64,000 nucleotides of DNA from Ancylobacter oerskovii (GTDB taxonomy: Bacteria > Pseudomonadota > Alphaproteobacteria > Rhizobiales > Xanthobacteraceae): contig NZ_JAHBGB010000033.1 of the NCBI RefSeq assembly GCF_018390555.1, positions 1 to 64,000 on the forward strand, in the 5' to 3' direction. Position numbers and translations under genes: made by a program. Under the pieces are notes generated by a model that was given only the letters and a program-made list of their open reading frames with translations, was not told where the DNA came from and made no database searches. This document shows positions 1 through 64,000 of the stretch, in pieces (within the stretch, counting starts at the first letter, position 1; every line of letters starts with the position of its first letter).

Positions 1-68
1 GAAGCATACTCAAGGGGTCAACATTGGACGCCGATCGGGGGGCAACTTTGCAGGCCGTTTGACATCTG

Positions 69-3000
69 GTGCCAGTGGATCACGACCCGTTCGCCGAGCA
101 GCCTTCCGGCATCGGCATGAACCTCACCGCTGGCGCCAATGAAGCCATCTACAACACGCTGGGCGCCCCGGTGGACGCGGTGACATGGGCGCTCAACAAG
201 GGCATTGGCAGCCTCAACAGCGTTGCGGGAACGGGCATCCAGCCGATCACCGATCCGTTCGGCGGCTCCCAATCCATATCGCGAGGCTTCGGCCTTCTCG
301 GTGTCCCCGATCCCCAGTCGATCCACGCGAACAGCTCGGGTGAGAAGATTGCCCGCGCCATGGGACAGGGAGCGGGCTACATGCTCGCCCCAGAGCTTGC
401 CGTGAGGGGTGCGGCCCAGGCGGCGGGAACCGGTGTCAACGCGCTGGTGAGCGCCCTTGCCGGTTCCTCCACCAATGCCGCCGATGCGCTCGGCAATGCC
501 ACTGTAGGCGCTCTTGCCGGCGGGGGCGGGTCCATCGCGGCACAGCTCACCCCGGAACCGTATCGCCCAATTGCTGAGTTCGGCGGTAATCTGCTGGGCG
601 GAGGCCTCGGTGCGCTGGCGGTGAATACCCCTCGCATGGCGGCGGAAGCCGGCCGGATTGGGCGGGACTATGCCGCCCCGCTATCGGCAGCCGGACAGGA
701 GCGGATTGCGGCCCAGTCGCTTCGCGATGCTGCCTCCGATCCGTCCGCCGTGCGCGGCGCCCTCGATGCCCCTCCCTCTCCGCTGGTTCCTGGCTCGCAG
801 CCGACGACCTTCCAGCAGACGGGCGACATGGGGCTGGGCGGGTTGGAGCGGATTGCCATGACCCGCAATCCCGAGGCCTTCATGCGGCGCTCTGCCGAAC
901 AGAATGCCGCGCGACAGTCGGCGTTGGGGAGCATTCAGCCGGATGGCAGCCCCGAGGCTGTGGTGAATGTGCTCCGCCAGCACCTGGCCGACATCGACAC
1001 CACGACAGGGGATGCCCTGAGCGCCGCACGAACCAGCGCCCGCGATCAGACGGCGGCACTTGGGGGTGTAGGCACTCCGGAGGGCTACGGCTCCACTCTG
1101 CGCCAGATGCTGACCGATGCGGAGAACACGACGCGAGCGCGGGAACGCGCCTTGTGGGCTGCCGTCGATCCCGATGGCATGCTGGCTCTAGAAGCCACGA
1201 CGATCCGGGATGAGGCCCGGAAGATCAGCACCGGCCTGCCACGCTCGGCCAAACCGATGGAGGGCGAGGAGGCTGGCATCATCGGTGCCGCGAGCAACTA
1301 TCGCGATGTGATGCCGTTCAGCGAGGTGACGGCGCTGCGTTCCCGGGTTTCCACCGAGATGCGGCGCGAGCTCTCGCAGAACGGTCAGACTCCGGTATAT
1401 GCTCGACTTGCGCGGCTTCGCGGTGCCATCGAGAGCGCCCTCGAGGGTGTGGTGGCAGGCAAGGCCGCGCAGGAGGCGGAAGCCGTGGCGGCGGGTGCTA
1501 TGAGCCCCGATGCTACGATGGCCGCAGCTCTAGCCCGCGACATCCGAGAATGGAATGAACGACGCGCCGCCGAAGCGGGAATGGGGCAAAACGCTGGAAC
1601 GGCTAGTGGAGGCAATGCCTTTGCCGGATCGAGCGGCCCTGCTTCAGTATCTGGAAGGAAAGTACCGCGCGGAGGCGAATTTCGAGATGCTGCGGGAGGT
1701 CCGGGCATACAAGGCAATGCTGGCCTCACCCCCAACTTCGACGCCGCCGCCCTCGGACGACTGAGGGAGGCGAACGACGCCACCAAGGCACGGGCGCAGA
1801 CGTACGGAAGCGGGGCGGTCGCAGAAGCCCTGCGTCGGTCCGGCCAGCAAGGCCCCTACAACATGCCGGCCGCCGTCGTACCCTCCCGGTTCTTCCGGCC
1901 CGGCGCGCGCGGCTTCGAAGACGTGCAGGCCCTGCGTATTGCCGGGAACAATCCCGAGGCCATGGTGTCGATCCGCGACTATGCGGTGTCGACCCTTCGC
2001 CGTGCTGCGGAAGAAGAAGCGGACGGCACGCTGAACCCGTCGAAGGTCGCCACGTGGCGCCGGCAGCATGCCGATGCCCTGCGTGCTCTGCCTGAGATGG
2101 ACCGCATGCTGGCGGGTCCGGTCGAAGCTGCGGAAACCGTCGTCCGCCTTGCTGCTGAGCGCAAACAGGCTCTCGACGCCTATCAGGCAGGATTGGTCGG
2201 CAGGTTGATCGGGGTTTCGGATCCTGCCGACGTATCCCGCGCCATCGGCAGTGTCTTCACCTCACAGGCGCCGGTAGAAACCATGCACCGTCTGGTGCAG
2301 GAGGCACGCCGCACGCCGGAGGCGATGGCCGGATTGCGGAAGGCGGTCGCCGACCACCTATCCCGCCGCGTCACTTCCTATGTGGAAGCCGCGACCACCG
2401 GGCAGCGTCGCTTGCAGGCTGACGGCTTCCAGCGGTTCGTCAATCAGAACCAGGCCGCTCTTCGCGAGGTATTCGGCCCGGAGGAGATGGACACCCTGCA
2501 CGGCATCGCCGCCGACATCATGCGCTCGCAGCGGTCCCTGAACGCGGTGCGCATACCCGGACAGTCGAACACCGCCCAGGACGTGGCGGCGATGGTGGCG
2601 AACGACCGCAACGCCACGTGGTTCACCCGGCTCCTCGCTTCCGCCGGCCCCGGCCTGGCAGGCGCGGCAGTCGTCGGACCATGGACCGGCCTCGCCGCGG
2701 CCGTGGGTGGCAATGTGCTGATGAACGCCCGCAAGGCTGGCTTGCAGAAGGTGGACGACATCATTGCCGACGCCATGCTCAATCCCGAGCGGGCACGGCT
2801 ATTGCTCATGCAGGCCGGTAATCCACGCGACGCAGCGGCCATCGGCCGAGCTCTGTCGGGCAGCTACCGTCGTGCGACGACCCTTCCAGCATGGAAGGAG
2901 CTCGAAGGGGATGAGCAACCGCCCTGGAACATGATGCGCCTCCCTTCCCGCTCGGATGTTGGCGCCTCGCGCAATCAGCTCACACAGGCTTTAGCAGCGG

Positions 3001-3089
3001 CGGTGGCAAAAGCTGGAAGCCCCCAGCAAACCAGCCCGGTGGTGCAACAGCTGGTGAAAGCCCTCATGGATCGGAGGATGGTTGCATGA
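69..3089 (+). CDS. Large phage-like protein, possibly an internal virion (ejection-type) protein
   Basis: This is a 1006-residue protein whose function I do not recognise precisely. The first third is rich in Ala and Gly with hydrophobic stretches (about residues 115-200). The middle is long, charged and probably helical or coiled-coil, and another Gly/Ala hydrophobic stretch lies near residue 860. That architecture resembles large internal or ejection proteins of short-tailed phages, but this is inference. The frame begins at GTG 69 just after an in-frame stop at 60-62, so the N terminus is closed in this frame. Residues about 495-570 are low-complexity and overlap a second open frame (1555-1764). 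The stop overlaps the next start by ATGA, so it heads a phage-style operon of four genes. Confidence 0.6.
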   Translation: MPVDHDPFAEQPSGIGMNLTAGANEAIYNTLGAPVDAVTWALNKGIGSLNSVAGTGIQPITDPFGGSQSISRGFGLLGVPDPQSIHANSSGEKIARAMGQGAGYMLAPELAVRGAAQAAGTGVNALVSALAGSSTNAADALGNATVGALAGGGGSIAAQLTPEPYRPIAEFGGNLLGGGLGALAVNTPRMAAEAGRIGRDYAAPLSAAGQERIAAQSLRDAASDPSAVRGALDAPPSPLVPGSQPTTFQQTGDMGLGGLERIAMTRNPEAFMRRSAEQNAARQSALGSIQPDGSPEAVVNVLRQHLADIDTTTGDALSAARTSARDQTAALGGVGTPEGYGSTLRQMLTDAENTTRARERALWAAVDPDGMLALEATTIRDEARKISTGLPRSAKPMEGEEAGIIGAASNYRDVMPFSEVTALRSRVSTEMRRELSQNGQTPVYARLARLRGAIESALEGVVAGKAAQEAEAVAAGAMSPDATMAAALARDIREWNERRAAEAGMGQNAGTASGGNAFAGSSGPASVSGRKVPRGGEFRDAAGGPGIQGNAGLTPNFDAAALGRLREANDATKARAQTYGSGAVAEALRRSGQQGPYNMPAAVVPSRFFRPGARGFEDVQALRIAGNNPEAMVSIRDYAVSTLRRAAEEEADGTLNPSKVATWRRQHADALRALPEMDRMLAGPVEAAETVVRLAAERKQALDAYQAGLVGRLIGVSDPADVSRAIGSVFTSQAPVETMHRLVQEARRTPEAMAGLRKAVADHLSRRVTSYVEAATTGQRRLQADGFQRFVNQNQAALREVFGPEEMDTLHGIAADIMRSQRSLNAVRIPGQSNTAQDVAAMVANDRNATWFTRLLASAGPGLAGAAVVGPWTGLAAAVGGNVLMNARKAGLQKVDDIIADAMLNPERARLLLMQAGNPRDAAAIGRALSGSYRRATTLPAWKELEGDEQPPWNMMRLPSRSDVGASRNQLTQALAAAVAKAGSPQQTSPVVQQLVKALMDRRMVA

Positions 3090-3406
3090 CGATATTGAGC
3101 GCATCCGAGGTCGCCTTGGACCTCCTCGCCAGCGCTGAACGCGCCGCACGCTACGATGGGCATGGTGGTACCGCGGACTCTCTCGATCCTCAGATCCTGG
3201 CGCTTGTCTCTGCCCCGGTGAAAGGCTTCGACGATATCAAGGCCCTCGCCTGGATCGCCCATTGCCAGATGCAGCTGGCGAGTGACGAGACGGCCGACAT
3301 AGGCGTCAGACAGCGCGCTCTCTACCTGTCGCGCAATGCCCTCTTCCGGGTAGCAGACGAGCTCGGCGTATTGCATGGCCCGCCTTTCCCGGGGAAGACA
3401 CAGTGA
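3086..3406 (+). CDS. Small phage-associated hypothetical protein
   Basis: A 106-residue, mostly helical, Ala/Leu-rich protein with no signal peptide or membrane segment and no family I recognise. The start ATG overlaps the stop of the large upstream gene by four bases, and its own stop overlaps the following GTG start, so it is almost certainly translated as part of the same operon. Position between a putative virion protein and a DUF5681 protein suggests a phage packaging or virion-assembly role, but the sequence itself does not show one. Confidence 0.65.
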   Translation: MTILSASEVALDLLASAERAARYDGHGGTADSLDPQILALVSAPVKGFDDIKALAWIAHCQMQLASDETADIGVRQRALYLSRNALFRVADELGVLHGPPFPGKTQ

Positions 3407-3849
3407 CGGAGCCGGCTGCAAATTCACCGCAAAAGGTGCGCGGTAGGCCGTTCGAAAAGGGCAAGAGCGGCAATCCCGCCGGCAAGCCTCCCGGTACCCG
3501 CAACAGGGCTACGCGTGCCGTTGAAGAACTGCTGGACGGAGAAAGCGAAGCGCTCACCCGGAAAGCTATCGAGATGGCCCTCGCGGGAGACGGCCCCGCC
3601 CTTCGGCTCTGCATGGACCGCCTCATCCCGCCGCGGAAGGATCGTGCGGTCACCTTCGCGATGCCGAAGCTGACATGTGCAGCTGACGCGGCCAAGGCGG
3701 CTGGCGCTTTGCTCGACGCCGTCAGTGCCGGCGATATCACGCCGTCTGAAGCGGGCGAACTCGGCAAGCTGGTGGAGGGCTATGTCCGAGCTTTGGAAGC
3801 GTCGGAATTCGAGGAACGTCTGTCGCGGCTCGAACAGAAAGGCAAGTAA
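3403..3849 (+). CDS. DUF5681 domain-containing protein
   Basis: A 148-residue protein with the DUF5681 signature near its N terminus: a basic stretch reading GRPFEKGKSGNPAGKPPGTR at about residues 16-35, typical of short proteins in alphaproteobacterial prophages and islands. The rest is a helical region with EALTRKAIEMALAGD, resembling the part that in some phage proteins precedes DNA packaging functions. The function of the family is unknown. The GTG start overlaps the upstream stop (GTGA), and the gene continues the phage operon. Confidence 0.75.
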   Translation: MTEPAANSPQKVRGRPFEKGKSGNPAGKPPGTRNRATRAVEELLDGESEALTRKAIEMALAGDGPALRLCMDRLIPPRKDRAVTFAMPKLTCAADAAKAAGALLDAVSAGDITPSEAGELGKLVEGYVRALEASEFEERLSRLEQKGK

Positions 3850-3925
3850 TTATGCTTGGGGGCACAGGGGTGAGTTTCGAGACAGCGCGTGGGCACGCAA
3901 GGCGGAGGCAGTATTGAACCAGCAC

Positions 3926-4126
3926 ATGCTGAACCGGCTGCGGAAGATGACGCAGGCAGAAGAGGATAAGGACGTTGGGGCGATGGTCGTTGTTGAAGTG
4001 CGTGATCGTCACCGTGAGGAGGACTATGCGACGGAAGTGGCCCGGCTTGAGCGCGATGGAAAGCGAATTACGGAGCGAACGCCGGTAATCATTCTGCGGA
4101 GGTTCAGCGAAGTCACGTTTCGCTGA
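3926..4126 (+). CDS. Small charged hypothetical protein
   Basis: A possible 66-residue protein starting at ATG 3926; a TTG at 3914 in the same frame is an alternative. It is highly charged with a helical N-terminal half and a short hydrophobic segment (VGAMVVVEVRD). The open frame extends further upstream but there overlaps the DUF5681 gene, so only the part after 3849 is likely to be coding. No family is recognised and no strong ribosome-binding site is seen. It closes the phage-like operon. Confidence 0.4.
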   Translation: MLNRLRKMTQAEEDKDVGAMVVVEVRDRHREEDYATEVARLERDGKRITERTPVIILRRFSEVTFR

Positions 4127-4411
4127 TCGCGGACCTTCGGCCGCCTTCCTGGTGTGGAGGGATGCGACCGCCCTCTCTCTCGCTACCGAGGCGGATCAGG
4201 TCGCCACCCCTACGGCGCCTCTCCGCCTACTGCCCACTCCAGCTATCGAGGGCCACTGTCCTCCGCATAGAATCGCGCGAACGCTATCGCAGGACCCAAG
4301 CGGAAGTTGACCTTCGGAATGTTGCGTTTCAAATCTGACTGGATGCCTATGACGCCTGCCTTGCGGGGACAGGCAACCAGGGCGCCGCGGAGGAGGAGTC
4401 GATCCAAGACT

Positions 4412-4867
4412 ATGGACCGCCCTGTGTTTCGATACGCTGCGCTAATGCTGATCCAGACGGGATGCGCACTGCTAATCCTCTACCACATCAAGCTCACATT
4501 CGGTGTTTTAGTGGAAAATACCGGAGTGAGGCAGGAAGCATTTTCGGCCCCCCTTGGGCAGGTGGCCTTCGCGGCAGTTGTCAGTCAAGTCTGCTACTGG
4601 GCACGGGTGCTGCGTACGCCGCTGCCGATCACCTGTCGCCATGTTTTTCTCGGCCATCTAATTAGCTTTGCAGGCCGGCTCAGTTTCATCTTCGGCACCG
4701 CCCTATTCTCTTTCTTTTTCATGCGGCACGTGCCGGCCATGCAGCTATTGGCCTTCGACATTGGCTTCTTGGGGCGGGTGTCGCTGTTGATTTCGATCCT
4801 GTTCGTTCTTTTTTGCTATTCCCTCGAACTTGAGCGACTTGGTGCCGCGCTGCAGTCGCCGCCCTAG
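4412..4867 (+). CDS. Four-helix inner-membrane protein of unknown function
   Basis: A 151-residue protein with four predicted membrane segments, at about residues 6-27, 48-66, 83-108 and 122-142. ATG 4412 is chosen because an AGGAGGAG ribosome-binding site lies at 4391-4398 and because a longer frame from 4307 would add a very basic, unlikely N terminus. There are no conserved catalytic motifs. Neighbours are unrelated small proteins, so context gives no function. Confidence 0.6.
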   Translation: MDRPVFRYAALMLIQTGCALLILYHIKLTFGVLVENTGVRQEAFSAPLGQVAFAAVVSQVCYWARVLRTPLPITCRHVFLGHLISFAGRLSFIFGTALFSFFFMRHVPAMQLLAFDIGFLGRVSLLISILFVLFCYSLELERLGAALQSPP

Positions 4868-4982
4868 AGAGTTGGCTGTACGCAATGGCGCTTTCGCCCC
4901 CACCAATCAATCGCCCTGCGGCCTCGATCATCGCGCTGGAACCACACGGCGGTCGATTTCGAGCGGCACCTTCGACGTGAGC

Positions 4983-5204
4983 TTAACGACCGAGCATTCG
5001 CCCGAGCACAAACCCGGCGACACCGGCCAGTGCCACGACGCCCATTGGCGAGAGCCCGCGGGCCATTGGCTGGGCGCTGCTCTCTCCCGCCGACAATCTC
5101 GGAGCATAAGCGTCCCTCGGCCTGATGTTGCTCGCGTCGAGGACCGTGACCACTCTTTTGCCTGTCTGAGGGACGAACTCGTCAAGCCAATCGCCTGCGG
5201 TCAT
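4983..5204 (-). CDS. Small stress-type protein with C-terminal membrane segment, copy A
   Basis: A 73-residue protein with an N-terminal soluble part starting TAGDWLDEFVP, a variable Ser/Ala linker and a C-terminal glycine-rich membrane segment (SPMGVVALAGVAGFVLGRML). It is clearly paralogous to the protein at 8446-8664, with matching ends and a variable middle. ATG 5204 is preferred over an upstream TTG because GGTGGAGG precedes it and because the paralogue starts at the same point. A GAAAC-N16-CGTT site lies 30 bases upstream, suggesting control by an EcfG-type general stress sigma factor. Function unknown. Confidence 0.65.
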   Translation of the reverse strand: MTAGDWLDEFVPQTGKRVVTVLDASNIRPRDAYAPRLSAGESSAQPMARGLSPMGVVALAGVAGFVLGRMLGR

Positions 5205-5234
5205 CTTTGCCTCCACCAAATGCTTGGAAGCTCA

Positions 5235-5259
5235 AACGCGCGGCGGCCTCACAAGTTTC
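5235..5259 (-). promoter_or_regulatory. EcfG-type promoter-like site (GAAAC-N16-CGTT)
   Basis: On the minus strand the sequence reads GAAAC, 16 bases, CGTT, one base off the EcfG consensus GGAAC-N16/17-CGTT. It sits 30 bases before the start at 5204, the same distance as the matching site before the paralogue at 8664. Confidence 0.45.
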
Positions 5260-5268
5260 TGCTGGGCG

Positions 5269-5293
5269 GGAACGAGTAACAACACGTCACGTT
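5269..5293 (+). promoter_or_regulatory. EcfG-type promoter (GGAAC-N16-CGTT)
   Basis: An exact match to the alphaproteobacterial general-stress (EcfG) consensus: GGAAC at 5269-5273, a 16-base spacer and CGTT at 5290-5293. It lies 52 bases upstream of the small membrane protein gene at 5346 and is back to back with the promoter-like site for the gene at 5204. Confidence 0.55.
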
Positions 5294-5345
5294 GATCAAC
5301 CACACGTCTATCTCAGGCGATCCAACACAGAGGCGGAGATGTGAA

Positions 5346-5477
5346 ATGGAAATCATGTTCGGCATTGGCGCCTTGGTGATCCTAGTGGCCATCGCCTATG
5401 GCATGCATCAGTCTCGAAAGGCACGGGGCGGCAAAGAGCTGCCGGAGGAAAAGGTTGACCGCAAGAGCCCGCTATAG
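5346..5477 (+). CDS. 43-residue single-pass membrane protein
   Basis: A very short protein consisting of one membrane helix (FGIGALVILVAIAYGMHQ, about residues 5-22) followed by a basic and then acidic hydrophilic tail rich in Lys and Glu. ATG 5346 follows a GGAG motif at 5335-5338. A perfect EcfG-type promoter lies upstream, so it is likely a general-stress gene. Small proteins of this shape are common in rhizobia and have no assigned function. Confidence 0.55.
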   Translation: MEIMFGIGALVILVAIAYGMHQSRKARGGKELPEEKVDRKSPL

Positions 5478-5745
5478 CTTTGACGCGGAAGGTGCATACT
5501 CATCCATCGGCCAATCGACGCGATGAACATCGCCGAAGCATCCGAACTCGCGCTTCCGTCAGCCGTCCCACCGCTGCGAACGCCGCGTGCCCGACACGGT
5601 GGAACACGCCATTCGAGTGCTAGCGCCCTCAGCATGTGAGCGCGTCTGACGCAAATACCCTGTACTCAGGGGGGGGGAGTTGTCCAAGCGGCATTGCGAC
5701 AGTACACTTTTGTATAAAATGGCCTATCCGGGCGATAACGAGACC

Positions 5746-6939
5746 ATGATGAAACATTTTCTGCTCGGTACGACCATGCTTGCCGCGACGATTTTTGCGG
5801 GGCAAGCACAGGAGAACACCGTCCGCATTGGAGTGCTCAACGACCAGAGCTCGTCTTTTTCGGCGATCGGCGGCACCGAAGTCGTGCGTGCCGTCGAGCT
5901 TGCCATTGAGGATCATGGTGCACAGGCCGCAGGGATGCGGGTTGAACTGGTCATCGGCGACCATCAGAACAAGCCGGAAGTTGGCCTCGCCATCGCCGGC
6001 GAATGGCTAAAGCGGGACCGGGTCGACGTCATCGCTGATATGACCAATTCCGCGATCGCGCAACCGGTCAACAAGCTTATTGGCCTCCAGAGAAAAGTCG
6101 GCCTGTTCGTTTCGCCACTTACGGACCGTCCGACCGAGGAAGACTGCAACGGGCATGTCGTGGCCTGGGCCTATGACGCGGATTCGACTATCCGTTCTAC
6201 TGTCAAGGCACTGTTGGCGCATGGACAGACATCGTTCTTTCTTCTGTCGCCCGACACCGAAGCCGGCACTATCCAAGAGGACGTGGTAGCGACTGCGGTA
6301 GCAGCGCACGGCGGCACGGTTAAGGGAAAGCAGCGTGTTCCGCTCGGCACAACGGATTTCTCGTCGCAGTTGGCCGAGGCTGTGGCCTCCGGCGCCGAAA
6401 TCGTGATCATGAACATTTCAGGCGCCGAGCTCGTCGATGCGATGAAGCAGGTGCAGACCGCCGGCCTGCACGACAAAGGCATGAAGATTGCCGTCACCTT
6501 CATGCATCAAGCCGATGTGCGCTCTATCGGGGTGGGGGCGTTGCAAGGCGTGCGCTTCGTGGTTCCTTGGTTCTGGGGAAAGGACGAGGCTTCGCGGCAA
6601 TGGGGGCGGCGTATGATGGCGATCACTGGCCACGCGCCGGGCTGGATCGCCGCTGGCACCTATTCCGCAGTGACCAACTATCTGAACGCGATCGACAAGG
6701 CCGGCACCGACGATTCCGTAGAGGTACTGGCAGCGCTGGACGCGCTGAACGTCTCCGATTTCTTTATCAATAATGGCGATCTCTATCCAAATGGCCGCAT
6801 GATCCACGACATGTATCTCGTCGAGGTTAAGACGCCGGCTGAAGTCACTGAGAAGGAAGACTTTCTGGAGCTCGTAGAGACAGTGCCGGCGAAGGAAGCT
6901 TTCCGGCCATTGTCGGAATCAGATTGCAAGCTGCGCTAG
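5746..6939 (+). CDS. ABC transporter substrate-binding protein, branched-chain amino-acid type
   Basis: A 397-residue periplasmic binding protein of the type I (Peripla_BP_6/LivJ-like) family. Translation probably starts at ATG 5746 or 5749, because residues from 5749 form a signal peptide (MKHFLLGTTMLAATIFAGQA) cleaved near AQE. The start of the mature part, VRIGVLNDQSSSFSAIGG, and the following VELAIEDHG are typical of the fold's first lobe. The family binds small polar solutes, often amino acids, amides or aromatic acids; the ligand here is unknown. No permease or ATPase genes flank it, so it is an orphan binding protein, possibly working with a transporter elsewhere. Confidence 0.85.
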   Translation: MMKHFLLGTTMLAATIFAGQAQENTVRIGVLNDQSSSFSAIGGTEVVRAVELAIEDHGAQAAGMRVELVIGDHQNKPEVGLAIAGEWLKRDRVDVIADMTNSAIAQPVNKLIGLQRKVGLFVSPLTDRPTEEDCNGHVVAWAYDADSTIRSTVKALLAHGQTSFFLLSPDTEAGTIQEDVVATAVAAHGGTVKGKQRVPLGTTDFSSQLAEAVASGAEIVIMNISGAELVDAMKQVQTAGLHDKGMKIAVTFMHQADVRSIGVGALQGVRFVVPWFWGKDEASRQWGRRMMAITGHAPGWIAAGTYSAVTNYLNAIDKAGTDDSVEVLAALDALNVSDFFINNGDLYPNGRMIHDMYLVEVKTPAEVTEKEDFLELVETVPAKEAFRPLSESDCKLR

Positions 6940-7371
6940 TTCCGTCCCGGGACGGGCAAGGCCATCGGTCGTGTGAATTGGGTCGCCGCAGATTGCGCTC
7001 ATTCGGCGAGGAGCGGCCTAATCGAGGCAGATTGATCCCCGTTGAGGAAGAGACGCGACTGCGGCGAGTGCTCCAGGAAGGGCAGCCGCATCTATGTCTG
7101 CCGCATAACCGCTGGCATCGGCTACCCCCTATGGGTTCGCAGAATTGCGGGTTCATCAGGCCTCTCGTCCCGGCGGGGCAAGTTTTCCATGCCCGAGCAT
7201 ATATTCGCATGTTGGCAGGGCTTGTTACCCGCGAGGACGAACTCGCGCCTCAGCTTGGGAACTCCCTAAAGTTGTTCACTCAATGGCAGCGTTAAAAATG
7301 CACCCGATGGGATGTTGCCCCAAAGTTTTCTCTGATTTACCTTCATTTTTGTCTGACTTATGGGGCAAATC
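6940..7371. other. Gene-free stretch
   Basis: About 430 bases between the solute-binding protein and the Hint-domain gene. Short open frames exist on both strands but have no recognisable product, poor starts and no supporting context. I see nothing further in it. Confidence 0.4.
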
Positions 7372-8235
7372 ATGGCTAATTATCAGTACGCGTTGGTAGG
7401 CAGTTACGACGCCGGAACAAAGACATTTCAGCCATCATTTATTTATAGTGGGGTGCCGCCTTATGTTGTAGCCGACGGATCTTATGATGTTGGCGATAAT
7501 ATTGATGTCTCAGATACGTGGCCTAACGACTTGGGGGATTTTGAGCTAATCGGATATACAGAGTTTGGGTGGGTCGGATACACACCCGCGGATGCCAACG
7601 GCGTTCCAAGGACGATCTATTTCACCAACAATTACGACACGAATCCCGTGGTGATAACGACCACTGGCACCTTCGTCGCCTGCTTCCTTGCTGGCACGAT
7701 GATCGCGACCCCCACGGGGGAAGTGGCGATCGAGAAGCTCAAGGCCGGGGACCTTGTGCTCACGCATGATGGACGGGCAGCGTCAGTCCGTTGGCTCGCG
7801 CTCCAGACTATCTCGACGATGTTTGCTGATCCAATGAAGGTTATGCCCATTCGCGTTGAGGCGGGAGCGCTCGGCGACGGCTTACCAATTCGCGATCTCT
7901 ACGTGTCGCCCGACCATGCGCTGGAGATCGACGGACTTTTGGTGCAGGCCGGGGCACTCGTGAACGGCACCACTATCGCACGCCACACCGACATGCCGCA
8001 GACGTTCGTCTATTATCACGTTGAGCTCGACGACCATTCACTGATCCTCGCCGAGGGTGTGCCGGCCGAGACGTTCGTGGACAATGTCACCCGTCGCCGG
8101 TTTGATAACTGGCAAGAAGCACCCGAAGCCGCCGTGGCCGAGATGGATCGGCCACGCGTCAAGTCGGCGCGCCAGCTTCCCGCGAGTATCCGCACGCGGA
8201 TCAGCTCACGGACGCCCGAAGTCGCCGTCGCCTGA
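7372..8235 (+). CDS. Hint-domain (Hint_2 type) protein
   Basis: A 287-residue protein. The first 95 or so residues form a Tyr/Asp-rich, beta-type domain without a family I recognise. From about residue 99 a Hint domain begins with CFLAGTMIATPTG, then IEKLKAGDLVLTHDG, the hallmark of the self-processing hedgehog/intein fold, and continues with YVSPDHALEIDG and the terminal HVELDDHSLILAEG. In this alphaproteobacterial family the Hint domain is near the C terminus and followed by a short basic tail, here ending VAVA. Autoprocessing is likely by family but the substrate is unknown. ATG 7372 is preferred over an upstream ATG at 7360. The region before it is AT-richer than its surroundings. Confidence 0.8.
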   Translation: MANYQYALVGSYDAGTKTFQPSFIYSGVPPYVVADGSYDVGDNIDVSDTWPNDLGDFELIGYTEFGWVGYTPADANGVPRTIYFTNNYDTNPVVITTTGTFVACFLAGTMIATPTGEVAIEKLKAGDLVLTHDGRAASVRWLALQTISTMFADPMKVMPIRVEAGALGDGLPIRDLYVSPDHALEIDGLLVQAGALVNGTTIARHTDMPQTFVYYHVELDDHSLILAEGVPAETFVDNVTRRRFDNWQEAPEAAVAEMDRPRVKSARQLPASIRTRISSRTPEVAVA

Positions 8236-8260
8236 TCAGTCAGACGTCACACCTCACGCC

Positions 8261-8285
8261 AAGGCCCCGCCGCAAGCGGGGCCTT
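8261..8285 (+). terminator. Intrinsic terminator-like hairpin after the Hint gene
   Basis: A perfect 10-bp inverted repeat, AAGGCCCCGC and GCGGGGCCTT, separated by CGCAA, lies 25 bases after the stop of the Hint-domain gene. The U tract is short. Confidence 0.6.
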
Positions 8286-8445
8286 CAGGCTGAGCCGTTA
8301 CGGCTTGCTGAGGCTTCCATGCTATGCTCAATACGCAAAACGACAGGTGGTAGCCGGACCACCGGCTGCGGTTCTTGAGCGTCGGCTCCCACCGGCCGGA
8401 TGACCAGCGGCCCACATCGTTGCAGATCAGTCAGCGGCAGCAGGC

Positions 8446-8664
8446 CTATCGGTCGAGCATCCGTCCCATCACGAACCCGGCGAGACCCGCCAGCGCAACC
8501 ATTCCCAAGGGCGCGAGGCCGCGAGAGAGGGGCTCGGCTGCCATCTCGCTTGCCGGCATCGGGGAGCCGGCGGGCCGTGGCTGGATATTCGTCGCATCCA
8601 GAATCGTGGGAGCCCTTTTCGCTGCCTGGGGAACGAATTCCTGAAGCCAATCACCTTCGGGCAT
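8446..8664 (-). CDS. Small stress-type protein with C-terminal membrane segment, copy B
   Basis: A 72-residue paralogue of the protein at 4983-5204: N terminus PEGDWLQEFVPQAAKR, a variable middle, and a C-terminal membrane segment APLGMVALAGLAGFVMGRML. ATG 8664 has a strong AGGAGG ribosome-binding site just upstream. A GAAAC-N16-CGTT site at 8695-8719 sits 30 bases before the start, exactly as for copy A, pointing to the same stress regulation. Function unknown; the membrane segment probably anchors the acidic N terminus to the inner membrane. Confidence 0.65.
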   Translation of the reverse strand: MPEGDWLQEFVPQAAKRAPTILDATNIQPRPAGSPMPASEMAAEPLSRGLAPLGMVALAGLAGFVMGRMLDR

Positions 8665-8694
8665 TTGCGCCTCCTGCTCTCGCCTGGAAGCACG

Positions 8695-8719
8695 AACGCA
8701 TGGCAGGTACAGAAGTTTC
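8695..8719 (-). promoter_or_regulatory. EcfG-type promoter-like site (GAAAC-N16-CGTT)
   Basis: Minus-strand GAAAC, 16 bases, CGTT, ending 30 bases upstream of the start at 8664. It has the same sequence and spacing as the site before the paralogue at 5204, which supports both. Confidence 0.45.
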
Positions 8720-8780
8720 GGTGTGAGATTGGTTCCGGCTGCCGCCGCTTACTGATCAGTCCGCCATGAGCTGGAAACTG

Positions 8781-8957
8781 CTGCCGGCGGCGGCTCCGGG
8801 CGCACGCCGACCATGGCATCGGACTTCCAGTTCGTGACGACACAGTCGGGTCACACACGTAGATGGCATAGTCGGCGATTGCATCGACAAGCTGGCGATA
8901 GCGCCCCTCGTCATTCAGCGGTAGATCACGCCCTTCGTCGACCAGCGTACGGCCCCA
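8781..8957 (-). pseudogene. Relic of a PAS-domain sensor kinase N terminus
   Basis: Read on the minus strand from 8957, the sequence gives EGRDLPLNDEGRYRQLVDAI followed by ADYAIYVCDPT, the start of the PAS domain found in rhizobial hybrid histidine kinases. After a frame change it continues as VVTNWKSDAMVGVRPE. No start codon, no kinase domain and a shifted frame show it is a decayed fragment. It occupies most of the otherwise gene-free stretch 8665-9133. Confidence 0.5.
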
Positions 8958-9133
8958 AACTTAACGCGTCGATTGGCTCCTAACCCTCATGCATCGCAAA
9001 GGTTCCGGTGGTTAATTCGCTCCGGTGATCGTCGAGAGCCGCGCAACCGAACTCTCGGTTCGGCGTTAGGAGGAGGCGCCGAGCCGCGGCACGCTGCGCG
9101 GCAACGAGCCGGTGTCATTCCGGAGCTTCCAAT

Positions 9134-10231
9134 ATGCGCATTGCCCAGATTGCCCCGCTTGCGGAGAGCTGCCCGCCCAGACTGTATGGTGGAACGGAGC
9201 GCATTGTCTCCTTTCTGACTGAAGAACTTGTGGCGCAGGGGCATGACGTCACCCTGTTTGCCAGCGGCGATACTCGCACCACCGCACATCTTGTCCCCTG
9301 TTCTCGGCAGGCACTTCGACTGGATCCTGCGGTTCGGGATCACCTTCCTTACCATGTCGCTATGCTGGAAGAGGTACGCCGGCGCACAGACGACTTCGAC
9401 GTCCTCCATTTTCACATAGACTTTTTGCATTTCCCGATGAGCCGCGATTTCGTCAGCCGTACCATCACCACGTTGCACGGGCGACTTGACCTTCCCGACA
9501 TTCACCCGCTGTTCGAAACCTTCGCTGACGTGCCACTATGCTCGATCTCGCACGCCCAGCGTGCGCCGATGCCAGCCTGCGTCAATTGGGTGGGCAACAT
9601 CCATCACGGCCTGCCGCGCGGCCTTCTGCCGTTCAGTGCGGTGCCGCGAGGAGACTACCTGGTTTTCATCGGTCGCATCTCACCAGAGAAGAGGCCGGAT
9701 CGGGCGATCGAAATCGCCACTCGGGTAGGAATGCCGCTAATCATGGCCGCCAAAGTCGACCGTGTGGATCAAGCCTATTGGGAGCAGGTAATTTCGCCGA
9801 TGGTGCGCGCGAGCCGTCATGTCGAGTACATCGGTGAGGTCGACGACCAGCGGAAGGCAGAATTAATTGGCAATGCCAAGGCGTTGCTCTTTCCGATCGA
9901 CTGGCCCGAACCGTTCGGCTTGGTCATGATCGAAGCGATGGCCTGCGGCACTCCCGTAGTCGCGTTTCGCTGCGGATCGGTGCCAGAGGTGCTGAGCGAC
10001 GGTGTGAGCGGCGTGATTATCGACAGCATGGACGATGCCGAGGCTGGAGTGCAGGCCGCACTCACGTTAGACCGCAGTGCCGTGCGCTTGGAGTTCGAGG
10101 CTCGTTTCACCGCCGAACGCATGGCCGCAAACTACGTACAGCTTTATCATCAACTGGCGGGCCTACGTTCTGAAGCCGCTCACGCGCACCGTGCCAATGA
10201 TGCCGGGTTGGGTTTGCACGTCGTCGCCTGA
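9134..10231 (+). CDS. Glycosyltransferase family 4 protein
   Basis: A 365-residue GT-B fold glycosyltransferase. The N-terminal acceptor domain starts IAQIAPLAESCPPRLYGGTE, the usual Gly-rich entry loop. The C-terminal donor domain starts near residue 175 with YLVFIGRISPEKRPDRAI and contains the GT4 E-x7-E motif in EPFGLVMIEAMACGTPV (about residues 257-273). The family transfers a sugar from a nucleotide donor; donor and acceptor are not visible from sequence. It lies 14 bases before a glycogen-debranching-type hydrolase, a pairing also seen in other rhizobia, suggesting a role in an intracellular or surface polysaccharide. GGAG precedes the ATG at 9134. Confidence 0.88.
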   Translation: MRIAQIAPLAESCPPRLYGGTERIVSFLTEELVAQGHDVTLFASGDTRTTAHLVPCSRQALRLDPAVRDHLPYHVAMLEEVRRRTDDFDVLHFHIDFLHFPMSRDFVSRTITTLHGRLDLPDIHPLFETFADVPLCSISHAQRAPMPACVNWVGNIHHGLPRGLLPFSAVPRGDYLVFIGRISPEKRPDRAIEIATRVGMPLIMAAKVDRVDQAYWEQVISPMVRASRHVEYIGEVDDQRKAELIGNAKALLFPIDWPEPFGLVMIEAMACGTPVVAFRCGSVPEVLSDGVSGVIIDSMDDAEAGVQAALTLDRSAVRLEFEARFTAERMAANYVQLYHQLAGLRSEAAHAHRANDAGLGLHVVA

Positions 10232-10245
10232 TTTGGGGAGGTAAC

Positions 10246-12468
10246 ATGGCCAATGCGCGAACCAGCGCAGAAGCAGTCGCCCATGCCCCCGCACCTGCCG
10301 GGGCTGACGCGATGCCCCTCGATCCGTTCCTCGTACCGGCCACGGCTTCGTTGCAGGAACGGCGCGCGCTAACTTTGAAACATGGCGACACCTTCGGGGT
10401 GTTTGATCGTAACGGCGATATCGTGACGGGTGCCGGCAGTCCGGAAGGGCTCTTCCACCGGGACACCCGGCACCTTTCGCATTTCCTCCTGACGCTTGAG
10501 GGCGCGCGGCCGATGCTGCTCTCCTCGACGTTGCGTGACGACAATGCCGCACTCACCTGCGATCTCGCCAATCCCGACCTGTTCGATCCCGAGGAGCGGT
10601 TGGTTCTGGTGCATGATCTCCTGCATCTGCGCCGCTTCCGCTTCCTCTGGCAAGGCAAGTGCTTTGAGCGGATCGTTGTGCGCAATTTCGACACAACGGT
10701 CCGGCGCGTCCGGCTGATCTTCGATTTCGCCGCCGATTTTGCCGATCTCTTCGAGGTGCGCGGCACGCAACGGGCGCGGCGCGGCATGCTGAACCCGCCG
10801 CAACTCGGCGACGGGAGCGTCGCGCTCTCCTACATCGGACTCGATGGGGTTGTACGAACCACGACGCTCGGCTTCGATCCGCAACCTCAGAAGCTCTCGG
10901 CGACACGGGCGATCTATGACGTCGAACTGCTGCCGGGCGAGAGGCAGCTTATATTCGTTGAGATCGCCTGTGGGGAGGTGCCCCAAGGCGCCGAAGTGCG
11001 GCGGCGCTTTTTCTTGGCGTTGCGCGATGCCCGGCGGGAGCTACGCTATGCGACGGCGCGGGCAGCCTCGGTCGAGACCTCCAATCAGATCTTCGACGAG
11101 GCGTTCCGGCGCAGTGTCTCCGATCTCTACATGCTGGTGACGGAGACGCCGGAGGGCCCTTATCCTTATGCTGGCATCCCATGGTTCAGCACCGTGTTCG
11201 GCCGGGATGCTATCATCACCGCGCTTCAAACACTGTGGCTTGATCCGACAATTGCGCAGGGGGTGCTACGGCACCTCGCGGCAAACCAGGCAACGAGCTT
11301 TGATGCCGCCGCCGATGCCGAGCCGGGAAAGATCCTGCACGAAGTGCGGTATGGAGAAATGGCGGAACTGCGAGAGGTGCCGTTCCGACGCTATTACGGC
11401 AGTATCGATTCCACACCGCTCTTCGTCATGCTGGCTGGCGCTTATCTCGAGCGAACCGGGGACGTCGCCACCATCCGCACACTCTGGCGCAATGTGCGCG
11501 CCGCGCTCGACTGGCTCGACAAAGAAGGCGACCGCGACGGCGACGGCTTCGTCGAATATGGCCGCCGGACAGCTGAAGGCCTGATCAACCAGGGCTGGAA
11601 GGACAGCCATGATTCGGTCTTCCATGCAGATGGCACGCTCGCGCGCGGGCCCATCGCGCTCGCCGAGGTGCAGGCCTATGCCTATGGTGCCTGGCGCGCG
11701 GGGGCGGAACTCGCCGGGGCGCTGGGAGAAGGCGCGCTTATGGCTATCTTCGCCAACAAGGCGGAGCGGCTGCGCACGGCATTCGACGAGGCGTTCTTCG
11801 ACGCGAAGCTCGGGACCTATGTGCTGGCGCTCGACGGCGAGAAAAGGCCTTGCCGAGTCCGGGCTTCCAATGCCGGCCACGCGCTCTATACCGGCCTTGC
11901 CCTCTCCGCGCGAGCCGAGCGCGTCGTCGCTACCCTTATGGATGTCACCTCGTTTTCCGGCTGGGGCGTGCGCACCGTTGCCAGCACTGAGGCGCGTTAC
12001 AATCCGATGAGCTACCACAACGGCTCAGTGTGGCCGCACGACAATGCATTGATCGCCGCCGGCTTCGCCCGTTACGGTTTTCGCCGCGAGGCAGCGCGCA
12101 TTTTCAACGGACTGTTCGCGGCGTCGACCCATATCGAGTTGCGACGGCTGCCCGAACTGTTCTGCGGCTTTCCGCGCCAGCGCAGCACCGGACCGACCTT
12201 CTATCCCGTCGCCTGCTCGCCGCAGGCTTGGGCGGCGGCGACGCCACTGTCGCTACTGCAATCCTGCATCGGCCTGTCCTTCAAGCCCGATGCGTGCGAG
12301 ATCATATTCGACCGGCCCTGCCTACCCGATTTTCTTGATGAGGTCGCCTTGCGCGACTTGCGCTGCGGCAATGCCGTCATCGACGTCGTTTTGAGACGAT
12401 CGGCAGGCGAAGCCGCCGTTAGCGCGATCAAAGGCAGCGCTGAGTTGAGCGTTATCACGCGCGCCTAG
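10246..12468 (+). CDS. Amylo-alpha-1,6-glucosidase / glycogen-debranching-type hydrolase
   Basis: A 740-residue protein with the N-terminal glycogen debranching-type domain (GDTFGVFDRNGDI and LFHRDTRHLSHFLL, about residues 45-88) followed by an (alpha/alpha)6-barrel glycosidase domain. The barrel includes GIPWFSTVFGRDAIITALQT (about 312-331), DGFVEYGRR and YHNGSVWPHDNALIAAGF (about 590-607). The family hydrolyses alpha-1,6 or related glucosidic linkages; the aspartate and glutamate in the barrel motifs are likely catalytic. A GGGAGG ribosome-binding site lies before ATG 10246. It is co-transcribed with the upstream glycosyltransferase (14-base gap). Confidence 0.88.
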   Translation: MANARTSAEAVAHAPAPAGADAMPLDPFLVPATASLQERRALTLKHGDTFGVFDRNGDIVTGAGSPEGLFHRDTRHLSHFLLTLEGARPMLLSSTLRDDNAALTCDLANPDLFDPEERLVLVHDLLHLRRFRFLWQGKCFERIVVRNFDTTVRRVRLIFDFAADFADLFEVRGTQRARRGMLNPPQLGDGSVALSYIGLDGVVRTTTLGFDPQPQKLSATRAIYDVELLPGERQLIFVEIACGEVPQGAEVRRRFFLALRDARRELRYATARAASVETSNQIFDEAFRRSVSDLYMLVTETPEGPYPYAGIPWFSTVFGRDAIITALQTLWLDPTIAQGVLRHLAANQATSFDAAADAEPGKILHEVRYGEMAELREVPFRRYYGSIDSTPLFVMLAGAYLERTGDVATIRTLWRNVRAALDWLDKEGDRDGDGFVEYGRRTAEGLINQGWKDSHDSVFHADGTLARGPIALAEVQAYAYGAWRAGAELAGALGEGALMAIFANKAERLRTAFDEAFFDAKLGTYVLALDGEKRPCRVRASNAGHALYTGLALSARAERVVATLMDVTSFSGWGVRTVASTEARYNPMSYHNGSVWPHDNALIAAGFARYGFRREAARIFNGLFAASTHIELRRLPELFCGFPRQRSTGPTFYPVACSPQAWAAATPLSLLQSCIGLSFKPDACEIIFDRPCLPDFLDEVALRDLRCGNAVIDVVLRRSAGEAAVSAIKGSAELSVITRA

Positions 12469-12721
12469 CATCGCCGAGCGAGTGTCGATGACGTCGCTCA
12501 AGACGGCGTTCATAGCAAGGACAGAGCGCGCGCTCCGAGAGCCTTTGGCACAAGAGGCCGGCATTCTTTTCTCGCGCGGCCATCTGGCATAATGCATCCA
12601 AATTGTCAATAAATTTCGCAATCAACGGTTGTTGATTGAGGACATCTCTACCCTAGCACTTTTACCTATAGGCGCGTTCGATGCTCAGGATAGACTGTCT
12701 CTGGGTAAGGAGGGGTTGGCC

Positions 12722-12919
12722 GTGCATCGCTTGCTTCAAAAAATCTCTGATATCAAAGATGAAGTTGACCGACGCCAATGGCATACCGCGAGCCATCTCG
12801 CGAAAATGCTGGAGCTAGAGATCATCGACGCCATTCGCGCCAATGCCCAGGCTGTCGATGTATGCGTCAAGCCGAGCGATGTCGGCGTCACTCGTCCGCC
12901 CGATTATCCTCGATCGTAG
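12722..12919 (+). CDS. Small helical protein, paralogous pair member 1
   Basis: A 65-residue helical protein. GTG 12722 (or TTG 12716) is chosen because AGGAGGGG lies just upstream at 12709-12715. Its core, SHLAKMLELEIIDAIRANAQ, matches the core of the protein at 13172-13372 (YLAELLELEFNDAINNG), and both have a short charged N-terminal helix and a variable tail, so the two genes are paralogues. No function is known; nothing else of the sequence is informative. Confidence 0.5.
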   Translation: MHRLLQKISDIKDEVDRRQWHTASHLAKMLELEIIDAIRANAQAVDVCVKPSDVGVTRPPDYPRS

Positions 12920-13171
12920 GCGGAGCAGGACCTCCCTCGCTATTGAGGGCGACCACGAATCCTGAGTACGGAGGGTTTCGGTGTGCTTTATGCAGCGGCC
13001 GACGATATCTTCCGCCGAAAAATATACTTGGGTACTTTCAATTTGTGAACTAATTGAGCGATCCCATTTGTACAACACCCGTCACCCTCTCCGTCTGAGA
13101 TCGTGGCGGAATCGCGCACAACCGTGGGTTTTTTGAGGCGAGCGGGCCGTAAGGGGAATCCATTGAGTGTT

Positions 13172-13372
13172 ATGGCGAAAAGGTTGAGCGAAATCCGCGC
13201 CGAGGTCCGCGCGGGCCGGTTCGAACAGGCCTTGTATCTGGCCGAACTTCTGGAACTTGAGTTCAACGACGCCATCAACAACGGCCGGCTCGTCGTTGGA
13301 AAGGATGGCGAGATGGATATTGAGCCCCGCCGGGTTGTACACGCCTATGGCGAGGTGCCGCGGCAATCGTGA
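13172..13372 (+). CDS. Small helical protein, paralogous pair member 2
   Basis: A 66-residue protein with a charged helix (LSEIRAEVRAGRFEQALY), the shared core LAELLELEFNDAI, and a hydrophilic tail. ATG 13172 is given; TTG 13163, closer to the AAGGGGA motif at 13151-13157, is equally possible. It is related to the protein at 12722-12919, 250 bases upstream. The stretch between them has no other gene. Confidence 0.5.
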   Translation: MAKRLSEIRAEVRAGRFEQALYLAELLELEFNDAINNGRLVVGKDGEMDIEPRRVVHAYGEVPRQS

Positions 13373-13475
13373 GCGAGTGCGTTTACGCTCCATCCCGGTC
13401 TAGCCAGCGCTCCCAATCGGAGCTCGCCACACCGTTTCCAAGTTCTTGTTTCATCTGGCGCGTACTCCCACGATC

Positions 13476-13706
13476 TTAAGGGTGATGATGGTGCTTGCGG
13501 CCAAGGGCGAAGAAGCCAGGGTCGACGGAGCGCCCTGATGGATCGAGCGCTGCCACGATCCGAACGCCGTGCCATATTTCGAGGGGATTGCCGCGATGCA
13601 GCTGACGGGCGTGCTCTAATATCACGGCGTCATCGGTGGCTTCGAATTCAGATGCGGATCGGATCCGCCCCTGGTTGCAAAGCTCATACATCCGGTATTC
13701 GGCCAT
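13476..13706 (-). CDS. Small conserved rhizobial-type protein
   Basis: A 76-residue protein of a family abundant in rhizobia. It starts AEYRMYELCNQGRI, then SASEFEATDDAVILEHARQL and finally LEIWHGVRIVAAL. The pattern of a short beta strand, a polar turn, a helix with acidic residues and a final strand with W-x-G is typical. The function of the family is unknown. ATG 13706 is chosen over an ATG at 13805 because it matches the family start and has GGGAG upstream. The tail ends in a His run. Confidence 0.6.
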   Translation of the reverse strand: MAEYRMYELCNQGRIRSASEFEATDDAVILEHARQLHRGNPLEIWHGVRIVAALDPSGRSVDPGFFALGRKHHHHP

Positions 13707-13982
13707 GCGTATTGCTCCCGCCACAGGTTGAGCGAAAGCGCGGCGAGCCATGACTCTCCGAAATCGTTCAGCCGTCAGTTCGATAATTTCACAGCATGCC
13801 TGCAAGATGCAGAATTGTACATCTTTAAATTAAACGGCTTGAACTCCGGTCAATGTGTACTGCTTTTATTACGAATTCGTTCTATTGAATTGATGTTTGC
13901 TTGCAAGCAGATGCGCAGGCGCACCAAAACGAAACAATACTCCAGCACCGACAAATTCTAGCAAGGCTCATACGCCTCGATG

Positions 13983-14258
13983 TCACCGGTCCGGCTTGGA
14001 TTGGTCAGCGCCCAGAAGTTGGAAGCTGCTGCCGTTGGAACTTTTGGATGCTCGTCCGGTCGCGACATCATATTCGTGCCGGCGGCGGGCCAGATCGTTC
14101 ACATGGGCAAAACTTGGATCGACCGCGCCGCCCATTATCTCATGAGCGACCACCGGCCACAGCCGCTCGACTTTTTCTTCGATCTCGGTCGGCCAGCACC
14201 CGGCGGCCAACAGATCTTGCGCGCAGATCATGCGCGCGCGTTCCTCCAGCTTTTCCAT
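13983..14258 (-). CDS. Small hypothetical protein, WPVVA family member 1
   Basis: A 91-residue protein whose N-terminal half (EKLEERARMICAQDLLAAG, then VERLWPVVAHEIMGG) matches the protein at 14856-15071 residue for residue in its key positions. The C-terminal part is basic and variable. ATG 14258 is chosen because it aligns with the start of the paralogue; an ATG at 14339 would add 27 residues with no counterpart. No strong ribosome-binding site is seen. The family is common in rhizobia and has no known function. Confidence 0.55.
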   Translation of the reverse strand: MEKLEERARMICAQDLLAAGCWPTEIEEKVERLWPVVAHEIMGGAVDPSFAHVNDLARRRHEYDVATGRASKSSNGSSFQLLGADQSKPDR

Positions 14259-14503
14259 GACAGCCACGCTGCCGTCGAGAATGACGGCGAATGAGAGATG
14301 TGGCGGAAGATTTGACGGCGCGTCTTCGGACGGTGCCATTTCAACCGTTGGGGCCGATTACCCCCGGCACGGGCTTCACTGGGAAGCCGAGAGATCATAG
14401 CACAGACGCCGGCCGAGGTCGCTTGCTGAATTTTCGCCAGCCTCCGGAACCCCCACGCCTGAAGGCGAGTTGCTGATGATCCAATGGAGTGGGACCTTCC
14501 GCT

Positions 14504-14800
14504 ATGGAAGTTATCAAGGCCTTCAACGGCGAAGGCTGGCTGCGGATCTCAGGGCTCGCAGCGACGACTGCCAGCTATGACATCAAGGTGATGCGTCGTG
14601 AGATTGTCGGGCAGGCCCGCGACCTGTTTGCCACGGGGTTCATCACTACCGAGATGCCCTCGATGATGGGTGCCAAGCTGACATCAGCGCTGGTCACGCT
14701 TCAAGACGGCAGTTCACACCGAGGCAAGATCACCGGCATTTCAGCGCGGGGCGTGGACGTGTCGTTCGATACGCCCCTTGCTCTATTAAGTTCGGCATAG
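14504..14800 (+). CDS. Hypothetical protein
   Basis: A 98-residue protein with mixed strand and helix content and no recognised motif. ATG 14504 is chosen over ATG 14489, which would add five residues. The C-terminal third (VTLQDGSSHRGKITGIS, then GVDVSFDTPL) has a beta-barrel character reminiscent of small RNA- or ligand-binding folds, but this is only an impression. It is flanked by the two members of the WPVVA pair on the opposite strand. Confidence 0.5.
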   Translation: MEVIKAFNGEGWLRISGLAATTASYDIKVMRREIVGQARDLFATGFITTEMPSMMGAKLTSALVTLQDGSSHRGKITGISARGVDVSFDTPLALLSSA

Positions 14801-14855
14801 GGCTCGCTCATGCCATCGTCAGGGGTGAAGCGGGCATTCGTGCGGGCGCGGACCA

Positions 14856-15071
14856 CTATTGCGGATTGAGCGCCTGATACTCGGCGGTCAACACGTTGAT
14901 CTCCTCGACCGTGAACGGCCATTCCCCGACGAGCGTCACACCCTGCCGGATCTCGTTCGCCACGACCGGCCAGAAGCGGTCTGCGAGGGACTCTGCCTCA
15001 TCGAGGGGGAAGCCGCGCTGATGGAGGTCCAATCCGCACATGCGGCGAGCGGTTTGTTCGAGTGTTTTCAT
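14856..15071 (-). CDS. Small hypothetical protein, WPVVA family member 2
   Basis: A 71-residue protein starting KTLEQTARRMCGLDLHQRG and containing ADRFWPVVANEIRQG, the same helix-turn-helix-length core as the protein at 13983-14258. It ends with a helix EEINVLTAEYQAL. Paralogy with the neighbour is clear; function is unknown. Confidence 0.6.
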   Translation of the reverse strand: MKTLEQTARRMCGLDLHQRGFPLDEAESLADRFWPVVANEIRQGVTLVGEWPFTVEEINVLTAEYQALNPQ

Positions 15072-15133
15072 CTTCTTATGGCCGGATCGCTGCTAGATTT
15101 TAGCGCATTCGACTTGGCGTTCAAGGTGGCTTT

Positions 15134-15343
15134 CTACCCCCGCAGCGCCGTAACGATCTTCTCGAGGTCGTTATAGCCCGCCATGCTGACGGTGCCATTC
15201 TCGACCGGGATATAGTCGGCTTTGAAGTTGATGCGGATGGCGTCGCCCCTCTTCTTCACGATGTCGACCGGAGCCGGGATGAAGGCGGACCAGCCTGACC
15301 ACGTCCGCATGTCCTCGGGTGGGTTTTCGGGCGCCATGGCCAT
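15134..15343 (-). CDS. Small hypothetical protein
   Basis: A 69-residue protein with an acidic, Pro-rich N terminus and a beta-rich body (WSAFIPAPVDIVKKRGDAIR, then FKADYIPVENGTVSM), ending in a helix LEKIVTAL. It is read on the minus strand from ATG 15343; a second ATG lies two codons later. No family is recognised. Upstream (15344-15558) I see no gene. Confidence 0.45.
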   Translation of the reverse strand: MAMAPENPPEDMRTWSGWSAFIPAPVDIVKKRGDAIRINFKADYIPVENGTVSMAGYNDLEKIVTALRG

Positions 15344-15558
15344 TTATCGCCGTCTTTGATCACGCGGCTCTGAACAAACGCGTAGGGTTCCATGAGGCAC
15401 TTCATGGGCGTTTCCTCGCCGCCGGAGCCAGCCGATTGGGCTGTCCGCCATAGGCTCTCCCGTCAGGCCCGTCCCCGGCGCTGCCGAAGATTATGAAACC
15501 GGGATCGAAGGCGTCCGCACGACGGACGCCTTCCACTAGGACGAAGTTAAATGTGCCG

Positions 15559-16014
15559 CTACGCAGCTACCGGCCTCGCGCTTGCAAACGCACCGCCTCC
15601 ACTCGATCCTGGCCGCGGAGCGGCTGTCGCTGGGCACGGAGGCGGGTCGTCGTCATCGCTGCGGCCTCTGCCGGGCCTCCACTTTATCCACTGTCCACGG
15701 CGCCGCGGGATGGTCCTGGCCCCCGCCCGGTCAATGCGCTTGGCAGAGGACAGAAGGCCATCTGTCGCATCCAGCGATTGCAGGGCGCGTAGTATATCCT
15801 CGAGCTTGACGATGGAGCCGTCGGGCAACTGGCGCAGTGAAGGGACATCCGGCACGGCGTTGACGTCAGACGCCCAAGATGCAAGCACGGCGCGCTTTTC
15901 CTGAGTAGTCATCGCCGAATCGTCAACGATGTCGTCTGGACGCCCGAACACGGAGGCCGGATCTGGAAGCCCGGCGGATCTGCTTACGTTTTGGATGTTC
16001 TGTAGATCTGTCAT
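15559..16014 (-). CDS. Conserved hypothetical protein
   Basis: A 151-residue protein. The first 85 residues belong to a conserved alphaproteobacterial family: LPDPASVFGRPDDIVDD, then TQEKRAVLASWASD and LPDGSIVKLEDILRALQSLD. The remainder is basic, low-complexity and rich in Arg, Pro and Asp. ATG 16014 is preferred over ATG 16020 because the GGAGA motif is then six bases away. Family function is unknown. It follows hsp20 on the same strand, separated by a hairpin at 16036-16059. Confidence 0.6.
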   Translation of the reverse strand: MTDLQNIQNVSRSAGLPDPASVFGRPDDIVDDSAMTTQEKRAVLASWASDVNAVPDVPSLRQLPDGSIVKLEDILRALQSLDATDGLLSSAKRIDRAGARTIPRRRGQWIKWRPGRGRSDDDDPPPCPATAAPRPGSSGGGAFASARPVAA

Positions 16015-16035
16015 CTCCATTCTCCGCAATCTCTT

Positions 16036-16059
16036 GCCTCCCGGCGCGAGCCGGGAGGC
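16036..16059 (-). terminator. Hairpin between hsp20 and the following gene
   Basis: A perfect 10-bp inverted repeat (GCCTCCCGGC, loop GCGA, GCCGGGAGGC) lies 28 bases after the hsp20 stop and just before the start at 16014. It could terminate hsp20 transcription or reduce read-through; it lacks a clear U tract. Confidence 0.45.
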
Positions 16060-16086
16060 AGACCGCAGCATCGTGTGTGTATCGAA

Positions 16087-16581
16087 TCAGGCCGCTTCAC
16101 GGTCCTTCTGGGTGTCCTGGCTGATCTGTTTGTGCTGGCCGGCAGCTTCGATACGTGGCGTATGATCGCCCGATGTTATCGCAATGCGCCGGGGCTTCAG
16201 TTCCTCTGGAAGTTCCCGCACGAGGTCGATGATCAGCAGGCCGTTCTCCAGCGAGGCATTTTCGACTTTCACATAGTCGGCCAGCCGGAAAGCCTGCTTG
16301 AAGCTGCCGACTCCAAGACCCCGGTGGAGCACCTGCGTCGCATTCTCCTCGGGATTATTCCGTCCGATTACAATCAGTTCGGCACCGTGCTGGGTCAGCT
16401 CGACCTCATCGGGCCGGAAGCCAGCGATTGCCATGGTGATGCGGTAGGCGTTTTCGCCCTGCTTCTCGATATTGTAGGGAGGCCACTCGGGTCGCACGCT
16501 GTTCTCGAGCATGTCGAACAAGCGGTCGAAACCGACCGTCGAGCGGAAAAGGGGAGCAAATTCAGTGCTTCTCATAGCCAT
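16087..16581 (-). CDS. Small heat-shock protein, Hsp20/alpha-crystallin family
   Basis: A 164-residue ATP-independent chaperone that holds unfolding proteins. The alpha-crystallin domain spans about residues 34-130 and includes YNIEKQGENAYRITMAIAGF, LIVIGRN, the HRGLGVGSFKQAFRLADYV stretch of the IbpA type, and ASLENGLLIIDLVRELPEEL. The tail contains the I-x-I-like RRIAITSG motif. AGGAGGATATGGCT precedes the start ATG 16581; a second ATG follows two codons later. No heat-shock promoter was identified by eye. Confidence 0.93.
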   Translation of the reverse strand: MAMRSTEFAPLFRSTVGFDRLFDMLENSVRPEWPPYNIEKQGENAYRITMAIAGFRPDEVELTQHGAELIVIGRNNPEENATQVLHRGLGVGSFKQAFRLADYVKVENASLENGLLIIDLVRELPEELKPRRIAITSGDHTPRIEAAGQHKQISQDTQKDREAA

Positions 16582-16603
16582 ATCCTCCGAAAAGCAACAT
16601 GGG

Positions 16604-16846
16604 TTACAAGCCGCGACGCAGCGTCCCTGCGACGCTTTGACGTCGAGCCGAAGCCTCGACGGAGGGCGATTTGGGAACCGCCAAAAAACGCTTCAAGACC
16701 TTCCAAGCGAAAATTTTCGGATACGCGCAGTCGCTGCCGGGAACTAATCTGTCGACGGGAACGCATACCAAGCCGCCGTTGCGGAGTGTCCCGACGAGAT
16801 CGGCGATGGCGCTGAGGTTGAACTTGTGGCTGTAGAGGTTGCACAT
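16604..16846 (-). pseudogene. N-terminal remnant of an SRAP-family (YedK/HMCES-like) peptidase
   Basis: The frame begins MCNLYSHKFNLSAIADLV, which matches the start of the SOS-response-associated peptidase family, whose Cys2 crosslinks to abasic sites in single-stranded DNA. After about residue 20 the family resemblance disappears and the frame stops at 80 residues, against 200-250 for intact members. The remainder is probably unrelated sequence. I read it as a truncated, non-functional copy; an unrelated small protein with a chance match is less likely. Confidence 0.5.
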
Positions 16847-16851
16847 AGCGG

Positions 16852-16956
16852 CTAGTCGTCAACCCGCGGATGGAGCAAGCGGTGGCGAATCCATAAGATC
16901 ACTGCCGCCGAATAGGCCAGGCCAATACCAATGCCGGCCCAATATGCCCACTGCAT
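16852..16956 (-). CDS. 34-residue single-pass membrane protein, coupled to the psiF-like gene
   Basis: A short frame starting at ATG 16956, whose A is the last base of the TGA stop of the upstream gene (TGATG), which is a typical translational coupling arrangement. The product is one membrane helix (AYWAGIGIGLAYSAAVILWI) followed by a basic tail RHRLLHPR and an acidic end VDD, so the tail likely faces the cytoplasm. No function is known. Confidence 0.55.
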   Translation of the reverse strand: MQWAYWAGIGIGLAYSAAVILWIRHRLLHPRVDD

Positions 16957-17201
16957 CAGGGAGCCGCGCCGACACTATCCTTGACGCATTTGGTCGTGAA
17001 GCTGGTCTTGGCCGCGCCGGCCAGCTTCTTGGTCGCGGCCTGAGCGTCACAGGCGGCCTGGGCGTCGCGCTCGCACTTCCCGAGGAAGCTGGTGCGGGCA
17101 GCGCCGGCGAGCTTCTTCGCATCCGCATTCGCGACACAGCTATCGGCGAGGGCGGGGCCGGCGAAGGCAACCAGAACGGCGAGAGTGATGAGCGACTTCA
17201 T
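16956..17201 (-). CDS. PsiF-repeat secreted protein
   Basis: An 81-residue protein with a signal peptide (KSLITLAVLVAFAGPALA, cleavage before DSC) and two PsiF-type repeats: DAKKLAGAARTSFLGKC and ATKKLAGAAKTSFTTKC. PsiF proteins are small periplasmic proteins first found as phosphate-starvation-inducible in E. coli; their function is unknown. The paired Cys residues probably form disulfides. ATG 17201 follows a GAGGAGAC stretch. The gene overlaps the start of a 34-residue membrane protein. Confidence 0.8.
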   Translation of the reverse strand: MKSLITLAVLVAFAGPALADSCVANADAKKLAGAARTSFLGKCERDAQAACDAQAATKKLAGAAKTSFTTKCVKDSVGAAP

Positions 17202-17286
17202 CGAACCGTCTCCTCTTCAGGTGCCGGGAGCTAATCACGGCTGAGGGACTACGTCGAGGCAATGCTATCCGGTGAGGGGATACCCC

Positions 17287-17302
17287 CTGGACCTTGGTCC
17301 AG
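17287..17302. promoter_or_regulatory. Perfect dyad CTGGACC-TT-GGTCCAG
   Basis: A 7-bp perfect inverted repeat with a 2-base spacer lies in the divergent region between the psiF-like gene and the metallo-hydrolase gene. It could be an operator for either gene. No regulator of this type is identified nearby. Confidence 0.3.
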
Positions 17303-17421
17303 ATCACCTAGACCCGCGTCTGATTTCGCTGGGCGTCCGATCCAAGCCTACTTGCCAGCGCCGCCGTCACTGACGGAGGCGGCCGATAAGGCCAAGTTGA
17401 CAGGATCTGCAGGAGGCTCCC

Positions 17422-18354
17422 ATGGGACAGCCACAATCAATGAAGACGATCGATACCACGCCCGACGACGGGCAGCGGCGCGAAGATTTGGTTCCGTCGC
17501 GCTACCCGATACGCGTCGGTGAGATCGATGTCCTTGTGATCAGCGACGGAGTTCTGGAGCCTCCCGCCGAGTCAATGGCGACAAATGCCGACCCGGCGAC
17601 CCGAAACGCCTGGCTGGACCGTTCGTTCCTCGCGCACGATACCTTCGATTGGGCGCTGAACGCGGTTGTGGTGCGCAACGGGAACCAGACCATTCTCATC
17701 GACAGCGGAATTGGTGGCGAGGTCCCGGATTTCACACGCGCCGGGCTGTTCGGCGATCGGCTGGCGGCAGCCGGCGTCGATCTGGCTTCCGTGACCGACG
17801 TGGTGCTGACTCACATGCACTTCGATCATGTCGGGGGGCTCCTCGTCGAAGGGGTGAAGGAGCAAATGCGTCCAGACCTACGGGTCCATGTATCCGCTGC
17901 CGAGGCCAAGTTCTGGGAAGCGCCTGATTTCTCCCGAACCGGCATGCCACCGGATCTTGCGGAGATTGCCAGACATGCGTCGAAGCGCCTTTTGAAGATG
18001 TACCATGCAGAGCTGCGTACGTTCGAGCAGAGCCAGCAGGTTGCGCCAGGGGTGGTCGTCACTCGCACCGGAGGTCATACCCCTGGCCATAGCGTCGTCC
18101 GCATTGCGTCCGGCGCCGACCGGTTGATGTTCGGCGGCGACGCCATATTCCCGGTCTCGTTCGACCACCCCGAATGGCATAACGGTTTCGAACATGATCC
18201 CGACGAGGCGACCCGAGTTCGGTTGCGACTGATGCAGGAATTGGCGACGACCGGCTCGTGGCTGGTTTCGACGCACATGCCATTCCCATCCGTCGGTCGC
18301 GTTGCGGCTGACGGCCAGCTCTTTCGCTGGGTACCCGCCTGGTGGGATTATTGA
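17422..18354 (+). CDS. Metallo-beta-lactamase-fold hydrolase
   Basis: A 310-residue protein of the MBL superfamily. The metal-binding H-x-H-x-D-H motif is at His131, His133, Asp135 and His136 (VVLTHMHFDHVGG). Further ligands follow in GGHTPGHSV, GGDAIFPVSFDHPEW and STHMPFPSVG. Overall similarity is to lactonase- or quorum-quenching-like MBL hydrolases, but substrate cannot be assigned. There is no signal peptide. An AGGAGG site at 17410 sets the start. It is a single gene, followed by a stem-loop at 18379-18438. Confidence 0.88.
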   Translation: MGQPQSMKTIDTTPDDGQRREDLVPSRYPIRVGEIDVLVISDGVLEPPAESMATNADPATRNAWLDRSFLAHDTFDWALNAVVVRNGNQTILIDSGIGGEVPDFTRAGLFGDRLAAAGVDLASVTDVVLTHMHFDHVGGLLVEGVKEQMRPDLRVHVSAAEAKFWEAPDFSRTGMPPDLAEIARHASKRLLKMYHAELRTFEQSQQVAPGVVVTRTGGHTPGHSVVRIASGADRLMFGGDAIFPVSFDHPEWHNGFEHDPDEATRVRLRLMQELATTGSWLVSTHMPFPSVGRVAADGQLFRWVPAWWDY

Positions 18355-18378
18355 ACGACCGATCGGGCGGCTTCCCCC

Positions 18379-18438
18379 CAGGCTGATAGAGCCGACGCAT
18401 AGCGGAGCCTTGCGACGTTCTTTCGGTCTATCAGCCTG
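18379..18438. terminator. 12-bp perfect inverted repeat between MBL and HNH genes
   Basis: CAGGCTGATAGA at 18379-18390 and TCTATCAGCCTG at 18427-18438 are exact reverse complements with a 36-base spacer. The repeat sits between two convergent genes and may act as a bidirectional terminator, though there is no U tract. Confidence 0.35.
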
Positions 18439-18459
18439 AAGATTGTGAAGGAGGAGTGA

Positions 18460-18735
18460 TTACCCCTCCTTCTCCCCGAGAGCGAGGCGGCGATCTATGA
18501 ACTCGGCTTGCGCCATTGATCCCCGCTCGTAGTTGCAGCGGTAGCAGGCGAGCACGAGATTGCTGTTGTGGTTGCTGCCGCCGATGGCCTTCGGGATGAC
18601 GTGATCGAGCGTAGCCATCCGGTCGTTGCGCTTGCAGCCGTCGTAGGCGATCCACATTCCAATACCGCAATAGACGCAGGCATTGCCGCGCTCACGCATT
18701 ATCTCCCGGATCTTCGCTCCGTTGCTTCGCCTCAT
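18460..18735 (-). CDS. HNH endonuclease
   Basis: A 91-residue HNH nuclease. The zinc-type pairs are CVYCG and CYRCN, and the catalytic core LDHVIPKAIGGSNHNSNLV contains the H-x-x-P and N residues of the HNH fold. Small HNH proteins of this size are common in phages and genomic islands, where they cut DNA during packaging or defence. The minus-strand ATG 18735 is the only good start. It lies next to the GTTCCCC array. Confidence 0.85.
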   Translation of the reverse strand: MRRSNGAKIREIMRERGNACVYCGIGMWIAYDGCKRNDRMATLDHVIPKAIGGSNHNSNLVLACYRCNYERGSMAQAEFIDRRLALGEKEG

Positions 18736-18837
18736 CCAACCTTCCCCTGCTCCTCATGAGGCGTGCGCGGGATTGCCGGTTTCCAGAACTGCGAGGGCAA
18801 GCCACTCTCGGCGAAAGGTGCCCCACGTGCACCAGCC

Positions 18838-18950
18838 CTGTTCCCCTTGTTCCCCACGCCCTTCCGAGTTGGGGAACAGCGGGGGAACGCCTCAAGCTAT
18901 TGATTTTACTATGTCCCGTAGACTGTTCCCCTTGTTCCCCAACGTTCCCC
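18838..18950. repeat. GTTCCCC/GGGGAAC iteron-like array
   Basis: Within 113 bases there are seven copies of GTTCCCC or its complement, including a 19-base direct repeat (CTGTTCCCCTTGTTCCCCA at 18838 and 18923) and an inverted pair at about 18871 and 18882. Arrays of this kind next to phage or island genes often mark replication origins. No primase or initiator gene is left nearby, so this would be a relic origin. Confidence 0.5.
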
Positions 18951-19100
18951 TTGAAATGAATGTAGACGAGAATGAAATGAGGGCGGGCGTAGGTGCGAGA
19001 TGCATCTAAAGTAGGTGGGAATAGACACACCGAGAGCAGTTTCACGGCCAGTGCACTGACACGGCGGCGCAACATGTCCCACCCCAACCAGGCCAGACCG

Positions 19101-19349
19101 CTACAGCCCTAACGCCTTCCGCAACGCCGCATTGATCCGGTCTTGCCAACCAGGCCCGTCTTCCTGAAACCGCTCCAGCACTTCCCGGTCAAGACGGATA
19201 GAAACCTGCTCCTTGGCCTGAGGCAAAGAGGGGGGCTTGGCTGGGGAGTTGTCGGCTATAGCGACGGGTTTGGATGTGGCGCTTTTGAAGGCCGCCTCTG
19301 CGGCATCGCGGGCGGAGCCAAATGAGCGGCGAGCAGGCGTACTTACCAT
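19101..19349 (-). CDS. BrnA-like ribbon-helix-helix protein without a toxin partner
   Basis: An 82-residue protein whose C-terminal half carries the BrnA/CopG-like ribbon-helix-helix core: KEQVSIRLDREVLERFQEDG followed by WQDRINAALRKAL. BrnA proteins are antitoxins that bind their own promoter together with a BrnT toxin. No brnT gene is found here. ATG 19349 has GGAG upstream. A dyad at 19361-19377 just before the start is a likely operator. The longer frame to 19508 would add an unlikely N terminus. Confidence 0.65.
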   Translation of the reverse strand: MVSTPARRSFGSARDAAEAAFKSATSKPVAIADNSPAKPPSLPQAKEQVSIRLDREVLERFQEDGPGWQDRINAALRKALGL

Positions 19350-19360
19350 GGGGACTCCGA

Positions 19361-19377
19361 TCAATCGAATCGATTGA
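19361..19377. promoter_or_regulatory. Dyad TCAATCG-AAT-CGATTGA before the BrnA-like gene
   Basis: A perfect 7-bp inverted repeat with a 3-base spacer, 12 bases upstream of the start codon at 19349. Position and symmetry fit an autoregulatory operator of a ribbon-helix-helix protein. Confidence 0.5.
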
Positions 19378-19556
19378 ATACAGCTGCTCGGGGAAGTGGG
19401 CGCCTTTGCGACCGCGCCCCCTCCTTTACTAGCCCCTGCTGCCAGCGGCAGCCAGGCTCGACCACTAAGAATCTGGCAAGCACCATCGCGAGGTGGAAGA
19501 CGGCACATGAGGAGTTTTGTCAGGCCCTAAAGGCCGGCAAGGGCGCTTTGATCAGT

Positions 19557-19735
19557 AATCAATTGAATCAAAGTCGATAGGTCCAACCGTGCTCCCTGCT
19601 TGATTTAAAATCAAAGATTCAAGTTTGTAGCTAGGCAAGCGACTGATGGACGGGCATGCCCTGTGCCGGTTGAAACCAATCAAAGGAAATCAACGGCTGG
19701 CCGTTCCCATGCTTGAAAACAATCAAGATAATCAA
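19557..19735. repeat. Paired AATCAA motif array
   Basis: AATCAA occurs at 19557, 19566, 19609, 19678, 19688, 19721 and 19730, in three close pairs 9-10 bases apart, plus a palindrome TTGATTT-A-AAATCAA at 19600-19614. In DNA this GC-rich such density is unexpected. Nothing coding is evident in 19350-19966, so the array is the main content of that 600-base stretch. Confidence 0.5.
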
Positions 19736-19966
19736 GATGGCGTGTCTTGGCAGCATTGGGCACGGGGAATCTCAGAGACCTTCCTGTCAGTCCGAGCGCT
19801 GCCGCTGATGAAGACGGCACTCTCCGAGCGGAGCGGGGTAAAATACGAAATTGTAAGTCCGCCAAGCGCCTACCGCTCGCATGTTGCCCTGTGGCAGAAG
19901 GCCAAGTCCCGACGGAACCATTACCAATGACGTACCGCGGAACGGGGTCCCCATCCCCGTGCGCGG

Positions 19967-20533
19967 CTAGGCAGGCTTCTTCGACGTTGTAGCGGGCTTC
20001 CGCTTCTTGGCTCGTTTGACTCGCGTGGGTGACGGCGACGATGGCAGGGGAGGCAACTGCTCGAGCAGACGCTTTAGATAACTTCGACCACCCTCGCGCG
20101 AGCGTTCCTCCTTTTGAAGGACGTATTGCTCGATTGAGTGATCGAAGTCGCTCCGGCGCTGAGAGGCGCGACCGCGAGCAAACCCGTCCGTCGCGATGGT
20201 CTCTGCCGCTAGTCGAAGAGCGCTCTTCAACAGCCAGGGGAATTCGTCGTCCCACTTATAAGGGTTCTCTGGCAGCAGCCGACTGTTCGCGCTTCGAAGA
20301 CCGGCATCCATGGTGGCATAGAGGCGTACTCTTATCGATTCGGGCGTAAGATGCTCATAGAGGTCCCGAACGGCGGTGCCCACGCGGTACGAGTTCTCCG
20401 GCCCACGAGCTACGCCGCGAAGAATCTCCACCGCAAGACGCTCCAATGCCTGGGCGGCCATCTCCTCCGCCCATTGCGCTTGCTTGTCGCTTCCTTCGCC
20501 CCCGCCACCATCGATCACTCGTAAGTCAACCAT
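19967..20533 (-). CDS. Hypothetical protein with basic C terminus
   Basis: A 188-residue soluble protein, mostly helical, with a body containing YLKRLLEQLPPLPSSPSP and a strongly basic C-terminal tail (KRAKKRKPATTSKKPA) that suggests nucleic-acid binding. ATG 20533 is chosen because AGGAGG lies 6 bases upstream; an ATG at 20548 is less well placed. No family is recognised. It is the last gene before the tRNA-Ala and may belong to the island's original attachment-site module. Confidence 0.55.
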   Translation of the reverse strand: MVDLRVIDGGGGEGSDKQAQWAEEMAAQALERLAVEILRGVARGPENSYRVGTAVRDLYEHLTPESIRVRLYATMDAGLRSANSRLLPENPYKWDDEFPWLLKSALRLAAETIATDGFARGRASQRRSDFDHSIEQYVLQKEERSREGGRSYLKRLLEQLPPLPSSPSPTRVKRAKKRKPATTSKKPA

Positions 20534-20737
20534 GAAAGCCTCCTGCACGAGGGAAGCCTACATCAGCGCGCGAGCGACGATCTAGTTAAGCGGAAGGGTT
20601 GCATCAAACGAGGAAAAGCGCGGCGCAGAAATCGTCGCCAATGGCCCTGCCGGTGTCAGCTGTTGGGGTGATTGTTGGGGTGCGGCCTGAGCGACTGAAA
20701 TTTTATCACAGGAAATCAAATCGCTACGCCGTTCCGA

Positions 20738-20813
20738 TGGTGGAGCCGAGGGGATTTGAACCCCTGACCTCTGCAGTGCGATTGCAGCGCTCTCCCAACT
20801 GAGCTACGGCCCC
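20738..20813 (-). tRNA. tRNA-Ala (anticodon CGC)
   Basis: A 76-nt gene on the minus strand including an encoded CCA. The acceptor stem GGGGCCG/CGGCUCC contains the G3-U70 pair that identifies tRNA-Ala. The anticodon stem CUGCA/UGCAG has the loop AUCGCAC, giving anticodon CGC. T arm AGGGG-UUCAAAU-CCCCU and D arm are intact. Its 3' end faces the accessory region to the left. Confidence 0.95.
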
Positions 20814-21077
20814 TCACCATCAGGCCGCGCCTTGTACGTTTGCCTCCCGCGCCCTGTCAAGCAGGCTCGTCGCATCACGCACAGCTGCGCGCATTTTCCT
20901 GCCGGGCGAGACCGAACCTGCCGGAGAAGGCGGGAAATCGCCCCGCACCGGACCGCCGGCGCGCCCGCGGCGGGGAAGCGCCCTGCTTCGCGTGATCGGG
21001 GTTGCCGCAATGCGGCCGCGCCTTTAAGCATTCCTCAGCTTGGCCTTGCGCTGCCCGCTCCCCCTTCGAGGTTCGCG

Positions 21078-21356
21078 ATGTATTCGCTGCTCTGGTTGTT
21101 CGACACGCTCATCTCGCTCTATGTCTGGATTCTCATCGCCTCGGCCATCCTGTCCTGGCTGGTGGCGTTCAACGTGGTCAATCCGCACAATCAAGTGGTG
21201 CGCAGCGTCGGCGAGTTCCTCTGGCGCGTCACCGAGCCGGTACTGGCGCCGATCCGCCGGCTGCTGCCCAATCTCGGCGGCATCGACGTCTCGCCGATCA
21301 TCCTGATCATCGGCCTCTATTTCATCCGCAACCTGGTGTTCGAGCTCGTCTCCTGA
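21078..21356 (+). CDS. yggT: YggT-family membrane protein
   Basis: A 92-residue integral membrane protein of the YggT family, with two membrane segments (about residues 4-28 and 64-85). The conserved stretch is NPHNQVVRSVGEFLWRVTEP, then PIRRLLPNLGGIDVSPIILI. The family is implicated in osmotic tolerance, cell-division-site or thylakoid-type membrane organisation in various bacteria. ATG 21078 is the only family-consistent start; the frame before it is not coding. It precedes the DUF167 gene by 10 bases, the usual gene order. Confidence 0.9.
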   Translation: MYSLLWLFDTLISLYVWILIASAILSWLVAFNVVNPHNQVVRSVGEFLWRVTEPVLAPIRRLLPNLGGIDVSPIILIIGLYFIRNLVFELVS

Positions 21357-21366
21357 GTCCCGGCCC

Positions 21367-21681
21367 ATGTCGGGCAAGCCCGCATGGACGCCCGCCGGCG
21401 ACGGCGTGACGATCAGCGTGCGGGTGACACCGCGCGGCGGGCGCGACGCCCTGGAAGGGCTCATCGCGCTGGCGGATGGCCGGCAGGCGCTGAAGGTGCG
21501 GGTGCGCGCCGTGCCGGAGGACGGCAAGGCCAATGCCGCCGTCATCCGGCTGCTGGCGGATCGTCTCGATGTGCCGGTCGCGCAGGTGGAGCTGGCGGCG
21601 GGCGGGTCGGCCCGCCTGAAGAGCTTCCGCGTCAGCGGCGACGTCCCGACCCTTTTGCGGCGGCTCGCCGAGCTTCTGTGA
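21367..21681 (+). CDS. yggU: DUF167 (YggU-like) protein
   Basis: A 104-residue protein of the DUF167 family, small soluble alpha/beta proteins of unknown function. Conserved features are ISVRVTPRGGRDAL, LKVRVRAVPEDGKANAAVIR and the final strand-helix LKSFRVSGD. Length matches the family. It lies 10 bases after yggT and is probably co-transcribed with it. Confidence 0.9.
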   Translation: MSGKPAWTPAGDGVTISVRVTPRGGRDALEGLIALADGRQALKVRVRAVPEDGKANAAVIRLLADRLDVPVAQVELAAGGSARLKSFRVSGDVPTLLRRLAELL

Positions 21682-21723
21682 CGCCGGTGCGCTGAAGCCG
21701 CGCCGAGAAGATGGAGCCCTGCG

Positions 21724-22233
21724 TCAGGCGGTCCAGCCGAAGGCCAGCTTTTCCAGCGTACGGCCGCCGAAGGTCTCGGAGGAGCGGGCGATATTGGCGC
21801 CGCCGAGCGCGCGGTAGAAGCCGAGCGCCGGCTCGTTGGCGGCCAGCGCCCACACCGTCACGCCCTCGAAGCCGGAATTGGCCAGTTCCTTGCGGGAATC
21901 GGCGAACAGCCGGCGACCGAAGCCGAGTCCCTGATATTCCGGCCGGAGGTAGAGCTCGTAGATCTCGCCCTCATAGGGCAGGCCCCGGGCGCGGTTGCGG
22001 CCGAGATTGGCATAGCCGGCGATACGGTCGGCATGGGTGAGCACCAGCACCCGCGAGCCGCGCCGCAAGGCGGTCTCCCACCATCCCGGCCCGCGCCGCT
22101 CGATCATCTTCTCGAGCTCGACACCCGGGATCAAACCGCGATAGGCCGCACGCCACGCCGAATCGTGGATCTCGGCGACGTCGGCCGCATCAGCCGGGCG
22201 GGCCCGGCGAGTTTCGAAAAGAAGCGTGCCCAT
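21724..22233 (-). CDS. GNAT-family N-acetyltransferase
   Basis: A 169-residue acetyl-CoA-dependent acetyltransferase. The GNAT fold is shown by ETRRARPADAADVAEIHDSA at the start, then EIYELYLRPEYQGLGFGRRL (motif A with the Q-x-x-G-x-G/A acetyl-CoA loop, about residues 97-116) and the final NEPALGFYRALGG helix-strand. Substrate unknown. ATG 22233 is preferred: the frame before it (to 22371) is basic, low-complexity and lacks family resemblance. Confidence 0.85.
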   Translation of the reverse strand: MGTLLFETRRARPADAADVAEIHDSAWRAAYRGLIPGVELEKMIERRGPGWWETALRRGSRVLVLTHADRIAGYANLGRNRARGLPYEGEIYELYLRPEYQGLGFGRRLFADSRKELANSGFEGVTVWALAANEPALGFYRALGGANIARSSETFGGRTLEKLAFGWTA

Positions 22234-22392
22234 GACCCATATGGGAGCAAAAGCCGGGCGCCGGATCAAGTAGCTTTGTGGCGAAATCGCGCAGCGGTCC
22301 ACCAGAGCCGCCGGGCCGGCCCGGCCGCGCAAACGAAACGGCCGCCCCGGGAGGAGCGGCCGCTCATGCATCGGCAGCGAAGCGGAGGGCGC

Positions 22393-24219
<1,827 letters not shown>

Positions 24220-24238
24220 AAGGGTCAAACACCAAAAA

Positions 24239-24265
24239 GCGGGTCCGAAGGGCATTCGGACCCGC
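24239..24265 (-). promoter_or_regulatory. Terminator-like hairpin in the typA leader
   Basis: On the minus strand an 11-bp perfect stem (GCGGGTCCGAA, loop TGCCC, TTCGGACCCGC) is followed directly by TTTTTGG, and the typA start codon comes 13 bases after the U run. It has the form of an intrinsic terminator or attenuator. No separate SD is seen. It may instead terminate the upstream small gene. Confidence 0.6.
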
Positions 24266-24368
24266 ATGGGAAATTTTGCGGCGCACTATACTCACAAAGC
24301 CCGCAAAGGCAACGCCGGCGAGCCGTAAAACGCCGGCGCCGCCCGGGAAAGGCGACGCGCAGGCCCGC

Positions 24369-25096
<728 letters not shown>

Positions 25097-25117
25097 CCCG
25101 CGCGGCCCGCGCCGCGT

Positions 25118-25408
25118 TCAGGAGAACTGGTCGGCCAGGGCGCTGCCCACGCCATAGGCGACATAGACCATCAGCGCGAACTGGATCAGGTAGGTCAGGA
25201 GCATGGGATGCCCCTGGCCGCGCTGGGCGTTGCGGCGCCGGCGCTGGCCCCACCAGCACAGGGCCGTCACCACGGCGAGCGGAGCCGGCGAGATGGGCCC
25301 GGCGCCGTAGAACCCGAATATCGCGGCCAGCACGACGCCCAGCGTGGCGATGACCGGGCCTTCCAGCAGGTCCTGGGTGGTCCACGGCAGAGGGGGAGGA
25401 ATGGCCAT
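25118..25408 (-). CDS. Small membrane protein
   Basis: A 96-residue protein with about three hydrophobic segments: GPVIATLGVVLAAIFGFYGA, SPAPLAVVTALCWWG and a C-terminal LLTYLIQFALMVYVAYGVGS. A basic loop (QRRRRNAQRGQ) lies between the second and third. No conserved motif; function unknown. Start ATG 25408. It lies downstream of the site-2 protease on the same strand (124-base gap). Confidence 0.55.
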   Translation of the reverse strand: MAIPPPLPWTTQDLLEGPVIATLGVVLAAIFGFYGAGPISPAPLAVVTALCWWGQRRRRNAQRGQGHPMLLTYLIQFALMVYVAYGVGSALADQFS

Positions 25409-25531
25409 GTGTCGTTCCGTTGCTGCGTCGTGGCGAGATCCCCGCCGGCCGGGCGGCCCTGCGGGGCAAGGGAGGCGTGGGCAAGGGAGGCGTGGGCGAG
25501 GGTCGAGGCGTCCGGGAATGCCGCGCGCGGC

Positions 25532-26674
25532 CTAGCCGGTCCCGTTTCCCGGCCCGGCGGAGCCGGCCGGCCGGCGGGCCCACGGCCCGAAGCTGGCCTC
25601 GGGCCGGGCGGCCCGCAGCATCATCATCTCGCCGACATTCTCCGGCGACAGCAGGCCTGCCAGCCGCCCCTCGGCATCGAGGGCGCCGAGCACCGGCGCG
25701 CCGCTTTCGGTGAGCAGCTTCAGCGCCTTGTCGAGCGGCGCCCGCACCGGCAGCGTCGGAATGTCGACCTGCATCGCCTCCAGCACCGGCGCCTGCGGCC
25801 CGCTGGCCTGCAGCGCCCGGATCATGGCGTCGCGGGTCAGCACCCCGCGCAGATGGCCGGCGCCGTCGACGATGGGAAACTCCTTCTGGGTGGTGCGGAT
25901 CAGCGCCTCGGCGGCGTCGCCGACGCTCGATTGCGGCCCCAGCGTCTCGAAATGGGTGATCATCGCGTCCTGGATGAGCACGCCCTGCGCCGCCTGCCGC
26001 ATCTGCACCGTGCCGGCCTCGCCGGAGGCGGCGAGGAAGACGAACACGGCGATGATGATCAGCATGGGATTGCCGAAGATGCCGAGGAAGCCGAGGCCGA
26101 TGGCCAGCGCCTGGCCGATCGAGGCCGCCGTCTGCGTCGCCTGGGCGTGGCTCATCCGCATGGCGAGCACCGCGCGCAGCACCCGCCCGCCATCCATCGG
26201 GAAGGCGGGGATCAGGTTGAACACCACCAGGAAGATGTTGGCGCCCGCCAGCTTGGCGATGAGGCCGATCTGCGGATTCTCGATGTTCTCCAGATGCTCG
26301 ACGCCGGTGGTGCCGCCCAGCGCCAGGATCAGCACCAGCGCGATGACCACGTTCACCGCCGGCCCGGCCAGCGCCACCACCAGTTCCTCGGAGGGCTTCT
26401 CGGGAATGCGCTCCAGCCGGGCGATGCCGCCGAATGGCCACAGCGTCACTTCCGGCGTCTTCACGCCATAGCGGCGGGCCGCGAAGATGTGGCCGAACTC
26501 GTGCAGCAGCACGCACAGGAACAGCAGCGCCACGAAGGCGACACCTTCCCAGGCGGCGCCGGCGCCGCCCCGCTGGTAATAGGCGACCCAGATCCAGACC
26601 AGGAACAGCAGGAAGGTGACGTGGATACGCACGGCGGTGCCGTAGATATGGCCGACGGTCAGCGACCAGGGCAT
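25532..26674 (-). CDS. Site-2 protease family zinc metalloprotease with CBS domains
   Basis: A 380-residue intramembrane protease of the M50 (S2P) family. The zinc motif HEFGH is at residues 58-62 in a membrane helix, and the second conserved motif NLIPAFPMDGG (about 153-163) carries the Asp ligand. After about residue 235 there are two CBS domains (MITHFETLGPQSSVGDAAEA, then EFPIVDGAGHLRGVLTRDAM), which in this subfamily bind adenine nucleotides and tune the protease. Substrates are unknown. Start ATG 26674. Confidence 0.92.
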   Translation of the reverse strand: MPWSLTVGHIYGTAVRIHVTFLLFLVWIWVAYYQRGGAGAAWEGVAFVALLFLCVLLHEFGHIFAARRYGVKTPEVTLWPFGGIARLERIPEKPSEELVVALAGPAVNVVIALVLILALGGTTGVEHLENIENPQIGLIAKLAGANIFLVVFNLIPAFPMDGGRVLRAVLAMRMSHAQATQTAASIGQALAIGLGFLGIFGNPMLIIIAVFVFLAASGEAGTVQMRQAAQGVLIQDAMITHFETLGPQSSVGDAAEALIRTTQKEFPIVDGAGHLRGVLTRDAMIRALQASGPQAPVLEAMQVDIPTLPVRAPLDKALKLLTESGAPVLGALDAEGRLAGLLSPENVGEMMMLRAARPEASFGPWARRPAGSAGPGNGTG

Positions 26675-26878
26675 GCGACGTCTCCGATGCGGCGTCTGTC
26701 GAGGGACCGCGGCGCATGATGCCGCAGCGCAAGCTTAACCGGTAGCATGCGGCGTGCGAAACCTCGGTAACAGGCCTGTTGCACAGCTCTTTCGGCAAAT
26801 CGGCCCCGGAGGGAACCGAGCGCCCCTGCCCGGCATTGGCTTGGCAGTCGCCGGATGAACCGGAAGGGAGCCCTCGCC

Positions 26879-27382
26879 ATGGACCGCAAGCTGCGCACGA
26901 CGACGGAAGCCGTCGATCACGTCTGGAAGATGATGGAGGACATCCGCACCTGCATGCTGGTGACCAAGCAGGGCCTCGCCCTTCGCGGACGCCCGATGCA
27001 CGCCATGCCCTCGCGCGAGGAGGGCTGCGTCTGGTTCCTCTCCGACCGGCGCGGCCACAAGGACGAGGAACTGGAGCGCGATCCGCAGGGGGCGCTCATC
27101 TTCGCCCATCCCGGCCGCAACGACTATCTTTCGGTGTCCGGCGAGACCGAGGTCAGCCTGGACCGGGCCCGGATCGACGCCTTGTGGAACGAGGCCGCCC
27201 GCGTCTTCTGGCCGGCGGGCAAGGACGATCCCAATATCTGCGTGCTGCGCTTCCTGCCGGAGGACGCGGAATATTGGGACGGCCCGTCGAGCTCGGTGCT
27301 CATCGCCCTCAAGATGGCGACGTCGCGCATGACCGGCGAGACGCCCGACCTCGGCGAGAACCGCAAGGTGCCGCTGGGCTGA
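26879..27382 (+). CDS. Pyridoxamine 5'-phosphate oxidase-related, general stress protein 26-like
   Basis: A 167-residue split-barrel flavin-binding-type protein of the PNPOx superfamily, related to general stress protein 26. Conserved parts are WKMMEDIRTCMLVTKQG, LRGRPMHAMPSREEGCVWF, SDRRGHKDEELERDP and YLSVSGETEVS. It probably binds FMN or F420-like cofactors, but activity is unknown. ATG 26879 follows GGAAGGGAG by eight bases and is preferred to ATG 26855. Confidence 0.85.
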   Translation: MDRKLRTTTEAVDHVWKMMEDIRTCMLVTKQGLALRGRPMHAMPSREEGCVWFLSDRRGHKDEELERDPQGALIFAHPGRNDYLSVSGETEVSLDRARIDALWNEAARVFWPAGKDDPNICVLRFLPEDAEYWDGPSSSVLIALKMATSRMTGETPDLGENRKVPLG

Positions 27383-27409
27383 GCGGGGGCCATGCGAGCG
27401 GATGATGCC

Positions 27410-27970
27410 CAACCTTTCCTATCCTCTCCCCGATGGGGAGAGGTGGCCCGCGAAGCGGGTCGGTGAGGGGGAAGCGGCTGGGAAGCGTCGAGCCCCCTCA
27501 CCCCACCCCTCTCCCCCACGGGGAGAGGGAGCTACCTCCACGGGACACCACCATCCCGGACGATCCGCTGGTTAAGGAAGGCGAGAGAGCCCCCCACCGC
27601 CCGGATCGCCTTGTACGCCTCGTCGAAAACCCTGGCGGGAAATGACACCGGCCGTCATGCCGGGCCTGGCCCGGGCATCCACCCTGCGCTTGGCCCGGGC
27701 ACCCACGCGAACGGATGATGCCCAACCTTTCCTATCCTCTCCCCGTTGGGGAGAGGTGGCCCGCGAAGCGGGTCGGTGAGGGGCGACGCGGCTGGGAAGC
27801 GAAGAGCCCCCTCACCCCACCCCTCTCCCCACGGGGAGAGGGAGCTGCCTCCACGGGACACCACCCTCCCGGACGATCCGCAGGCTGAGGAGGCGAGAGA
27901 GCCCCCCACCGCCACGGATCGTTTGCGGGCGTCGTTGAAAACCCTGGCGGGAAATGACACCGGCCGTCAT
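27410..27970. repeat. Two tandem copies of a palindromic intergenic repeat
   Basis: Copy 1 (about 27,410-27,660) and copy 2 (about 27,710-27,970) share the order: a CTCTCCCC/GGGGAGAG hairpin, the phrase GTGGCCCGCGAAGCGGGTC, another CCCCTCACC-type segment with a second hairpin, then a shared tail ending CCCTGGCGGGAAATGACACC. The units are roughly 250 bases and clearly related. They fill most of the 750-base gap between the stress protein gene and argG. Related copies are at 33,045, 33,335 and 37,500. Confidence 0.75.
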
Positions 27971-28070
27971 GCCCGGGCCTGGCCCGGGCATCCACGCCTT
28001 TGGTCCGGCCGACCCATCCCTTCCAAAGGCATGGATCCCCGGGCCAAGCCGGGGGATGACGTTGCGCGGA
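27967..28070. repeat. Second type of rhizobial palindromic repeat (CCCGGGCC type)
   Basis: CATGCCCGGGCCTGGCCCGG near 27,968 and the pair ACGCCTTTGG/CCAAAGGC with GGATCCCCGGGCCAAGCC form a long imperfect palindrome ending GGGGATGACG. A shorter relative begins at about 27,655. This type of element is widespread between genes in rhizobial genomes. Confidence 0.6.
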
Positions 28071-28132
28071 GGCGGGACGTCATCCCGGATAGCGTCGCGT
28101 GAAGCCTCGCATGGGCGGCCCGAAAGCGCCGC

Positions 28133-29359
<1,227 letters not shown>

Positions 29360-29457
29360 GTCGAAGGATTCCGCGAGAAGTAAGCAAGGGGAGCCGAAAG
29401 CGCGCGGACTATAGGCATGGCGCGCGCTTGCGCAAGTGCGACGCGAAAATGCGACGC

Positions 29458-30036
29458 TCAGGGGGTGGGCGGCGCAGGGGGCCCGGCACCCGGCGCGGCA
29501 GGCGGCGATGTGGTCGCCTCAGGTATGGGCAAGGGCTGCGGCAAGGGCTGCGAAGGCGGAACGGGCGGCGCCGGGGTGCGCTCGGCGAAGACCGGCTTCC
29601 AGAAGCCGGCGCTCCAGCCCGCCACCAGCCAGTAGGCCAGCCCGCCGGCGAGGCCGGCGCCGAGGATATAGAGATCGACGTCGAAGCTGGCCAGCGCCGC
29701 GCCTTCCGGGAAGGGCGGGAACAGCTGCGCCCCGAGCCAGGCGGAAATCGCCCCGTTCGCCGTATGGAACAGCCAGGAGCGCACGCCGAACATCTCGGCG
29801 AACAGGACGCCGATCAGCGCCACCGCCCACATCATCAGCGCCGCGCCCGAGAGAGCGAGGCCGGAGATCATCGCCGCGTCGAACAGCCGGATCGCGTCGA
29901 AGTCGCCGGTGCCGGCGAGGAGGTCGCCGACCCGCCAGGAGCCGGCGATCATCACCATCACCGAGACGATCAGCGCGCAGACCAGCCCGAACGGCACCAG
30001 CACGAAGCGCAGCAACAGGCGCAGCAGGCTGTCCAC
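29458..30036 (-). CDS. Multi-pass membrane protein of unknown function
   Basis: A 192-residue protein with four predicted membrane helices (about residues 5-32, 52-80, 92-106 and 122-143) and a Pro-rich hydrophilic tail ([17 protein letters not shown]). No catalytic motif. Start ATG 30036 lies four bases after the stop of rlmN on the same strand, so the two are probably one transcript. The function is not indicated by sequence. Confidence 0.6.
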
Positions 30037-30040
30037 GCCG

Positions 30041-31270
30041 CTATTCCGCCGAGGCCGCCATCGCCCGCAGCGCCAGCCGCTCCCGGGCGGAGAGCTTCTC
30101 GGTCTCGCTCTTCAGCTGCCCGCAGGCGGCGAGGATGTCGCGCCCGCGCGGCGTGCGCACCGGGCTGGAATAGCCGGCGCGGAACACGATGTCGGAGAAC
30201 TGCTCGATGGTCTCCCAGTCCGAGCACTCATATTTGGTGCCCGGCCACGGGTTGAACGGGATCAGGTTGATCTTGGCCGGAATGCCGGCCAGCAGCTTCA
30301 CCAGCGCCTTGGCGTCGGCCGGTGAATCGTTCACGCCCTTGAGCATGACGTATTCGAAGGTGATGCGCTTGGCGTTCGAGGCCGCGGGATAATTGCGGCA
30401 GGCGTCGAGCAGCTCGCGCAGCGGGTACTTCTTGTTGATCGGCACCAGCACGTCGCGCAGCTCGTCGCGCACCGCATGCAGAGAGATGGCGAGCATCGGC
30501 CCGACCTCGGCGCCCAGCTTCTCGATCTCCGGCACCACGCCGGAGGTGGAGACGGTGATGCGACGCTTGCCGATGCCGAGCCCCTCGCCATCCGCCAGCA
30601 CCTCGATGGCTTTCGCGACCGAGTCATAGGCATAGAGCGGCTCGCCCATGCCCATGAACACGATGTTGGTGACGAGGCGGTCGCCCTCGGTCGGCAGGCC
30701 CGGCCCGACCGCCCGCTCCTGCCCGGGATAATCGCCGAGGCGATCCCGCGCGACCATCACCTGCGCGACGATCTCGGCGGCGGTCAGGTTGCGCACCAGC
30801 CGCTGGGTGCCGGTGTGGCAGAACGAGCAGTTCAGCGTGCAGCCCACCTGCGAGGAGACGCACAGCGTGCCGCGGTCGCTCTCGGGGATGTAGACCATCT
30901 CGACATCGTGCGGCTTGTCGCCGGCGATGTCGGGCGGCAGGCGCAGCAGCCATTTGCGGGTGCCGTCGGCCGACACCTGCTCGACCACCACCTCGGGCCG
31001 GTCGAGGGTGAAGGCGGCGCCGAGCTTCTCGCGCAGCCCCTTGCCGACATTGGTCATGGCGTCGAAGGAGGTGACGCCGCGCAGATAGATCCAGTGCCAG
31101 AGCTGGGCGACGCGCATGCGCCGCTCCTTCTCCGGCAGGCCGATCTCGGCGAGCGCGGCGGAAAGGCCCTCGCGGTCGAGGCCGGCGAGCGAGCGCTTGG
31201 CCGGTGCCGCGGCGATGGGAATGGGAGCGCCGGCCACCGGACGCGGCGCGGTTTCGATCAGCGTGTTCAT
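30041..31270 (-). CDS. rlmN: 23S rRNA (adenine-C2)-methyltransferase RlmN
   Basis: A 409-residue radical SAM enzyme that methylates A2503 of 23S rRNA and A37 of some tRNAs. The iron-sulfur cluster motif C-x3-C-x2-C is CTLNCSFC; the downstream Cys required for the methyl intermediate is in ILAACGQL near the C terminus. [12 protein letters not shown] and [16 protein letters not shown] are family motifs. Start ATG 31270. Confidence 0.96.
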
Positions 31271-31366
31271 GGTCGGATATATGGGCCCAGCAAAGGGTGC
31301 GCAAATAACGGCTTTCGCGCCTCATAGCACAGAAGCGGCGGCGGCGCGACTATTGCGGCCGACCGG

Positions 31367-32044
31367 TCAGTAAAGGCCCGGAATCAGCCGGGCGGTGCGG
31401 GCGCGATAGGCGTCGTAGTCCGCGCCGAAGGTCGCGCGCAGCAGCGCCTCCTCCGCGTTCATGCGGGCGATCAGCGGGGGAACGAGCAGCAGCGCCAGCA
31501 CCACCCCGGCCATGGAGCGGAACACCAGCGCCCAGCCGAGCGAAGAGACCAGCAGCCCGGCATAGCTGGGATGGCGGATGACGCCGTAGACGCCGTCCGT
31601 CACCAGCGTGTGGCCGGGCTGGATCGCCACCAGCCCGCTGAACCGGCGCCCGAGCACGAAGACCGGCCACAGCCGCAGGGCGCCGCCGGCGGCGAACAGC
31701 AGCACGCCGAGCCAGCGCACGCCCGTGCCGCCGAAGGTCCACAGATCGAGCCGGTCGGTATAGGCCGGCAGCCAGGCCGCGAGGATGCCGAGCACGGCGA
31801 ACACCGCGAGCACCCAGCGATTGCCGCGGTCCTCGCGCTCGCCGCCGCTCAGATTGCCTTCCGTGAACAGCGCCGCCACCGTGAGCGCCACCAGCACCAG
31901 CGCCGCCGCCAGCCGCGCCGGATCGGCGAAGAACGCGCCCACGCCGCCCCAGCCGAGCACGGCGAGGCCGAGATAGGCGAGCGTTCCCGCCAGCGACAGG
32001 GCGAGGAGGCGCGGCGAGCGCGGAGACGAGGGGGTGGCGGTCAT
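31367..32044 (-). CDS. Isoprenylcysteine carboxyl methyltransferase-like membrane protein
   Basis: A 225-residue protein with five to six membrane helices. The C-terminal signature is VYGVIRHPSYAGLLVSSLGW (about 155-174) followed by PPLIARMNAEEALLRATFG and DYDAYRARTARLIPGL, the SAM-binding module of ICMT/PEMT-type membrane methyltransferases. Substrate unknown. ATG 32044 is chosen because GGGAGG precedes it by six bases; a further ATG at 32080 is less likely. Confidence 0.8.
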   Translation of the reverse strand: MTATPSSPRSPRLLALSLAGTLAYLGLAVLGWGGVGAFFADPARLAAALVLVALTVAALFTEGNLSGGEREDRGNRWVLAVFAVLGILAAWLPAYTDRLDLWTFGGTGVRWLGVLLFAAGGALRLWPVFVLGRRFSGLVAIQPGHTLVTDGVYGVIRHPSYAGLLVSSLGWALVFRSMAGVVLALLLVPPLIARMNAEEALLRATFGADYDAYRARTARLIPGLY

Positions 32045-32117
32045 GGCGGCCCTCCCGGCACGAGCCGGACGCTGCTTCAACCCACGGCAGCGGCGCGGGG
32101 TTCCCGGCCGGTCATTC

Positions 32118-32900
32118 TCACTTCAGTGGCACCCAGATGTCGATGACGAGGTCGTCCTCCGGCGTCGTCGCCGGATCGGCGCGGTATTCCTCGACATAGA
32201 GGTCCTGCGCCTCGAGGTCCTTGGCGTCGAGCAGGTTGGCGATCTGCTCGTAGGTCGGGTCCATGGCGTCGTAGGGCCCGCGATGGGTGAAGCGTAGCGC
32301 CTTGCCGGCCGGCGAGGCGGAGAATTCGAAGCCTTCCGGCGGCTTCTCGGTGGTGGCGCCGGCAAACGGCACCGCCGCCTCGAACTCGAAGCCGTTATCG
32401 TCGGTCATGGTGTAGACGATGAACGGCGCGCCGACCCGCTTCAGCTTCAGCCGGTCGAGCTCGGCATAGACCTCCTTCAGCGTCGCGACGATGGTGGCAT
32501 AGCCGTCGTCCCAGTTGCTCTTGGCGCTTTTCTGCAGCACCGGCACCGGCACCATCTCGGCGGGATCGCCGAAGCCGTCCGGCCGCTGCAGCGGATCGCC
32601 GGCGGGCGGCACCGCGGTGGTGTCGACGCCCTTGGGGTCGATCACCGGCGGCGCCACCATGTCGCCGTTGCCGGCCTCGGGCGCCTTCCCGGCGGGTGCG
32701 GGCTCCGACGGCGCGGGCGTTGCCGGAGCCGGCGTGGCGGGAGCAGCGGGGGCAGCGGGGGCAGCGGGGGCCGACGGAGTGGCGGCGGGCGGCTCGGCCG
32801 GCGCCTGCGCGTGCAGCGGCGGCACGGCGAGGAGCAGCGCCAGTGCCGGCACGAGGCCGCACCGCAGGGAAAGGTTCAGGAGCCGGAAGACAAGCCGCAT
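32118..32900 (-). CDS. Secreted GyrI-like (SOUL/heme-binding-type fold) domain protein
   Basis: A 260-residue exported protein: signal peptide (LSLRCGLVPALALLLAVPPL, cleaved after HAQA), a low-complexity Ala/Pro/Thr linker (about residues 32-75), then a GyrI-like small-molecule-binding domain from about residue 110 (SNWDDGYATIVATLKEVYAE to the end). The domain is built of two similar halves and ends in VIDIWVPL. GyrI-like domains bind small ligands; the ligand is unknown. Start ATG 32900. Confidence 0.8.
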   Translation of the reverse strand: MRLVFRLLNLSLRCGLVPALALLLAVPPLHAQAPAEPPAATPSAPAAPAAPAAPATPAPATPAPSEPAPAGKAPEAGNGDMVAPPVIDPKGVDTTAVPPAGDPLQRPDGFGDPAEMVPVPVLQKSAKSNWDDGYATIVATLKEVYAELDRLKLKRVGAPFIVYTMTDDNGFEFEAAVPFAGATTEKPPEGFEFSASPAGKALRFTHRGPYDAMDPTYEQIANLLDAKDLEAQDLYVEEYRADPATTPEDDLVIDIWVPLK

Positions 32901-33044
32901 GGTTCACCCGCGCACGACGCAACGCCCCATCCTTAGCACCGCGCCCGGGGCGCGACGATGGCAGGAAAGTCGCGCGCGGCCGAATTCGAAATCCGCCGCA
33001 CAGGCTTCTTGTACCTCCCTCGCAACAGGGCAAGTTCCACCCGG

Positions 33045-33400
33045 CGCGCGCCCTGCCCCCTCTCCCCCTCGGGGAGAGGGGTGGGATGAGCGGTCTTCGC
33101 GCGCCCTGTCATCACCCTCGCCTACTCGCTTCGCCAGCTGCCTCCGCCCGGGGCCAGCTGCCTCCGGCGCAGACCTCGTCGGAACCGGGCCCGGCGACAG
33201 CCGGGCTCGGGCAAGAGAGGCAAGCCCGAGAACTCTCGCACGGCGGCCCCATGCCATACCCCGAATTCCGATGCGCTCCGCTCCCTCTCCTGCCCGCCGG
33301 GAACTCGGCTGTATCCGAAGCCGAAGCCCTTCTTCTCCCTCTCCCCGCCGGGGAGAGGGGTGGGGTGAGGGGCCTTCCTGGCTTCCCGATACGGCCGCGC
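33045..33400. repeat. Copies of the CTCTCCCC/GGGGAGAG palindromic repeat
   Basis: Two further short copies of the rhizobial palindromic element lie near 33,058-33,085 and 33,340-33,375, each a CCCTCTCCCC hairpin followed by GGTGGG-type sequence. The whole 638-base gap 32,901-33,538 holds no gene. Confidence 0.6.
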
Positions 33401-33538
33401 TCCCGAATGCCGGCGTGCGGCGTCCCCTCGTCCACCCGTCACGCGCACGGCGGAACGCCGCCGCATGCGGCAAAGCTACTGGCCTTCGCGCCCGGCTTCG
33501 CCATATAAGGGCGCGAACCCGCCCCGTTCTGGATCGTC

Positions 33539-34405
33539 ATGGCTTCGCTGGCAGACCGCCCCTTCGTGAAGATGAACGGCCTCGGCAACGAGATCGTCGT
33601 GCTCGACCTGCGCGACGAGCCGGTGCCGGTGCCGCCGGCGGAGGCGCGCGCGCTCGCCCGCCCGGAGGTGCTGCCCTTCGATCAGATCATGGCGCTCTAC
33701 CCCGCCGCGGTGCCGGGCATCGACGCCTATGTGCGCATCATCAACGCCGACGGCTCGGAGGCCGGCGCCTGCGGCAACGGCACGCGCTGCATCGCGCTCT
33801 ATGAATATGGCCGCACCGGCCGCGCGCATATCCGCTTCGAATCCGTCGCCGGCCTTCTGGATTGCAACATCTCCTCCGGCGGCATCACCGTCGACATGGG
33901 TGCGCCGCGCTTCGGCTGGGCGGATATCCCGCTCGCCGGTCCGGTGGCCGACACCCGCGCCGTCGACATCCAGGCCGGCCCGGCGGAAGCGCCGGTGCTG
34001 GCTGGCCCGGCCGTCGCCAATGTCGGCAACCCGCATGCGGTGTTCTTCGTGCCGGATGCGGGCGCCGTCGATCTCGGCCGCTACGGGCCGGAGCTGGAGC
34101 ATCACCCCGCCTTCCCCGACCGCGCCAATATCTCGGTCGCGCAGGTGCTGGCGCCGGACCGCATCCTGCTGAAGGTGTGGGAGCGCGGCGCCGGCCTCAC
34201 CCGCGCCTGCGGCTCAGCCGCCTGCGCGACCGCCGTCTGCGCCGCCCGCCTCGGCCTCACCGGGCGCCGCGTCACCGTCACCCTGCCGGGCGGCGACCTC
34301 GTCATCGACTGGCGCGAGGCGGACGACCACATCCTCATGACCGGCCCGGCGGAGCTGGAATATTCCGGCCGCCTCACCGCCGACATGCTCGGCGTGACGG
34401 CCTGA
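33539..34405 (+). CDS. dapF: Diaminopimelate epimerase
   Basis: A 288-residue enzyme converting LL- to meso-diaminopimelate for lysine and peptidoglycan synthesis. The two catalytic cysteines lie in EAGACGNGTRC (about residues 76-86) and TRACGSAAC (about 221-229), the pair typical of the PLP-independent epimerase fold. FVKMNGLGNEIVVLD at the start is also characteristic. It begins the dapF-mtaB-ftsY-yciB run. Confidence 0.96.
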   Translation: MASLADRPFVKMNGLGNEIVVLDLRDEPVPVPPAEARALARPEVLPFDQIMALYPAAVPGIDAYVRIINADGSEAGACGNGTRCIALYEYGRTGRAHIRFESVAGLLDCNISSGGITVDMGAPRFGWADIPLAGPVADTRAVDIQAGPAEAPVLAGPAVANVGNPHAVFFVPDAGAVDLGRYGPELEHHPAFPDRANISVAQVLAPDRILLKVWERGAGLTRACGSAACATAVCAARLGLTGRRVTVTLPGGDLVIDWREADDHILMTGPAELEYSGRLTADMLGVTA

Positions 34406-34428
34406 AGCACGGCGGGGGAGCGCACGCC

Positions 34429-35736
34429 ATGTCCGTCGACGTCGTCACCTTCGGCTGCCGCCTCAACACGCTCGAATCCGAGGCGGTGAAGAACGCCGCC
34501 GGCGCCGCCGGGCTCGACGATCTCGTCGTGGTCAACACCTGCGCGGTGACGGCCGAGGCGGTGCGGCAGGCCAGGCAGGCGATCCGCCGGCTGAAGCGCG
34601 AGCAGCCGGGCAAGCGCATCGTCGTCACCGGCTGCGCCGCCCAGACGGAGCCCGAGACCTTCGCCGGCATGGAAGAGGTCGAGCGCGTGGTCGGCAATGC
34701 CGAGAAGGCGCGGCCGGAAACCTGGGCCGCCACGCGGCAGGCGCTCGACTTCGGCATCGGCGCCGAAGAAAAGGCCGTCGTCGGCGACATCATGAGCGTG
34801 CGCGAAACCGCGCTGCACCTGATCGACGGGCTTCAGGTCGACGGTATCGAGGGCCACACCCGCGCCTTCGTGCAGGTGCAGAACGGCTGCGACCATCGCT
34901 GCACCTTCTGCATCATCCCCTATGGCCGCGGCAATTCCCGCTCGGTACCGGCCGGCGAGGTGGTGGCGCAGGTGCGCCGCCTGGTCGAGAACGGCTACGC
35001 CGAGGTCGTGCTCACCGGCGTCGACCTCACCTCCTGGGGCGCCGGCCTGCCGGGGACGCCAAGGCTCGGCACGCTGGTGCGGTCGATCCTGCGCCATGTG
35101 CCGGAACTGCGCCGCCTGCGCCTCTCCTCCATCGATTCCGTCGAAGCGGACGACGAACTCCTGCGCGCCATCGCCGAGGAAGAGCGGCTGATGCCGCATC
35201 TGCATCTCTCGCTGCAGGCCGGCGACGACCTCGTCCTCAAGCGGATGAAGCGCCGCCATTCGCGCCGCGATGCCATCGATTTCTGCGCCGGCATCCGCCG
35301 CGTGCGGCCGGACATGGTATTCGGCGCCGACATCATCGCCGGCTTCCCCACCGAGACCGAGGCGCATTTCCGCAATTCGCTCGCCCTCGTCGACGACTGC
35401 GGGCTGACGCATCTGCACGTCTTCCCGTTCTCGCCGCGGCGCGGCACCCCGGCGGCGCGCATGCCGCAGCTGCCGGGCGACGCCGTCAAGGAACGCGCCC
35501 GCCGGCTGCGCGAGAAGGGCGCCACCGCGCTGCTGCGCCACCTCGCCGCCGCCATCGGCACCCGCGCCGAGGTGCTCGCCGAGGCCGGCGGCCTCGCCCG
35601 TACCCGCGCCTTCACCCCGGTGCGGCTCGGCACCCCCATGCCGCGCGGCAGCCTCGGCGAGGTGCGCATCGCCGGGCATGACGGCACGCATCTCCTCGGC
35701 ATGCGCCTGGCCGATGCCCGGCCGATCGCCGCCTGA
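34429..35736 (+). CDS. mtaB: tRNA t6A37 methylthiotransferase MtaB
   Basis: A 435-residue radical SAM enzyme that adds a methylthio group to t6A at position 37 of ANN-decoding tRNAs. The N-terminal iron-sulfur domain has FGCRLNTLES, VVNTCAVT and VTGCAAQ; the radical SAM cluster is CDHRCTFC. ATG 34429 follows GGGGGAG and matches the family start. It lies 23 bases after dapF and 16 before ftsY. Confidence 0.93.
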   Translation: MSVDVVTFGCRLNTLESEAVKNAAGAAGLDDLVVVNTCAVTAEAVRQARQAIRRLKREQPGKRIVVTGCAAQTEPETFAGMEEVERVVGNAEKARPETWAATRQALDFGIGAEEKAVVGDIMSVRETALHLIDGLQVDGIEGHTRAFVQVQNGCDHRCTFCIIPYGRGNSRSVPAGEVVAQVRRLVENGYAEVVLTGVDLTSWGAGLPGTPRLGTLVRSILRHVPELRRLRLSSIDSVEADDELLRAIAEEERLMPHLHLSLQAGDDLVLKRMKRRHSRRDAIDFCAGIRRVRPDMVFGADIIAGFPTETEAHFRNSLALVDDCGLTHLHVFPFSPRRGTPAARMPQLPGDAVKERARRLREKGATALLRHLAAAIGTRAEVLAEAGGLARTRAFTPVRLGTPMPRGSLGEVRIAGHDGTHLLGMRLADARPIAA

Positions 35737-35752
35737 AACCTTCGGAAGCGAC

Positions 35753-36691
35753 ATGAGCGACGACACTCCCCGCCCCGGCTTCTGGAAGCGCCTGACGCAA
35801 GGGCTGACGCGCACCGCGTCGAACCTGTCGACCGGCATCACCGACCTGTTCACCAAGCGCAAGCTCGACGCCGACACGCTGGAGGACCTCGAGGACGTGC
35901 TGATCCGCGCCGATCTCGGCGTGGAGACCGCCGCCCGCATCGCCGAGGTGGTCGGCAAGGGCCGCTACGACAAGCAGATCGAGCCGGACGAGGTGCGCGG
36001 CCTCGTCGCCGCCGAGATCGAGAAGGTACTGGCCCCGGTCGCCAGGCCGCTCGCCTTCGAGACCGGCGCCAGGCCCTTCGTGCTGCTGATGGTCGGGGTG
36101 AACGGCTCCGGCAAGACCACCACCATCGGCAAGCTCGCCTCGGTGCTGCGGGCGCAGGGCAAGCGCGTGGTGCTCGCCGCCGGCGACACCTTCCGCGCCG
36201 CCGCCACCGAGCAGCTCAAGGTGTGGGCCGAGCGCACCGGCGCCGCCCTGGTTTCCCGCCCGCCGGGCGCCGACGCCGCCGGCGTCGCCTTCGACGCGCT
36301 GGCGCAGGCCAAGGCCGAGGGCGCCGACGTGCTGATCATCGACACCGCCGGCCGGCTGCAGAACCGCGCCGAGCTGATGGCCGAGCTGGAGAAGATCGTC
36401 CGCGTCGTCAGGAAGCAGGATCCCGCCGCCCCGCACGCGGTGGTGCTCACCCTCGACGCCACGGTCGGCCAGAACGCGCTGTCGCAGGTGGAGGCGTTCC
36501 AGCGGGTCGCCGGCGTCACCGGCCTCGTCATGACCAAGCTCGACGGCACCGCGCGCGGCGGCATATTGGTGGCGCTGGCCGCCAAATACGGCCTGCCGGT
36601 GCATCTCATCGGCGTCGGCGAGGGCATTGACGACCTCCAGCCCTTCGCCGCGCGCGATTTCGCCCGCGCCGTGGTCGGCCTCGACGACTGA
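35753..36691 (+). CDS. ftsY: Signal recognition particle receptor FtsY
   Basis: A 312-residue SRP GTPase that docks the SRP-ribosome complex at the inner membrane. The short N-terminal region lacks the long acidic A domain of E. coli FtsY, as in many alphaproteobacteria. G1 is GVNGSGKTTT (about residues 114-123), with DTAGRLQNRAELM, TKLDGTARGG and GVGEGIDDLQPF completing the NG domain. ATG 35753 is chosen because it matches the family start. Confidence 0.95.
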   Translation: MSDDTPRPGFWKRLTQGLTRTASNLSTGITDLFTKRKLDADTLEDLEDVLIRADLGVETAARIAEVVGKGRYDKQIEPDEVRGLVAAEIEKVLAPVARPLAFETGARPFVLLMVGVNGSGKTTTIGKLASVLRAQGKRVVLAAGDTFRAAATEQLKVWAERTGAALVSRPPGADAAGVAFDALAQAKAEGADVLIIDTAGRLQNRAELMAELEKIVRVVRKQDPAAPHAVVLTLDATVGQNALSQVEAFQRVAGVTGLVMTKLDGTARGGILVALAAKYGLPVHLIGVGEGIDDLQPFAARDFARAVVGLDD

Positions 36692-36828
36692 CGACGTCCT
36701 CCGGGCGGCGGGCGGCGGGTCCGCGTCGCGACGGCGCAGGCGCGAAAACCGATCCGTGACCGCCCGCCCCTTGATCGTGCCGCATTGCCGGGCGACAACG
36801 GGCGGACACAGAGGATCCTTCCCCCGCG

Positions 36829-37431
36829 ATGAACGACAACCGCCCCCCGGCCGCGCCCCGCTCCATGAGCCCGCTCGTCAAGATCGCGCTGGAGCTCGGG
36901 CCTCTGGTGATCTTCTTCATCGCCAATGGCCGCGCCGGCATCTATGCGGCTACCGGCGCCTTCATGGTCGCCACCTTCGTGGCGCTGGCGCTGATGTGGA
37001 TCATCGCCCGCAAGATCGCGGTGATGCCGCTGATCTCCGCCGCGGTGGTACTGGTGTTCGGCACGCTCACCATCGTCCTGCAGGACGACCACTTCATCAA
37101 GATGAAGCCGACCCTCGTCAACGCGCTGTTCGGCGTCGCCCTGCTCGGCGGGCTCATGTTCAGGAAGCCGCTGCTGCCCTATGTGCTCGGCGACGTGTTC
37201 GAGCTGACGCCGGAAGGCTGGCGCGTCCTCACCATACGCTGGGGAGTGTTCTTCCTGCTGATGGCGGCGCTGAACGAGATCGTCTGGCGCTCGGTGACGA
37301 CCGATACGTGGGTGGCGTTCAAGACCTTCGGCTATCTGCCGCTCACCCTCATCTTCGCCATGGCGCAGGTACCGCTGATGACCCGCCACGGCGCCCCGGC
37401 CGGCGCCCGCGCACCGGAAGCGGGCGAGTAG
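36829..37431 (+). CDS. yciB: Septation protein A (YciB/IspZ family)
   Basis: A 200-residue inner-membrane protein with five to six helices, of the YciB/IspZ (inner membrane-spanning) family involved in cell-division and envelope integrity. Conserved features are ELGPLVIFFIANGRAGIYAA, TLTIVLQDDHFIKMKPT, and the aromatic-rich WRVLTIRWGVFFLLMAALNE. Start ATG 36829. It ends the dapF run, 138 bases after ftsY. Confidence 0.93.
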   Translation: MNDNRPPAAPRSMSPLVKIALELGPLVIFFIANGRAGIYAATGAFMVATFVALALMWIIARKIAVMPLISAAVVLVFGTLTIVLQDDHFIKMKPTLVNALFGVALLGGLMFRKPLLPYVLGDVFELTPEGWRVLTIRWGVFFLLMAALNEIVWRSVTTDTWVAFKTFGYLPLTLIFAMAQVPLMTRHGAPAGARAPEAGE

Positions 37432-37496
37432 CAGCCACGGCCGAAGCGCCGGGGCCCGGAGAAGTCACCTCGCGCGCCCCTGGCCCTCTCCCTCTT

Positions 37497-37612
37497 TCTT
37501 ATCCTCTCCCCGGTGGGGAGAGGTGGCCCGCGTAGCGGGTCGGTGAGGGGGAACCGCATCGGGAAGCGTTGCCGCCCCCTCACCCACCCCTCTCCCCCAC
37601 GGGGAGAGGGAG
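37497..37612. repeat. Copy of the CTCTCCCC palindromic intergenic repeat
   Basis: A unit with the same order as the pair at 27,410-27,970: CCTCTCCCC-hairpin, GGCCCGCGTAGCGGGTCGGT, then CCCCCTCACC and a second CTCTCCCC hairpin. It lies between the convergent yciB and aldo/keto reductase genes. Confidence 0.7.
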
Positions 37613-37680
37613 AAGAAGGTCTTGGTCGTCGGGACGAAGCCGACGCCCTCACGGGAAGAGAGGGCAGAAGGCCGTAGCTC

Positions 37681-38739
37681 TCACGGCGCCGGATTTCCCG
37701 TCAGCTGGTGCACGGCGTCGATCTTCGCGATCACCTCCGGCGCCAGCGTCACGTCCTTGGCGCCGATGTCGGTCTTCAGCTGCGCCATCGTCGTCGCCCC
37801 AAGGATCACCGAGGTCATGAAGCGGCGCGACAGCGCGAAGGCGAGCGCCATCTGCGCCGGGTCGAGCCCATGCTCGGCGGCGATGGCGAGATAGGCATCG
37901 ATCGCCGCCTCGCTGCCCGGCTTCTGGTAGCGCTGGCCGCGGTCGAACAGCGTGGTCCGCGCCCCCGCCGGCCGCGCGCCCTTCTGGTATTTGCCGGTCA
38001 GGAAGCCCTGCCCCAGCGCCGAATAGGCGAGCAGCGCCACGTCCTCGCGCAGGCTCACCTCGGCGAGCGCGGTCTCATAGGTGCGGTTGACGAGGTTGTA
38101 GGCGTTCTGCACCGAGGCCACGCGCGGCAGGCCATGCGTCTCGGCCTCGGCGAGGAAGCGCATCGTGCCCCAGGCGCTCTCGTTGGAGAGGCCGATATGG
38201 CGCACCTTGCCCTCTTCGACCAGCTCGCCCAAGGCCTGAAGCGTCTCGAGGATCGGCGTCTCGTCCGGCGTCGGGCGGCCGTCGGCGTCGTTCGGCCAGC
38301 GGCTGGGGTTGGAGCCCCAGGGCATTTCGCGGCCCGGCCAGTGCAGCTGGTAGAGGTCGATATAGTCGGTCTGCAGCCGCGTCAGGCTCTTCTCCACCGC
38401 CTCGCGGATCTGGGCGCGGTTCGGCTTGCCCCGCGCGCCGTCGTCGCGGAACCAGGTCATCTCGGAAAGGCCGACCACCTTGGTGGCGAGGATCACCTTG
38501 TCGCGATTGCCGCGCGCCTTGAGCCAGGTGCCGATGATCCGCTCGGTGGAGCCCTGCGTCTCGGGCTTGGGCGGAATCGAATAGAGCTCGGCGGTGTCGA
38601 GGAAGTTGATGCCGTGGTCGAACGCGTAATCGAGCTGGGCGTGGCCTTCGGCTTCTGTGTTCTGCTGGCCATAGGTCATGGTGCCGAGGCAAAGCTCGCT
38701 CACCTCGAGGCCGGTACGGCCGAGCGGACGGTATTGCAT
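37681..38739 (-). CDS. NADP(H)-dependent aldo/keto reductase (Tas-like)
   Basis: A 352-residue (alpha/beta)8-barrel oxidoreductase, closest in layout to E. coli Tas. Active-site tetrad residues are in FLDTAELYSIPP (Asp and Tyr), VILATKV (Lys) and QLHWPG (His). The nicotinamide cofactor loop is LLAYSALGQGFLTGKY. ATG 38739 matches the family start (QYRPLGRTGLEVSELCLGTM); the frame to 38847 is unlikely to be translated. Substrate unknown. Confidence 0.92.
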   Translation of the reverse strand: MQYRPLGRTGLEVSELCLGTMTYGQQNTEAEGHAQLDYAFDHGINFLDTAELYSIPPKPETQGSTERIIGTWLKARGNRDKVILATKVVGLSEMTWFRDDGARGKPNRAQIREAVEKSLTRLQTDYIDLYQLHWPGREMPWGSNPSRWPNDADGRPTPDETPILETLQALGELVEEGKVRHIGLSNESAWGTMRFLAEAETHGLPRVASVQNAYNLVNRTYETALAEVSLREDVALLAYSALGQGFLTGKYQKGARPAGARTTLFDRGQRYQKPGSEAAIDAYLAIAAEHGLDPAQMALAFALSRRFMTSVILGATTMAQLKTDIGAKDVTLAPEVIAKIDAVHQLTGNPAP

Positions 38740-38857
38740 GGGAATTTCCGGGATGCCGGGAAGAGGGAGGGTTGCATTTGTAATACGCCCTCCCTCGACC
38801 GCGCCGCAAGTCGTGCCCCGAACCTCGCCCCTCGGTGCCCGCCGCAAGGCGTGCCGG

Positions 38858-39541
38858 CTAGCCCGGCGTGCCGGCCTTGAGAGTGCCCAGCCAGGCCTCG
38901 ACCGCCGGCAGGATGCCCGCCACCATCACGTCGACCCCTTCGGCGGTGGGGTGCATGCCGTCGGCCTGGTTCAGCCTGGAGCCCTGCCCCGCCACCCCGT
39001 CGAGGAAGAAGGGATAGAGCGGCACGCCATATTTCGCCGCGAGCGCCGGGTAGAGCGCATCGAAGCGCGCCTTGTAGTCGGCACCCATGTTCGGCGGCGC
39101 CAGCATGCCCGCCAGCAGCACCGGGATGCCGCGCTCCTTCAGCCGCGCCAGCGCGGCGTCGAGCGCCTTCTCGGTGACGGCGGGATCGACCCCGCGCAGC
39201 GCGTCATTGGCGCCGAGTTCGAGGATCACCCCCTGCGTGCCGTCCGGCACCGACCAGTCGAGCCGCGCCGCACCGGCGCTGGCCGTGTCGCCGGAAACGC
39301 CGGCATTGTCGATCACGACATCGTGTCCGCGCGCCTTGAGCGCGGCCTGAAGCTTCACCGGAAACGCCTCGGCGGCCGGCAGCCCGTATCCGGCGGTCAG
39401 GCTGTCGCCGAGCACGACGAGCCGCAGCGGCTCCGCCGCCGCGACAGCCCGCAGCGCCAGCGGTGCCGCCAGCACCAGCAGCAATGCCAGCAGCCAATTG
39501 ACGACAAGGTGTTCCGCCCGGCCCTTTCCCGCGATGCACAC
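38858..39541 (-). CDS. SGNH hydrolase, arylesterase/lysophospholipase (TesA-like)
   Basis: A 227-residue secreted SGNH-family esterase. Block I is VLGDSLTAGYG, block III ANDALRG, and block V DGMHPTAEG provides the catalytic Asp and His. The N terminus (VNWLLALLLVLAAPLALRAV) is a signal peptide. The start is uncertain: no ATG precedes the signal peptide, so GTG 39541 is taken. It is divergent from the ABC genes, exactly the tesA/ybbA arrangement of E. coli. Confidence 0.88.
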   Translation of the reverse strand: MCIAGKGRAEHLVVNWLLALLLVLAAPLALRAVAAAEPLRLVVLGDSLTAGYGLPAAEAFPVKLQAALKARGHDVVIDNAGVSGDTASAGAARLDWSVPDGTQGVILELGANDALRGVDPAVTEKALDAALARLKERGIPVLLAGMLAPPNMGADYKARFDALYPALAAKYGVPLYPFFLDGVAGQGSRLNQADGMHPTAEGVDVMVAGILPAVEAWLGTLKAGTPG

Positions 39542-39605
39542 CGGCCCATATGCTGGCACAAGCTGAGCCGACTTCTGACCAGCACCGCGAAAACGACAGG
39601 AAAAC

Positions 39606-40328
39606 ATGCAGCCGGACTCCCGTTTCAGTGCCGCCGCTCCCGCCATCGCGCTCGACAAGGTCGAGCTGTCTCTGGGATCGGGCGCGGCGCGTGTCCATAT
39701 CCTCAAGGGCATTTCGCTGAATATAGGGCAAGGCGAGGCGGTCGGCCTCGTCGGCCCCTCCGGTTCCGGCAAGTCGAGCCTGCTCATGGTGCTGGCGGGG
39801 CTGGAGCGGGCCGATGCCGGCAGCGTCGTCGTCGCCGGCCAGCAGCTTGCCGGCCTCGACGAGGATTCGCTCGCCCGCTTTCGCGGCCGGCATGTCGGCA
39901 TCGTCTTCCAGGCCTTCCACCTCATCCCCACCATGACGGCGCTGGAGAATGTCGCGGTGCCGCTGGAGCTCGCCGGCCGCGCCGATGCCTTCGCGCGCGC
40001 CCGCGCCGAGCTGGAGCTGGTCGGGCTCGGCCACCGGCTGGATCACTACCCCTCGCAGCTTTCCGGCGGCGAGCAGCAGCGCGTGGCGGTCGCCCGCGCC
40101 CTCGCCCCGGAACCGGCGATCCTCGTCGCCGACGAGCCCACCGGCAATCTCGACGAGGCGACCGGGCTCGGCATCATGGAGCTGATCTTCGCCGCCCAGG
40201 CACGGCGCGGCGCGACGCTGGTCATCGTCACCCACGACCTCGCCCTCGCCCGCCGCTGCGACCGCACGGTGCGGCTGCGCTCGGGGCAGATCGAGGAAAG
40301 CGCGCTCATCGGCGGAGACGCGGCATGA
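39606..40328 (+). CDS. ABC transporter ATPase (YbbA-like)
   Basis: A 240-residue ATPase of the LolD/MacB-like group. Walker A is GPSGSGKSS (about residues 51-59), the signature LSGGEQQRVAVARAL, Walker B ILVADEPTGNLDE and the H-loop VTHD. It overlaps the permease gene by four bases, and together they form the YbbA-YbbP pair, whose substrate is unknown but which often accompanies tesA-like esterases. Start ATG 39606. Confidence 0.93.
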   Translation: MQPDSRFSAAAPAIALDKVELSLGSGAARVHILKGISLNIGQGEAVGLVGPSGSGKSSLLMVLAGLERADAGSVVVAGQQLAGLDEDSLARFRGRHVGIVFQAFHLIPTMTALENVAVPLELAGRADAFARARAELELVGLGHRLDHYPSQLSGGEQQRVAVARALAPEPAILVADEPTGNLDEATGLGIMELIFAAQARRGATLVIVTHDLALARRCDRTVRLRSGQIEESALIGGDAA

Positions 40329-42943
40329 GCGTGACGTCGAGCAGCGTGACGACCAGCGACGAGGCACGCGCCGGCGCACGGGCGCCCGGTGCCGGGCGGG
40401 GCGGCTTCTCGCTCGCCCTCGCCCTGCGCTTCGCCCTGCGCGAGCTGCGCGGCGGCCTGCGCGGCTTCGGTGTGTTCCTCGCCTGCCTGGCGCTCGGGGT
40501 CGCCGCCATCGCCGGGGTCGGCTCCTTCTCCCGCGCGCTGACCGACGGGCTGGAACGGCAGGGCACCACGCTGCTCGGCGGCGACGCCGCCTTCACGCTG
40601 GTGCAGCGGCAGGCGACGCCGGAGGAGATGCAGCTCTTCACCGGCGCCGGGCGGGTCTCCACCATCGCCACCCTGCGCGCCATGGCCCGCGCCGGCGAGG
40701 GCGCCGGCCTCAACGCCACCCTCGCCGAGGTGAAGGCGGTCGACGGCGCCTATCCGCTCACCGGCACGCTGGCGCTCGATCCGCCCCTGCCGGCGGCGCA
40801 GGCGCTCGCCGAGACCGAGGGGCGTTTCGGCGCCGTGCTGGATCCCGTGCTCGCCGAGCGGCTGGGGCTGAAGATCGGCGACGACCTGCAGCTCGGCGCC
40901 GCCCGGCTGCGCGTCGCCGCCCTCATCTCCGGCGAACCGGACCTGCTGGCCACCGGCCTCGGCTTCGGGCCTCGCCTGCTGATCTCGCTCGACGCGCTGA
41001 AGGCCTCGGAGCTCATCCAGCCCGGCAGCCTCGCCCGCTGGCACTACCGGGTGCAGCTCAACGCCCCCGCCCGCCTCGCCCCCTTCCTCGACGAGGTGAA
41101 GGCGAAGGCGCCGCAGGCCGGCTTCGAGGTGCGCACCCGCGAGGCCGCCGCCCCCCGGCTGGAAGACAATGTCCGCCGCTTCACCCAGTACCTCACCCTG
41201 GTGGGGCTGACGGCGCTGCTGGTCGGCGGCGTCGGGGTGGCGAATGCGGTGAAGAGCCATCTCGACGCCAAGCGGGGGGTGATCGCCACCTTCAAGTCGC
41301 TCGGCGCGCCCGGCCGGATGATCTTCGCGATTTATGTTCTCGAAGTCGTGCTGATCGCACTCATCGGTCTTCTCATCGGCCTCGTCGCCGGCACGCTTCT
41401 GCCCTTTGCGCTCAACGCCGCCTTCGGCCATCTGCTGCCGCTTCCGATCGAACCAAGCGTGCAGCCTGCAGCGCTCGCCCTCGCCGCCGGCTATGGCCTC
41501 CTGATCGCCCTCGCCTTCGCGCTGTGGCCGCTCGGCCTCGCCCATGACGTGCCGGTCTCCGCGCTGTTCCGCGAGTGGGACGAGGGCGCGCCCAGCCGCC
41601 CGCGCAAGATCTATATCGCATTGACATTGCTGGCGATTCTGGCGCTCGGTGCGCTTGCGGTCGCGGCCAGCGAGGAACGCCGGATCGCGCTCTATTATCT
41701 CGGCGCTTCCGCCGCCGTGCTGGTCACGCTGCGGCTGGTGGCCACCGGCATCATGGCGATCGCCCGCCGGCTGCCGCGCCCACGCTCCACCGGCGCGCGG
41801 CTGGCGCTCGCCAATATCCACCGCCCCGCCGCCCTCACCCCGACCGTGGTCCTGTCGCTCGGACTCGGCCTCACCCTACTGGTGACGCTCTCCCTCATCG
41901 ACCGCTCCCTCACCCGCGAGCTGACGGCGCGCCTGCCGGACCAGGCGCCGAGCTTCTTCTTCCTCGACATCCAAAGCACTGAAACACAACAGTTTTCCGA
42001 CTTCCTCGCCAAGCAGGCGCCAGGCGGCGACGTCGAGATCGTGCCGATGCTGCGCGGTCGGTTGATCCGCCTCGGCGACCGCCCGGTCGAGACGATCACC
42101 CCGCCGGCGGAATTTGCCTGGGTGCTCTCCTCCGATCGCGGCATCACCTATTCGGCGCAGGTACCGGAAGGCTCGACGCTCACCGAGGGCGAGTGGTGGC
42201 CGGAGAACTACTCCGGCAACCCCTTGGTTTCACTGGAGAAAGAAATCGCCGATGCGTTCGGGCTGAAGATCGGCGACAGCGTCACCGTGAACGTGCTGGG
42301 TCGCCCCATCACCGCGCGCATCGCCAATCTGCGCAAGGTCGAATGGGAACGCCTCGCCATCAATTTCGTCATGGTGTTCTCGCCGAACAGCTTTCGTGGC
42401 GCGCCGCACACCTCGCTCGCCACCCTCGCCTTCCCGAATGGCGCCGGCGACGCGACGGAGCGTGCCATTTCGCGAGCTGTCGCAAGCTCTTATCCCGGCA
42501 TCACGGCGGTGCGGGTGAAGGAGGCGCTGGCGGAAATCGGCGTCCTCGTCGCCAATCTGCTCCTGGCGATACGCGCCGCCAGCCTGGTGACGCTGGTGGC
42601 GAGCATCCTCGTCCTCGCCGGGGCGCTTGCCGCCGGACAGCACCATCGCGTGTATGACGCGGTCATCCTGAAGACGCTCGGCGCCACCCGGGCCCGCCTG
42701 CTTCTCGCCTATGCGCTGGAATATGCCGCTCTCGGCCTTGCCACCGCGCTGGTGGCGGTGCTGGCCGGCTCGATAGCCGCCTACGCCGTGACGGTCGGGG
42801 TGATGAAGATCGGCTTCGCCTTCTCGCTGCCGGCGGCACTCGGCGCGGTCGGCGCCGCACTGCTGCTCACCGTCGCCTTCGGCCTGATCGGCATCTGGTG
42901 GGCGCTCGGCCAGAAGCCGGCGCGCATCCTGCGCAGCCTGTGA
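40325..42943 (+). CDS. ABC transporter permease, FtsX/YbbP family
   Basis: An 872-residue permease with two FtsX-type membrane blocks: a first helix at about residues 48-70, three helices around 285-400, and three more after about 745, separated by large periplasmic regions. FGVFLACLALGVAAIAGVGS and VGGVGVANAVKSHLDAKRGV are characteristic. It pairs with the upstream ATPase (ATGA overlap). YbbP-type permeases act in lipid or lipoprotein handling by analogy only. Confidence 0.92.
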   Translation: MSVTSSSVTTSDEARAGARAPGAGRGGFSLALALRFALRELRGGLRGFGVFLACLALGVAAIAGVGSFSRALTDGLERQGTTLLGGDAAFTLVQRQATPEEMQLFTGAGRVSTIATLRAMARAGEGAGLNATLAEVKAVDGAYPLTGTLALDPPLPAAQALAETEGRFGAVLDPVLAERLGLKIGDDLQLGAARLRVAALISGEPDLLATGLGFGPRLLISLDALKASELIQPGSLARWHYRVQLNAPARLAPFLDEVKAKAPQAGFEVRTREAAAPRLEDNVRRFTQYLTLVGLTALLVGGVGVANAVKSHLDAKRGVIATFKSLGAPGRMIFAIYVLEVVLIALIGLLIGLVAGTLLPFALNAAFGHLLPLPIEPSVQPAALALAAGYGLLIALAFALWPLGLAHDVPVSALFREWDEGAPSRPRKIYIALTLLAILALGALAVAASEERRIALYYLGASAAVLVTLRLVATGIMAIARRLPRPRSTGARLALANIHRPAALTPTVVLSLGLGLTLLVTLSLIDRSLTRELTARLPDQAPSFFFLDIQSTETQQFSDFLAKQAPGGDVEIVPMLRGRLIRLGDRPVETITPPAEFAWVLSSDRGITYSAQVPEGSTLTEGEWWPENYSGNPLVSLEKEIADAFGLKIGDSVTVNVLGRPITARIANLRKVEWERLAINFVMVFSPNSFRGAPHTSLATLAFPNGAGDATERAISRAVASSYPGITAVRVKEALAEIGVLVANLLLAIRAASLVTLVASILVLAGALAAGQHHRVYDAVILKTLGATRARLLLAYALEYAALGLATALVAVLAGSIAAYAVTVGVMKIGFAFSLPAALGAVGAALLLTVAFGLIGIWWALGQKPARILRSL

Positions 42944-43091
42944 CGATCGGCCTTAACGATATGTACCGCTGCGGCATTTCTTGCCGAAACTTCACTTGCG
43001 GGAGACCGCGGCCTTGCTCATATTTCGCATGAGCTTAGCCGTGGTCCGTTCAGGGATCGCGGCAGCGGGCGTCTGAAAGGGACCCTTCATC

Positions 43092-43874
43092 ATGTCCGAC
43101 TACGATCGCAACATCACGGCCCCGCGCTACGGCACGACGGCGACGCGGACGCAGGCCGAGATCGATCAGGGCCTGCGCTCCTACATGCTGCGCGTCTACA
43201 ACTACATGACGCTCGGTCTCGCCATCACCGGCGCCGCCGCGCTGGGCATCTACATGCTTGCCGTCTCGGCGGAACCGACCGCCTACGCGCTCGGCGCCAA
43301 CGTCTATCTCACCGATTTCGGCTACGCGCTGTTCGTCAGCCCGCTGAAATGGGTGGTGGTGTTCGCCCCGCTCGCCGCGGTGTTCTTCCTTTCCTTCCGC
43401 GTCGACCGCATGAGCGTGGCGGCGGCACAGACGGTATTCTGGGTCTATGCGGGCCTGGTCGGCGTCTCGCTGTCGACCATTTTCCTCGTCTATACCCATG
43501 ACAGCATCGTGCGGGTGTTCTTCATCACCGCCGCCACCTTCGGCGCGCTGAGCCTCTACGGCTACACCACCTCGCGCAGCCTGTCGGCGATGGGCTCGTT
43601 CCTGATCATGGGCCTGTTCGGCATCATCATCGCGAGCCTGGTGAACATCTTCCTCGGCTCGTCGATGCTGCAGTTCATCATCTCGGTGGTGGGCGTGCTG
43701 GTGTTCGCCGGCCTCACCGCCTACGACACCCAGCGCATCAAGGAGATGTACTTCGCCGGCGACGACGACGTGGTGGCCGGCCGCAAAGCGATCATGGGCG
43801 CGCTGACGCTGTATCTCGACTTCATCAACCTGTTCGTGATGCTGCTGCAGCTGTTCGGCAACCGCAACAACTGA
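43092..43874 (+). CDS. Bax inhibitor-1/YccA family membrane protein
   Basis: A 260-residue protein with seven membrane helices of the BI-1 (TMBIM) family. Characteristic parts are LRVYNYMTLGLAITGAAALG, FVSPLKWVVVFAPL, SLYGYTTSRSLSAMGSFLIM, TAYDTQRIKE and LYLDFINLFVMLLQLFG. The family includes calcium-leak channels and stress modulators. Start ATG 43092. A terminator follows at 43897. Confidence 0.93.
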   Translation: MSDYDRNITAPRYGTTATRTQAEIDQGLRSYMLRVYNYMTLGLAITGAAALGIYMLAVSAEPTAYALGANVYLTDFGYALFVSPLKWVVVFAPLAAVFFLSFRVDRMSVAAAQTVFWVYAGLVGVSLSTIFLVYTHDSIVRVFFITAATFGALSLYGYTTSRSLSAMGSFLIMGLFGIIIASLVNIFLGSSMLQFIISVVGVLVFAGLTAYDTQRIKEMYFAGDDDVVAGRKAIMGALTLYLDFINLFVMLLQLFGNRNN

Positions 43875-43896
43875 CGAATCCGGCACCCCACCCATC

Positions 43897-43921
43897 AAGG
43901 CCCCGGCATCGCCGGGGCCTT
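43897..43921 (+). terminator. Intrinsic terminator after the Bax-inhibitor gene
   Basis: A perfect 11-bp stem (AAGGCCCCGGC, loop ATC, GCCGGGGCCTT) 23 bases after the stop codon, followed by TTG. Confidence 0.75.
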
Positions 43922-43984
43922 TGTCGTTCCAGAAGCTATACAGCCCTCGAACAACGGGCACGCCCATCTGACCGCCAAAAACGA

Positions 43985-44019
43985 AAAAGCCGCCGAAACC
44001 CTTGTTTCCAGCGGCTTTT
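43985..44019. terminator. Second hairpin terminator, 20 bp before the element boundary
   Basis: A two-part stem: AAAAGCCGC pairs with GCGGCTTTT, and the inner GAAAC pairs with GTTTC around a CCTT loop. A-rich and T-rich flanks make it usable in both directions. It lies just outside the integrated element, on the host side of the left attachment core. Confidence 0.65.
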
Positions 44020-44035
44020 CGAAACGTGTCGAAAA

Positions 44036-44170
44036 ATGATGGTGCCTAGGAGAGAGGGCCAGAAGGCACCATCGATAGAGGAACTTACGGACAAGTGGGA
44101 CGAAAAATCGCCCATTGATCCAAAAGGCTTTTTCGGCGGGGACGTCCCACCGGAAGAACCCGAGGAATGA
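44036..44170 (+). CDS. 44-residue frame: integrase tail separated by integration
   Basis: A short open frame, MMVPRREGQKAPSIEELTDK and then WDEKSPIDPKGFFGG, ending in the acidic VPPEEPEE. Its stop overlaps the primase start by ATGA. It begins in the left attachment core and its reading frame through VPRR is the same as that of the integrase through the right core. In the excised circle it would be the C-terminal 42 residues of the integrase. In the integrated state the ATGs at 44036 and 44039 come from the host side or the junction, so expression as a separate peptide is doubtful. Confidence 0.6.
   Translation: MMVPRREGQKAPSIEELTDKWDEKSPIDPKGFFGGDVPPEEPEE
44040..44054 (+). other. Left attachment core (attL)
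   Basis: TGGTGCCTAGGAGAG, 14 of 15 bases identical to the CCA end, acceptor strand and start of the T stem of tRNA-Leu at 60669-60683. It marks the left end of the element. Confidence 0.85.
44093..44108 (+). other. Arm-type integrase site, left
   Basis: AAGTGGGACGAAAAAT, identical to 60613-60628, 38 bases from the left core. An inverted GTCCCACCG follows at 44144-44152. See the finding on the attachment site. Confidence 0.6.
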
Positions 44171-46035
44171 GCGACTTTCCCGACCTCATGGAGGCTGTCG
44201 CGCGGCGGCTGCTTGGGGAACCGAACCGGGCACACTCGAAGCATGACGAGTGGCGGTACGGGTCCAATGGCAGCCTGTCGGTGCGCATCGGCGGGCCACA
44301 TAAGGGCACCTGGCGCGACCATGAAGCCGGCGAAGGCGGGGGCGTGCTCGACCTGATCGCCCGCGTCAACGGCGGCGGGCACCATGACGCGATCACCTGG
44401 CTGAAGCAGGAGTTTCCCGACTTCGCCGGGCAGCCGGAGATCTCGCCGAACAAGACCCGCACGGTTGCGACCTATCCCTATCTCGACGAGGCCGGAGAGC
44501 TGCTGTTCGAGGTGGTGCGCCTGGAGCCGAAGAGCTTCCGCCAGCGGCGGCCGGATGGCGCCGGCGGGTATGTGTATAACGTCAAGGATGTCCGGCAGGT
44601 GCCCTACCATCTGCCGGAGCTGATCGAGGCGATCGGGTCCGGGCACACCGTCTACATCGTGGAGGGCGAGAAGGACGTCGACCGCCTGCGGGCGCTAAAC
44701 ATCCCCGCGACCTGCAATGCCGGCGGCGCCGGCAAATGGCGGCTCGACTATGTCGAGCACTTCCTTGGTGCCGACGTCGTCATCCTGCCCGACAATGACG
44801 AGGCCGGCCGCGAGCATGCCGAGAAGGTGGCGCGGGCGCTCGCCCCCGTCGCCGCCCGCATCCGCGTGCTGGCGCTGCCCGAGCTGCCGCGCAAGGGCGA
44901 CGTGTCGGACTGGCTCGCCGCCGGCGGCACGGTGGAGCGGCTGCATCAGCTCGCGGACGCGACGGCGAACTGGCGCCCGGCCGCCGTCACCCGCCTGCCG
45001 GCGGTGTGGTGGGGCGAGGAGGACAAGCAGCCGCCGCTCGCCTGGCTGGTGAAGGGGCTGCTGGTCGAGGGCGGGCTGTCGACGGTGTACGGCCCGCCCG
45101 GCACCTCCAAGAGCTTCCTGGTGCTCGACCTCGCCCTGCATATCGCCCATGGACGCGACTGGTTCGGCCGGCGCGTCGCCGAGGGTGGGGTTGTCTATGT
45201 CTCCGGCGAGGGCGGCTCCGGCATGCGCATGCGCATGAAGGCGTGGCGGCAGGAGAAGGGTGGCGAGCCGGGCAAGCCCTTCGTGCTGATCCCGTCCTCG
45301 GTGAACCTGTTCGACGATGAGGAGGGCGTCGAGACGCTGATCGCCGATGTGAAGGAGCATCGGGCGGCAATGACCGCGCCGCTGCAGCTGGTGGTGCTCG
45401 ACACACTGTCGCGCATGATCGGCTCCGGCGACGAGGACAAGGCCCGCGACATCAATGTCGTGGTGAACAAGGCGGAGCGGATGCAGCGCGAGCTGGGCTG
45501 TCATGTCCTCGTCGTGCACCACTCCGGCAAGGACCGCGACCGCGGCGCACGGGGCTCCAATGCCCTGCTCGGCGCGGTGGACGCGGCGATCGAGATCACC
45601 CGCCACGAGACGGGTGTGTGCGAAGGCAAGATCGCGAAGGTGAAGGACGGCGGCGAGATCTCGCCCCTCAAGTACGAGCTGCTGCAATCGGTCCTCGGGA
45701 CCGACGAGGACGGTGACGACGTCACCTCCTGCGTCGTCATGCCCACGGATGCGAGCACCGGCGAGACCAGGGGTACACCGCGGCTCTCCGACCAGGCGCG
45801 CATCGCGCTCGATGCACTGAGGCAGGCCATCGCCGAGGAGGGCGAACCCTCGCCCGGCGGGCAGATCCCCAACAGCGTGCGCGTCGTCGATGTCGACCGG
45901 TGGCGAGACTATGCCTACCGGCGCGGGATCGGCGACACACCGGAGGCGAAGAAGAAAGCTTTCCAGCGCGCCCGCGAGAACCTGTCGAGCAAACAGATCA
46001 TCGCGATCAGGGAGCCATGGGCATGGATCATCTGA
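44167..46035 (+). CDS. Primase-helicase (Toprim plus AAA ATPase)
   Basis: A 622-residue replication protein. A degenerate zinc-free primase N terminus (to about residue 130) is followed by a Toprim domain with VYIVEGEKDVDRLRALNIPA and DNDEAGREHA (about 160-225), the Glu and D-x-D metal ligands. Then comes a RepA/DnaB-like ATPase, Walker A YGPPGTSKSFL (about 310-320), Walker B LVVLDTLSRM (about 408-417) and an Arg-rich GKDRDRGARGSNALLGA motif. It probably initiates replication of the excised element. Its start overlaps the stop of the 44-codon frame by ATGA. Confidence 0.88.
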   Translation: MSDFPDLMEAVARRLLGEPNRAHSKHDEWRYGSNGSLSVRIGGPHKGTWRDHEAGEGGGVLDLIARVNGGGHHDAITWLKQEFPDFAGQPEISPNKTRTVATYPYLDEAGELLFEVVRLEPKSFRQRRPDGAGGYVYNVKDVRQVPYHLPELIEAIGSGHTVYIVEGEKDVDRLRALNIPATCNAGGAGKWRLDYVEHFLGADVVILPDNDEAGREHAEKVARALAPVAARIRVLALPELPRKGDVSDWLAAGGTVERLHQLADATANWRPAAVTRLPAVWWGEEDKQPPLAWLVKGLLVEGGLSTVYGPPGTSKSFLVLDLALHIAHGRDWFGRRVAEGGVVYVSGEGGSGMRMRMKAWRQEKGGEPGKPFVLIPSSVNLFDDEEGVETLIADVKEHRAAMTAPLQLVVLDTLSRMIGSGDEDKARDINVVVNKAERMQRELGCHVLVVHHSGKDRDRGARGSNALLGAVDAAIEITRHETGVCEGKIAKVKDGGEISPLKYELLQSVLGTDEDGDDVTSCVVMPTDASTGETRGTPRLSDQARIALDALRQAIAEEGEPSPGGQIPNSVRVVDVDRWRDYAYRRGIGDTPEAKKKAFQRARENLSSKQIIAIREPWAWII

Positions 46036-46040
46036 TGAAG

Positions 46041-46130
46041 CGGGACATGAATGTCCCGGCGGGACAGTCCCGGTTGTCCCGGTGGCAGCGGGACACGGGA
46101 CATCCCCTTGGAGGGGATGTCCCGTGTCCC
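46041..46130. repeat. GGGACA array with 19-bp hairpin, candidate replication origin
   Basis: Directly after primase, nine copies of GGGAC(A) or its complement lie in 90 bases: CGGGACAT-GA-ATGTCCCG (46041-46058), CGGGAC-A-GTCCCG (46060-46072), TGTCCCG (46075-46081), and a perfect 19-bp stem with 3-base loop at 46090-46130 whose arm is GGGACACGGGACATCCCCT. Iterons plus a strong hairpin beside an initiator gene fit an origin. The rest of 46,131-46,366 holds nothing evident. Confidence 0.65.
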
Positions 46131-46366
46131 AACACCCCGACCACCGCCGCCGCCCTGCTCGACCTGGCAGGGCGGGTGCGGTGACTGGTGCCGAGCCATC
46201 GGGATCCGGAGGCTTTCCACGAGGCCAAGTCCGAGATCGAGGCCGAACTCCGGCAGCTGGCACGGGTCCTCCCCGGGCCTGATGTATGCGGGCGGCGACA
46301 GCGCATGACCGCGCTAGATGAGCCGGATTTGAGCGCTAAACTCCGGCGCTTGAGAAAGGGTTGAGG

Positions 46367-46972
46367 ATGCAGGATTTGCATGGCTTCAGCCTGTTCGGCG
46401 ACCATCCCGCTCCGCCGGCGGAGACCCTCTCCAAGAAGGGCTTCGCCGAGCTGATCGGCGTGTCGCCGGGCCGCGTCTCGCAGCTGATCGCCGCCGGGCT
46501 GCCGGTCGAGCCGAACGGGCGCATCCACATCGCCCGCGGCAAGGCCTGGGTGGCGGAGAATGTCGATCCGAACCGCCGCCGCGCCTCGCTCGACGCACCA
46601 TCTCCGGCACACCTGTCGCCGCGGGCCATGCGCGATGCCGCCGAGGCCGAGATCGCGCGGCTGAAGGCCGAGCGCATGGGCCGCCAGCTGATCGACCGCG
46701 CCGCCACCCTGCGCACCATCGAGGCCCGCGCCCGCTTCGAGCGCGACGCCTGGCTCGGCTGGGTGAACCGCGCCGCCACCCTGCGCACCATCGAGGCCCG
46801 CGCCCGCTTCGAGCGCGACGCCTGGCTCGGCTGGGTGAACCGCGCCGCGCCGGAGATCGCCAGCACCGCCGGCGCCGACCTCGCCGTCGTGGTCGGCGTG
46901 CTCGACCGGCTGGTGCGCGCCCAGCTCGTCACCCTCGCCGACATGCCGCTGGAGGATATCCCGCATGACTGA
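46367..46972 (+). CDS. Terminase small subunit-like protein with internal 24-residue duplication
   Basis: A 201-residue protein. An N-terminal winged helix-turn-helix of the Nu1/TerS type (KKGFAELIGVSPGRVSQLIA, about residues 24-43) recognises the packaging site, and helical regions follow. Two exactly identical 24-residue segments lie side by side (residues about 110-133 and 134-157), from a 72-bp perfect tandem DNA repeat at 46695-46838. It overlaps TerL by eight bases. ATG 46367 is preferred to TTG 46361. Confidence 0.72.
   Translation: MQDLHGFSLFGDHPAPPAETLSKKGFAELIGVSPGRVSQLIAAGLPVEPNGRIHIARGKAWVAENVDPNRRRASLDAPSPAHLSPRAMRDAAEAEIARLKAERMGRQLIDRAATLRTIEARARFERDAWLGWVNRAATLRTIEARARFERDAWLGWVNRAAPEIASTAGADLAVVVGVLDRLVRAQLVTLADMPLEDIPHD
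46695..46838 (+). repeat. 72-bp perfect tandem duplication inside the TerS gene
   Basis: Bases 46695-46766 and 46767-46838 are identical, and the match continues a few bases into the following sequence. The length is a multiple of three, so the frame is kept and the protein gains 24 residues. Confidence 0.9.
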
Positions 46973-48851
46973 CCTTGCCGACCTCACCGCCGAGCTGGTC
47001 GACGCGGCCTGGCGGCGTGGCCTACGGCCGGAGCTGCAGCTGACCGTGACGGAATGGGCGGACGCCAACCGCATCCTGCCCGGCACCAATGCCGAGCCGG
47101 GGCCGTGGCGGACGTCGCGGGTGCCGTACCTCAAGGCGATACAGGACTGCCTCTCCACCTCCTCGCCGATCGAGCGCGTCGTGCTGATGAAGGGCGCGCA
47201 GACCGGCGGCACCGAGGCGGGGCTGAACGCCATCGGCTACTGGATCGCCCATGCGCCCGGCCTGGTGCTGGCGGTGTGGCCGTCGATCGACATGGTGCGG
47301 CGGAACTCGCGTACCCGCATCGATCCGTTGATCGATGGCACGCCGGCGCTGAGGAGCCGCATGGCGCCGGCCCGCGCCAAGGATCCCGGCAACACCGTCG
47401 GGCTGAAAGAGTTTCCCGGCGGCGCGCTGGTGATGACCGGCGCCAACTCGGCGACCGGCCTGCGCTCGACGCCGGCGCGCTACCTGGTGCTCGACGAAGT
47501 CGACGCCTTCCCGGCCGATGCCGATGGAGAAGGCGATCCCGTCGCGCTCGCCGTGCAGCGCACCGTCACCTTCCGCGGCCGGCGCAAGATCTTCCTGATC
47601 TCCACCCCGACCGAGGCCGGGGTGTCGAGGATCGAGAAGGCCTATGCCGAGAGCGACCAGCGGCGCTACTTCGTGCCCTGTCAGCATTGCGGCACGCATC
47701 AGGTGCTCGTCTGGCGCGGCGTCACCTGGCCGGAGGGCGAGCCGCGCAAGGCGTTCTACGCCTGTGAGACCTGTGGCGGGGTGATCGAGGAAGCCGACAA
47801 ACCGGCGCTGCTGGCCAAGGGCGAATGGCGGGCGACGGTGGAGGGCGACGGGCTCACGGTCGGCTTCCACCTCTCGGCGCTCTACTCGCCCTTCGAGAGC
47901 TGGGGCGAGATCGCCGCCGACTTCGTCGCCTCCAAGCGCGATCCCGCCCGGCTGAAGACCTGGACCAATCTGAAGCTGGGCGAACCCTATGAGGATCGCG
48001 ACATGGCGCCGCTGGCGCCGGACAGCCTGCAGGCGCGCGGGATCTCCTGCGACACCCCATGGACGGAGCTGCTGCCGGAGGGCGTCGCCGTCGTCACCGC
48101 CGGCGTCGACACTCAGGATGATCGCATCGAGGTGGAGTTCGTCGGCTGGGGCCGTGGCGAAGCCAGCTGGTCGCTCGACTATGAGATCCTGCACGGCGAC
48201 ACCTCGCGGCCGGAGGTGTGGGGCGCGCTCGATGGCCTGCTGCTGCGCCGCTTCCGCCACTCCAAGGCCATCCCCGATCTGCCGGTGCTGGCGGCGGCCA
48301 TCGATTCCGGCGGGCATCGCACCGACATGGTGATGAAGTTCTCGGCCGAGCGGCTCAACCGCCGCGTTTGGGCGATCAAGGGCCGCGGCGGCCCGGGCGT
48401 GCCGCCCTGGCCCAAGCGTCCGCCCAAGCTGCGCATCGCCAACCTCGCTCCGGTGCACATCGTCGGCGTCGATACGCTCAAGCACGGCCTGCTCTCGCGC
48501 CTGCGCATCGAGGACGGCGGGCACGGCGCCTGCCAATGGCCATCGGATCGCGATTATCTGTGGTTTACCGGTCTCGTCGCCGAGCGGCCGGTGCGCCGCT
48601 ACACCAAAGGCGTCGCCCCCATCGAGTGGGTGCCCGATCCCGGCGTGCGCAACGAGCCGCTCGACTGTCGGGTGTACGCCACGGCGGCGCTGCATGGGCT
48701 TTATGCGGCGGGGATGTCGCTGGCGGAGGCGGTTGCCAGGCTGGACGCCGCCGGCCCCAGCACCGACACCTCTGCACCCACTTCCGCGCTTCCAGCCTCA
48801 TCGGCGACGCCGTCCGGCGTCGTCCGCTCCAAGTGGTTATCAGGAGCATGA
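46965..48851 (+). CDS. Terminase large subunit, GpA family
   Basis: A 628-residue DNA-packaging motor of the lambda GpA type. The ATPase has the adenine/Walker A-like KGAQTGGTEAGLN (about residues 69-81) and Walker B RYLVLDEVDAFP (about 171-182). A zinc-like pair C-Q-H-C and C-E-T-C follows at about 244-272. The nuclease half has VTAGVDTQDDRIEVE and LAAAIDSGGHRTDMV, the acidic metal-binding clusters. It overlaps TerS by eight bases. A decayed second copy of part of this gene lies at about 49,885-50,106. Confidence 0.92.
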   Translation: MTDLADLTAELVDAAWRRGLRPELQLTVTEWADANRILPGTNAEPGPWRTSRVPYLKAIQDCLSTSSPIERVVLMKGAQTGGTEAGLNAIGYWIAHAPGLVLAVWPSIDMVRRNSRTRIDPLIDGTPALRSRMAPARAKDPGNTVGLKEFPGGALVMTGANSATGLRSTPARYLVLDEVDAFPADADGEGDPVALAVQRTVTFRGRRKIFLISTPTEAGVSRIEKAYAESDQRRYFVPCQHCGTHQVLVWRGVTWPEGEPRKAFYACETCGGVIEEADKPALLAKGEWRATVEGDGLTVGFHLSALYSPFESWGEIAADFVASKRDPARLKTWTNLKLGEPYEDRDMAPLAPDSLQARGISCDTPWTELLPEGVAVVTAGVDTQDDRIEVEFVGWGRGEASWSLDYEILHGDTSRPEVWGALDGLLLRRFRHSKAIPDLPVLAAAIDSGGHRTDMVMKFSAERLNRRVWAIKGRGGPGVPPWPKRPPKLRIANLAPVHIVGVDTLKHGLLSRLRIEDGGHGACQWPSDRDYLWFTGLVAERPVRRYTKGVAPIEWVPDPGVRNEPLDCRVYATAALHGLYAAGMSLAEAVARLDAAGPSTDTSAPTSALPASSATPSGVVRSKWLSGA

Positions 48852-48902
48852 CGATCATACCAGGCAACGCGCGGACCTTCAGGGGGCCGGGCTGTGGCTG
48901 AA

Positions 48903-48917
48903 TTGCCAAATTGGCAA
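48903..48917. promoter_or_regulatory. Dyad TTGCCAA-A-TTGGCAA before the Fic toxin-antitoxin genes
   Basis: A perfect 7-bp inverted repeat with one central base, 101 bases upstream of the antitoxin start. It fits an operator of the fic locus. Confidence 0.45.
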
Positions 48918-49017
48918 CGTCCCGGAAAGGCGCCATATACCAAACTCAAGAACAGTCCGAATCCTGAATGCGCATGGTCAGCGCGTTGTAGGACCGAGCT
49001 GCGAGCGGGAGGCCGGA

Positions 49018-49203
49018 ATGACGAATGAACTCAAGAAGCTGATCGAGGCGGCCAAGCGTGTGGAACCGTCCCCCGAGCACCGCGAAGAGCAGCGGCGCAG
49101 CTTCGCCTATGGGAATACCCATTTCGAGAATTCGCGCATCACGCGAGAAATGGTGAATGAACAGGCTGAGAAGCTGGCGAGGCAGGAGCGTGACGGACAC
49201 TGA
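49018..49203 (+). CDS. Small Fic antitoxin-like protein
   Basis: A 61-residue helical protein starting TNELKKLIEAAKRVEPSPEH, then RRSFAYGNTHFENSRITREM. The second part matches small proteins adjacent to Fic genes in alphaproteobacteria. In such antitoxins a helix with (S/T)-x3-E-(G/N) inserts into the Fic active site; here the segment reads NTHFEN, with N in the S/T place. ATG 49018 has GGGAGG upstream. It overlaps the Fic gene start. Confidence 0.65.
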   Translation: MTNELKKLIEAAKRVEPSPEHREEQRRSFAYGNTHFENSRITREMVNEQAEKLARQERDGH

Positions 49204-49870
49204 TGGTCCCGCCCAGCGTCACAGCCGGGCGAATGAAGCTGAACTGATCACCGATCCGATACTCAAGGCGGAGGCGGAGGCTCTCAACGGCCTCCGCCAA
49301 TTTGATGCCGGGCGAGCAATGATCCATGCCGCGCTTGATCGCGGTTCTTTCAAGCTCCGCCTGTCGCATGTTCTCGGCCTTCAGCGTGAAGCGTTGGCTG
49401 GCATCAGCAGCTATGCCGGCAATTTTCGGCCGGCTGGCGTCGCGATCGAAGGCAGCAAGCACGAGCCGCCTGGCGCACATCTGGTGCCCGAACTGGTGGA
49501 AGAGCTGTGCGACTATGTGAATGAAAGCTGGACGGAGAAAAGCGCGATCCATCTCGCCGCCTACATCATGTGGCGGCTCAACTGGATCCACCCCTTCGCC
49601 GACGGTAACGGCCGCACCTCGCGCATCACGTCCTACGTCGTTCTCTGCATCAAGCTCGGGGCGGATTTACCGGGCCTGCCGACGATCCCGGACCAGATCA
49701 CCTACAATCGCAAGCCATATTTCGACGCGCTCGACGCGGCTGATGCAGCGTGGCGGGATGGTCACCTTGACCTCACGAAGATGGAAGAGCTGTTGTCCGG
49801 TATGCTCGCCAAGCAACTGCATGGCGCTTACGAGCAGGCTGGCGGCGTGCCTCCAGACAGCACAGAGTAG
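49190..49870 (+). CDS. Fic-domain protein (probable AMP-transferase toxin)
   Basis: A 226-residue protein. The Fic motif is complete: HPFADGNGRTSR at residues 134-145. Its His is catalytic and the Asn/Gly anion hole binds the nucleotide. Fic toxins usually AMPylate DNA gyrase and topoisomerase IV or other targets; the target here is unknown. The GTG at 49190 overlaps the antitoxin gene by 14 bases, arguing for coupled translation of a toxin-antitoxin pair. Confidence 0.85.
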   Translation: MTDTDGPAQRHSRANEAELITDPILKAEAEALNGLRQFDAGRAMIHAALDRGSFKLRLSHVLGLQREALAGISSYAGNFRPAGVAIEGSKHEPPGAHLVPELVEELCDYVNESWTEKSAIHLAAYIMWRLNWIHPFADGNGRTSRITSYVVLCIKLGADLPGLPTIPDQITYNRKPYFDALDAADAAWRDGHLDLTKMEELLSGMLAKQLHGAYEQAGGVPPDSTE

Positions 49871-49884
49871 TCTTCTTTACAACC

Positions 49885-50106
49885 AGAGCCGCAGCGAGCC
49901 GAACTGGTCGCTCCATGATAAGCTCCTGCATTGCGACACCACTTGGTCGGAACTGTGGGCTTGATCGATTACTGCCGCGCAGCTTCCTTGATGCCAAGGC
50001 CGCCCCCGATCTGCCGGTGGCGGGTGGCCTTCCGGCCACCATCGCATCGATATGGTGATGCGATGGCGGCCGAGCGACTCAACCGGCGCATTTGGGGCGA
50101 TCACCC
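49885..50106 (+). pseudogene. Relic of a second terminase large subunit gene
   Basis: This 220-base stretch aligns with terL bases of about 48,140-48,385. Shared pieces are CTGGTCGCTC, GATCTGCCGGTG, ATGGTGATG, GCGGCCGAGCG and CTCAACC. Frameshifts and gaps show it is not translated. It lies between the Fic gene and the restriction-methylation gene. Confidence 0.7.
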
Positions 50107-50167
50107 ACGCCGCGACCCCACTTTACTTCATTTATTAGTTGGTAATTTTGTGGTGCCAATTTGATGC

Positions 50168-53100
50168 ATGGGGAATGGGCAAGAAATTAATAAAAAATTA
50201 CCAATCGCTGATTTTATCAAGCGATGGTCCAATCTTGATGGCGGTCAAGAGCGAGCGAACTATTCTCTTTTTTTATCCGAACTATGCGATGTGATTGGCG
50301 TCAAACGTCCCGATCCTGCACGAGCGGCCCATGACTTCAACGACTATGTATTTGAACGGCGTGTAGAGAGAAAACGTCCAGACGGGACAAACGAAACAGG
50401 GCGCATCGATCTATACAAGCGCGGGTGCTTTATCCTGGAGGCAAAGCAGAGCCGGCTCCGCGGCGGCAAGAAGGCAGTGATCGAAGGTCAAGCAGACCTA
50501 TTCGCCACGACGGAAACGGGGCCGGCGAACACGGCAGCGTACGGCCTCGATCACGTCATGGTCCAGGCGCGCCGACAAGCCGAGCGATATGCAGCTTCGT
50601 TGCCCGCCGACCATCCATATCCACCGTTCATCATCGCGTGCGACGTGGGGCGCGCTATTGAGCTCTACGCCGATTTTTCCGGTCATGGACGCCACTATGC
50701 CCAATTTCCTGATGCTCGGCAGTTTCGTATCGAACTTGGTCAACTGGAGAGCCCAGAAACCCTCGAACTGCTACGTTCGGTATGGGAAAAGCCTCAATCC
50801 CTAGATCCAGCACAGAAGACGGCCAAGGTAACCAGAGAGATTGCCGGGCGGTTGGCGGAAATCTCCAAAGCGCTTGAGGGACGTGGCTTCGAGGCCCGCA
50901 GCGTAGCAATTTTCCTTATGAGGTGCCTGTTCACGATGTTCGTCGAGGACGTGGGGCTGATGCGGAAGAAAGGTTTCACGGAACTTCTGACGAGGTGCCT
51001 CGACGATTCCATGCGATTTACCTTCGAGATCGAAGACCTCTGGCGTCACATGGACCGCGGTGACTACTCGCCCGGCATCGGCGAGAGACTACTACGTTTT
51101 AATGGCAAACTCTTTAAAAACGCCGCGGCGCTCCCTCTAACGAAAGACGAGATACGCCTTCTCCGCGATGCTTCGGATGCCGACTGGCGTGATCTGGAGC
51201 CTGCGATATTCGGCACCCTATTCGAACAGGCTCTGGACCCAATCGAGCGAAAGCGTCTCGGTGCACACTACACACCGCGCGCTTATGTCGAGCGGGTGGT
51301 GGATGCCACAATCGTCACGCCCCTCACCGAGGATTGGATCAGCCATCAATCAGCCGCCGAGCGTGCGATCCGCAACGGATCAACGGCGGCCGCCATTCGC
51401 GAGGTAGAAGATTTCCTGAGGCACCTGGCATCGATGCGGGTACTCGATCCGGCATGCGGGACAGGAAATTTTCTCTACGTCGCTCTCCGTCGGATGAAAC
51501 AGCTAGAAGGCGAGGCTCTCAAGCAACTGCAGGATATCGGCGGCGACGAGGCGGTCGCACGCGTCACCGGCATCTCGGTAAAGCCGGACCAATTCTTCGG
51601 CATGGAACTCAATAGGCGAGCTGTCGAGATTGCCGAACTGGTCCTATGGATCGGCTACATTCAGTGGCATATGAGGACCCGGTCCACTGTGCCCCCGGAG
51701 CCGGTTCTGGGCAGCAGCGACCATGTTCATGGCAAAGATGCCCTCATCACGTGGTCGGGCTATCCCCATCCGCAACTTAAGCGCGATGCATTGGGCAAGC
51801 CAGTGATCGATGGGCAAGGTAACGAAACCTACGCCTACCCGAACGCAGTCAGCGCCGATTGGCCGGAAGCTGACTTCATTGTCGGCAACCCTCCGTTCAT
51901 CGGCGGGAAGGATATTCGCGGGCGACTGGGCGCCGGTTACGCCGAAGCATTGCGGAGCGCCAAGCCGCAAATGAATCCTGCGGCGGATTTCGTGATGTAC
52001 TGGTGGGACCATGCTGCCCAACTGCTCGTCCGGAAGGGAACTCGACTGCGTCGCTTTGGCTTCGTCACGACGAACTCAATAACGCAGGTATTCCAGCGGC
52101 GTGTCCTTGAGCGACATCTAGCGGGAACATCCCCCGTTTCGTTGGTGCTCGCCGTTCCGGACCATCCATGGACCAAGGCCTCCAAGGATGCAGCTGCAGT
52201 CAGAATTGCGATTACGGTAGCTGAGGCTGGCGACCGGGATGGCGTTGTGCGCATTGCGATCAGAGAGGAAAATCTCGACACCGATGAGCCCTTGATCGAG
52301 TTTGCGGAACGTGAGGGTAAGATCAATCCTGATCTTACGATCGGCGTGGATGTGACTAAAGCGAAGGCCCTGGTGGCCAACGATGCGATCTGCTCCCCCG
52401 GCGTGAAGCTCCACGGTGATGGCTTCATCATCTCGCGAGAAAAAGCCATTGAGCTCGGCCTTGGAAAGCGACCGGGCCTTAATCAGCATATTCGGGAGTA
52501 CCGAAACGGCAGGGATCTGACATCACGACCCCGTGGAGTGATGGTTATCGACCTGTTTGGATCTACCGCAGCGGAAGCTCGGCGCGACTTCCCCGAAGTC
52601 TATCAGCATCTTCTTGAAACAGTTCGAAATCAGCGAGCTGAAACGTTCGCGAAATCGCCGACCAAGGACGCGCAGGACTATTTGGATCAATGGTGGATTT
52701 TCGGAAAGCCAAGAATTGAGCTCCGCCCGGCGTTGGAAGGCCTGCCCCGTTATATCGCCACCGTTGAAACCATGAAGCACCGCCTATTTCAGTTCATGGA
52801 ATTAGAAGTACTTCCAGACAACATGCTGGTTGTTATAGCGTCAGGCGAAGCATTTCACCTCGGCGTACTATCCTCAAAAGTGCATGTGACTTGGGCTTTA
52901 CGTACTGGAGGCCGGCAAGGTGTCGGCAACGATCCAAGATATTCGAAGTCTCGGTGCTTCGATCCCTTCCCATTCCCCGACGCCACCTCGTCGGCTCGCG
53001 CGAGAATCGGTGCCATTGCCGAAGAACTCGATGAGACGAGAAAACAAGTTCTTGTCGAACATCCCGACCTGAATCTGACCACGCTCTACAATGTTCTCGA

Positions 53101-53626
53101 GACCGTCCGGACTGGCAGCGTGCTTTCCCGGAAAGATCAGGACATCCGAAGTCGAGGTCGCATTCTGATCCTGCGGGAGCTTCATGATCGTCTCGACGCC
53201 GCCGTAGCAGAATCCTACGGGTGGCACGCGGGTATAAACGCTGAGCAGATCCTTGACAGTCTTGTCCGCCTGAACGAAGTCCGGGCTGCCGAAGAGCGCC
53301 GGGGTTTCATCAAATGGCTGCGGCCCGAGTATCAGATCGACAAGATCGGCCCGCTGGCGCATCGCGGCGACCGTATCCAAACGATCCTAGCGACCAAGGT
53401 CAAGGCAAAGAAGACACCGTTCCCGACCGCGAGGTTGGACCAAGCGCGGGTGGTCCTAGACCTGATCGCCCGTGCAAAAGCGCCTTTGTCAGCAGAGGAA
53501 ATCGCGGCCACGTTCACATCGTCGGATAAAACCGTCGCGGAGGTATGCGACGTGCTTCAATCCCTGGTCCGGCTAGGCCAAGCTGAAAGCTACGACAAAG
53601 GACGCAGCTTCTTTCGAGCGGCGTAG
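50168..53626 (+). CDS. MmeI-like (type IIL/IIG) restriction-methyltransferase protein
   Basis: A 1152-residue protein that combines cleavage and methylation. The N-terminal nuclease has a PD-(D/E)xK site at Asp81, Glu91 and Lys93 (RIDLYKRGCFILEAKQ). A helical spacer follows, then an N6-adenine methyltransferase with motif I VLDPACGTGNFLY (about 423-435) and motif IV GNPPF (about 573-577), and a target-recognition region. It is longer than usual MmeI-type enzymes (about 920 residues); the extra C terminus from about 1065 looks like a winged helix (SAEEIAATFTSSDKTVAEVC). It probably defends the host against other phages. GC content is lower than around it. Confidence 0.85.
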   Translation: MGNGQEINKKLPIADFIKRWSNLDGGQERANYSLFLSELCDVIGVKRPDPARAAHDFNDYVFERRVERKRPDGTNETGRIDLYKRGCFILEAKQSRLRGGKKAVIEGQADLFATTETGPANTAAYGLDHVMVQARRQAERYAASLPADHPYPPFIIACDVGRAIELYADFSGHGRHYAQFPDARQFRIELGQLESPETLELLRSVWEKPQSLDPAQKTAKVTREIAGRLAEISKALEGRGFEARSVAIFLMRCLFTMFVEDVGLMRKKGFTELLTRCLDDSMRFTFEIEDLWRHMDRGDYSPGIGERLLRFNGKLFKNAAALPLTKDEIRLLRDASDADWRDLEPAIFGTLFEQALDPIERKRLGAHYTPRAYVERVVDATIVTPLTEDWISHQSAAERAIRNGSTAAAIREVEDFLRHLASMRVLDPACGTGNFLYVALRRMKQLEGEALKQLQDIGGDEAVARVTGISVKPDQFFGMELNRRAVEIAELVLWIGYIQWHMRTRSTVPPEPVLGSSDHVHGKDALITWSGYPHPQLKRDALGKPVIDGQGNETYAYPNAVSADWPEADFIVGNPPFIGGKDIRGRLGAGYAEALRSAKPQMNPAADFVMYWWDHAAQLLVRKGTRLRRFGFVTTNSITQVFQRRVLERHLAGTSPVSLVLAVPDHPWTKASKDAAAVRIAITVAEAGDRDGVVRIAIREENLDTDEPLIEFAEREGKINPDLTIGVDVTKAKALVANDAICSPGVKLHGDGFIISREKAIELGLGKRPGLNQHIREYRNGRDLTSRPRGVMVIDLFGSTAAEARRDFPEVYQHLLETVRNQRAETFAKSPTKDAQDYLDQWWIFGKPRIELRPALEGLPRYIATVETMKHRLFQFMELEVLPDNMLVVIASGEAFHLGVLSSKVHVTWALRTGGRQGVGNDPRYSKSRCFDPFPFPDATSSARARIGAIAEELDETRKQVLVEHPDLNLTTLYNVLETVRTGSVLSRKDQDIRSRGRILILRELHDRLDAAVAESYGWHAGINAEQILDSLVRLNEVRAAEERRGFIKWLRPEYQIDKIGPLAHRGDRIQTILATKVKAKKTPFPTARLDQARVVLDLIARAKAPLSAEEIAATFTSSDKTVAEVCDVLQSLVRLGQAESYDKGRSFFRAA

Positions 53627-53670
53627 GTTATGCTATTCAATAGTAGCCGCTTCGCTGCCAATTGAGCCTT

Positions 53671-53904
53671 TTACCTCTTCCTCAACCGCACACCAGGCCC
53701 TTCGCCATTTTCGGCGACGAAGATGACGCCGGCGGCTTCGAGAGCAGCCTGTATGGCGGCGAGGTTGTTCCTCGTTGGCGTTCTGCGCCCCTTCTCGAAA
53801 TCAACGATCACGTTCCGGGAAACTCCGGCGGCCTCAGCGAGTGCCGCTTGATCCAATTCGACCAAGGCCCGAGCCGCCCGGCACTGTGCTGATCCAATGG
53901 TCAT
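53671..53904 (-). CDS. XRE-type helix-turn-helix regulator
   Basis: A 77-residue single-domain repressor-like protein. The helix-turn-helix is in ALVELDQAALAEAAGVSRNV and IVDFEKGRRTPTRNNLAAIQ, about residues 12-55. ATG 53904 is chosen because the frame before it is unlikely to be translated. It is the only gene of the element on the minus strand and is divergent from the gene at 53994; an inverted repeat lies in between. It likely keeps the element quiet in the integrated state, but this is inference. Confidence 0.75.
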   Translation of the reverse strand: MTIGSAQCRAARALVELDQAALAEAAGVSRNVIVDFEKGRRTPTRNNLAAIQAALEAAGVIFVAENGEGPGVRLRKR

Positions 53905-53913
53905 GATGCCCAA

Positions 53914-53964
53914 CGTTGCGCATGATGTTGCCATTAGCACCAACATTGAGCATGGTGCGTAACG
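53914..53964. promoter_or_regulatory. Imperfect inverted repeat in the divergent control region
   Basis: CGTTGCGCATGATG at 53914-53927 and CATGGTGCGTAACG at 53951-53964 are reverse complements at 12 of 14 positions, with CATGATGTTG and CAACATTGAGCATG adding a partial inner repeat. It is a probable operator pair for the XRE regulator. Confidence 0.5.
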
Positions 53965-53993
53965 TCTAACACCGTTACCACAGGAGCACGCGC

Positions 53994-54416
53994 ATGGGCA
54001 CCCATGTTCGCGAACGGGAAAGCCATGTCCCCAGCCGACGCCAGGCGCTTTGCCTCGGCGCGGCTGTCATCGCCGTGCCGGCCGGCGTCGTCGCCTTTGC
54101 GTCGGTGCCCGATCCCATCTTCGCCCTCATCGCCGAGCACCGGCGGCTCATGGAGCCGGTCCACGCCTGCACGACAGACGGCGAGGACCGGCTCGCCGAG
54201 CTGGTGGACACCGCCGACGAGCAGTTCGCCGAGCTGCTCGGCACGGTGCCGACCACACTGCCGGGGCTGTTAGCCCTTGTCCGCTATGTTGGCGTCGCCA
54301 ATCCCGACCTCCCGCTCGGTACGCAGGAAGATACGGACGGCACCACCTTCGAAGAGCTGTTTCTCGACACGCTCACCGTGGCGCTCGGCCGCCTCGTTGC
54401 GGAGGGCCGGGCATGA
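53994..54416 (+). CDS. Element-encoded hypothetical protein with RR-type N terminus
   Basis: A 140-residue protein. The N terminus (SRRQALCLGAAVIAVPAGVV) looks like a twin-arginine or membrane-anchoring signal, followed by a soluble helical region with EHRRLMEP and DRLAELVDTADEQFAELLG. Small proteins of this type occur in alphaproteobacterial prophages; function unknown. It overlaps the next gene by ATGA and starts a three-gene run under the divergent promoter. Confidence 0.6.
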   Translation: MGTHVRERESHVPSRRQALCLGAAVIAVPAGVVAFASVPDPIFALIAEHRRLMEPVHACTTDGEDRLAELVDTADEQFAELLGTVPTTLPGLLALVRYVGVANPDLPLGTQEDTDGTTFEELFLDTLTVALGRLVAEGRA

Positions 54417-54754
54417 ACGCGCATGTTCGTCATTTCACCATGGTGGAGGAAGGCGCCCTGCGGCAGCGGATCGAGGCGGTCATCGAGAGCATGCTTTCGC
54501 TGCTCGACCAGCTCGACGGCGATCCCGATCTCGAACCGAGCCTTGGAGGCAATCTTCCCTATCTCGACGCTGACCCGCGGCTGGTCGACATCGAGGGCGA
54601 CGAGGTCGAATTGCTCGAGGGTTACGACGAGGATGCCGAGGAGGACGATCCGGGCGAAGACGAGCACGACCGGGAATACACCTCGATAGAGCGCCACGGC
54701 ATGAGCTTCTGCAGCCCGTCGCCGGACGACGAGGAACAGGAGGCGGGCATATGA
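54413..54754 (+). CDS. Acidic hypothetical protein
   Basis: A 113-residue, strongly acidic protein with a helical N-terminal part (LRQRIEAVIESMLSLLDQLD) and an Asp/Glu-rich C-terminal half. No motif is recognised. Start ATG 54413 overlaps the previous stop. Its stop overlaps the next ATG, so the three genes are translationally coupled. Confidence 0.6.
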   Translation: MNAHVRHFTMVEEGALRQRIEAVIESMLSLLDQLDGDPDLEPSLGGNLPYLDADPRLVDIEGDEVELLEGYDEDAEEDDPGEDEHDREYTSIERHGMSFCSPSPDDEEQEAGI

Positions 54755-55080
54755 TCACCCGTCGCCGCCTGTTGATCAGCGCTGGCCCGGCGCTCGTTGC
54801 CACACCTGCCGCGGCTCTATGCCTTGCACCTGTGACGCCGCCCGCCGATCCCATGGAACGCGCCCGCCGTGCCTGATCGGACTTCTCGGAGGCGATGGAC
54901 GAGATGACGGCCGATGCCCATGGTTGGCTCATCATGGGAGCCGGACATCGCCGAGCCTTCGATCATTTTCGGCAGAAGGATAGCCGGTGGCTCAATATCA
55001 ACCGGATCAATCTCGTCGAGGATGTGGAGGCGCGGTTTGGGATGACTGAGCATCTCAAACGCATCCTGTTCGAGATGTGA
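54751..55080 (+). pseudogene. Gene interrupted by an in-frame TGA
   Basis: From ATG 54751 the frame codes an RR-type signal region (TRRRLLISAGPALVATPAAA) and reaches ERARRA, then a TGA at 54874-54876. The same frame goes on SDFSEAMDEMTADAHGWLIM to a second stop at 55078-55080. The upstream part resembles the protein at 53994, so both halves were probably one protein of about 109 residues. A TGG-to-TGA change is a likely cause. Confidence 0.6.
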
Positions 55081-55147
55081 GGCGTGGCTTGCCAGCCTGA
55101 AAGCAGGCTCGCCGAAAAACGGAACGTGGCACTTCCCACGCTGGGCG

Positions 55148-55169
55148 TATCGTGTTACTAACCACGATA
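55148..55169. promoter_or_regulatory. Dyad TATCGTG-N8-CACGATA before the MerR-like gene
   Basis: A perfect 7-bp inverted repeat with an 8-base spacer, 16 bases upstream of the start at 55186 and overlapping a larger imperfect repeat of CCCACG and CGTGGG. It is probably the operator of the structural operon. Confidence 0.55.
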
Positions 55170-55185
55170 ACGTGGGAGATATCAC

Positions 55186-55698
55186 ATGAACGGCCAGCGC
55201 ATTTCCATCATCCGGGAGACGTTCAGTGCCGCCGAGGTCGAGGCCATTACCGGCATTTCCCAGGTCGCGCTGCGTGATTGGCGGCGCCGCAAGATCCTCA
55301 AGACCAAGAGCGTGAGCAACCGCGCAATCTATTATGTCTACGACCTCGGCTACCTGATGGCTCTCCAAGCACTTACCTCCCAAGGTGTCGCTGTCGGGAC
55401 CGCGGCTATGGCGGCCAGATTGGCCGGGCCGATGATCGAACATTTCGCCGAGGTCATCAGCGTCGCGGCGGAGGATGCGGCCTTCGTTGGCTTCCACGGT
55501 AGGCGCATCGCTCGCTTCCTGATCGTTGCGCAGGACGGCGATATCGTTCGCGCGGGGGCTGTCGATGACTGGGTGAGAATGCGTGACGAGCAGGGCAAGC
55601 CCGCTTCCGCCTTTTTCATCGACTGCAAAGCACTCGGCGAGCAGATCGTCCAAAAAGCCCCGCGTCCGGTGGTTTCCGTCGAGCACGAGGGCGCGTGA
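55186..55698 (+). CDS. MerR-type helix-turn-helix regulator
   Basis: A 170-residue protein with an N-terminal winged helix-turn-helix of MerR kind (FSAAEVEAITGISQVALRDW, about residues 13-32, then a basic RRRKILKTKS) and a longer C-terminal domain of about 110 residues that may sense a signal. GGGAG precedes ATG 55186. It is the first gene of the operon that runs to the integrase, overlapping portal (TGATG), so it may control structural gene expression. Confidence 0.7.
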   Translation: MNGQRISIIRETFSAAEVEAITGISQVALRDWRRRKILKTKSVSNRAIYYVYDLGYLMALQALTSQGVAVGTAAMAARLAGPMIEHFAEVISVAAEDAAFVGFHGRRIARFLIVAQDGDIVRAGAVDDWVRMRDEQGKPASAFFIDCKALGEQIVQKAPRPVVSVEHEGA

Positions 55699-57080
55699 TG
55701 AACGGCTTCCTCGCTTCCTTTTTTGACCGGGCCATCAATGCGCTCCGTCCGTCGCAGCGCTCCTATGAGGGCGCGTCCGCCAGCCGTCGTGCGTCGGGCT
55801 GGGGCAAGATGGCGAACCAGCACGGCGCGGCGCAGGCGGCCCGTGCGCCGCTCGCCCAGCGTGCCCGCTACCTGGTCGCCAACAACCCGCACGCCGCGAT
55901 CAGGTCAGCCTGGACGACGGCCCTGGTCGGCACCGGCATCGTGCCGGCGATCACCGGCAAACTGGCGGAGCGCTGGACGGCTTGGACCGACGAGGCGGAC
56001 GCTGATGGCATGTGCGATTTCTACGGCCTGACCGCGCTGATGGTCGGCGGCATGATCGTCGACGGCGAGGCGTTGGCGCTGATGATCGCCACCCCGGCCG
56101 GCCTACGGATCCGCGTGCTGCATCCCGACCAGCTCGACGCCTCGCTGACCCGGCCGCTGGCCGCCGGCGGGCGCATCGTCAACGGCGTCGAGTTCGACAT
56201 GTTCGGCACCCGCGTCGCCTACTGGATCATCAAGGAGCGGCCGGAGATCGGCCTCGGCCTCAACCTCCAGCCGGTGCGCGTCCCGGCCGAGGACGTGATC
56301 CATCTGTTCCGCCCCGACTTCCCCGGCCAGGTGCGCGGCGTGTCGTGGTTCGCCCCGGCGATCCTGCGGCTTGGTGAGATTGACGAATGGCACGGCGCCC
56401 AGCTCACCCGCCAGAAGATCGGCGCGCTGCTCGCCGGTGTCATCACCACCAATGATGGCGCGGTGCCGTTCGGCGGCGAGGCGCAGGGCGAAGCGATCAT
56501 CGGCTCACTGGAGCCCGGCGCCATGGTAGTCTTGCCGCCGGGCAAGGACGTGAGCTTCTCCAATCCGCCGGCGATCGCCCAGGAGGCCAACGACTTCGCC
56601 CGCATCACCCTGCATGAGATCGCCGCCGCGCTCGGCTTGCCCTATGAGGTGCTGACCGGCGACCTCTCTGCCGTGAACTATTCCTCGATCCGCGCCGGCC
56701 TCGTCGAGTGGCGCCGGCGGATCGAGATGCTGCAGCATAATGTCATCGTCTTCCAGGCGCTGCGGCCGATCTGGCGCCGCTGGGTGATGCTGGAGAGCCT
56801 CGCCGGCCGCATCGAGGGCCGGATCGAGGATCTGCTCCCCGTGCGCTGGATCACCCCGAAACAGCAATGGGTCGATCCGGGCAAGGACGTGCAGGCGGAG
56901 ATCGACGCCATCAATGCCGGGCTGATGAGCCGGCGCGAGGCGGTGGCCGCCCGCGGCATGGACGTCGCCGCGCTCGACGCGGAGATCGCCGCCGACAAGG
57001 CCCGCGAGGCCAGCCTCGGCCTCAGCTTCGCCGCTCCAGCCAAGGCGCCCGCCCTCGCCAACATCGGGGGCGCAGCATGA
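55698..57080 (+). CDS. Phage portal protein, lambda family
   Basis: A 460-residue portal protein. The lambda-type portal core includes HAAIRSAWTTALVGTGIVPA, RVLHPDQLDASLTRP, DVIHLFRPDFPGQVRGVSWF, LGLPYEVLTGDLSAVNYSSI and PVRWITPKQQWVDPGKD. The portal is the ring at one vertex of the capsid through which DNA is packaged. ATG 55698 shares its first base with the previous stop. It overlaps the next gene by four bases. Confidence 0.9.
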   Translation: MNGFLASFFDRAINALRPSQRSYEGASASRRASGWGKMANQHGAAQAARAPLAQRARYLVANNPHAAIRSAWTTALVGTGIVPAITGKLAERWTAWTDEADADGMCDFYGLTALMVGGMIVDGEALALMIATPAGLRIRVLHPDQLDASLTRPLAAGGRIVNGVEFDMFGTRVAYWIIKERPEIGLGLNLQPVRVPAEDVIHLFRPDFPGQVRGVSWFAPAILRLGEIDEWHGAQLTRQKIGALLAGVITTNDGAVPFGGEAQGEAIIGSLEPGAMVVLPPGKDVSFSNPPAIAQEANDFARITLHEIAAALGLPYEVLTGDLSAVNYSSIRAGLVEWRRRIEMLQHNVIVFQALRPIWRRWVMLESLAGRIEGRIEDLLPVRWITPKQQWVDPGKDVQAEIDAINAGLMSRREAVAARGMDVAALDAEIAADKAREASLGLSFAAPAKAPALANIGGAA

Positions 57081-57262
57081 TGGGCGACAAGCTGCAGCCG
57101 CTGTGGCGCCAGTTCTGGCGTGCCGCCTTCCCGCTGCTGGATCCGAAGGCTCTCTCGCTCGACGAGCTGCGCCGGATGGAGACCGCCGCCGCCATGTGGC
57201 ACGCCGATCTCAAGCGGGCGCTCGACCAGCGGCAGGCCCGCTACGGGAGGAAGCCGGCATGA
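57077..57262 (+). CDS. Small helical protein between portal and protease/capsid
   Basis: A 61-residue helical protein (LRRMETAAAMWHADLKRALD) with a basic end. It sits between portal and the protease/capsid gene, a place often occupied by small joining or scaffold proteins. No family is certain. ATG 57077 overlaps the portal stop; its stop overlaps the following start. Confidence 0.6.
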   Translation: MMGDKLQPLWRQFWRAAFPLLDPKALSLDELRRMETAAAMWHADLKRALDQRQARYGRKPA

Positions 57263-59091
57263 ACGCGCCCTCCGACATCATCATCCGCCGCGCGCCTCTG
57301 GCCGCGACCAGCTGGAACCCCGACGAGCGCACCTTCGAGGTGGTGTTCTCGACCGGGGTCGGGGTCGAGCGCCAGGACGAGCGCGGCCACTTCCTCGAGC
57401 GGCTCTCGTTGGCTCAGGACTGGAGCGCCTTCATCGGCGCACCGGTCCTGAACAGCCACCGCCGGGGCATCCTGACCGATGTGCTGGGCTCCGTCCTCAC
57501 AGCATGGACGGTCGGCGGGAACCGAGAGGCCCGCGCGATCATCGGGATGTCCCGGCGGGACGATGTCGAGCCGATCATTCAGGACATTCTCGACGGGCAC
57601 CTGCGCGGTGTGTCCGTCGGCTACGCCGTTCACGACTGGGCCGAGACCACCGAAGGCGGCCGGCGGGTGAAGACCGCCACGCGCTGGACCCCGGTGGAAC
57701 TCTCCATCGTCCCGATTCCCGCCGACCGTCAGGCCATCATTCGAGGGAATGAGACAATGACGGCATCTGCCCAGCCGGAGTCCGCTCCGGTCACGACCCT
57801 GCCCGCCGCGGCGGTCCCCACCCCCACGGCGTCCGCGGACCGGGCCGCCGTCAATGCGGAGATCCGCTCCATCGGTGCCGTCGCCGGGCTCGACCAGGGC
57901 TGGATCGACGGCCAGATCGACGCCGGTGCTCGCGCCGACGCTGCCCGTGCCGCCGCCTTCCAGGCGATGCAGACCCGCACTGCGCCGCTGCAGACGATCC
58001 GCACCGTCGCGCCGATGGTGACGGTGGATCACACCGACCCGGCGTCGATCCGCTCAGCGATGGGCGACGCACTGGCGCACCGCCTGGCGCCGGGCCGGGT
58101 CAAGCTGGAAGGTCGCGCCCGCGACTTCTCCGGTTACCGCATGCTCGACATGATCGGCGGCCTTGCCGAGGCACGCGGCGAGCGTATCAATCTGCGCGAC
58201 CAGAACGCACTGATGGAGCGCGCCGTCGGCGCTCACTCGACCAGCGACTTCCCGCTGTTGCTGGCCGACGCCGCCAATAAGAGCCTGCTCGCCAACTACG
58301 CCGCCGCCGAGCCGACCTATCGCCGCTGGGCTGGCCGACGCTCCTTCACCGACTTCCGCGACCATTCCTTCCTGCGCATCGGCGACTTCCCGCAGTTCCA
58401 GGAGACCGCGGAGAATGGCGAGCTCAAATACGGCACCATCAGCGAGAACCGCGAGAAGGTGCGGGCGAAGGAGCTGAATGCCGGCATCGCCATCGGCCGG
58501 CGGGCGCTGATCAATGACGACCTGTCGGCACTGGCCGACTTCTCGTCGATGATCGCCATCCGCGCCGCCGCCGACGAGAATGCCCGGGTCTATGCGCTGC
58601 TCGCCGCCAATGCCGCCCTGTCGGACGGCATCGCGCTCTTCCATGCCAGCCATGGCAACAAGGCAGCGGCCGGCGCGGCGATCACCGTCTCCTCGCTCAG
58701 CCTCGCGGTGGCGGCGCTGCGCAAGCAGAAGAGCCTCGACAGTGTGCCGCTCAACCTCGCGCCGCGCTTCCTCGTGGTCGGGCCGGAAAAGGAGCTGGAA
58801 GGCCGCCAGGTGCTCGCCGCCGTCACTGCCACCAAGGCGGGCGACGTCAACCCATGGGCGGGCACCATGGAGCTGGTGGTCGACGCCAACATTGCCGGCA
58901 ATGGCTGGTACGTCGTCGCCGACCCGGCGGCGGCGCCCAGCGTGGTCTATGGCTACGTCTCCGGCGCCGAGGGGCCGCAGATCCGCACCGAGATCGACTT
59001 CGACACCCGCGCCGTCAAGGTCGCGGCCGGGCTCGACTTCGGCTGCGGCGTCATCGACTTCCGCGGCCTCTACCAGAATGAGGGGGTGTGA
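57259..59091 (+). CDS. Prohead protease/major capsid protein fusion
   Basis: A 610-residue protein. The N-terminal third is an HK97-type prohead protease with His67 (VLNSHRR) and Ser119 (LRGVSVGYAV) as catalytic residues. A Pro/Thr/Ala-rich linker spans about 158-192. The C-terminal part from about residue 210 is the major capsid protein (FPQFQETAENGELKYGTISE and GAEGPQIRTEIDFDTRAVKV). Fusions of this kind are known in some phages. After assembly the protease cleaves the scaffold-like N-terminal part. Confidence 0.85.
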   Translation: MNAPSDIIIRRAPLAATSWNPDERTFEVVFSTGVGVERQDERGHFLERLSLAQDWSAFIGAPVLNSHRRGILTDVLGSVLTAWTVGGNREARAIIGMSRRDDVEPIIQDILDGHLRGVSVGYAVHDWAETTEGGRRVKTATRWTPVELSIVPIPADRQAIIRGNETMTASAQPESAPVTTLPAAAVPTPTASADRAAVNAEIRSIGAVAGLDQGWIDGQIDAGARADAARAAAFQAMQTRTAPLQTIRTVAPMVTVDHTDPASIRSAMGDALAHRLAPGRVKLEGRARDFSGYRMLDMIGGLAEARGERINLRDQNALMERAVGAHSTSDFPLLLADAANKSLLANYAAAEPTYRRWAGRRSFTDFRDHSFLRIGDFPQFQETAENGELKYGTISENREKVRAKELNAGIAIGRRALINDDLSALADFSSMIAIRAAADENARVYALLAANAALSDGIALFHASHGNKAAAGAAITVSSLSLAVAALRKQKSLDSVPLNLAPRFLVVGPEKELEGRQVLAAVTATKAGDVNPWAGTMELVVDANIAGNGWYVVADPAAAPSVVYGYVSGAEGPQIRTEIDFDTRAVKVAAGLDFGCGVIDFRGLYQNEGV

Positions 59092-59300
59092 TGGCCGACG
59101 CGGTCACGCTTCAGCAGCGTCTGGAGAAGCTCCGCGAGGCGCGCGCGTCGGGTGTCCGACGCGTGCGCTACTCGGATGGGCGCGAGCATGAATATCGCTC
59201 CGATGCGGAGCTCGCCTCCGCCATCGCCGATATCGAGCGCCAGCTCTCCGCCGGCGCAGCGCCGAAGGTCGCCTACCTCGTCTCAAGCAAGGGATTGTGA
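59091..59300 (+). CDS. gpW-like head-tail joining protein
   Basis: A 69-residue protein of the gpW type: LQQRLEKLREARASGVRRVR, a beta hairpin YSDGREHEYRSD and a final helix LASAIADIERQL. gpW joins packaged heads to tails. It lies directly after the protease/capsid gene (one-base overlap). It is the only connector gene found. Confidence 0.75.
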   Translation: MADAVTLQQRLEKLREARASGVRRVRYSDGREHEYRSDAELASAIADIERQLSAGAAPKVAYLVSSKGL

Positions 59301-59304
59301 GGCG

Positions 59305-59505
59305 ATGGCACGCACCAAGATCCGCTTCAAGGCATCCGACGTCACCCGCGCGCTGAAAGGCGCGCAGGCGGCGGGCATCGCCTTTCCGCGCCTGGAGATC
59401 GAACCCGACGGCCGCATTGTCGTCGTCACCGAAAAGATCGTTCCGCCGGCGGTTGTCGCGACGGACGAACCCGCCCCGAACCCCTGGGACGAGGCACTGT
59501 CCTGA
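59305..59505 (+). CDS. Small conserved protein upstream of the integrase
   Basis: A 66-residue protein starting ARTKIRFKASDVTRALKGAQ, then LEIEPDGRIVVVTEK, of a type found just before integrases of alphaproteobacterial elements. A role in excision is possible by position only. ATG 59305 follows the previous stop by four bases. Confidence 0.6.
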   Translation: MARTKIRFKASDVTRALKGAQAAGIAFPRLEIEPDGRIVVVTEKIVPPAVVATDEPAPNPWDEALS

Positions 59506-59506
59506 C

Positions 59507-60784
59507 ATGGCTCGCCCGAACCCGCCCCATTTGTCCCGCGATATGGACCGGCACGGCAATGTGCGCTGGTATGTGCGCATGCCGGGAAAGCTGAAGGTCC
59601 GTATCCGGGCAGAGTATGGGACACCGGCGTTCTGGACCGCCTATAGCAATGTGCTGGCTGGCCGGCCGATCGCGAAGAAGGTGGGGCAACGTGTGGAGAA
59701 GGCGCCAGCGGTTTCCGGCTCGCTGCGCGCGCTTTGCGAGGCCTACTATCGCAGTGCTGAATATAAGGGCCTCGACCCGACGACCCAGCGGGTACGTCGC
59801 GGCATCCTTGAGCGCCTGTGCCAGGAGACGACCCCTTCGGGCAAGCCCTGCGGCGACCTCCCCTATGCGCCGATGCTGCCGCGGCACATCCGCGCCATGC
59901 GGGACAAGCGCGCGGAAACGCCGGGTGCGGCCAACTCCATGGTGAAAGCGCTGCGGCAGATCTTCGCCTTCGCGATCGCCAACGATCTGGCGGACACCAA
60001 TCCGGCGAAGGAGGTGCCCTACTTCCCGGCGGTGCGAGCCGATGGCATTCCCGCCTGGTCGGATGAAGACGTTCAGGCGTTTGAGGAAGCGCACCCGCCC
60101 GGCACCATGGCACGTCTGGCGCTGATGCTGTTCCTCGAATTCGGCCAGCGGATTTCCGATATTCACCGGCTGGGGCCGGCAATGGTGAAGGACGGGGCCA
60201 TCACCTTCACGCAGTGGAAGAACCGCCGGCGCAAGCCGGTACAGCTGACGCTACCGATCAGTGCCGAGTTGCAGGCCGTGCTGGGCATACTGCCGACCGG
60301 GCGGGAAACGTTCCTGGTGAGCGAATGGGACCGGCCGTTCAAATCGACCAAGACCTTCGGCAACAAGTTCCGTGACTGGTGCGACGAGGCGGGCCTGTCC
60401 GGCCGCTCGGCTCATGGCCTGCGCAAATATTTCGCCGCCAAGCTCGCCGAGCATGGTGCGAGCGACCGCGAGATCATGTCGATGACCGGTCACCGGACGT
60501 CAAAAGAGGTGGATCGCTATACCCGTTCCGCGAGCCAGAAGCATCTCGCGAAGGCCGCACGGTTGAAGCTGTCGGCGATCGAGATTGTCCCACCGTTTTC
60601 GGCGACGTCGGAAAGTGGGACGAAAAATGCAGCTAAGTCTCTGCCAGAAAAAGCTTTTTCTAGCGAGTTGGTGCCCAGGAGAGGACTCGAACCTCCACGG
60701 TGTTACCCACTGGTACCTGAAACCAGCGCGTCTACCAATTCCGCCACCTGGGCACATGCCTTGCGGCACGGCGGCGACACATAG
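59507..60784 (+). CDS. int: Tyrosine recombinase (integrase) reading into the tRNA
   Basis: A tyrosine integrase of 425 residues in the integrated state. Catalytic residues: Arg in FGQRISDIH (about 215), H-x-x-R in HGLRKY (about 302-305), His in TGHRTSKE (about 329) and nucleophile Tyr in VDRYTRS (about 338). The N-terminal part is the arm-binding and core-binding domains. The last 38 residues are read from the antisense strand of tRNA-Leu. After excision the C terminus would instead be the 44-codon frame at the left end. It ends the structural operon. Confidence 0.9.
   Translation: MARPNPPHLSRDMDRHGNVRWYVRMPGKLKVRIRAEYGTPAFWTAYSNVLAGRPIAKKVGQRVEKAPAVSGSLRALCEAYYRSAEYKGLDPTTQRVRRGILERLCQETTPSGKPCGDLPYAPMLPRHIRAMRDKRAETPGAANSMVKALRQIFAFAIANDLADTNPAKEVPYFPAVRADGIPAWSDEDVQAFEEAHPPGTMARLALMLFLEFGQRISDIHRLGPAMVKDGAITFTQWKNRRRKPVQLTLPISAELQAVLGILPTGRETFLVSEWDRPFKSTKTFGNKFRDWCDEAGLSGRSAHGLRKYFAAKLAEHGASDREIMSMTGHRTSKEVDRYTRSASQKHLAKAARLKLSAIEIVPPFSATSESGTKNAAKSLPEKAFSSELVPRRGLEPPRCYPLVPETSASTNSATWAHALRHGGDT
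60613..60628 (+). other. Arm-type integrase site, right
   Basis: AAGTGGGACGAAAAAT, identical to 44093-44108, 40 bases from the right core and inside the integrase gene. An inverted GTCCCACCG lies further out at 60587-60595. Confidence 0.6.
60669..60683 (+). other. Right attachment core (attR) in tRNA-Leu
   Basis: TGGTGCCCAGGAGAG, the CCA end, acceptor strand and first T-stem bases of tRNA-Leu on the minus strand. It matches the left core with one mismatch. Confidence 0.85.
60669..60753 (-). tRNA. tRNA-Leu (anticodon CAG)
   Basis: An 85-nt class II tRNA on the minus strand with encoded CCA. Acceptor stem GCCCAGG/CCUGGGC; anticodon stem CUGGU/ACCAG with loop UUCAGGU, giving CAG; a long variable arm (GUGGGUAACACC) and T arm GGAGG-UUCGAGU-CCUCU. 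The element sits on its 3' side and supplies the present 3' end. Confidence 0.95.
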
Positions 60785-61036
60785 TCGGGCGACCTCCCGC
60801 TTGTCAACGAGGCAATCGCATCAAAAGCGCTTCTCCTGTGGGGAATTTTTTCACCCGCCCTCCCCCGTCGCGGTTCTTCGCGCGGCGGGCGGGCCCAGGC
60901 CGGTGCGGCGTACGATGCGGCCGAACCGTCCGGTCCGGCCACCGGACGCCCCGTTCCCCGCCGCTCGGCGCTGGACGCTGGCGCGGCGGCGCGCTAATCG
61001 TCTGGCATACAGGATTATCCGGGCCGGGAGAAAATG

Positions 61037-62059
61037 ATGGTCGACGCCACCTCCGACGAGATGCCGCTCCCCGACGAGGCGGAGCTCGAGGCGCGTTCCG
61101 CCCCGATGGAACGCCTCGTCACCGTGTATGGCGGCTCGGGCTTCGTCGGCCGCCATGTGGTGCGCTCGCTCGCCCGCATGGGCTGGCGGGTGCGCGTCGC
61201 GGTGCGCCGGCCGGACCTCGCCGGCCATCTCCAGCCGCTGGGCGCGGTCGGCCAGATCAACCCGGTGCAGGCCAATCTGCGCTACCCGGCCTCGGTGCTG
61301 CGTGCCGCCGAGGGCGCGGAGGCGGTGATCAACCTCGTCGGCGTGCTGCACGAGGGCGGCCGCCAGAGCTTCGAGGCGGTGCACGGCTTCGGCGCCAAGC
61401 AGGTGGCGCTGGCCGCCCGCGAGGTGGGGGCGCGGCTGATCCATGTCTCGGCCATCGGCGCCGACCCGCAATCCGAATCTTCCTATGCCCGCACCAAGGC
61501 CGCCGGCGAGACCGCGGCCCGCGAGGCGGTGCCGGAGGCGGTGGTGTTCCGCCCCTCCATCGTGTTCGGGCCGGAAGACGACTTCTTCAACCGCTTCGCC
61601 GCGATGTCGCGCCTCGCGCCGGCGCTGCCGCTGATCGGCGGCGGCACCACCCGCTTCCAGCCGGTCTTCGTCGGCGACGTGGCGGCGGCGGTCGCCAAGG
61701 CGGTGGACGAGCTCGCCCGTCCCGGCACGGTCTATGAGCTCGGCGGCCCCGAGATCCTCACCTTCAAGCAGCTGATGGAGATCATGCTGAAGGAGATCGA
61801 CCGCAAGCGCCTGCTGGTGCCGATGCCGTTCGGCGTCGCCTCGCTGCAGGCGGCGCTGCTGGAGCTGCTGCCCAAGCCGCTGCTCACCCGCGACCAGGTG
61901 AAGCTGCTCCGCCATGACAATGTCGTCTCCGCCCAGGCGATCGCCGAGGGACGCACGCTCGAGGGCCTCGGCATCCGGCCGACCGCCCTCGGCGCGGTGC
62001 TGCCGGGCTATCTCTGGCGCTACCGCAAGGCCGGCCAGTTCACCCGCATCGCCGCCTGA
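61037..62059 (+). CDS. NDUFA9-like NAD(P)-binding protein (complex I-associated family)
   Basis: A 340-residue atypical short-chain dehydrogenase/reductase of the complex I NDUFA9 family. The dinucleotide motif is VYGGSGFVGRHVVRSLAR (about residues 30-47), a variant of G-x-x-G-x-x-G. LIHVSAIGADPQSESSYART (about 135-155) and VFRPSIVFGPEDDFFNRF (about 172-189) are also typical. ATG 61037 is preferred over 61034 because it is six bases from GGGAG. It begins the chromosome to the right of the element. Confidence 0.88.
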   Translation: MVDATSDEMPLPDEAELEARSAPMERLVTVYGGSGFVGRHVVRSLARMGWRVRVAVRRPDLAGHLQPLGAVGQINPVQANLRYPASVLRAAEGAEAVINLVGVLHEGGRQSFEAVHGFGAKQVALAAREVGARLIHVSAIGADPQSESSYARTKAAGETAAREAVPEAVVFRPSIVFGPEDDFFNRFAAMSRLAPALPLIGGGTTRFQPVFVGDVAAAVAKAVDELARPGTVYELGGPEILTFKQLMEIMLKEIDRKRLLVPMPFGVASLQAALLELLPKPLLTRDQVKLLRHDNVVSAQAIAEGRTLEGLGIRPTALGAVLPGYLWRYRKAGQFTRIAA

Positions 62060-62076
62060 GCTTCGCCGCCTGACGC

Positions 62077-62114
62077 AAAAAAGCCGCCGGGGATCGCTCC
62101 CCGGCGGCTTTTTT
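62077..62114. terminator. Bidirectional intrinsic terminator
   Basis: A 17-bp perfect stem with a TCGC loop (AAAAAAGCCGCCGGGGA and TCCCCGGCGGCTTTTTT) between the convergent NDUFA9-like and uppP genes; A and T tracts at the ends serve both strands. Confidence 0.9.
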
Positions 62115-62124
62115 CATGCGGTCC

Positions 62125-62931
62125 TCAGCCCACCAGCGCCAGGGCGATCAGCCCGATGCCGCCGACGGCGATGCGCCACCAGCCGAACGGCGTGAAGCCG
62201 TGCCGGGAGACGAAGGCGATCAGCGTGCGCACCACCGCCAGCGCCGCGACGAAGGCGGCCACGAAGCCGACGAGGATGAGGATGCCGTCATCCATGGAGA
62301 GGGCGTCGCGGTTCTTGTAGAGGTCGTAGGCGAAGGCCCCGGCCATGGTCGGCAGGGCGAGGAAGAAGGAGAATTCCGCCGCCGCCGGCTTGCTCACCCC
62401 CAATAGCAGCCCACCGACGATGGTGGAGCCGGAGCGCGACACACCGGGGATCATGGCCAGGCACTGGATGAAGCCGATCTTCAGCGTGAGAAGCGGCGGC
62501 AGCGCCATGGGATCGGTGTGGCGCGGGCGGATCTTCAGCGTATCGACCCAGAGCAGCACGATGCCGCCGAGAATCAGCGTTACGCAGATGAGCGCCGGCG
62601 ATTCGAACAGCACCTGCTTGATGAAGCCGTGCGCGAAGGCGCCGATCACCGCCGCCGGCAGGAAGGCGACGAGGATGCCGATGACGAAGTTGCGCGAGCG
62701 CGGACTGGAAGGCAGCGTCACCAGCACCTGCCAGAAGCGCCCGAAATAGACGGTGACGATGGCGAGGATGGCGCCCAGCTGGATCAGCACCTCGAAGACC
62801 TTGCCCTGGCTTTCGAAGCCGAGGAAATGGCCGGCGAGCAGGATATGGCCGGTGGAGGAGACGGGCAGGAACTCGGTGAAGCCTTCGAGAAGGCCGAGCA
62901 GCAGGGCTTCGAGCAGGGTGCCGAATGACAT
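62125..62931 (-). CDS. uppP: Undecaprenyl-diphosphatase UppP
   Basis: A 268-residue membrane enzyme that recycles undecaprenyl diphosphate for peptidoglycan and polysaccharide synthesis; bacitracin resistance. The two active-site loops are [17 protein letters not shown] (about residues 14-30) and [11 protein letters not shown] (about 155-165), with eight membrane helices. ATG 62931 is the family start; the frame to 63072 is not supported. Confidence 0.95.
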
Positions 62932-63167
62932 GAAGGCGATCCGGTGAATGACGGCGGGCGAAACGCCCCGCGACCGCCGGGGGCGGGCGAAGGATGCATG
63001 GCGCCCATCCTGTCTGCTTCGCGGCCGGGGATCAACGTGACGTAGCGGTGGGAAAGCGGCCCTCGACGCCACGCCGACACCATGCCATCACGATTCCGCC
63101 TCACGAAGGTAATCCACTGTCGCCGGGTCGGCGTTGCAAAGGCGATGCAACGTTCTGGAGAACACGC

Positions 63168-64000
63168 ATGAAACGTCTTTTGGCCGCGGCGGCGGGCCTC
63201 GTCGCCCTCACCGGCGTGGCGTCCGCGCAGACGGACGGCTTCGTCACCACCGATGTGAACCTGCGTGCCGGGCCGGGCACCGACTATCCGGCGGTGGCGG
63301 TGCTGGGCGCCGGGACGCCGCTCGCCATCTTCGGCTGCCTGGAAAGCTACAGCTGGTGCGACGTCGACTGGCGCGGCTATCGCGGCTGGGTCTCCGCGCG
63401 CTACCTCGAATATGATTATCGCGGCCGGCGCGTGGAGCTGCCCGACTACGCCCCGATGATCGGCGTGCCGATCATCGGCTTCAGCATCGACAATTACTGG
63501 GGCCGCTATTATCGCGACCGACCCTGGTACGGCGACCGCTATCGCTGGGGAGCGCCTCCCGGCCGCCGGCCGCCCCCGCCCCCGCCCCCGGGCGGAGGCT
63601 GGTATGGCGGCCCGCCTCCGGGGGGTGGCTGGAACAACGGCCCGCCGCGTGGCGGCTGGAATGGTGGACCGCCGCCCCGTGGCGGGTGGAACGACGCCCC
63701 GCCGCCTCGCGGGGGGTGGAACGACGGCCCGCCTCCCCGCGGGGGATGGAACGACGCCCCGCCGCGCGGGGGCGGCAATGGCGGCTGGAACGGTGGTGGC
63801 GGCGGCTGGAACGGCGGTGGCGGCGGCCCGCCCCCGCGCGGCAATGGCGGCCCTCCCCCGCAGCAGGGGCGCCCGCCGCAGCAGGAACGCCCGCCGCAGC
63901 AGGCCTTGCCTCCCGGACCGCCGCCGCAGATGGGGCAGCGCCCCGGCCCGCAGCGGCAGAATGACGGCTGCCCGGATGTGGCGATGCGCAAGGGGCAGTG
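63168..64000 (+). CDS. Secreted SH3-domain protein with Gly/Pro/Trp-rich repeats, truncated at the window end
   Basis: At least 277 residues, continuing past the window. Signal peptide (LLAAAAGLVALTGVASAQ) and then a bacterial SH3 domain (VTTDVNLRAGPGTDYPAVAV to WRGYRGWVSARYLEYDY) at about 25-85. A long low-complexity tail follows with repeats of the type GGWNDAPPPRGGW and polyglycine/proline runs. SH3_3 domains often bind the cell wall. GGAG precedes ATG 63168. The rest lies outside. Confidence 0.75.
   Translation, partial: MKRLLAAAAGLVALTGVASAQTDGFVTTDVNLRAGPGTDYPAVAVLGAGTPLAIFGCLESYSWCDVDWRGYRGWVSARYLEYDYRGRRVELPDYAPMIGVPIIGFSIDNYWGRYYRDRPWYGDRYRWGAPPGRRPPPPPPPGGGWYGGPPPGGGWNNGPPRGGWNGGPPPRGGWNDAPPPRGGWNDGPPPRGGWNDAPPRGGGNGGWNGGGGGWNGGGGGPPPRGNGGPPPQQGRPPQQERPPQQALPPGPPPQMGQRPGPQRQNDGCPDVAMRKGQ

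What the first reader, a model, noticed from the sequence alone, without database searches (positions are those of the whole stretch)
44036..60784. Integrase is split by integration: its true C terminus lies at the other end of the element and is coupled to primase
Seen: the integrase frame crosses the right core as LVPRR and then reads host tRNA antisense. The left core begins a 44-codon frame in the same phase (VPRR, then EGQKAPSIEEL), so joining the two cores gives a 430-residue integrase. That frame ends with ATGA shared with the primase start. So only in the circle does integrase have its own tail and sit directly upstream of primase. Inference: excision swaps the C terminus and joins the two operons, a form-specific protein plus a replication switch.
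Basis: partly seen in the sequence, partly recalled or inferred. Interest (0 to 1): 0.9.

Follow-up and report, generated by a model that had tools for sequence, protein, structure and literature searches.

The report
Integrase reading frame split by insertion
A virus-like element in a bacterium has its insertion site inside its own integrase gene, so the gene's last stretch lies at the far end of the inserted element; in close relatives that stretch ends exactly on the start of the next gene, here a DNA-replication gene, which suggests that cutting the element out also wires integrase to replication, a twist on something already known from phage Mx8.

Summary
The integrase frame (ATG 59507) enters the right core as LVPRR and runs into antisense tRNA-Leu. 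The left core opens a 42-codon frame in the same phase (388 + 42 = 430 codons), whose stop shares ATGA with the primase start. Empty tRNA sites in 5 of 29 congeners support the element's ends.

Relatives support it. In 9 of 9 right ends of the close clade (integrases at least 63% identical; tRNA-Leu, tRNA-Phe, one other sequence) the frame crosses the core. All 9 left ends carry the tail, 8 in exact phase; in the ninth the left core lacks one base. In 9 of 9 the tail's stop shares ATGA or GTGA with the next start, although that gene differs (AAA_25 primase, VapE-like, or a short ORF).

Residues before the core look unconstrained (pN/pS 0.89), the tail weakly constrained (0.66-0.75). Its conserved pieces are mostly inferred integrase arm sites and a ribosome-binding stretch. 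The frame is kept better than its residues, so I favour excision-dependent coupling over a specialised C terminus. No joined junction was found and no expression data exist. The split gene is known from Mx8, circle-dependent expression from Tn916; the combination is a new variant.

The parts
59507..60670 (+). Integrase body, 388 codons before the core's GTG; catalytic Tyr is residue 338 (assigned by motif)
   Evidence: PF00589 at residues 196-344; alignment with 8 relatives
60669..60683 (+). Right core, 3' end of tRNA-Leu; integrase reads it as L-VPRR
   Evidence: sequence; tRNA
60684..60784 (+). Host-encoded C terminus of the integrated integrase, mostly antisense to tRNA-Leu
   Evidence: differs by target in relatives
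60669..60753 (-). tRNA-Leu(cag), intact integration target
   Evidence: ARAGORN
44040..44054 (+). Left core, one mismatch (T at 44047)
   Evidence: the five empty sites printed and the left core of L075 have C
44042..44170 (+). Left tail frame, 42 codons and TGA, in phase with the integrase frame
   Evidence: tail present in 9 of 9 clade left ends
44095..44150 (+). Inferred integrase arm sites on the left: GTGGGAC 44095-44101 and GTCCCAC 44144-44150
   Evidence: read; conserved columns and fixed spacing
60587..60621 (+). Inferred arm sites on the right: GTCCCAC at core-82 and GTGGGAC at core-54
44167..46035 (+). Primase/helicase (AAA_25, sub-threshold Toprim); start shares ATGA with the tail stop
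43984..44020 (-). Terminator-like hairpin that probably belonged to tRNA-Leu, now 16.6 kb from it
   Evidence: lies within about 50 bases of the tRNA in 5 congeners
46361..46972 (+). Small terminase
   Evidence: phrog_57
46965..48851 (+). Large terminase (GpA type)
49157..49870 (+). Fic/DOC family protein
   Evidence: PF02661
50168..53626 (+). MmeI-like restriction-modification enzyme
53671..53946 (-). HTH repressor-like protein
55695..57080 (+). Portal protein
57103..59091 (+). Head protease and major capsid fusion
59088..59300 (+). Head-tail adaptor Ad1
   Evidence: phrog_2545

Best explanation
The attachment site (core plus arm sites on both sides) lies inside the 3' end of the integrase gene of a capsid-encoding, satellite-like element. 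Integration into the 3' end of a tRNA gene cuts the frame: the integrated integrase gets a short host-encoded tail antisense to the tRNA, and the element's own 39-42 codon tail is left at the opposite end (frames shown, proteins inferred). Excision would restore the frame, and the restored frame ends on the start codon of the next gene, in this element the primase. The most likely role is coupling: in the circle, ribosomes (and probably transcripts) pass from integrase through the attachment site and re-initiate at the replication gene, while in the integrated form that gene is cut off behind a host terminator-like hairpin. The tail residues themselves matter little; what is kept is an open frame and the stop/start overlap.
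For: Frame and ATGA overlap. Element ends supported by empty tRNA-Leu sites with the same flanking hairpin in 5 of 29 other congeners. Crossing frame in 9 of 9 close right ends. Tail in 9 of 9 close left ends, core-to-arm span 62 in 8 and 61 in G014. Shared ATGA/GTGA in 9 of 9 left ends, plus G351, whose tail is unrelated and only 25 codons. Clade A keeps the overlap although the next gene is an AAA_25 primase (window by Pfam; L075 by 95% identity; G205 and G146 by a similar start, the G146 ORF being only 146 aa), VapE-like (G014 and G202; G203 by a similar 459-aa ORF) or a 77-aa ORF (G200, G201). In 6 elements whose integrase stops before the core no left frame has such an overlap opening 60 aa or more, in any phase. 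Stop-free frames unlikely by chance.
Against: No natural joined junction seen. No expression data; promoter scans found nothing in either region and are uninformative here. The overlap count is phylogenetically correlated; independent support is essentially clade A and G351. Six other elements whose integrase crosses the core have short in-phase tails (9-15 codons counted from the core) and no coupling, so crossing alone is common and may be neutral. Overlaps opening 60 aa or more are frequent in this GC-rich DNA (20% of random stops), so the two 77-aa cases weigh little.
Confidence: 0.5

Rival explanations
1. By-product: the attachment-site arms and the next gene's ribosome-binding site happen to lie downstream of integrase; the frame through them stays open mainly because arm and ribosome-binding sequences are fixed, and neither tail nor coupling matters.
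For: Conserved tail pieces coincide with inferred arm sites (GTGGGAC, GTCCCACC) and a GA-rich stretch before the start; arm spacing is as rigid in non-crossing relatives. Non-crossing outgroups read in the phase that matches the arm sites are open over 39 codons in 3 of 6. Linker pN/pS 0.89.
Against: No stop in any of 8 elements in either half (P 0.024 and 0.015); shared stop/start in 9 of 9 left ends and in G351 with an unrelated tail.
Confidence: 0.3
2. Form-specific integrase, as reported for Mx8: the two C termini give the integrated and free enzymes different activity, so excision or integration is biased.
For: Same gene arrangement as Mx8, where the changed 3' end modified the integrase's specificity (PMC6070905, passages). 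Tail pN/pS 0.66 (0.50-0.87), 0.75 (0.56-1.00) after masking arm and ribosome-binding codons; the tail frame gave 0.65 against 0.78 and 0.96 in the other forward frames.
Against: Integrated C termini vary with the tRNA or neighbour; linker unconstrained; predicted disorder from residue 360 (integrated form only). Six other crossing integrases have very short in-phase left frames.
Confidence: 0.15
3. Leader peptide: the tail works in the integrated state as a separate small ORF (the base before TGGTG makes an ATG or GTG) that couples to the replication gene.
For: ATG or GTG lies at the core in the 8 clade A left ends whose preceding base is held.
Against: It would need a host promoter; in the window a host hairpin lies just upstream, and the upstream bases shown differ between most hosts.
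Confidence: 0.05

Closest known systems
Myxococcus phage Mx8 intP/attP
   Same: attP lies in the coding sequence of a tyrosine integrase and integration gives the gene a new 3' end (PMC6070905 and PMC4383910, passages seen; two primary papers not held)
   Different: Here a capsid-encoding satellite-like element at tRNA genes; the free-form frame would end on a replication gene start; the C-terminal residues are poorly conserved
SSV-type 'suicidal' integrases of archaea
   Same: attP in the integrase gene, gene partitioned on integration (PMC8371274, passages)
   Different: There integration leaves two inactive gene parts; here it only exchanges a tail beyond the catalytic tyrosine. [quoted passage not shown]
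Tn916 circle-dependent expression
   Same: Genes for DNA processing lack a promoter when integrated and are read through the joined ends after excision (PMC11658703, passages)
   Different: There transcriptional, with antitermination; here an in-frame stop/start overlap is inferred as well
Mycobacteriophage BPs integration-dependent immunity
   Same: attP inside a coding frame gives two C termini by form (PMC4557955, passages)
   Different: The gene is the repressor and the free-form tail carries a degradation signal
Capsid-forming PICIs
   Same: Terminases, portal, capsid/protease and an adaptor with integrase and primase in 16.6 kb; definition from PMC10690885 passages
   Different: Helper dependence untested; no HNH endonuclease was recognised among the 13 element proteins scanned

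Membership tests
Mx8-like integrase with attP in its gene | Integrase frame runs through the attachment core | tested here: met
   9 of 9 right ends of the close clade, window included
Mx8-like integrase with attP in its gene | Integration replaces the C terminus in frame | tested here: met
   phase arithmetic; the junction itself was not observed
Mx8-like integrase with attP in its gene | The two forms differ in activity | not testable with these tools
   needs assays
SSV-type suicidal integrase | Split separates the catalytic domain from the N-terminal part | tested here: not met
   catalytic Tyr 338 lies 50 residues before the core
Circle-dependent operon (Tn916-like) | Downstream genes lie directly across the joined ends in the same direction | tested here: met
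   primase start at +127 from the core; by position, junction not observed
Circle-dependent operon (Tn916-like) | No expression when integrated, read-through after excision | not testable with these tools
   no RNA data; promoter scans empty
Capsid-forming PICI | Own capsid, portal, protease, terminases and connector | tested here: met
Capsid-forming PICI | HNH endonuclease in the packaging module | tested here: inconclusive
   none among 13 element proteins scanned; not every ORF was scanned
Capsid-forming PICI | No tail genes | tested here: inconclusive
   none among 13 element proteins scanned; not every ORF was scanned
Capsid-forming PICI | Dependence on a helper phage | not testable with these tools
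   none

The most novel reading that the evidence does not exclude
The attachment site is an in-frame hinge that senses the state of the element: only the excised circle has one continuous frame from integrase through attP to a stop shared with the start of the next gene, usually a replication gene. Selection keeps the frame and the overlap, not the residues, across exchanges of that gene and of the target tRNA. That would be translational coupling of replication to excision built into the attachment site.
Probability: 0.4. Interest if true: 0.72.

Novelty: new variant of a known kind. Interest (0 to 1): 0.52.

Why it matters
If true, a phage satellite couples DNA replication to its own excision by reading frame alone, without a dedicated regulator. 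It would also explain integrase ORFs that end in antisense tRNA sequence, and it gives a bacterial case, kept over two kinds of tRNA target, beside the self-disrupting integrases that one review describes as archaeal only.

Tried and rejected
Looking for a natural circle junction by arm-core-arm pattern: 0 in viral contigs and 0 of 391 family genomes. The pattern demands exact GTGGGRC and GTGGGAC and an intact core, so divergent junctions would be missed; records of the window's own genome may be left out of viral contigs. No metagenome scan was available. The phage and plasmid collections hold only integrases below 60% identity (27 and 35 records). Promoter scans gave no promoter. The plain overlap statistic was weakened after one search showed a 20% background for ORFs of 60 aa; I use the stricter rate. 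A tail search with one sequence in 200 relatives found 3 including the window, and with a profile in 297 order genomes 5 including the window; hits G185 and G269 proved to be non-crossing elements, and G341 was not followed. The second Fisher value printed used a wrong table and is not used; the first counted L075 as crossing and is replaced.

Rows left out of counts: L049 (right end only) and L075 (left end only, integrase not held) appear only on their side; L075 is therefore absent from the simulation and from the crossing counts. G200 and G201 ends were not shown to lie on one contig. L013, L037, L044 and L052 also seem to cross the core, but their left ends were not located. L049 did not match the right-arm pattern.
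Full report
What was checked. The integrase ORF begins at ATG 59507 (Phage_integrase) and reaches the right core at 60669-60683, which is the 3' end of tRNA-Leu(cag) on the minus strand. It continues through antisense tRNA to a stop at 60782-60784. The left core, 44040-44054, differs at one base. GTG 60671 and GTG 44042 are the same codon of the core; 388 codons precede it and 42 follow to TGA 44168, which shares ATGA with the primase start at 44167. The finding's numbers are correct, except that its 44 codons include two codons made wholly or partly of host DNA.

The ends. One search found this tRNA in 30 of 30 genus genomes, the window's own included. Of the 29 other loci, 5 gave a match to the window's left flank, a terminator-like hairpin at 43984-44020; printed, it lies within about 50 bases of the tRNA-Leu 3' end in all five, with no element between. 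The other 24 gave no left-flank match at the E-value used, through divergence or other insertions; in 4 of them (G001, G019, G020, G022) a related integrase lies within 100 bases of this tRNA.

Relatives. The integrase search found 46 of 200 relatives at E 1e-40, 11 of 397 order genomes and 3 of 385 class genomes at 1e-85 (own genome included in each), 15 loci in genome contigs and 16 in viral contigs. I call clade A the window plus those at least 63% identical: G014, G146 (same contig as Pinisolibacter L034), G200 and G201 (Xanthobacter), G202, G203, G205 and L049. All 9 right ends cross the core. What follows depends on the site: tRNA-Leu(cag) in window and G146, tRNA-Phe in G014, G200, G201, G202 and G203, tRNA-Leu(caa) in L049, and no recognised tRNA in G205.

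The tail lies at the other end. Left ends known: window, L075 (95% identical primase, integrase not held), G014, G146, G200, G201, G202, G203, G205. In 6 (window, G014, G146, G202, G203, G205) both ends lie on one contig. All 9 carry the tail. The core-to-arm span is 62 in 8 and 61 in G014, which lacks one base inside the left core; its tail is otherwise open. In 9 of 9 the stop shares four bases with a start: ATGA in 6, GTGA in 3. The downstream gene is a primase (AAA_25) in the window, in L075 by identity, and by sequence of its start in G205 and G146 (there only 146 aa, probably decayed); VapE-like in G014 and G202; a similar 459-aa ORF in G203; and a 77-aa ORF in G200 and G201, with a VapE-like gene further on in G201. 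So the tail travels with integrase while the next gene is exchanged.

Controls from more distant integrases. Six elements with located left ends have an integrase that stops before the core (G350, G269, G229, G185, G845, G196); none has a stop/start overlap opening 60 aa or more in any phase; one in G229 opens 52 aa. Seven more distant elements with located left ends cross the core. G351 (51%) has an unrelated 25-codon tail that also ends in ATGA, at the start of a 456-aa AAA_25 gene. G048, G018, G023, G149, G068 and a second G014 element have tails of 9-15 codons and no overlap opening 60 aa. Over crossing elements with both ends held the overlap is 9 of 15, against 0 of 6 (Fisher 0.019, not corrected for relatedness).

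Protein or DNA? pN/pS is 0.34 (residues 1-170), 0.25 (171-Tyr), 0.42 (next 18 residues), 0.89 (linker to the core) (8 elements); for the tail it is 0.66 (0.50-0.87), 0.68 without arm codons, and 0.75 (0.56-1.00) after masking ribosome-binding codons as well. In one search the tail frame gave 0.65 against 0.78 and 0.96 for the other forward frames, and non-crossing outgroups gave 0.82-1.20. Conserved tail residues (WDEK, VPPEE) coincide with inferred arm sites and the stretch before the next start. Arm sites sit at core-82 and core-54 in 8 of 9 clade A right ends (L049 did not match) and at core-81 and core-53 in the non-crossing relatives except G196, so rigid spacing is a property of attP, not of the frame. 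Still, no stop occurs in 8 elements in either half; with conserved columns fixed the simulated chances are 0.024 and 0.015. A model of the integrated form (15 sequences, mean pLDDT 79) is confident over most of residues 1-359, with a weak loop at 56-64, and has 360-425 below 50. The joined form was not modelled.

Reading. The frame and its shared stop/start look maintained while residues drift. That fits a conduit for ribosomes (coupling integrase to the next gene in the circle) better than a specialised C terminus. The host hairpin just upstream of the left end in the integrated form could insulate the replication gene; that is inference.

Element type. Terminases, portal, capsid/protease fusion and head-tail adaptor, with integrase, primase, repressor-like protein, a Fic protein and an MmeI-like enzyme, but no tail gene among 13 proteins scanned: it looks like a capsid-forming satellite; helper dependence is untested.

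What is known. Mx8 is the direct precedent for the split gene; the Islander paper states that Mx8 and SSV integrases extend across attP (passages). Tn916 is the precedent for expression through joined ends (passages). Searches of the open library listed no paper whose title or printed abstract start describes this combination in satellites; that is a limited library and not proof of absence.

Noticed in passing
window 44040-60683: The element looks like a capsid-forming satellite carrying an MmeI-like restriction enzyme and a Fic protein as cargo; the G014 relative carries AbiJ-like and AAA_21 genes.
   Followed up: partly
L066 (G014), left core: One base is missing from the left core beside an otherwise open tail; whether the circle would be in frame depends on the crossover point.
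   Followed up: partly
L050 / G205 right end: After the core the integrase reads DNA in which no tRNA is recognised, possibly a second element inserted at the same site.
   Followed up: no
L067 (G146): Element of only about 4.4 kb between cores, with a primase ORF of 146 aa: likely decayed.
   Followed up: no
congener tRNA-Leu sites in G001, G019, G020, G022: A related but distant integrase lies within 100 bases of this tRNA-Leu in 4 of 29 other congeners, so it seems to be an integration hot spot.
   Followed up: partly
crossing versus non-crossing relatives: Arm sites lie one base farther from the core on each side in clade A than in non-crossing relatives other than G196 (54/62 against 53/61), the shift that sets the phase.
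   Followed up: partly
window 46361-46969: The small terminase holds an internal repeat (NRAATLRTIEARARFERDAWLGWV twice).
   Followed up: no
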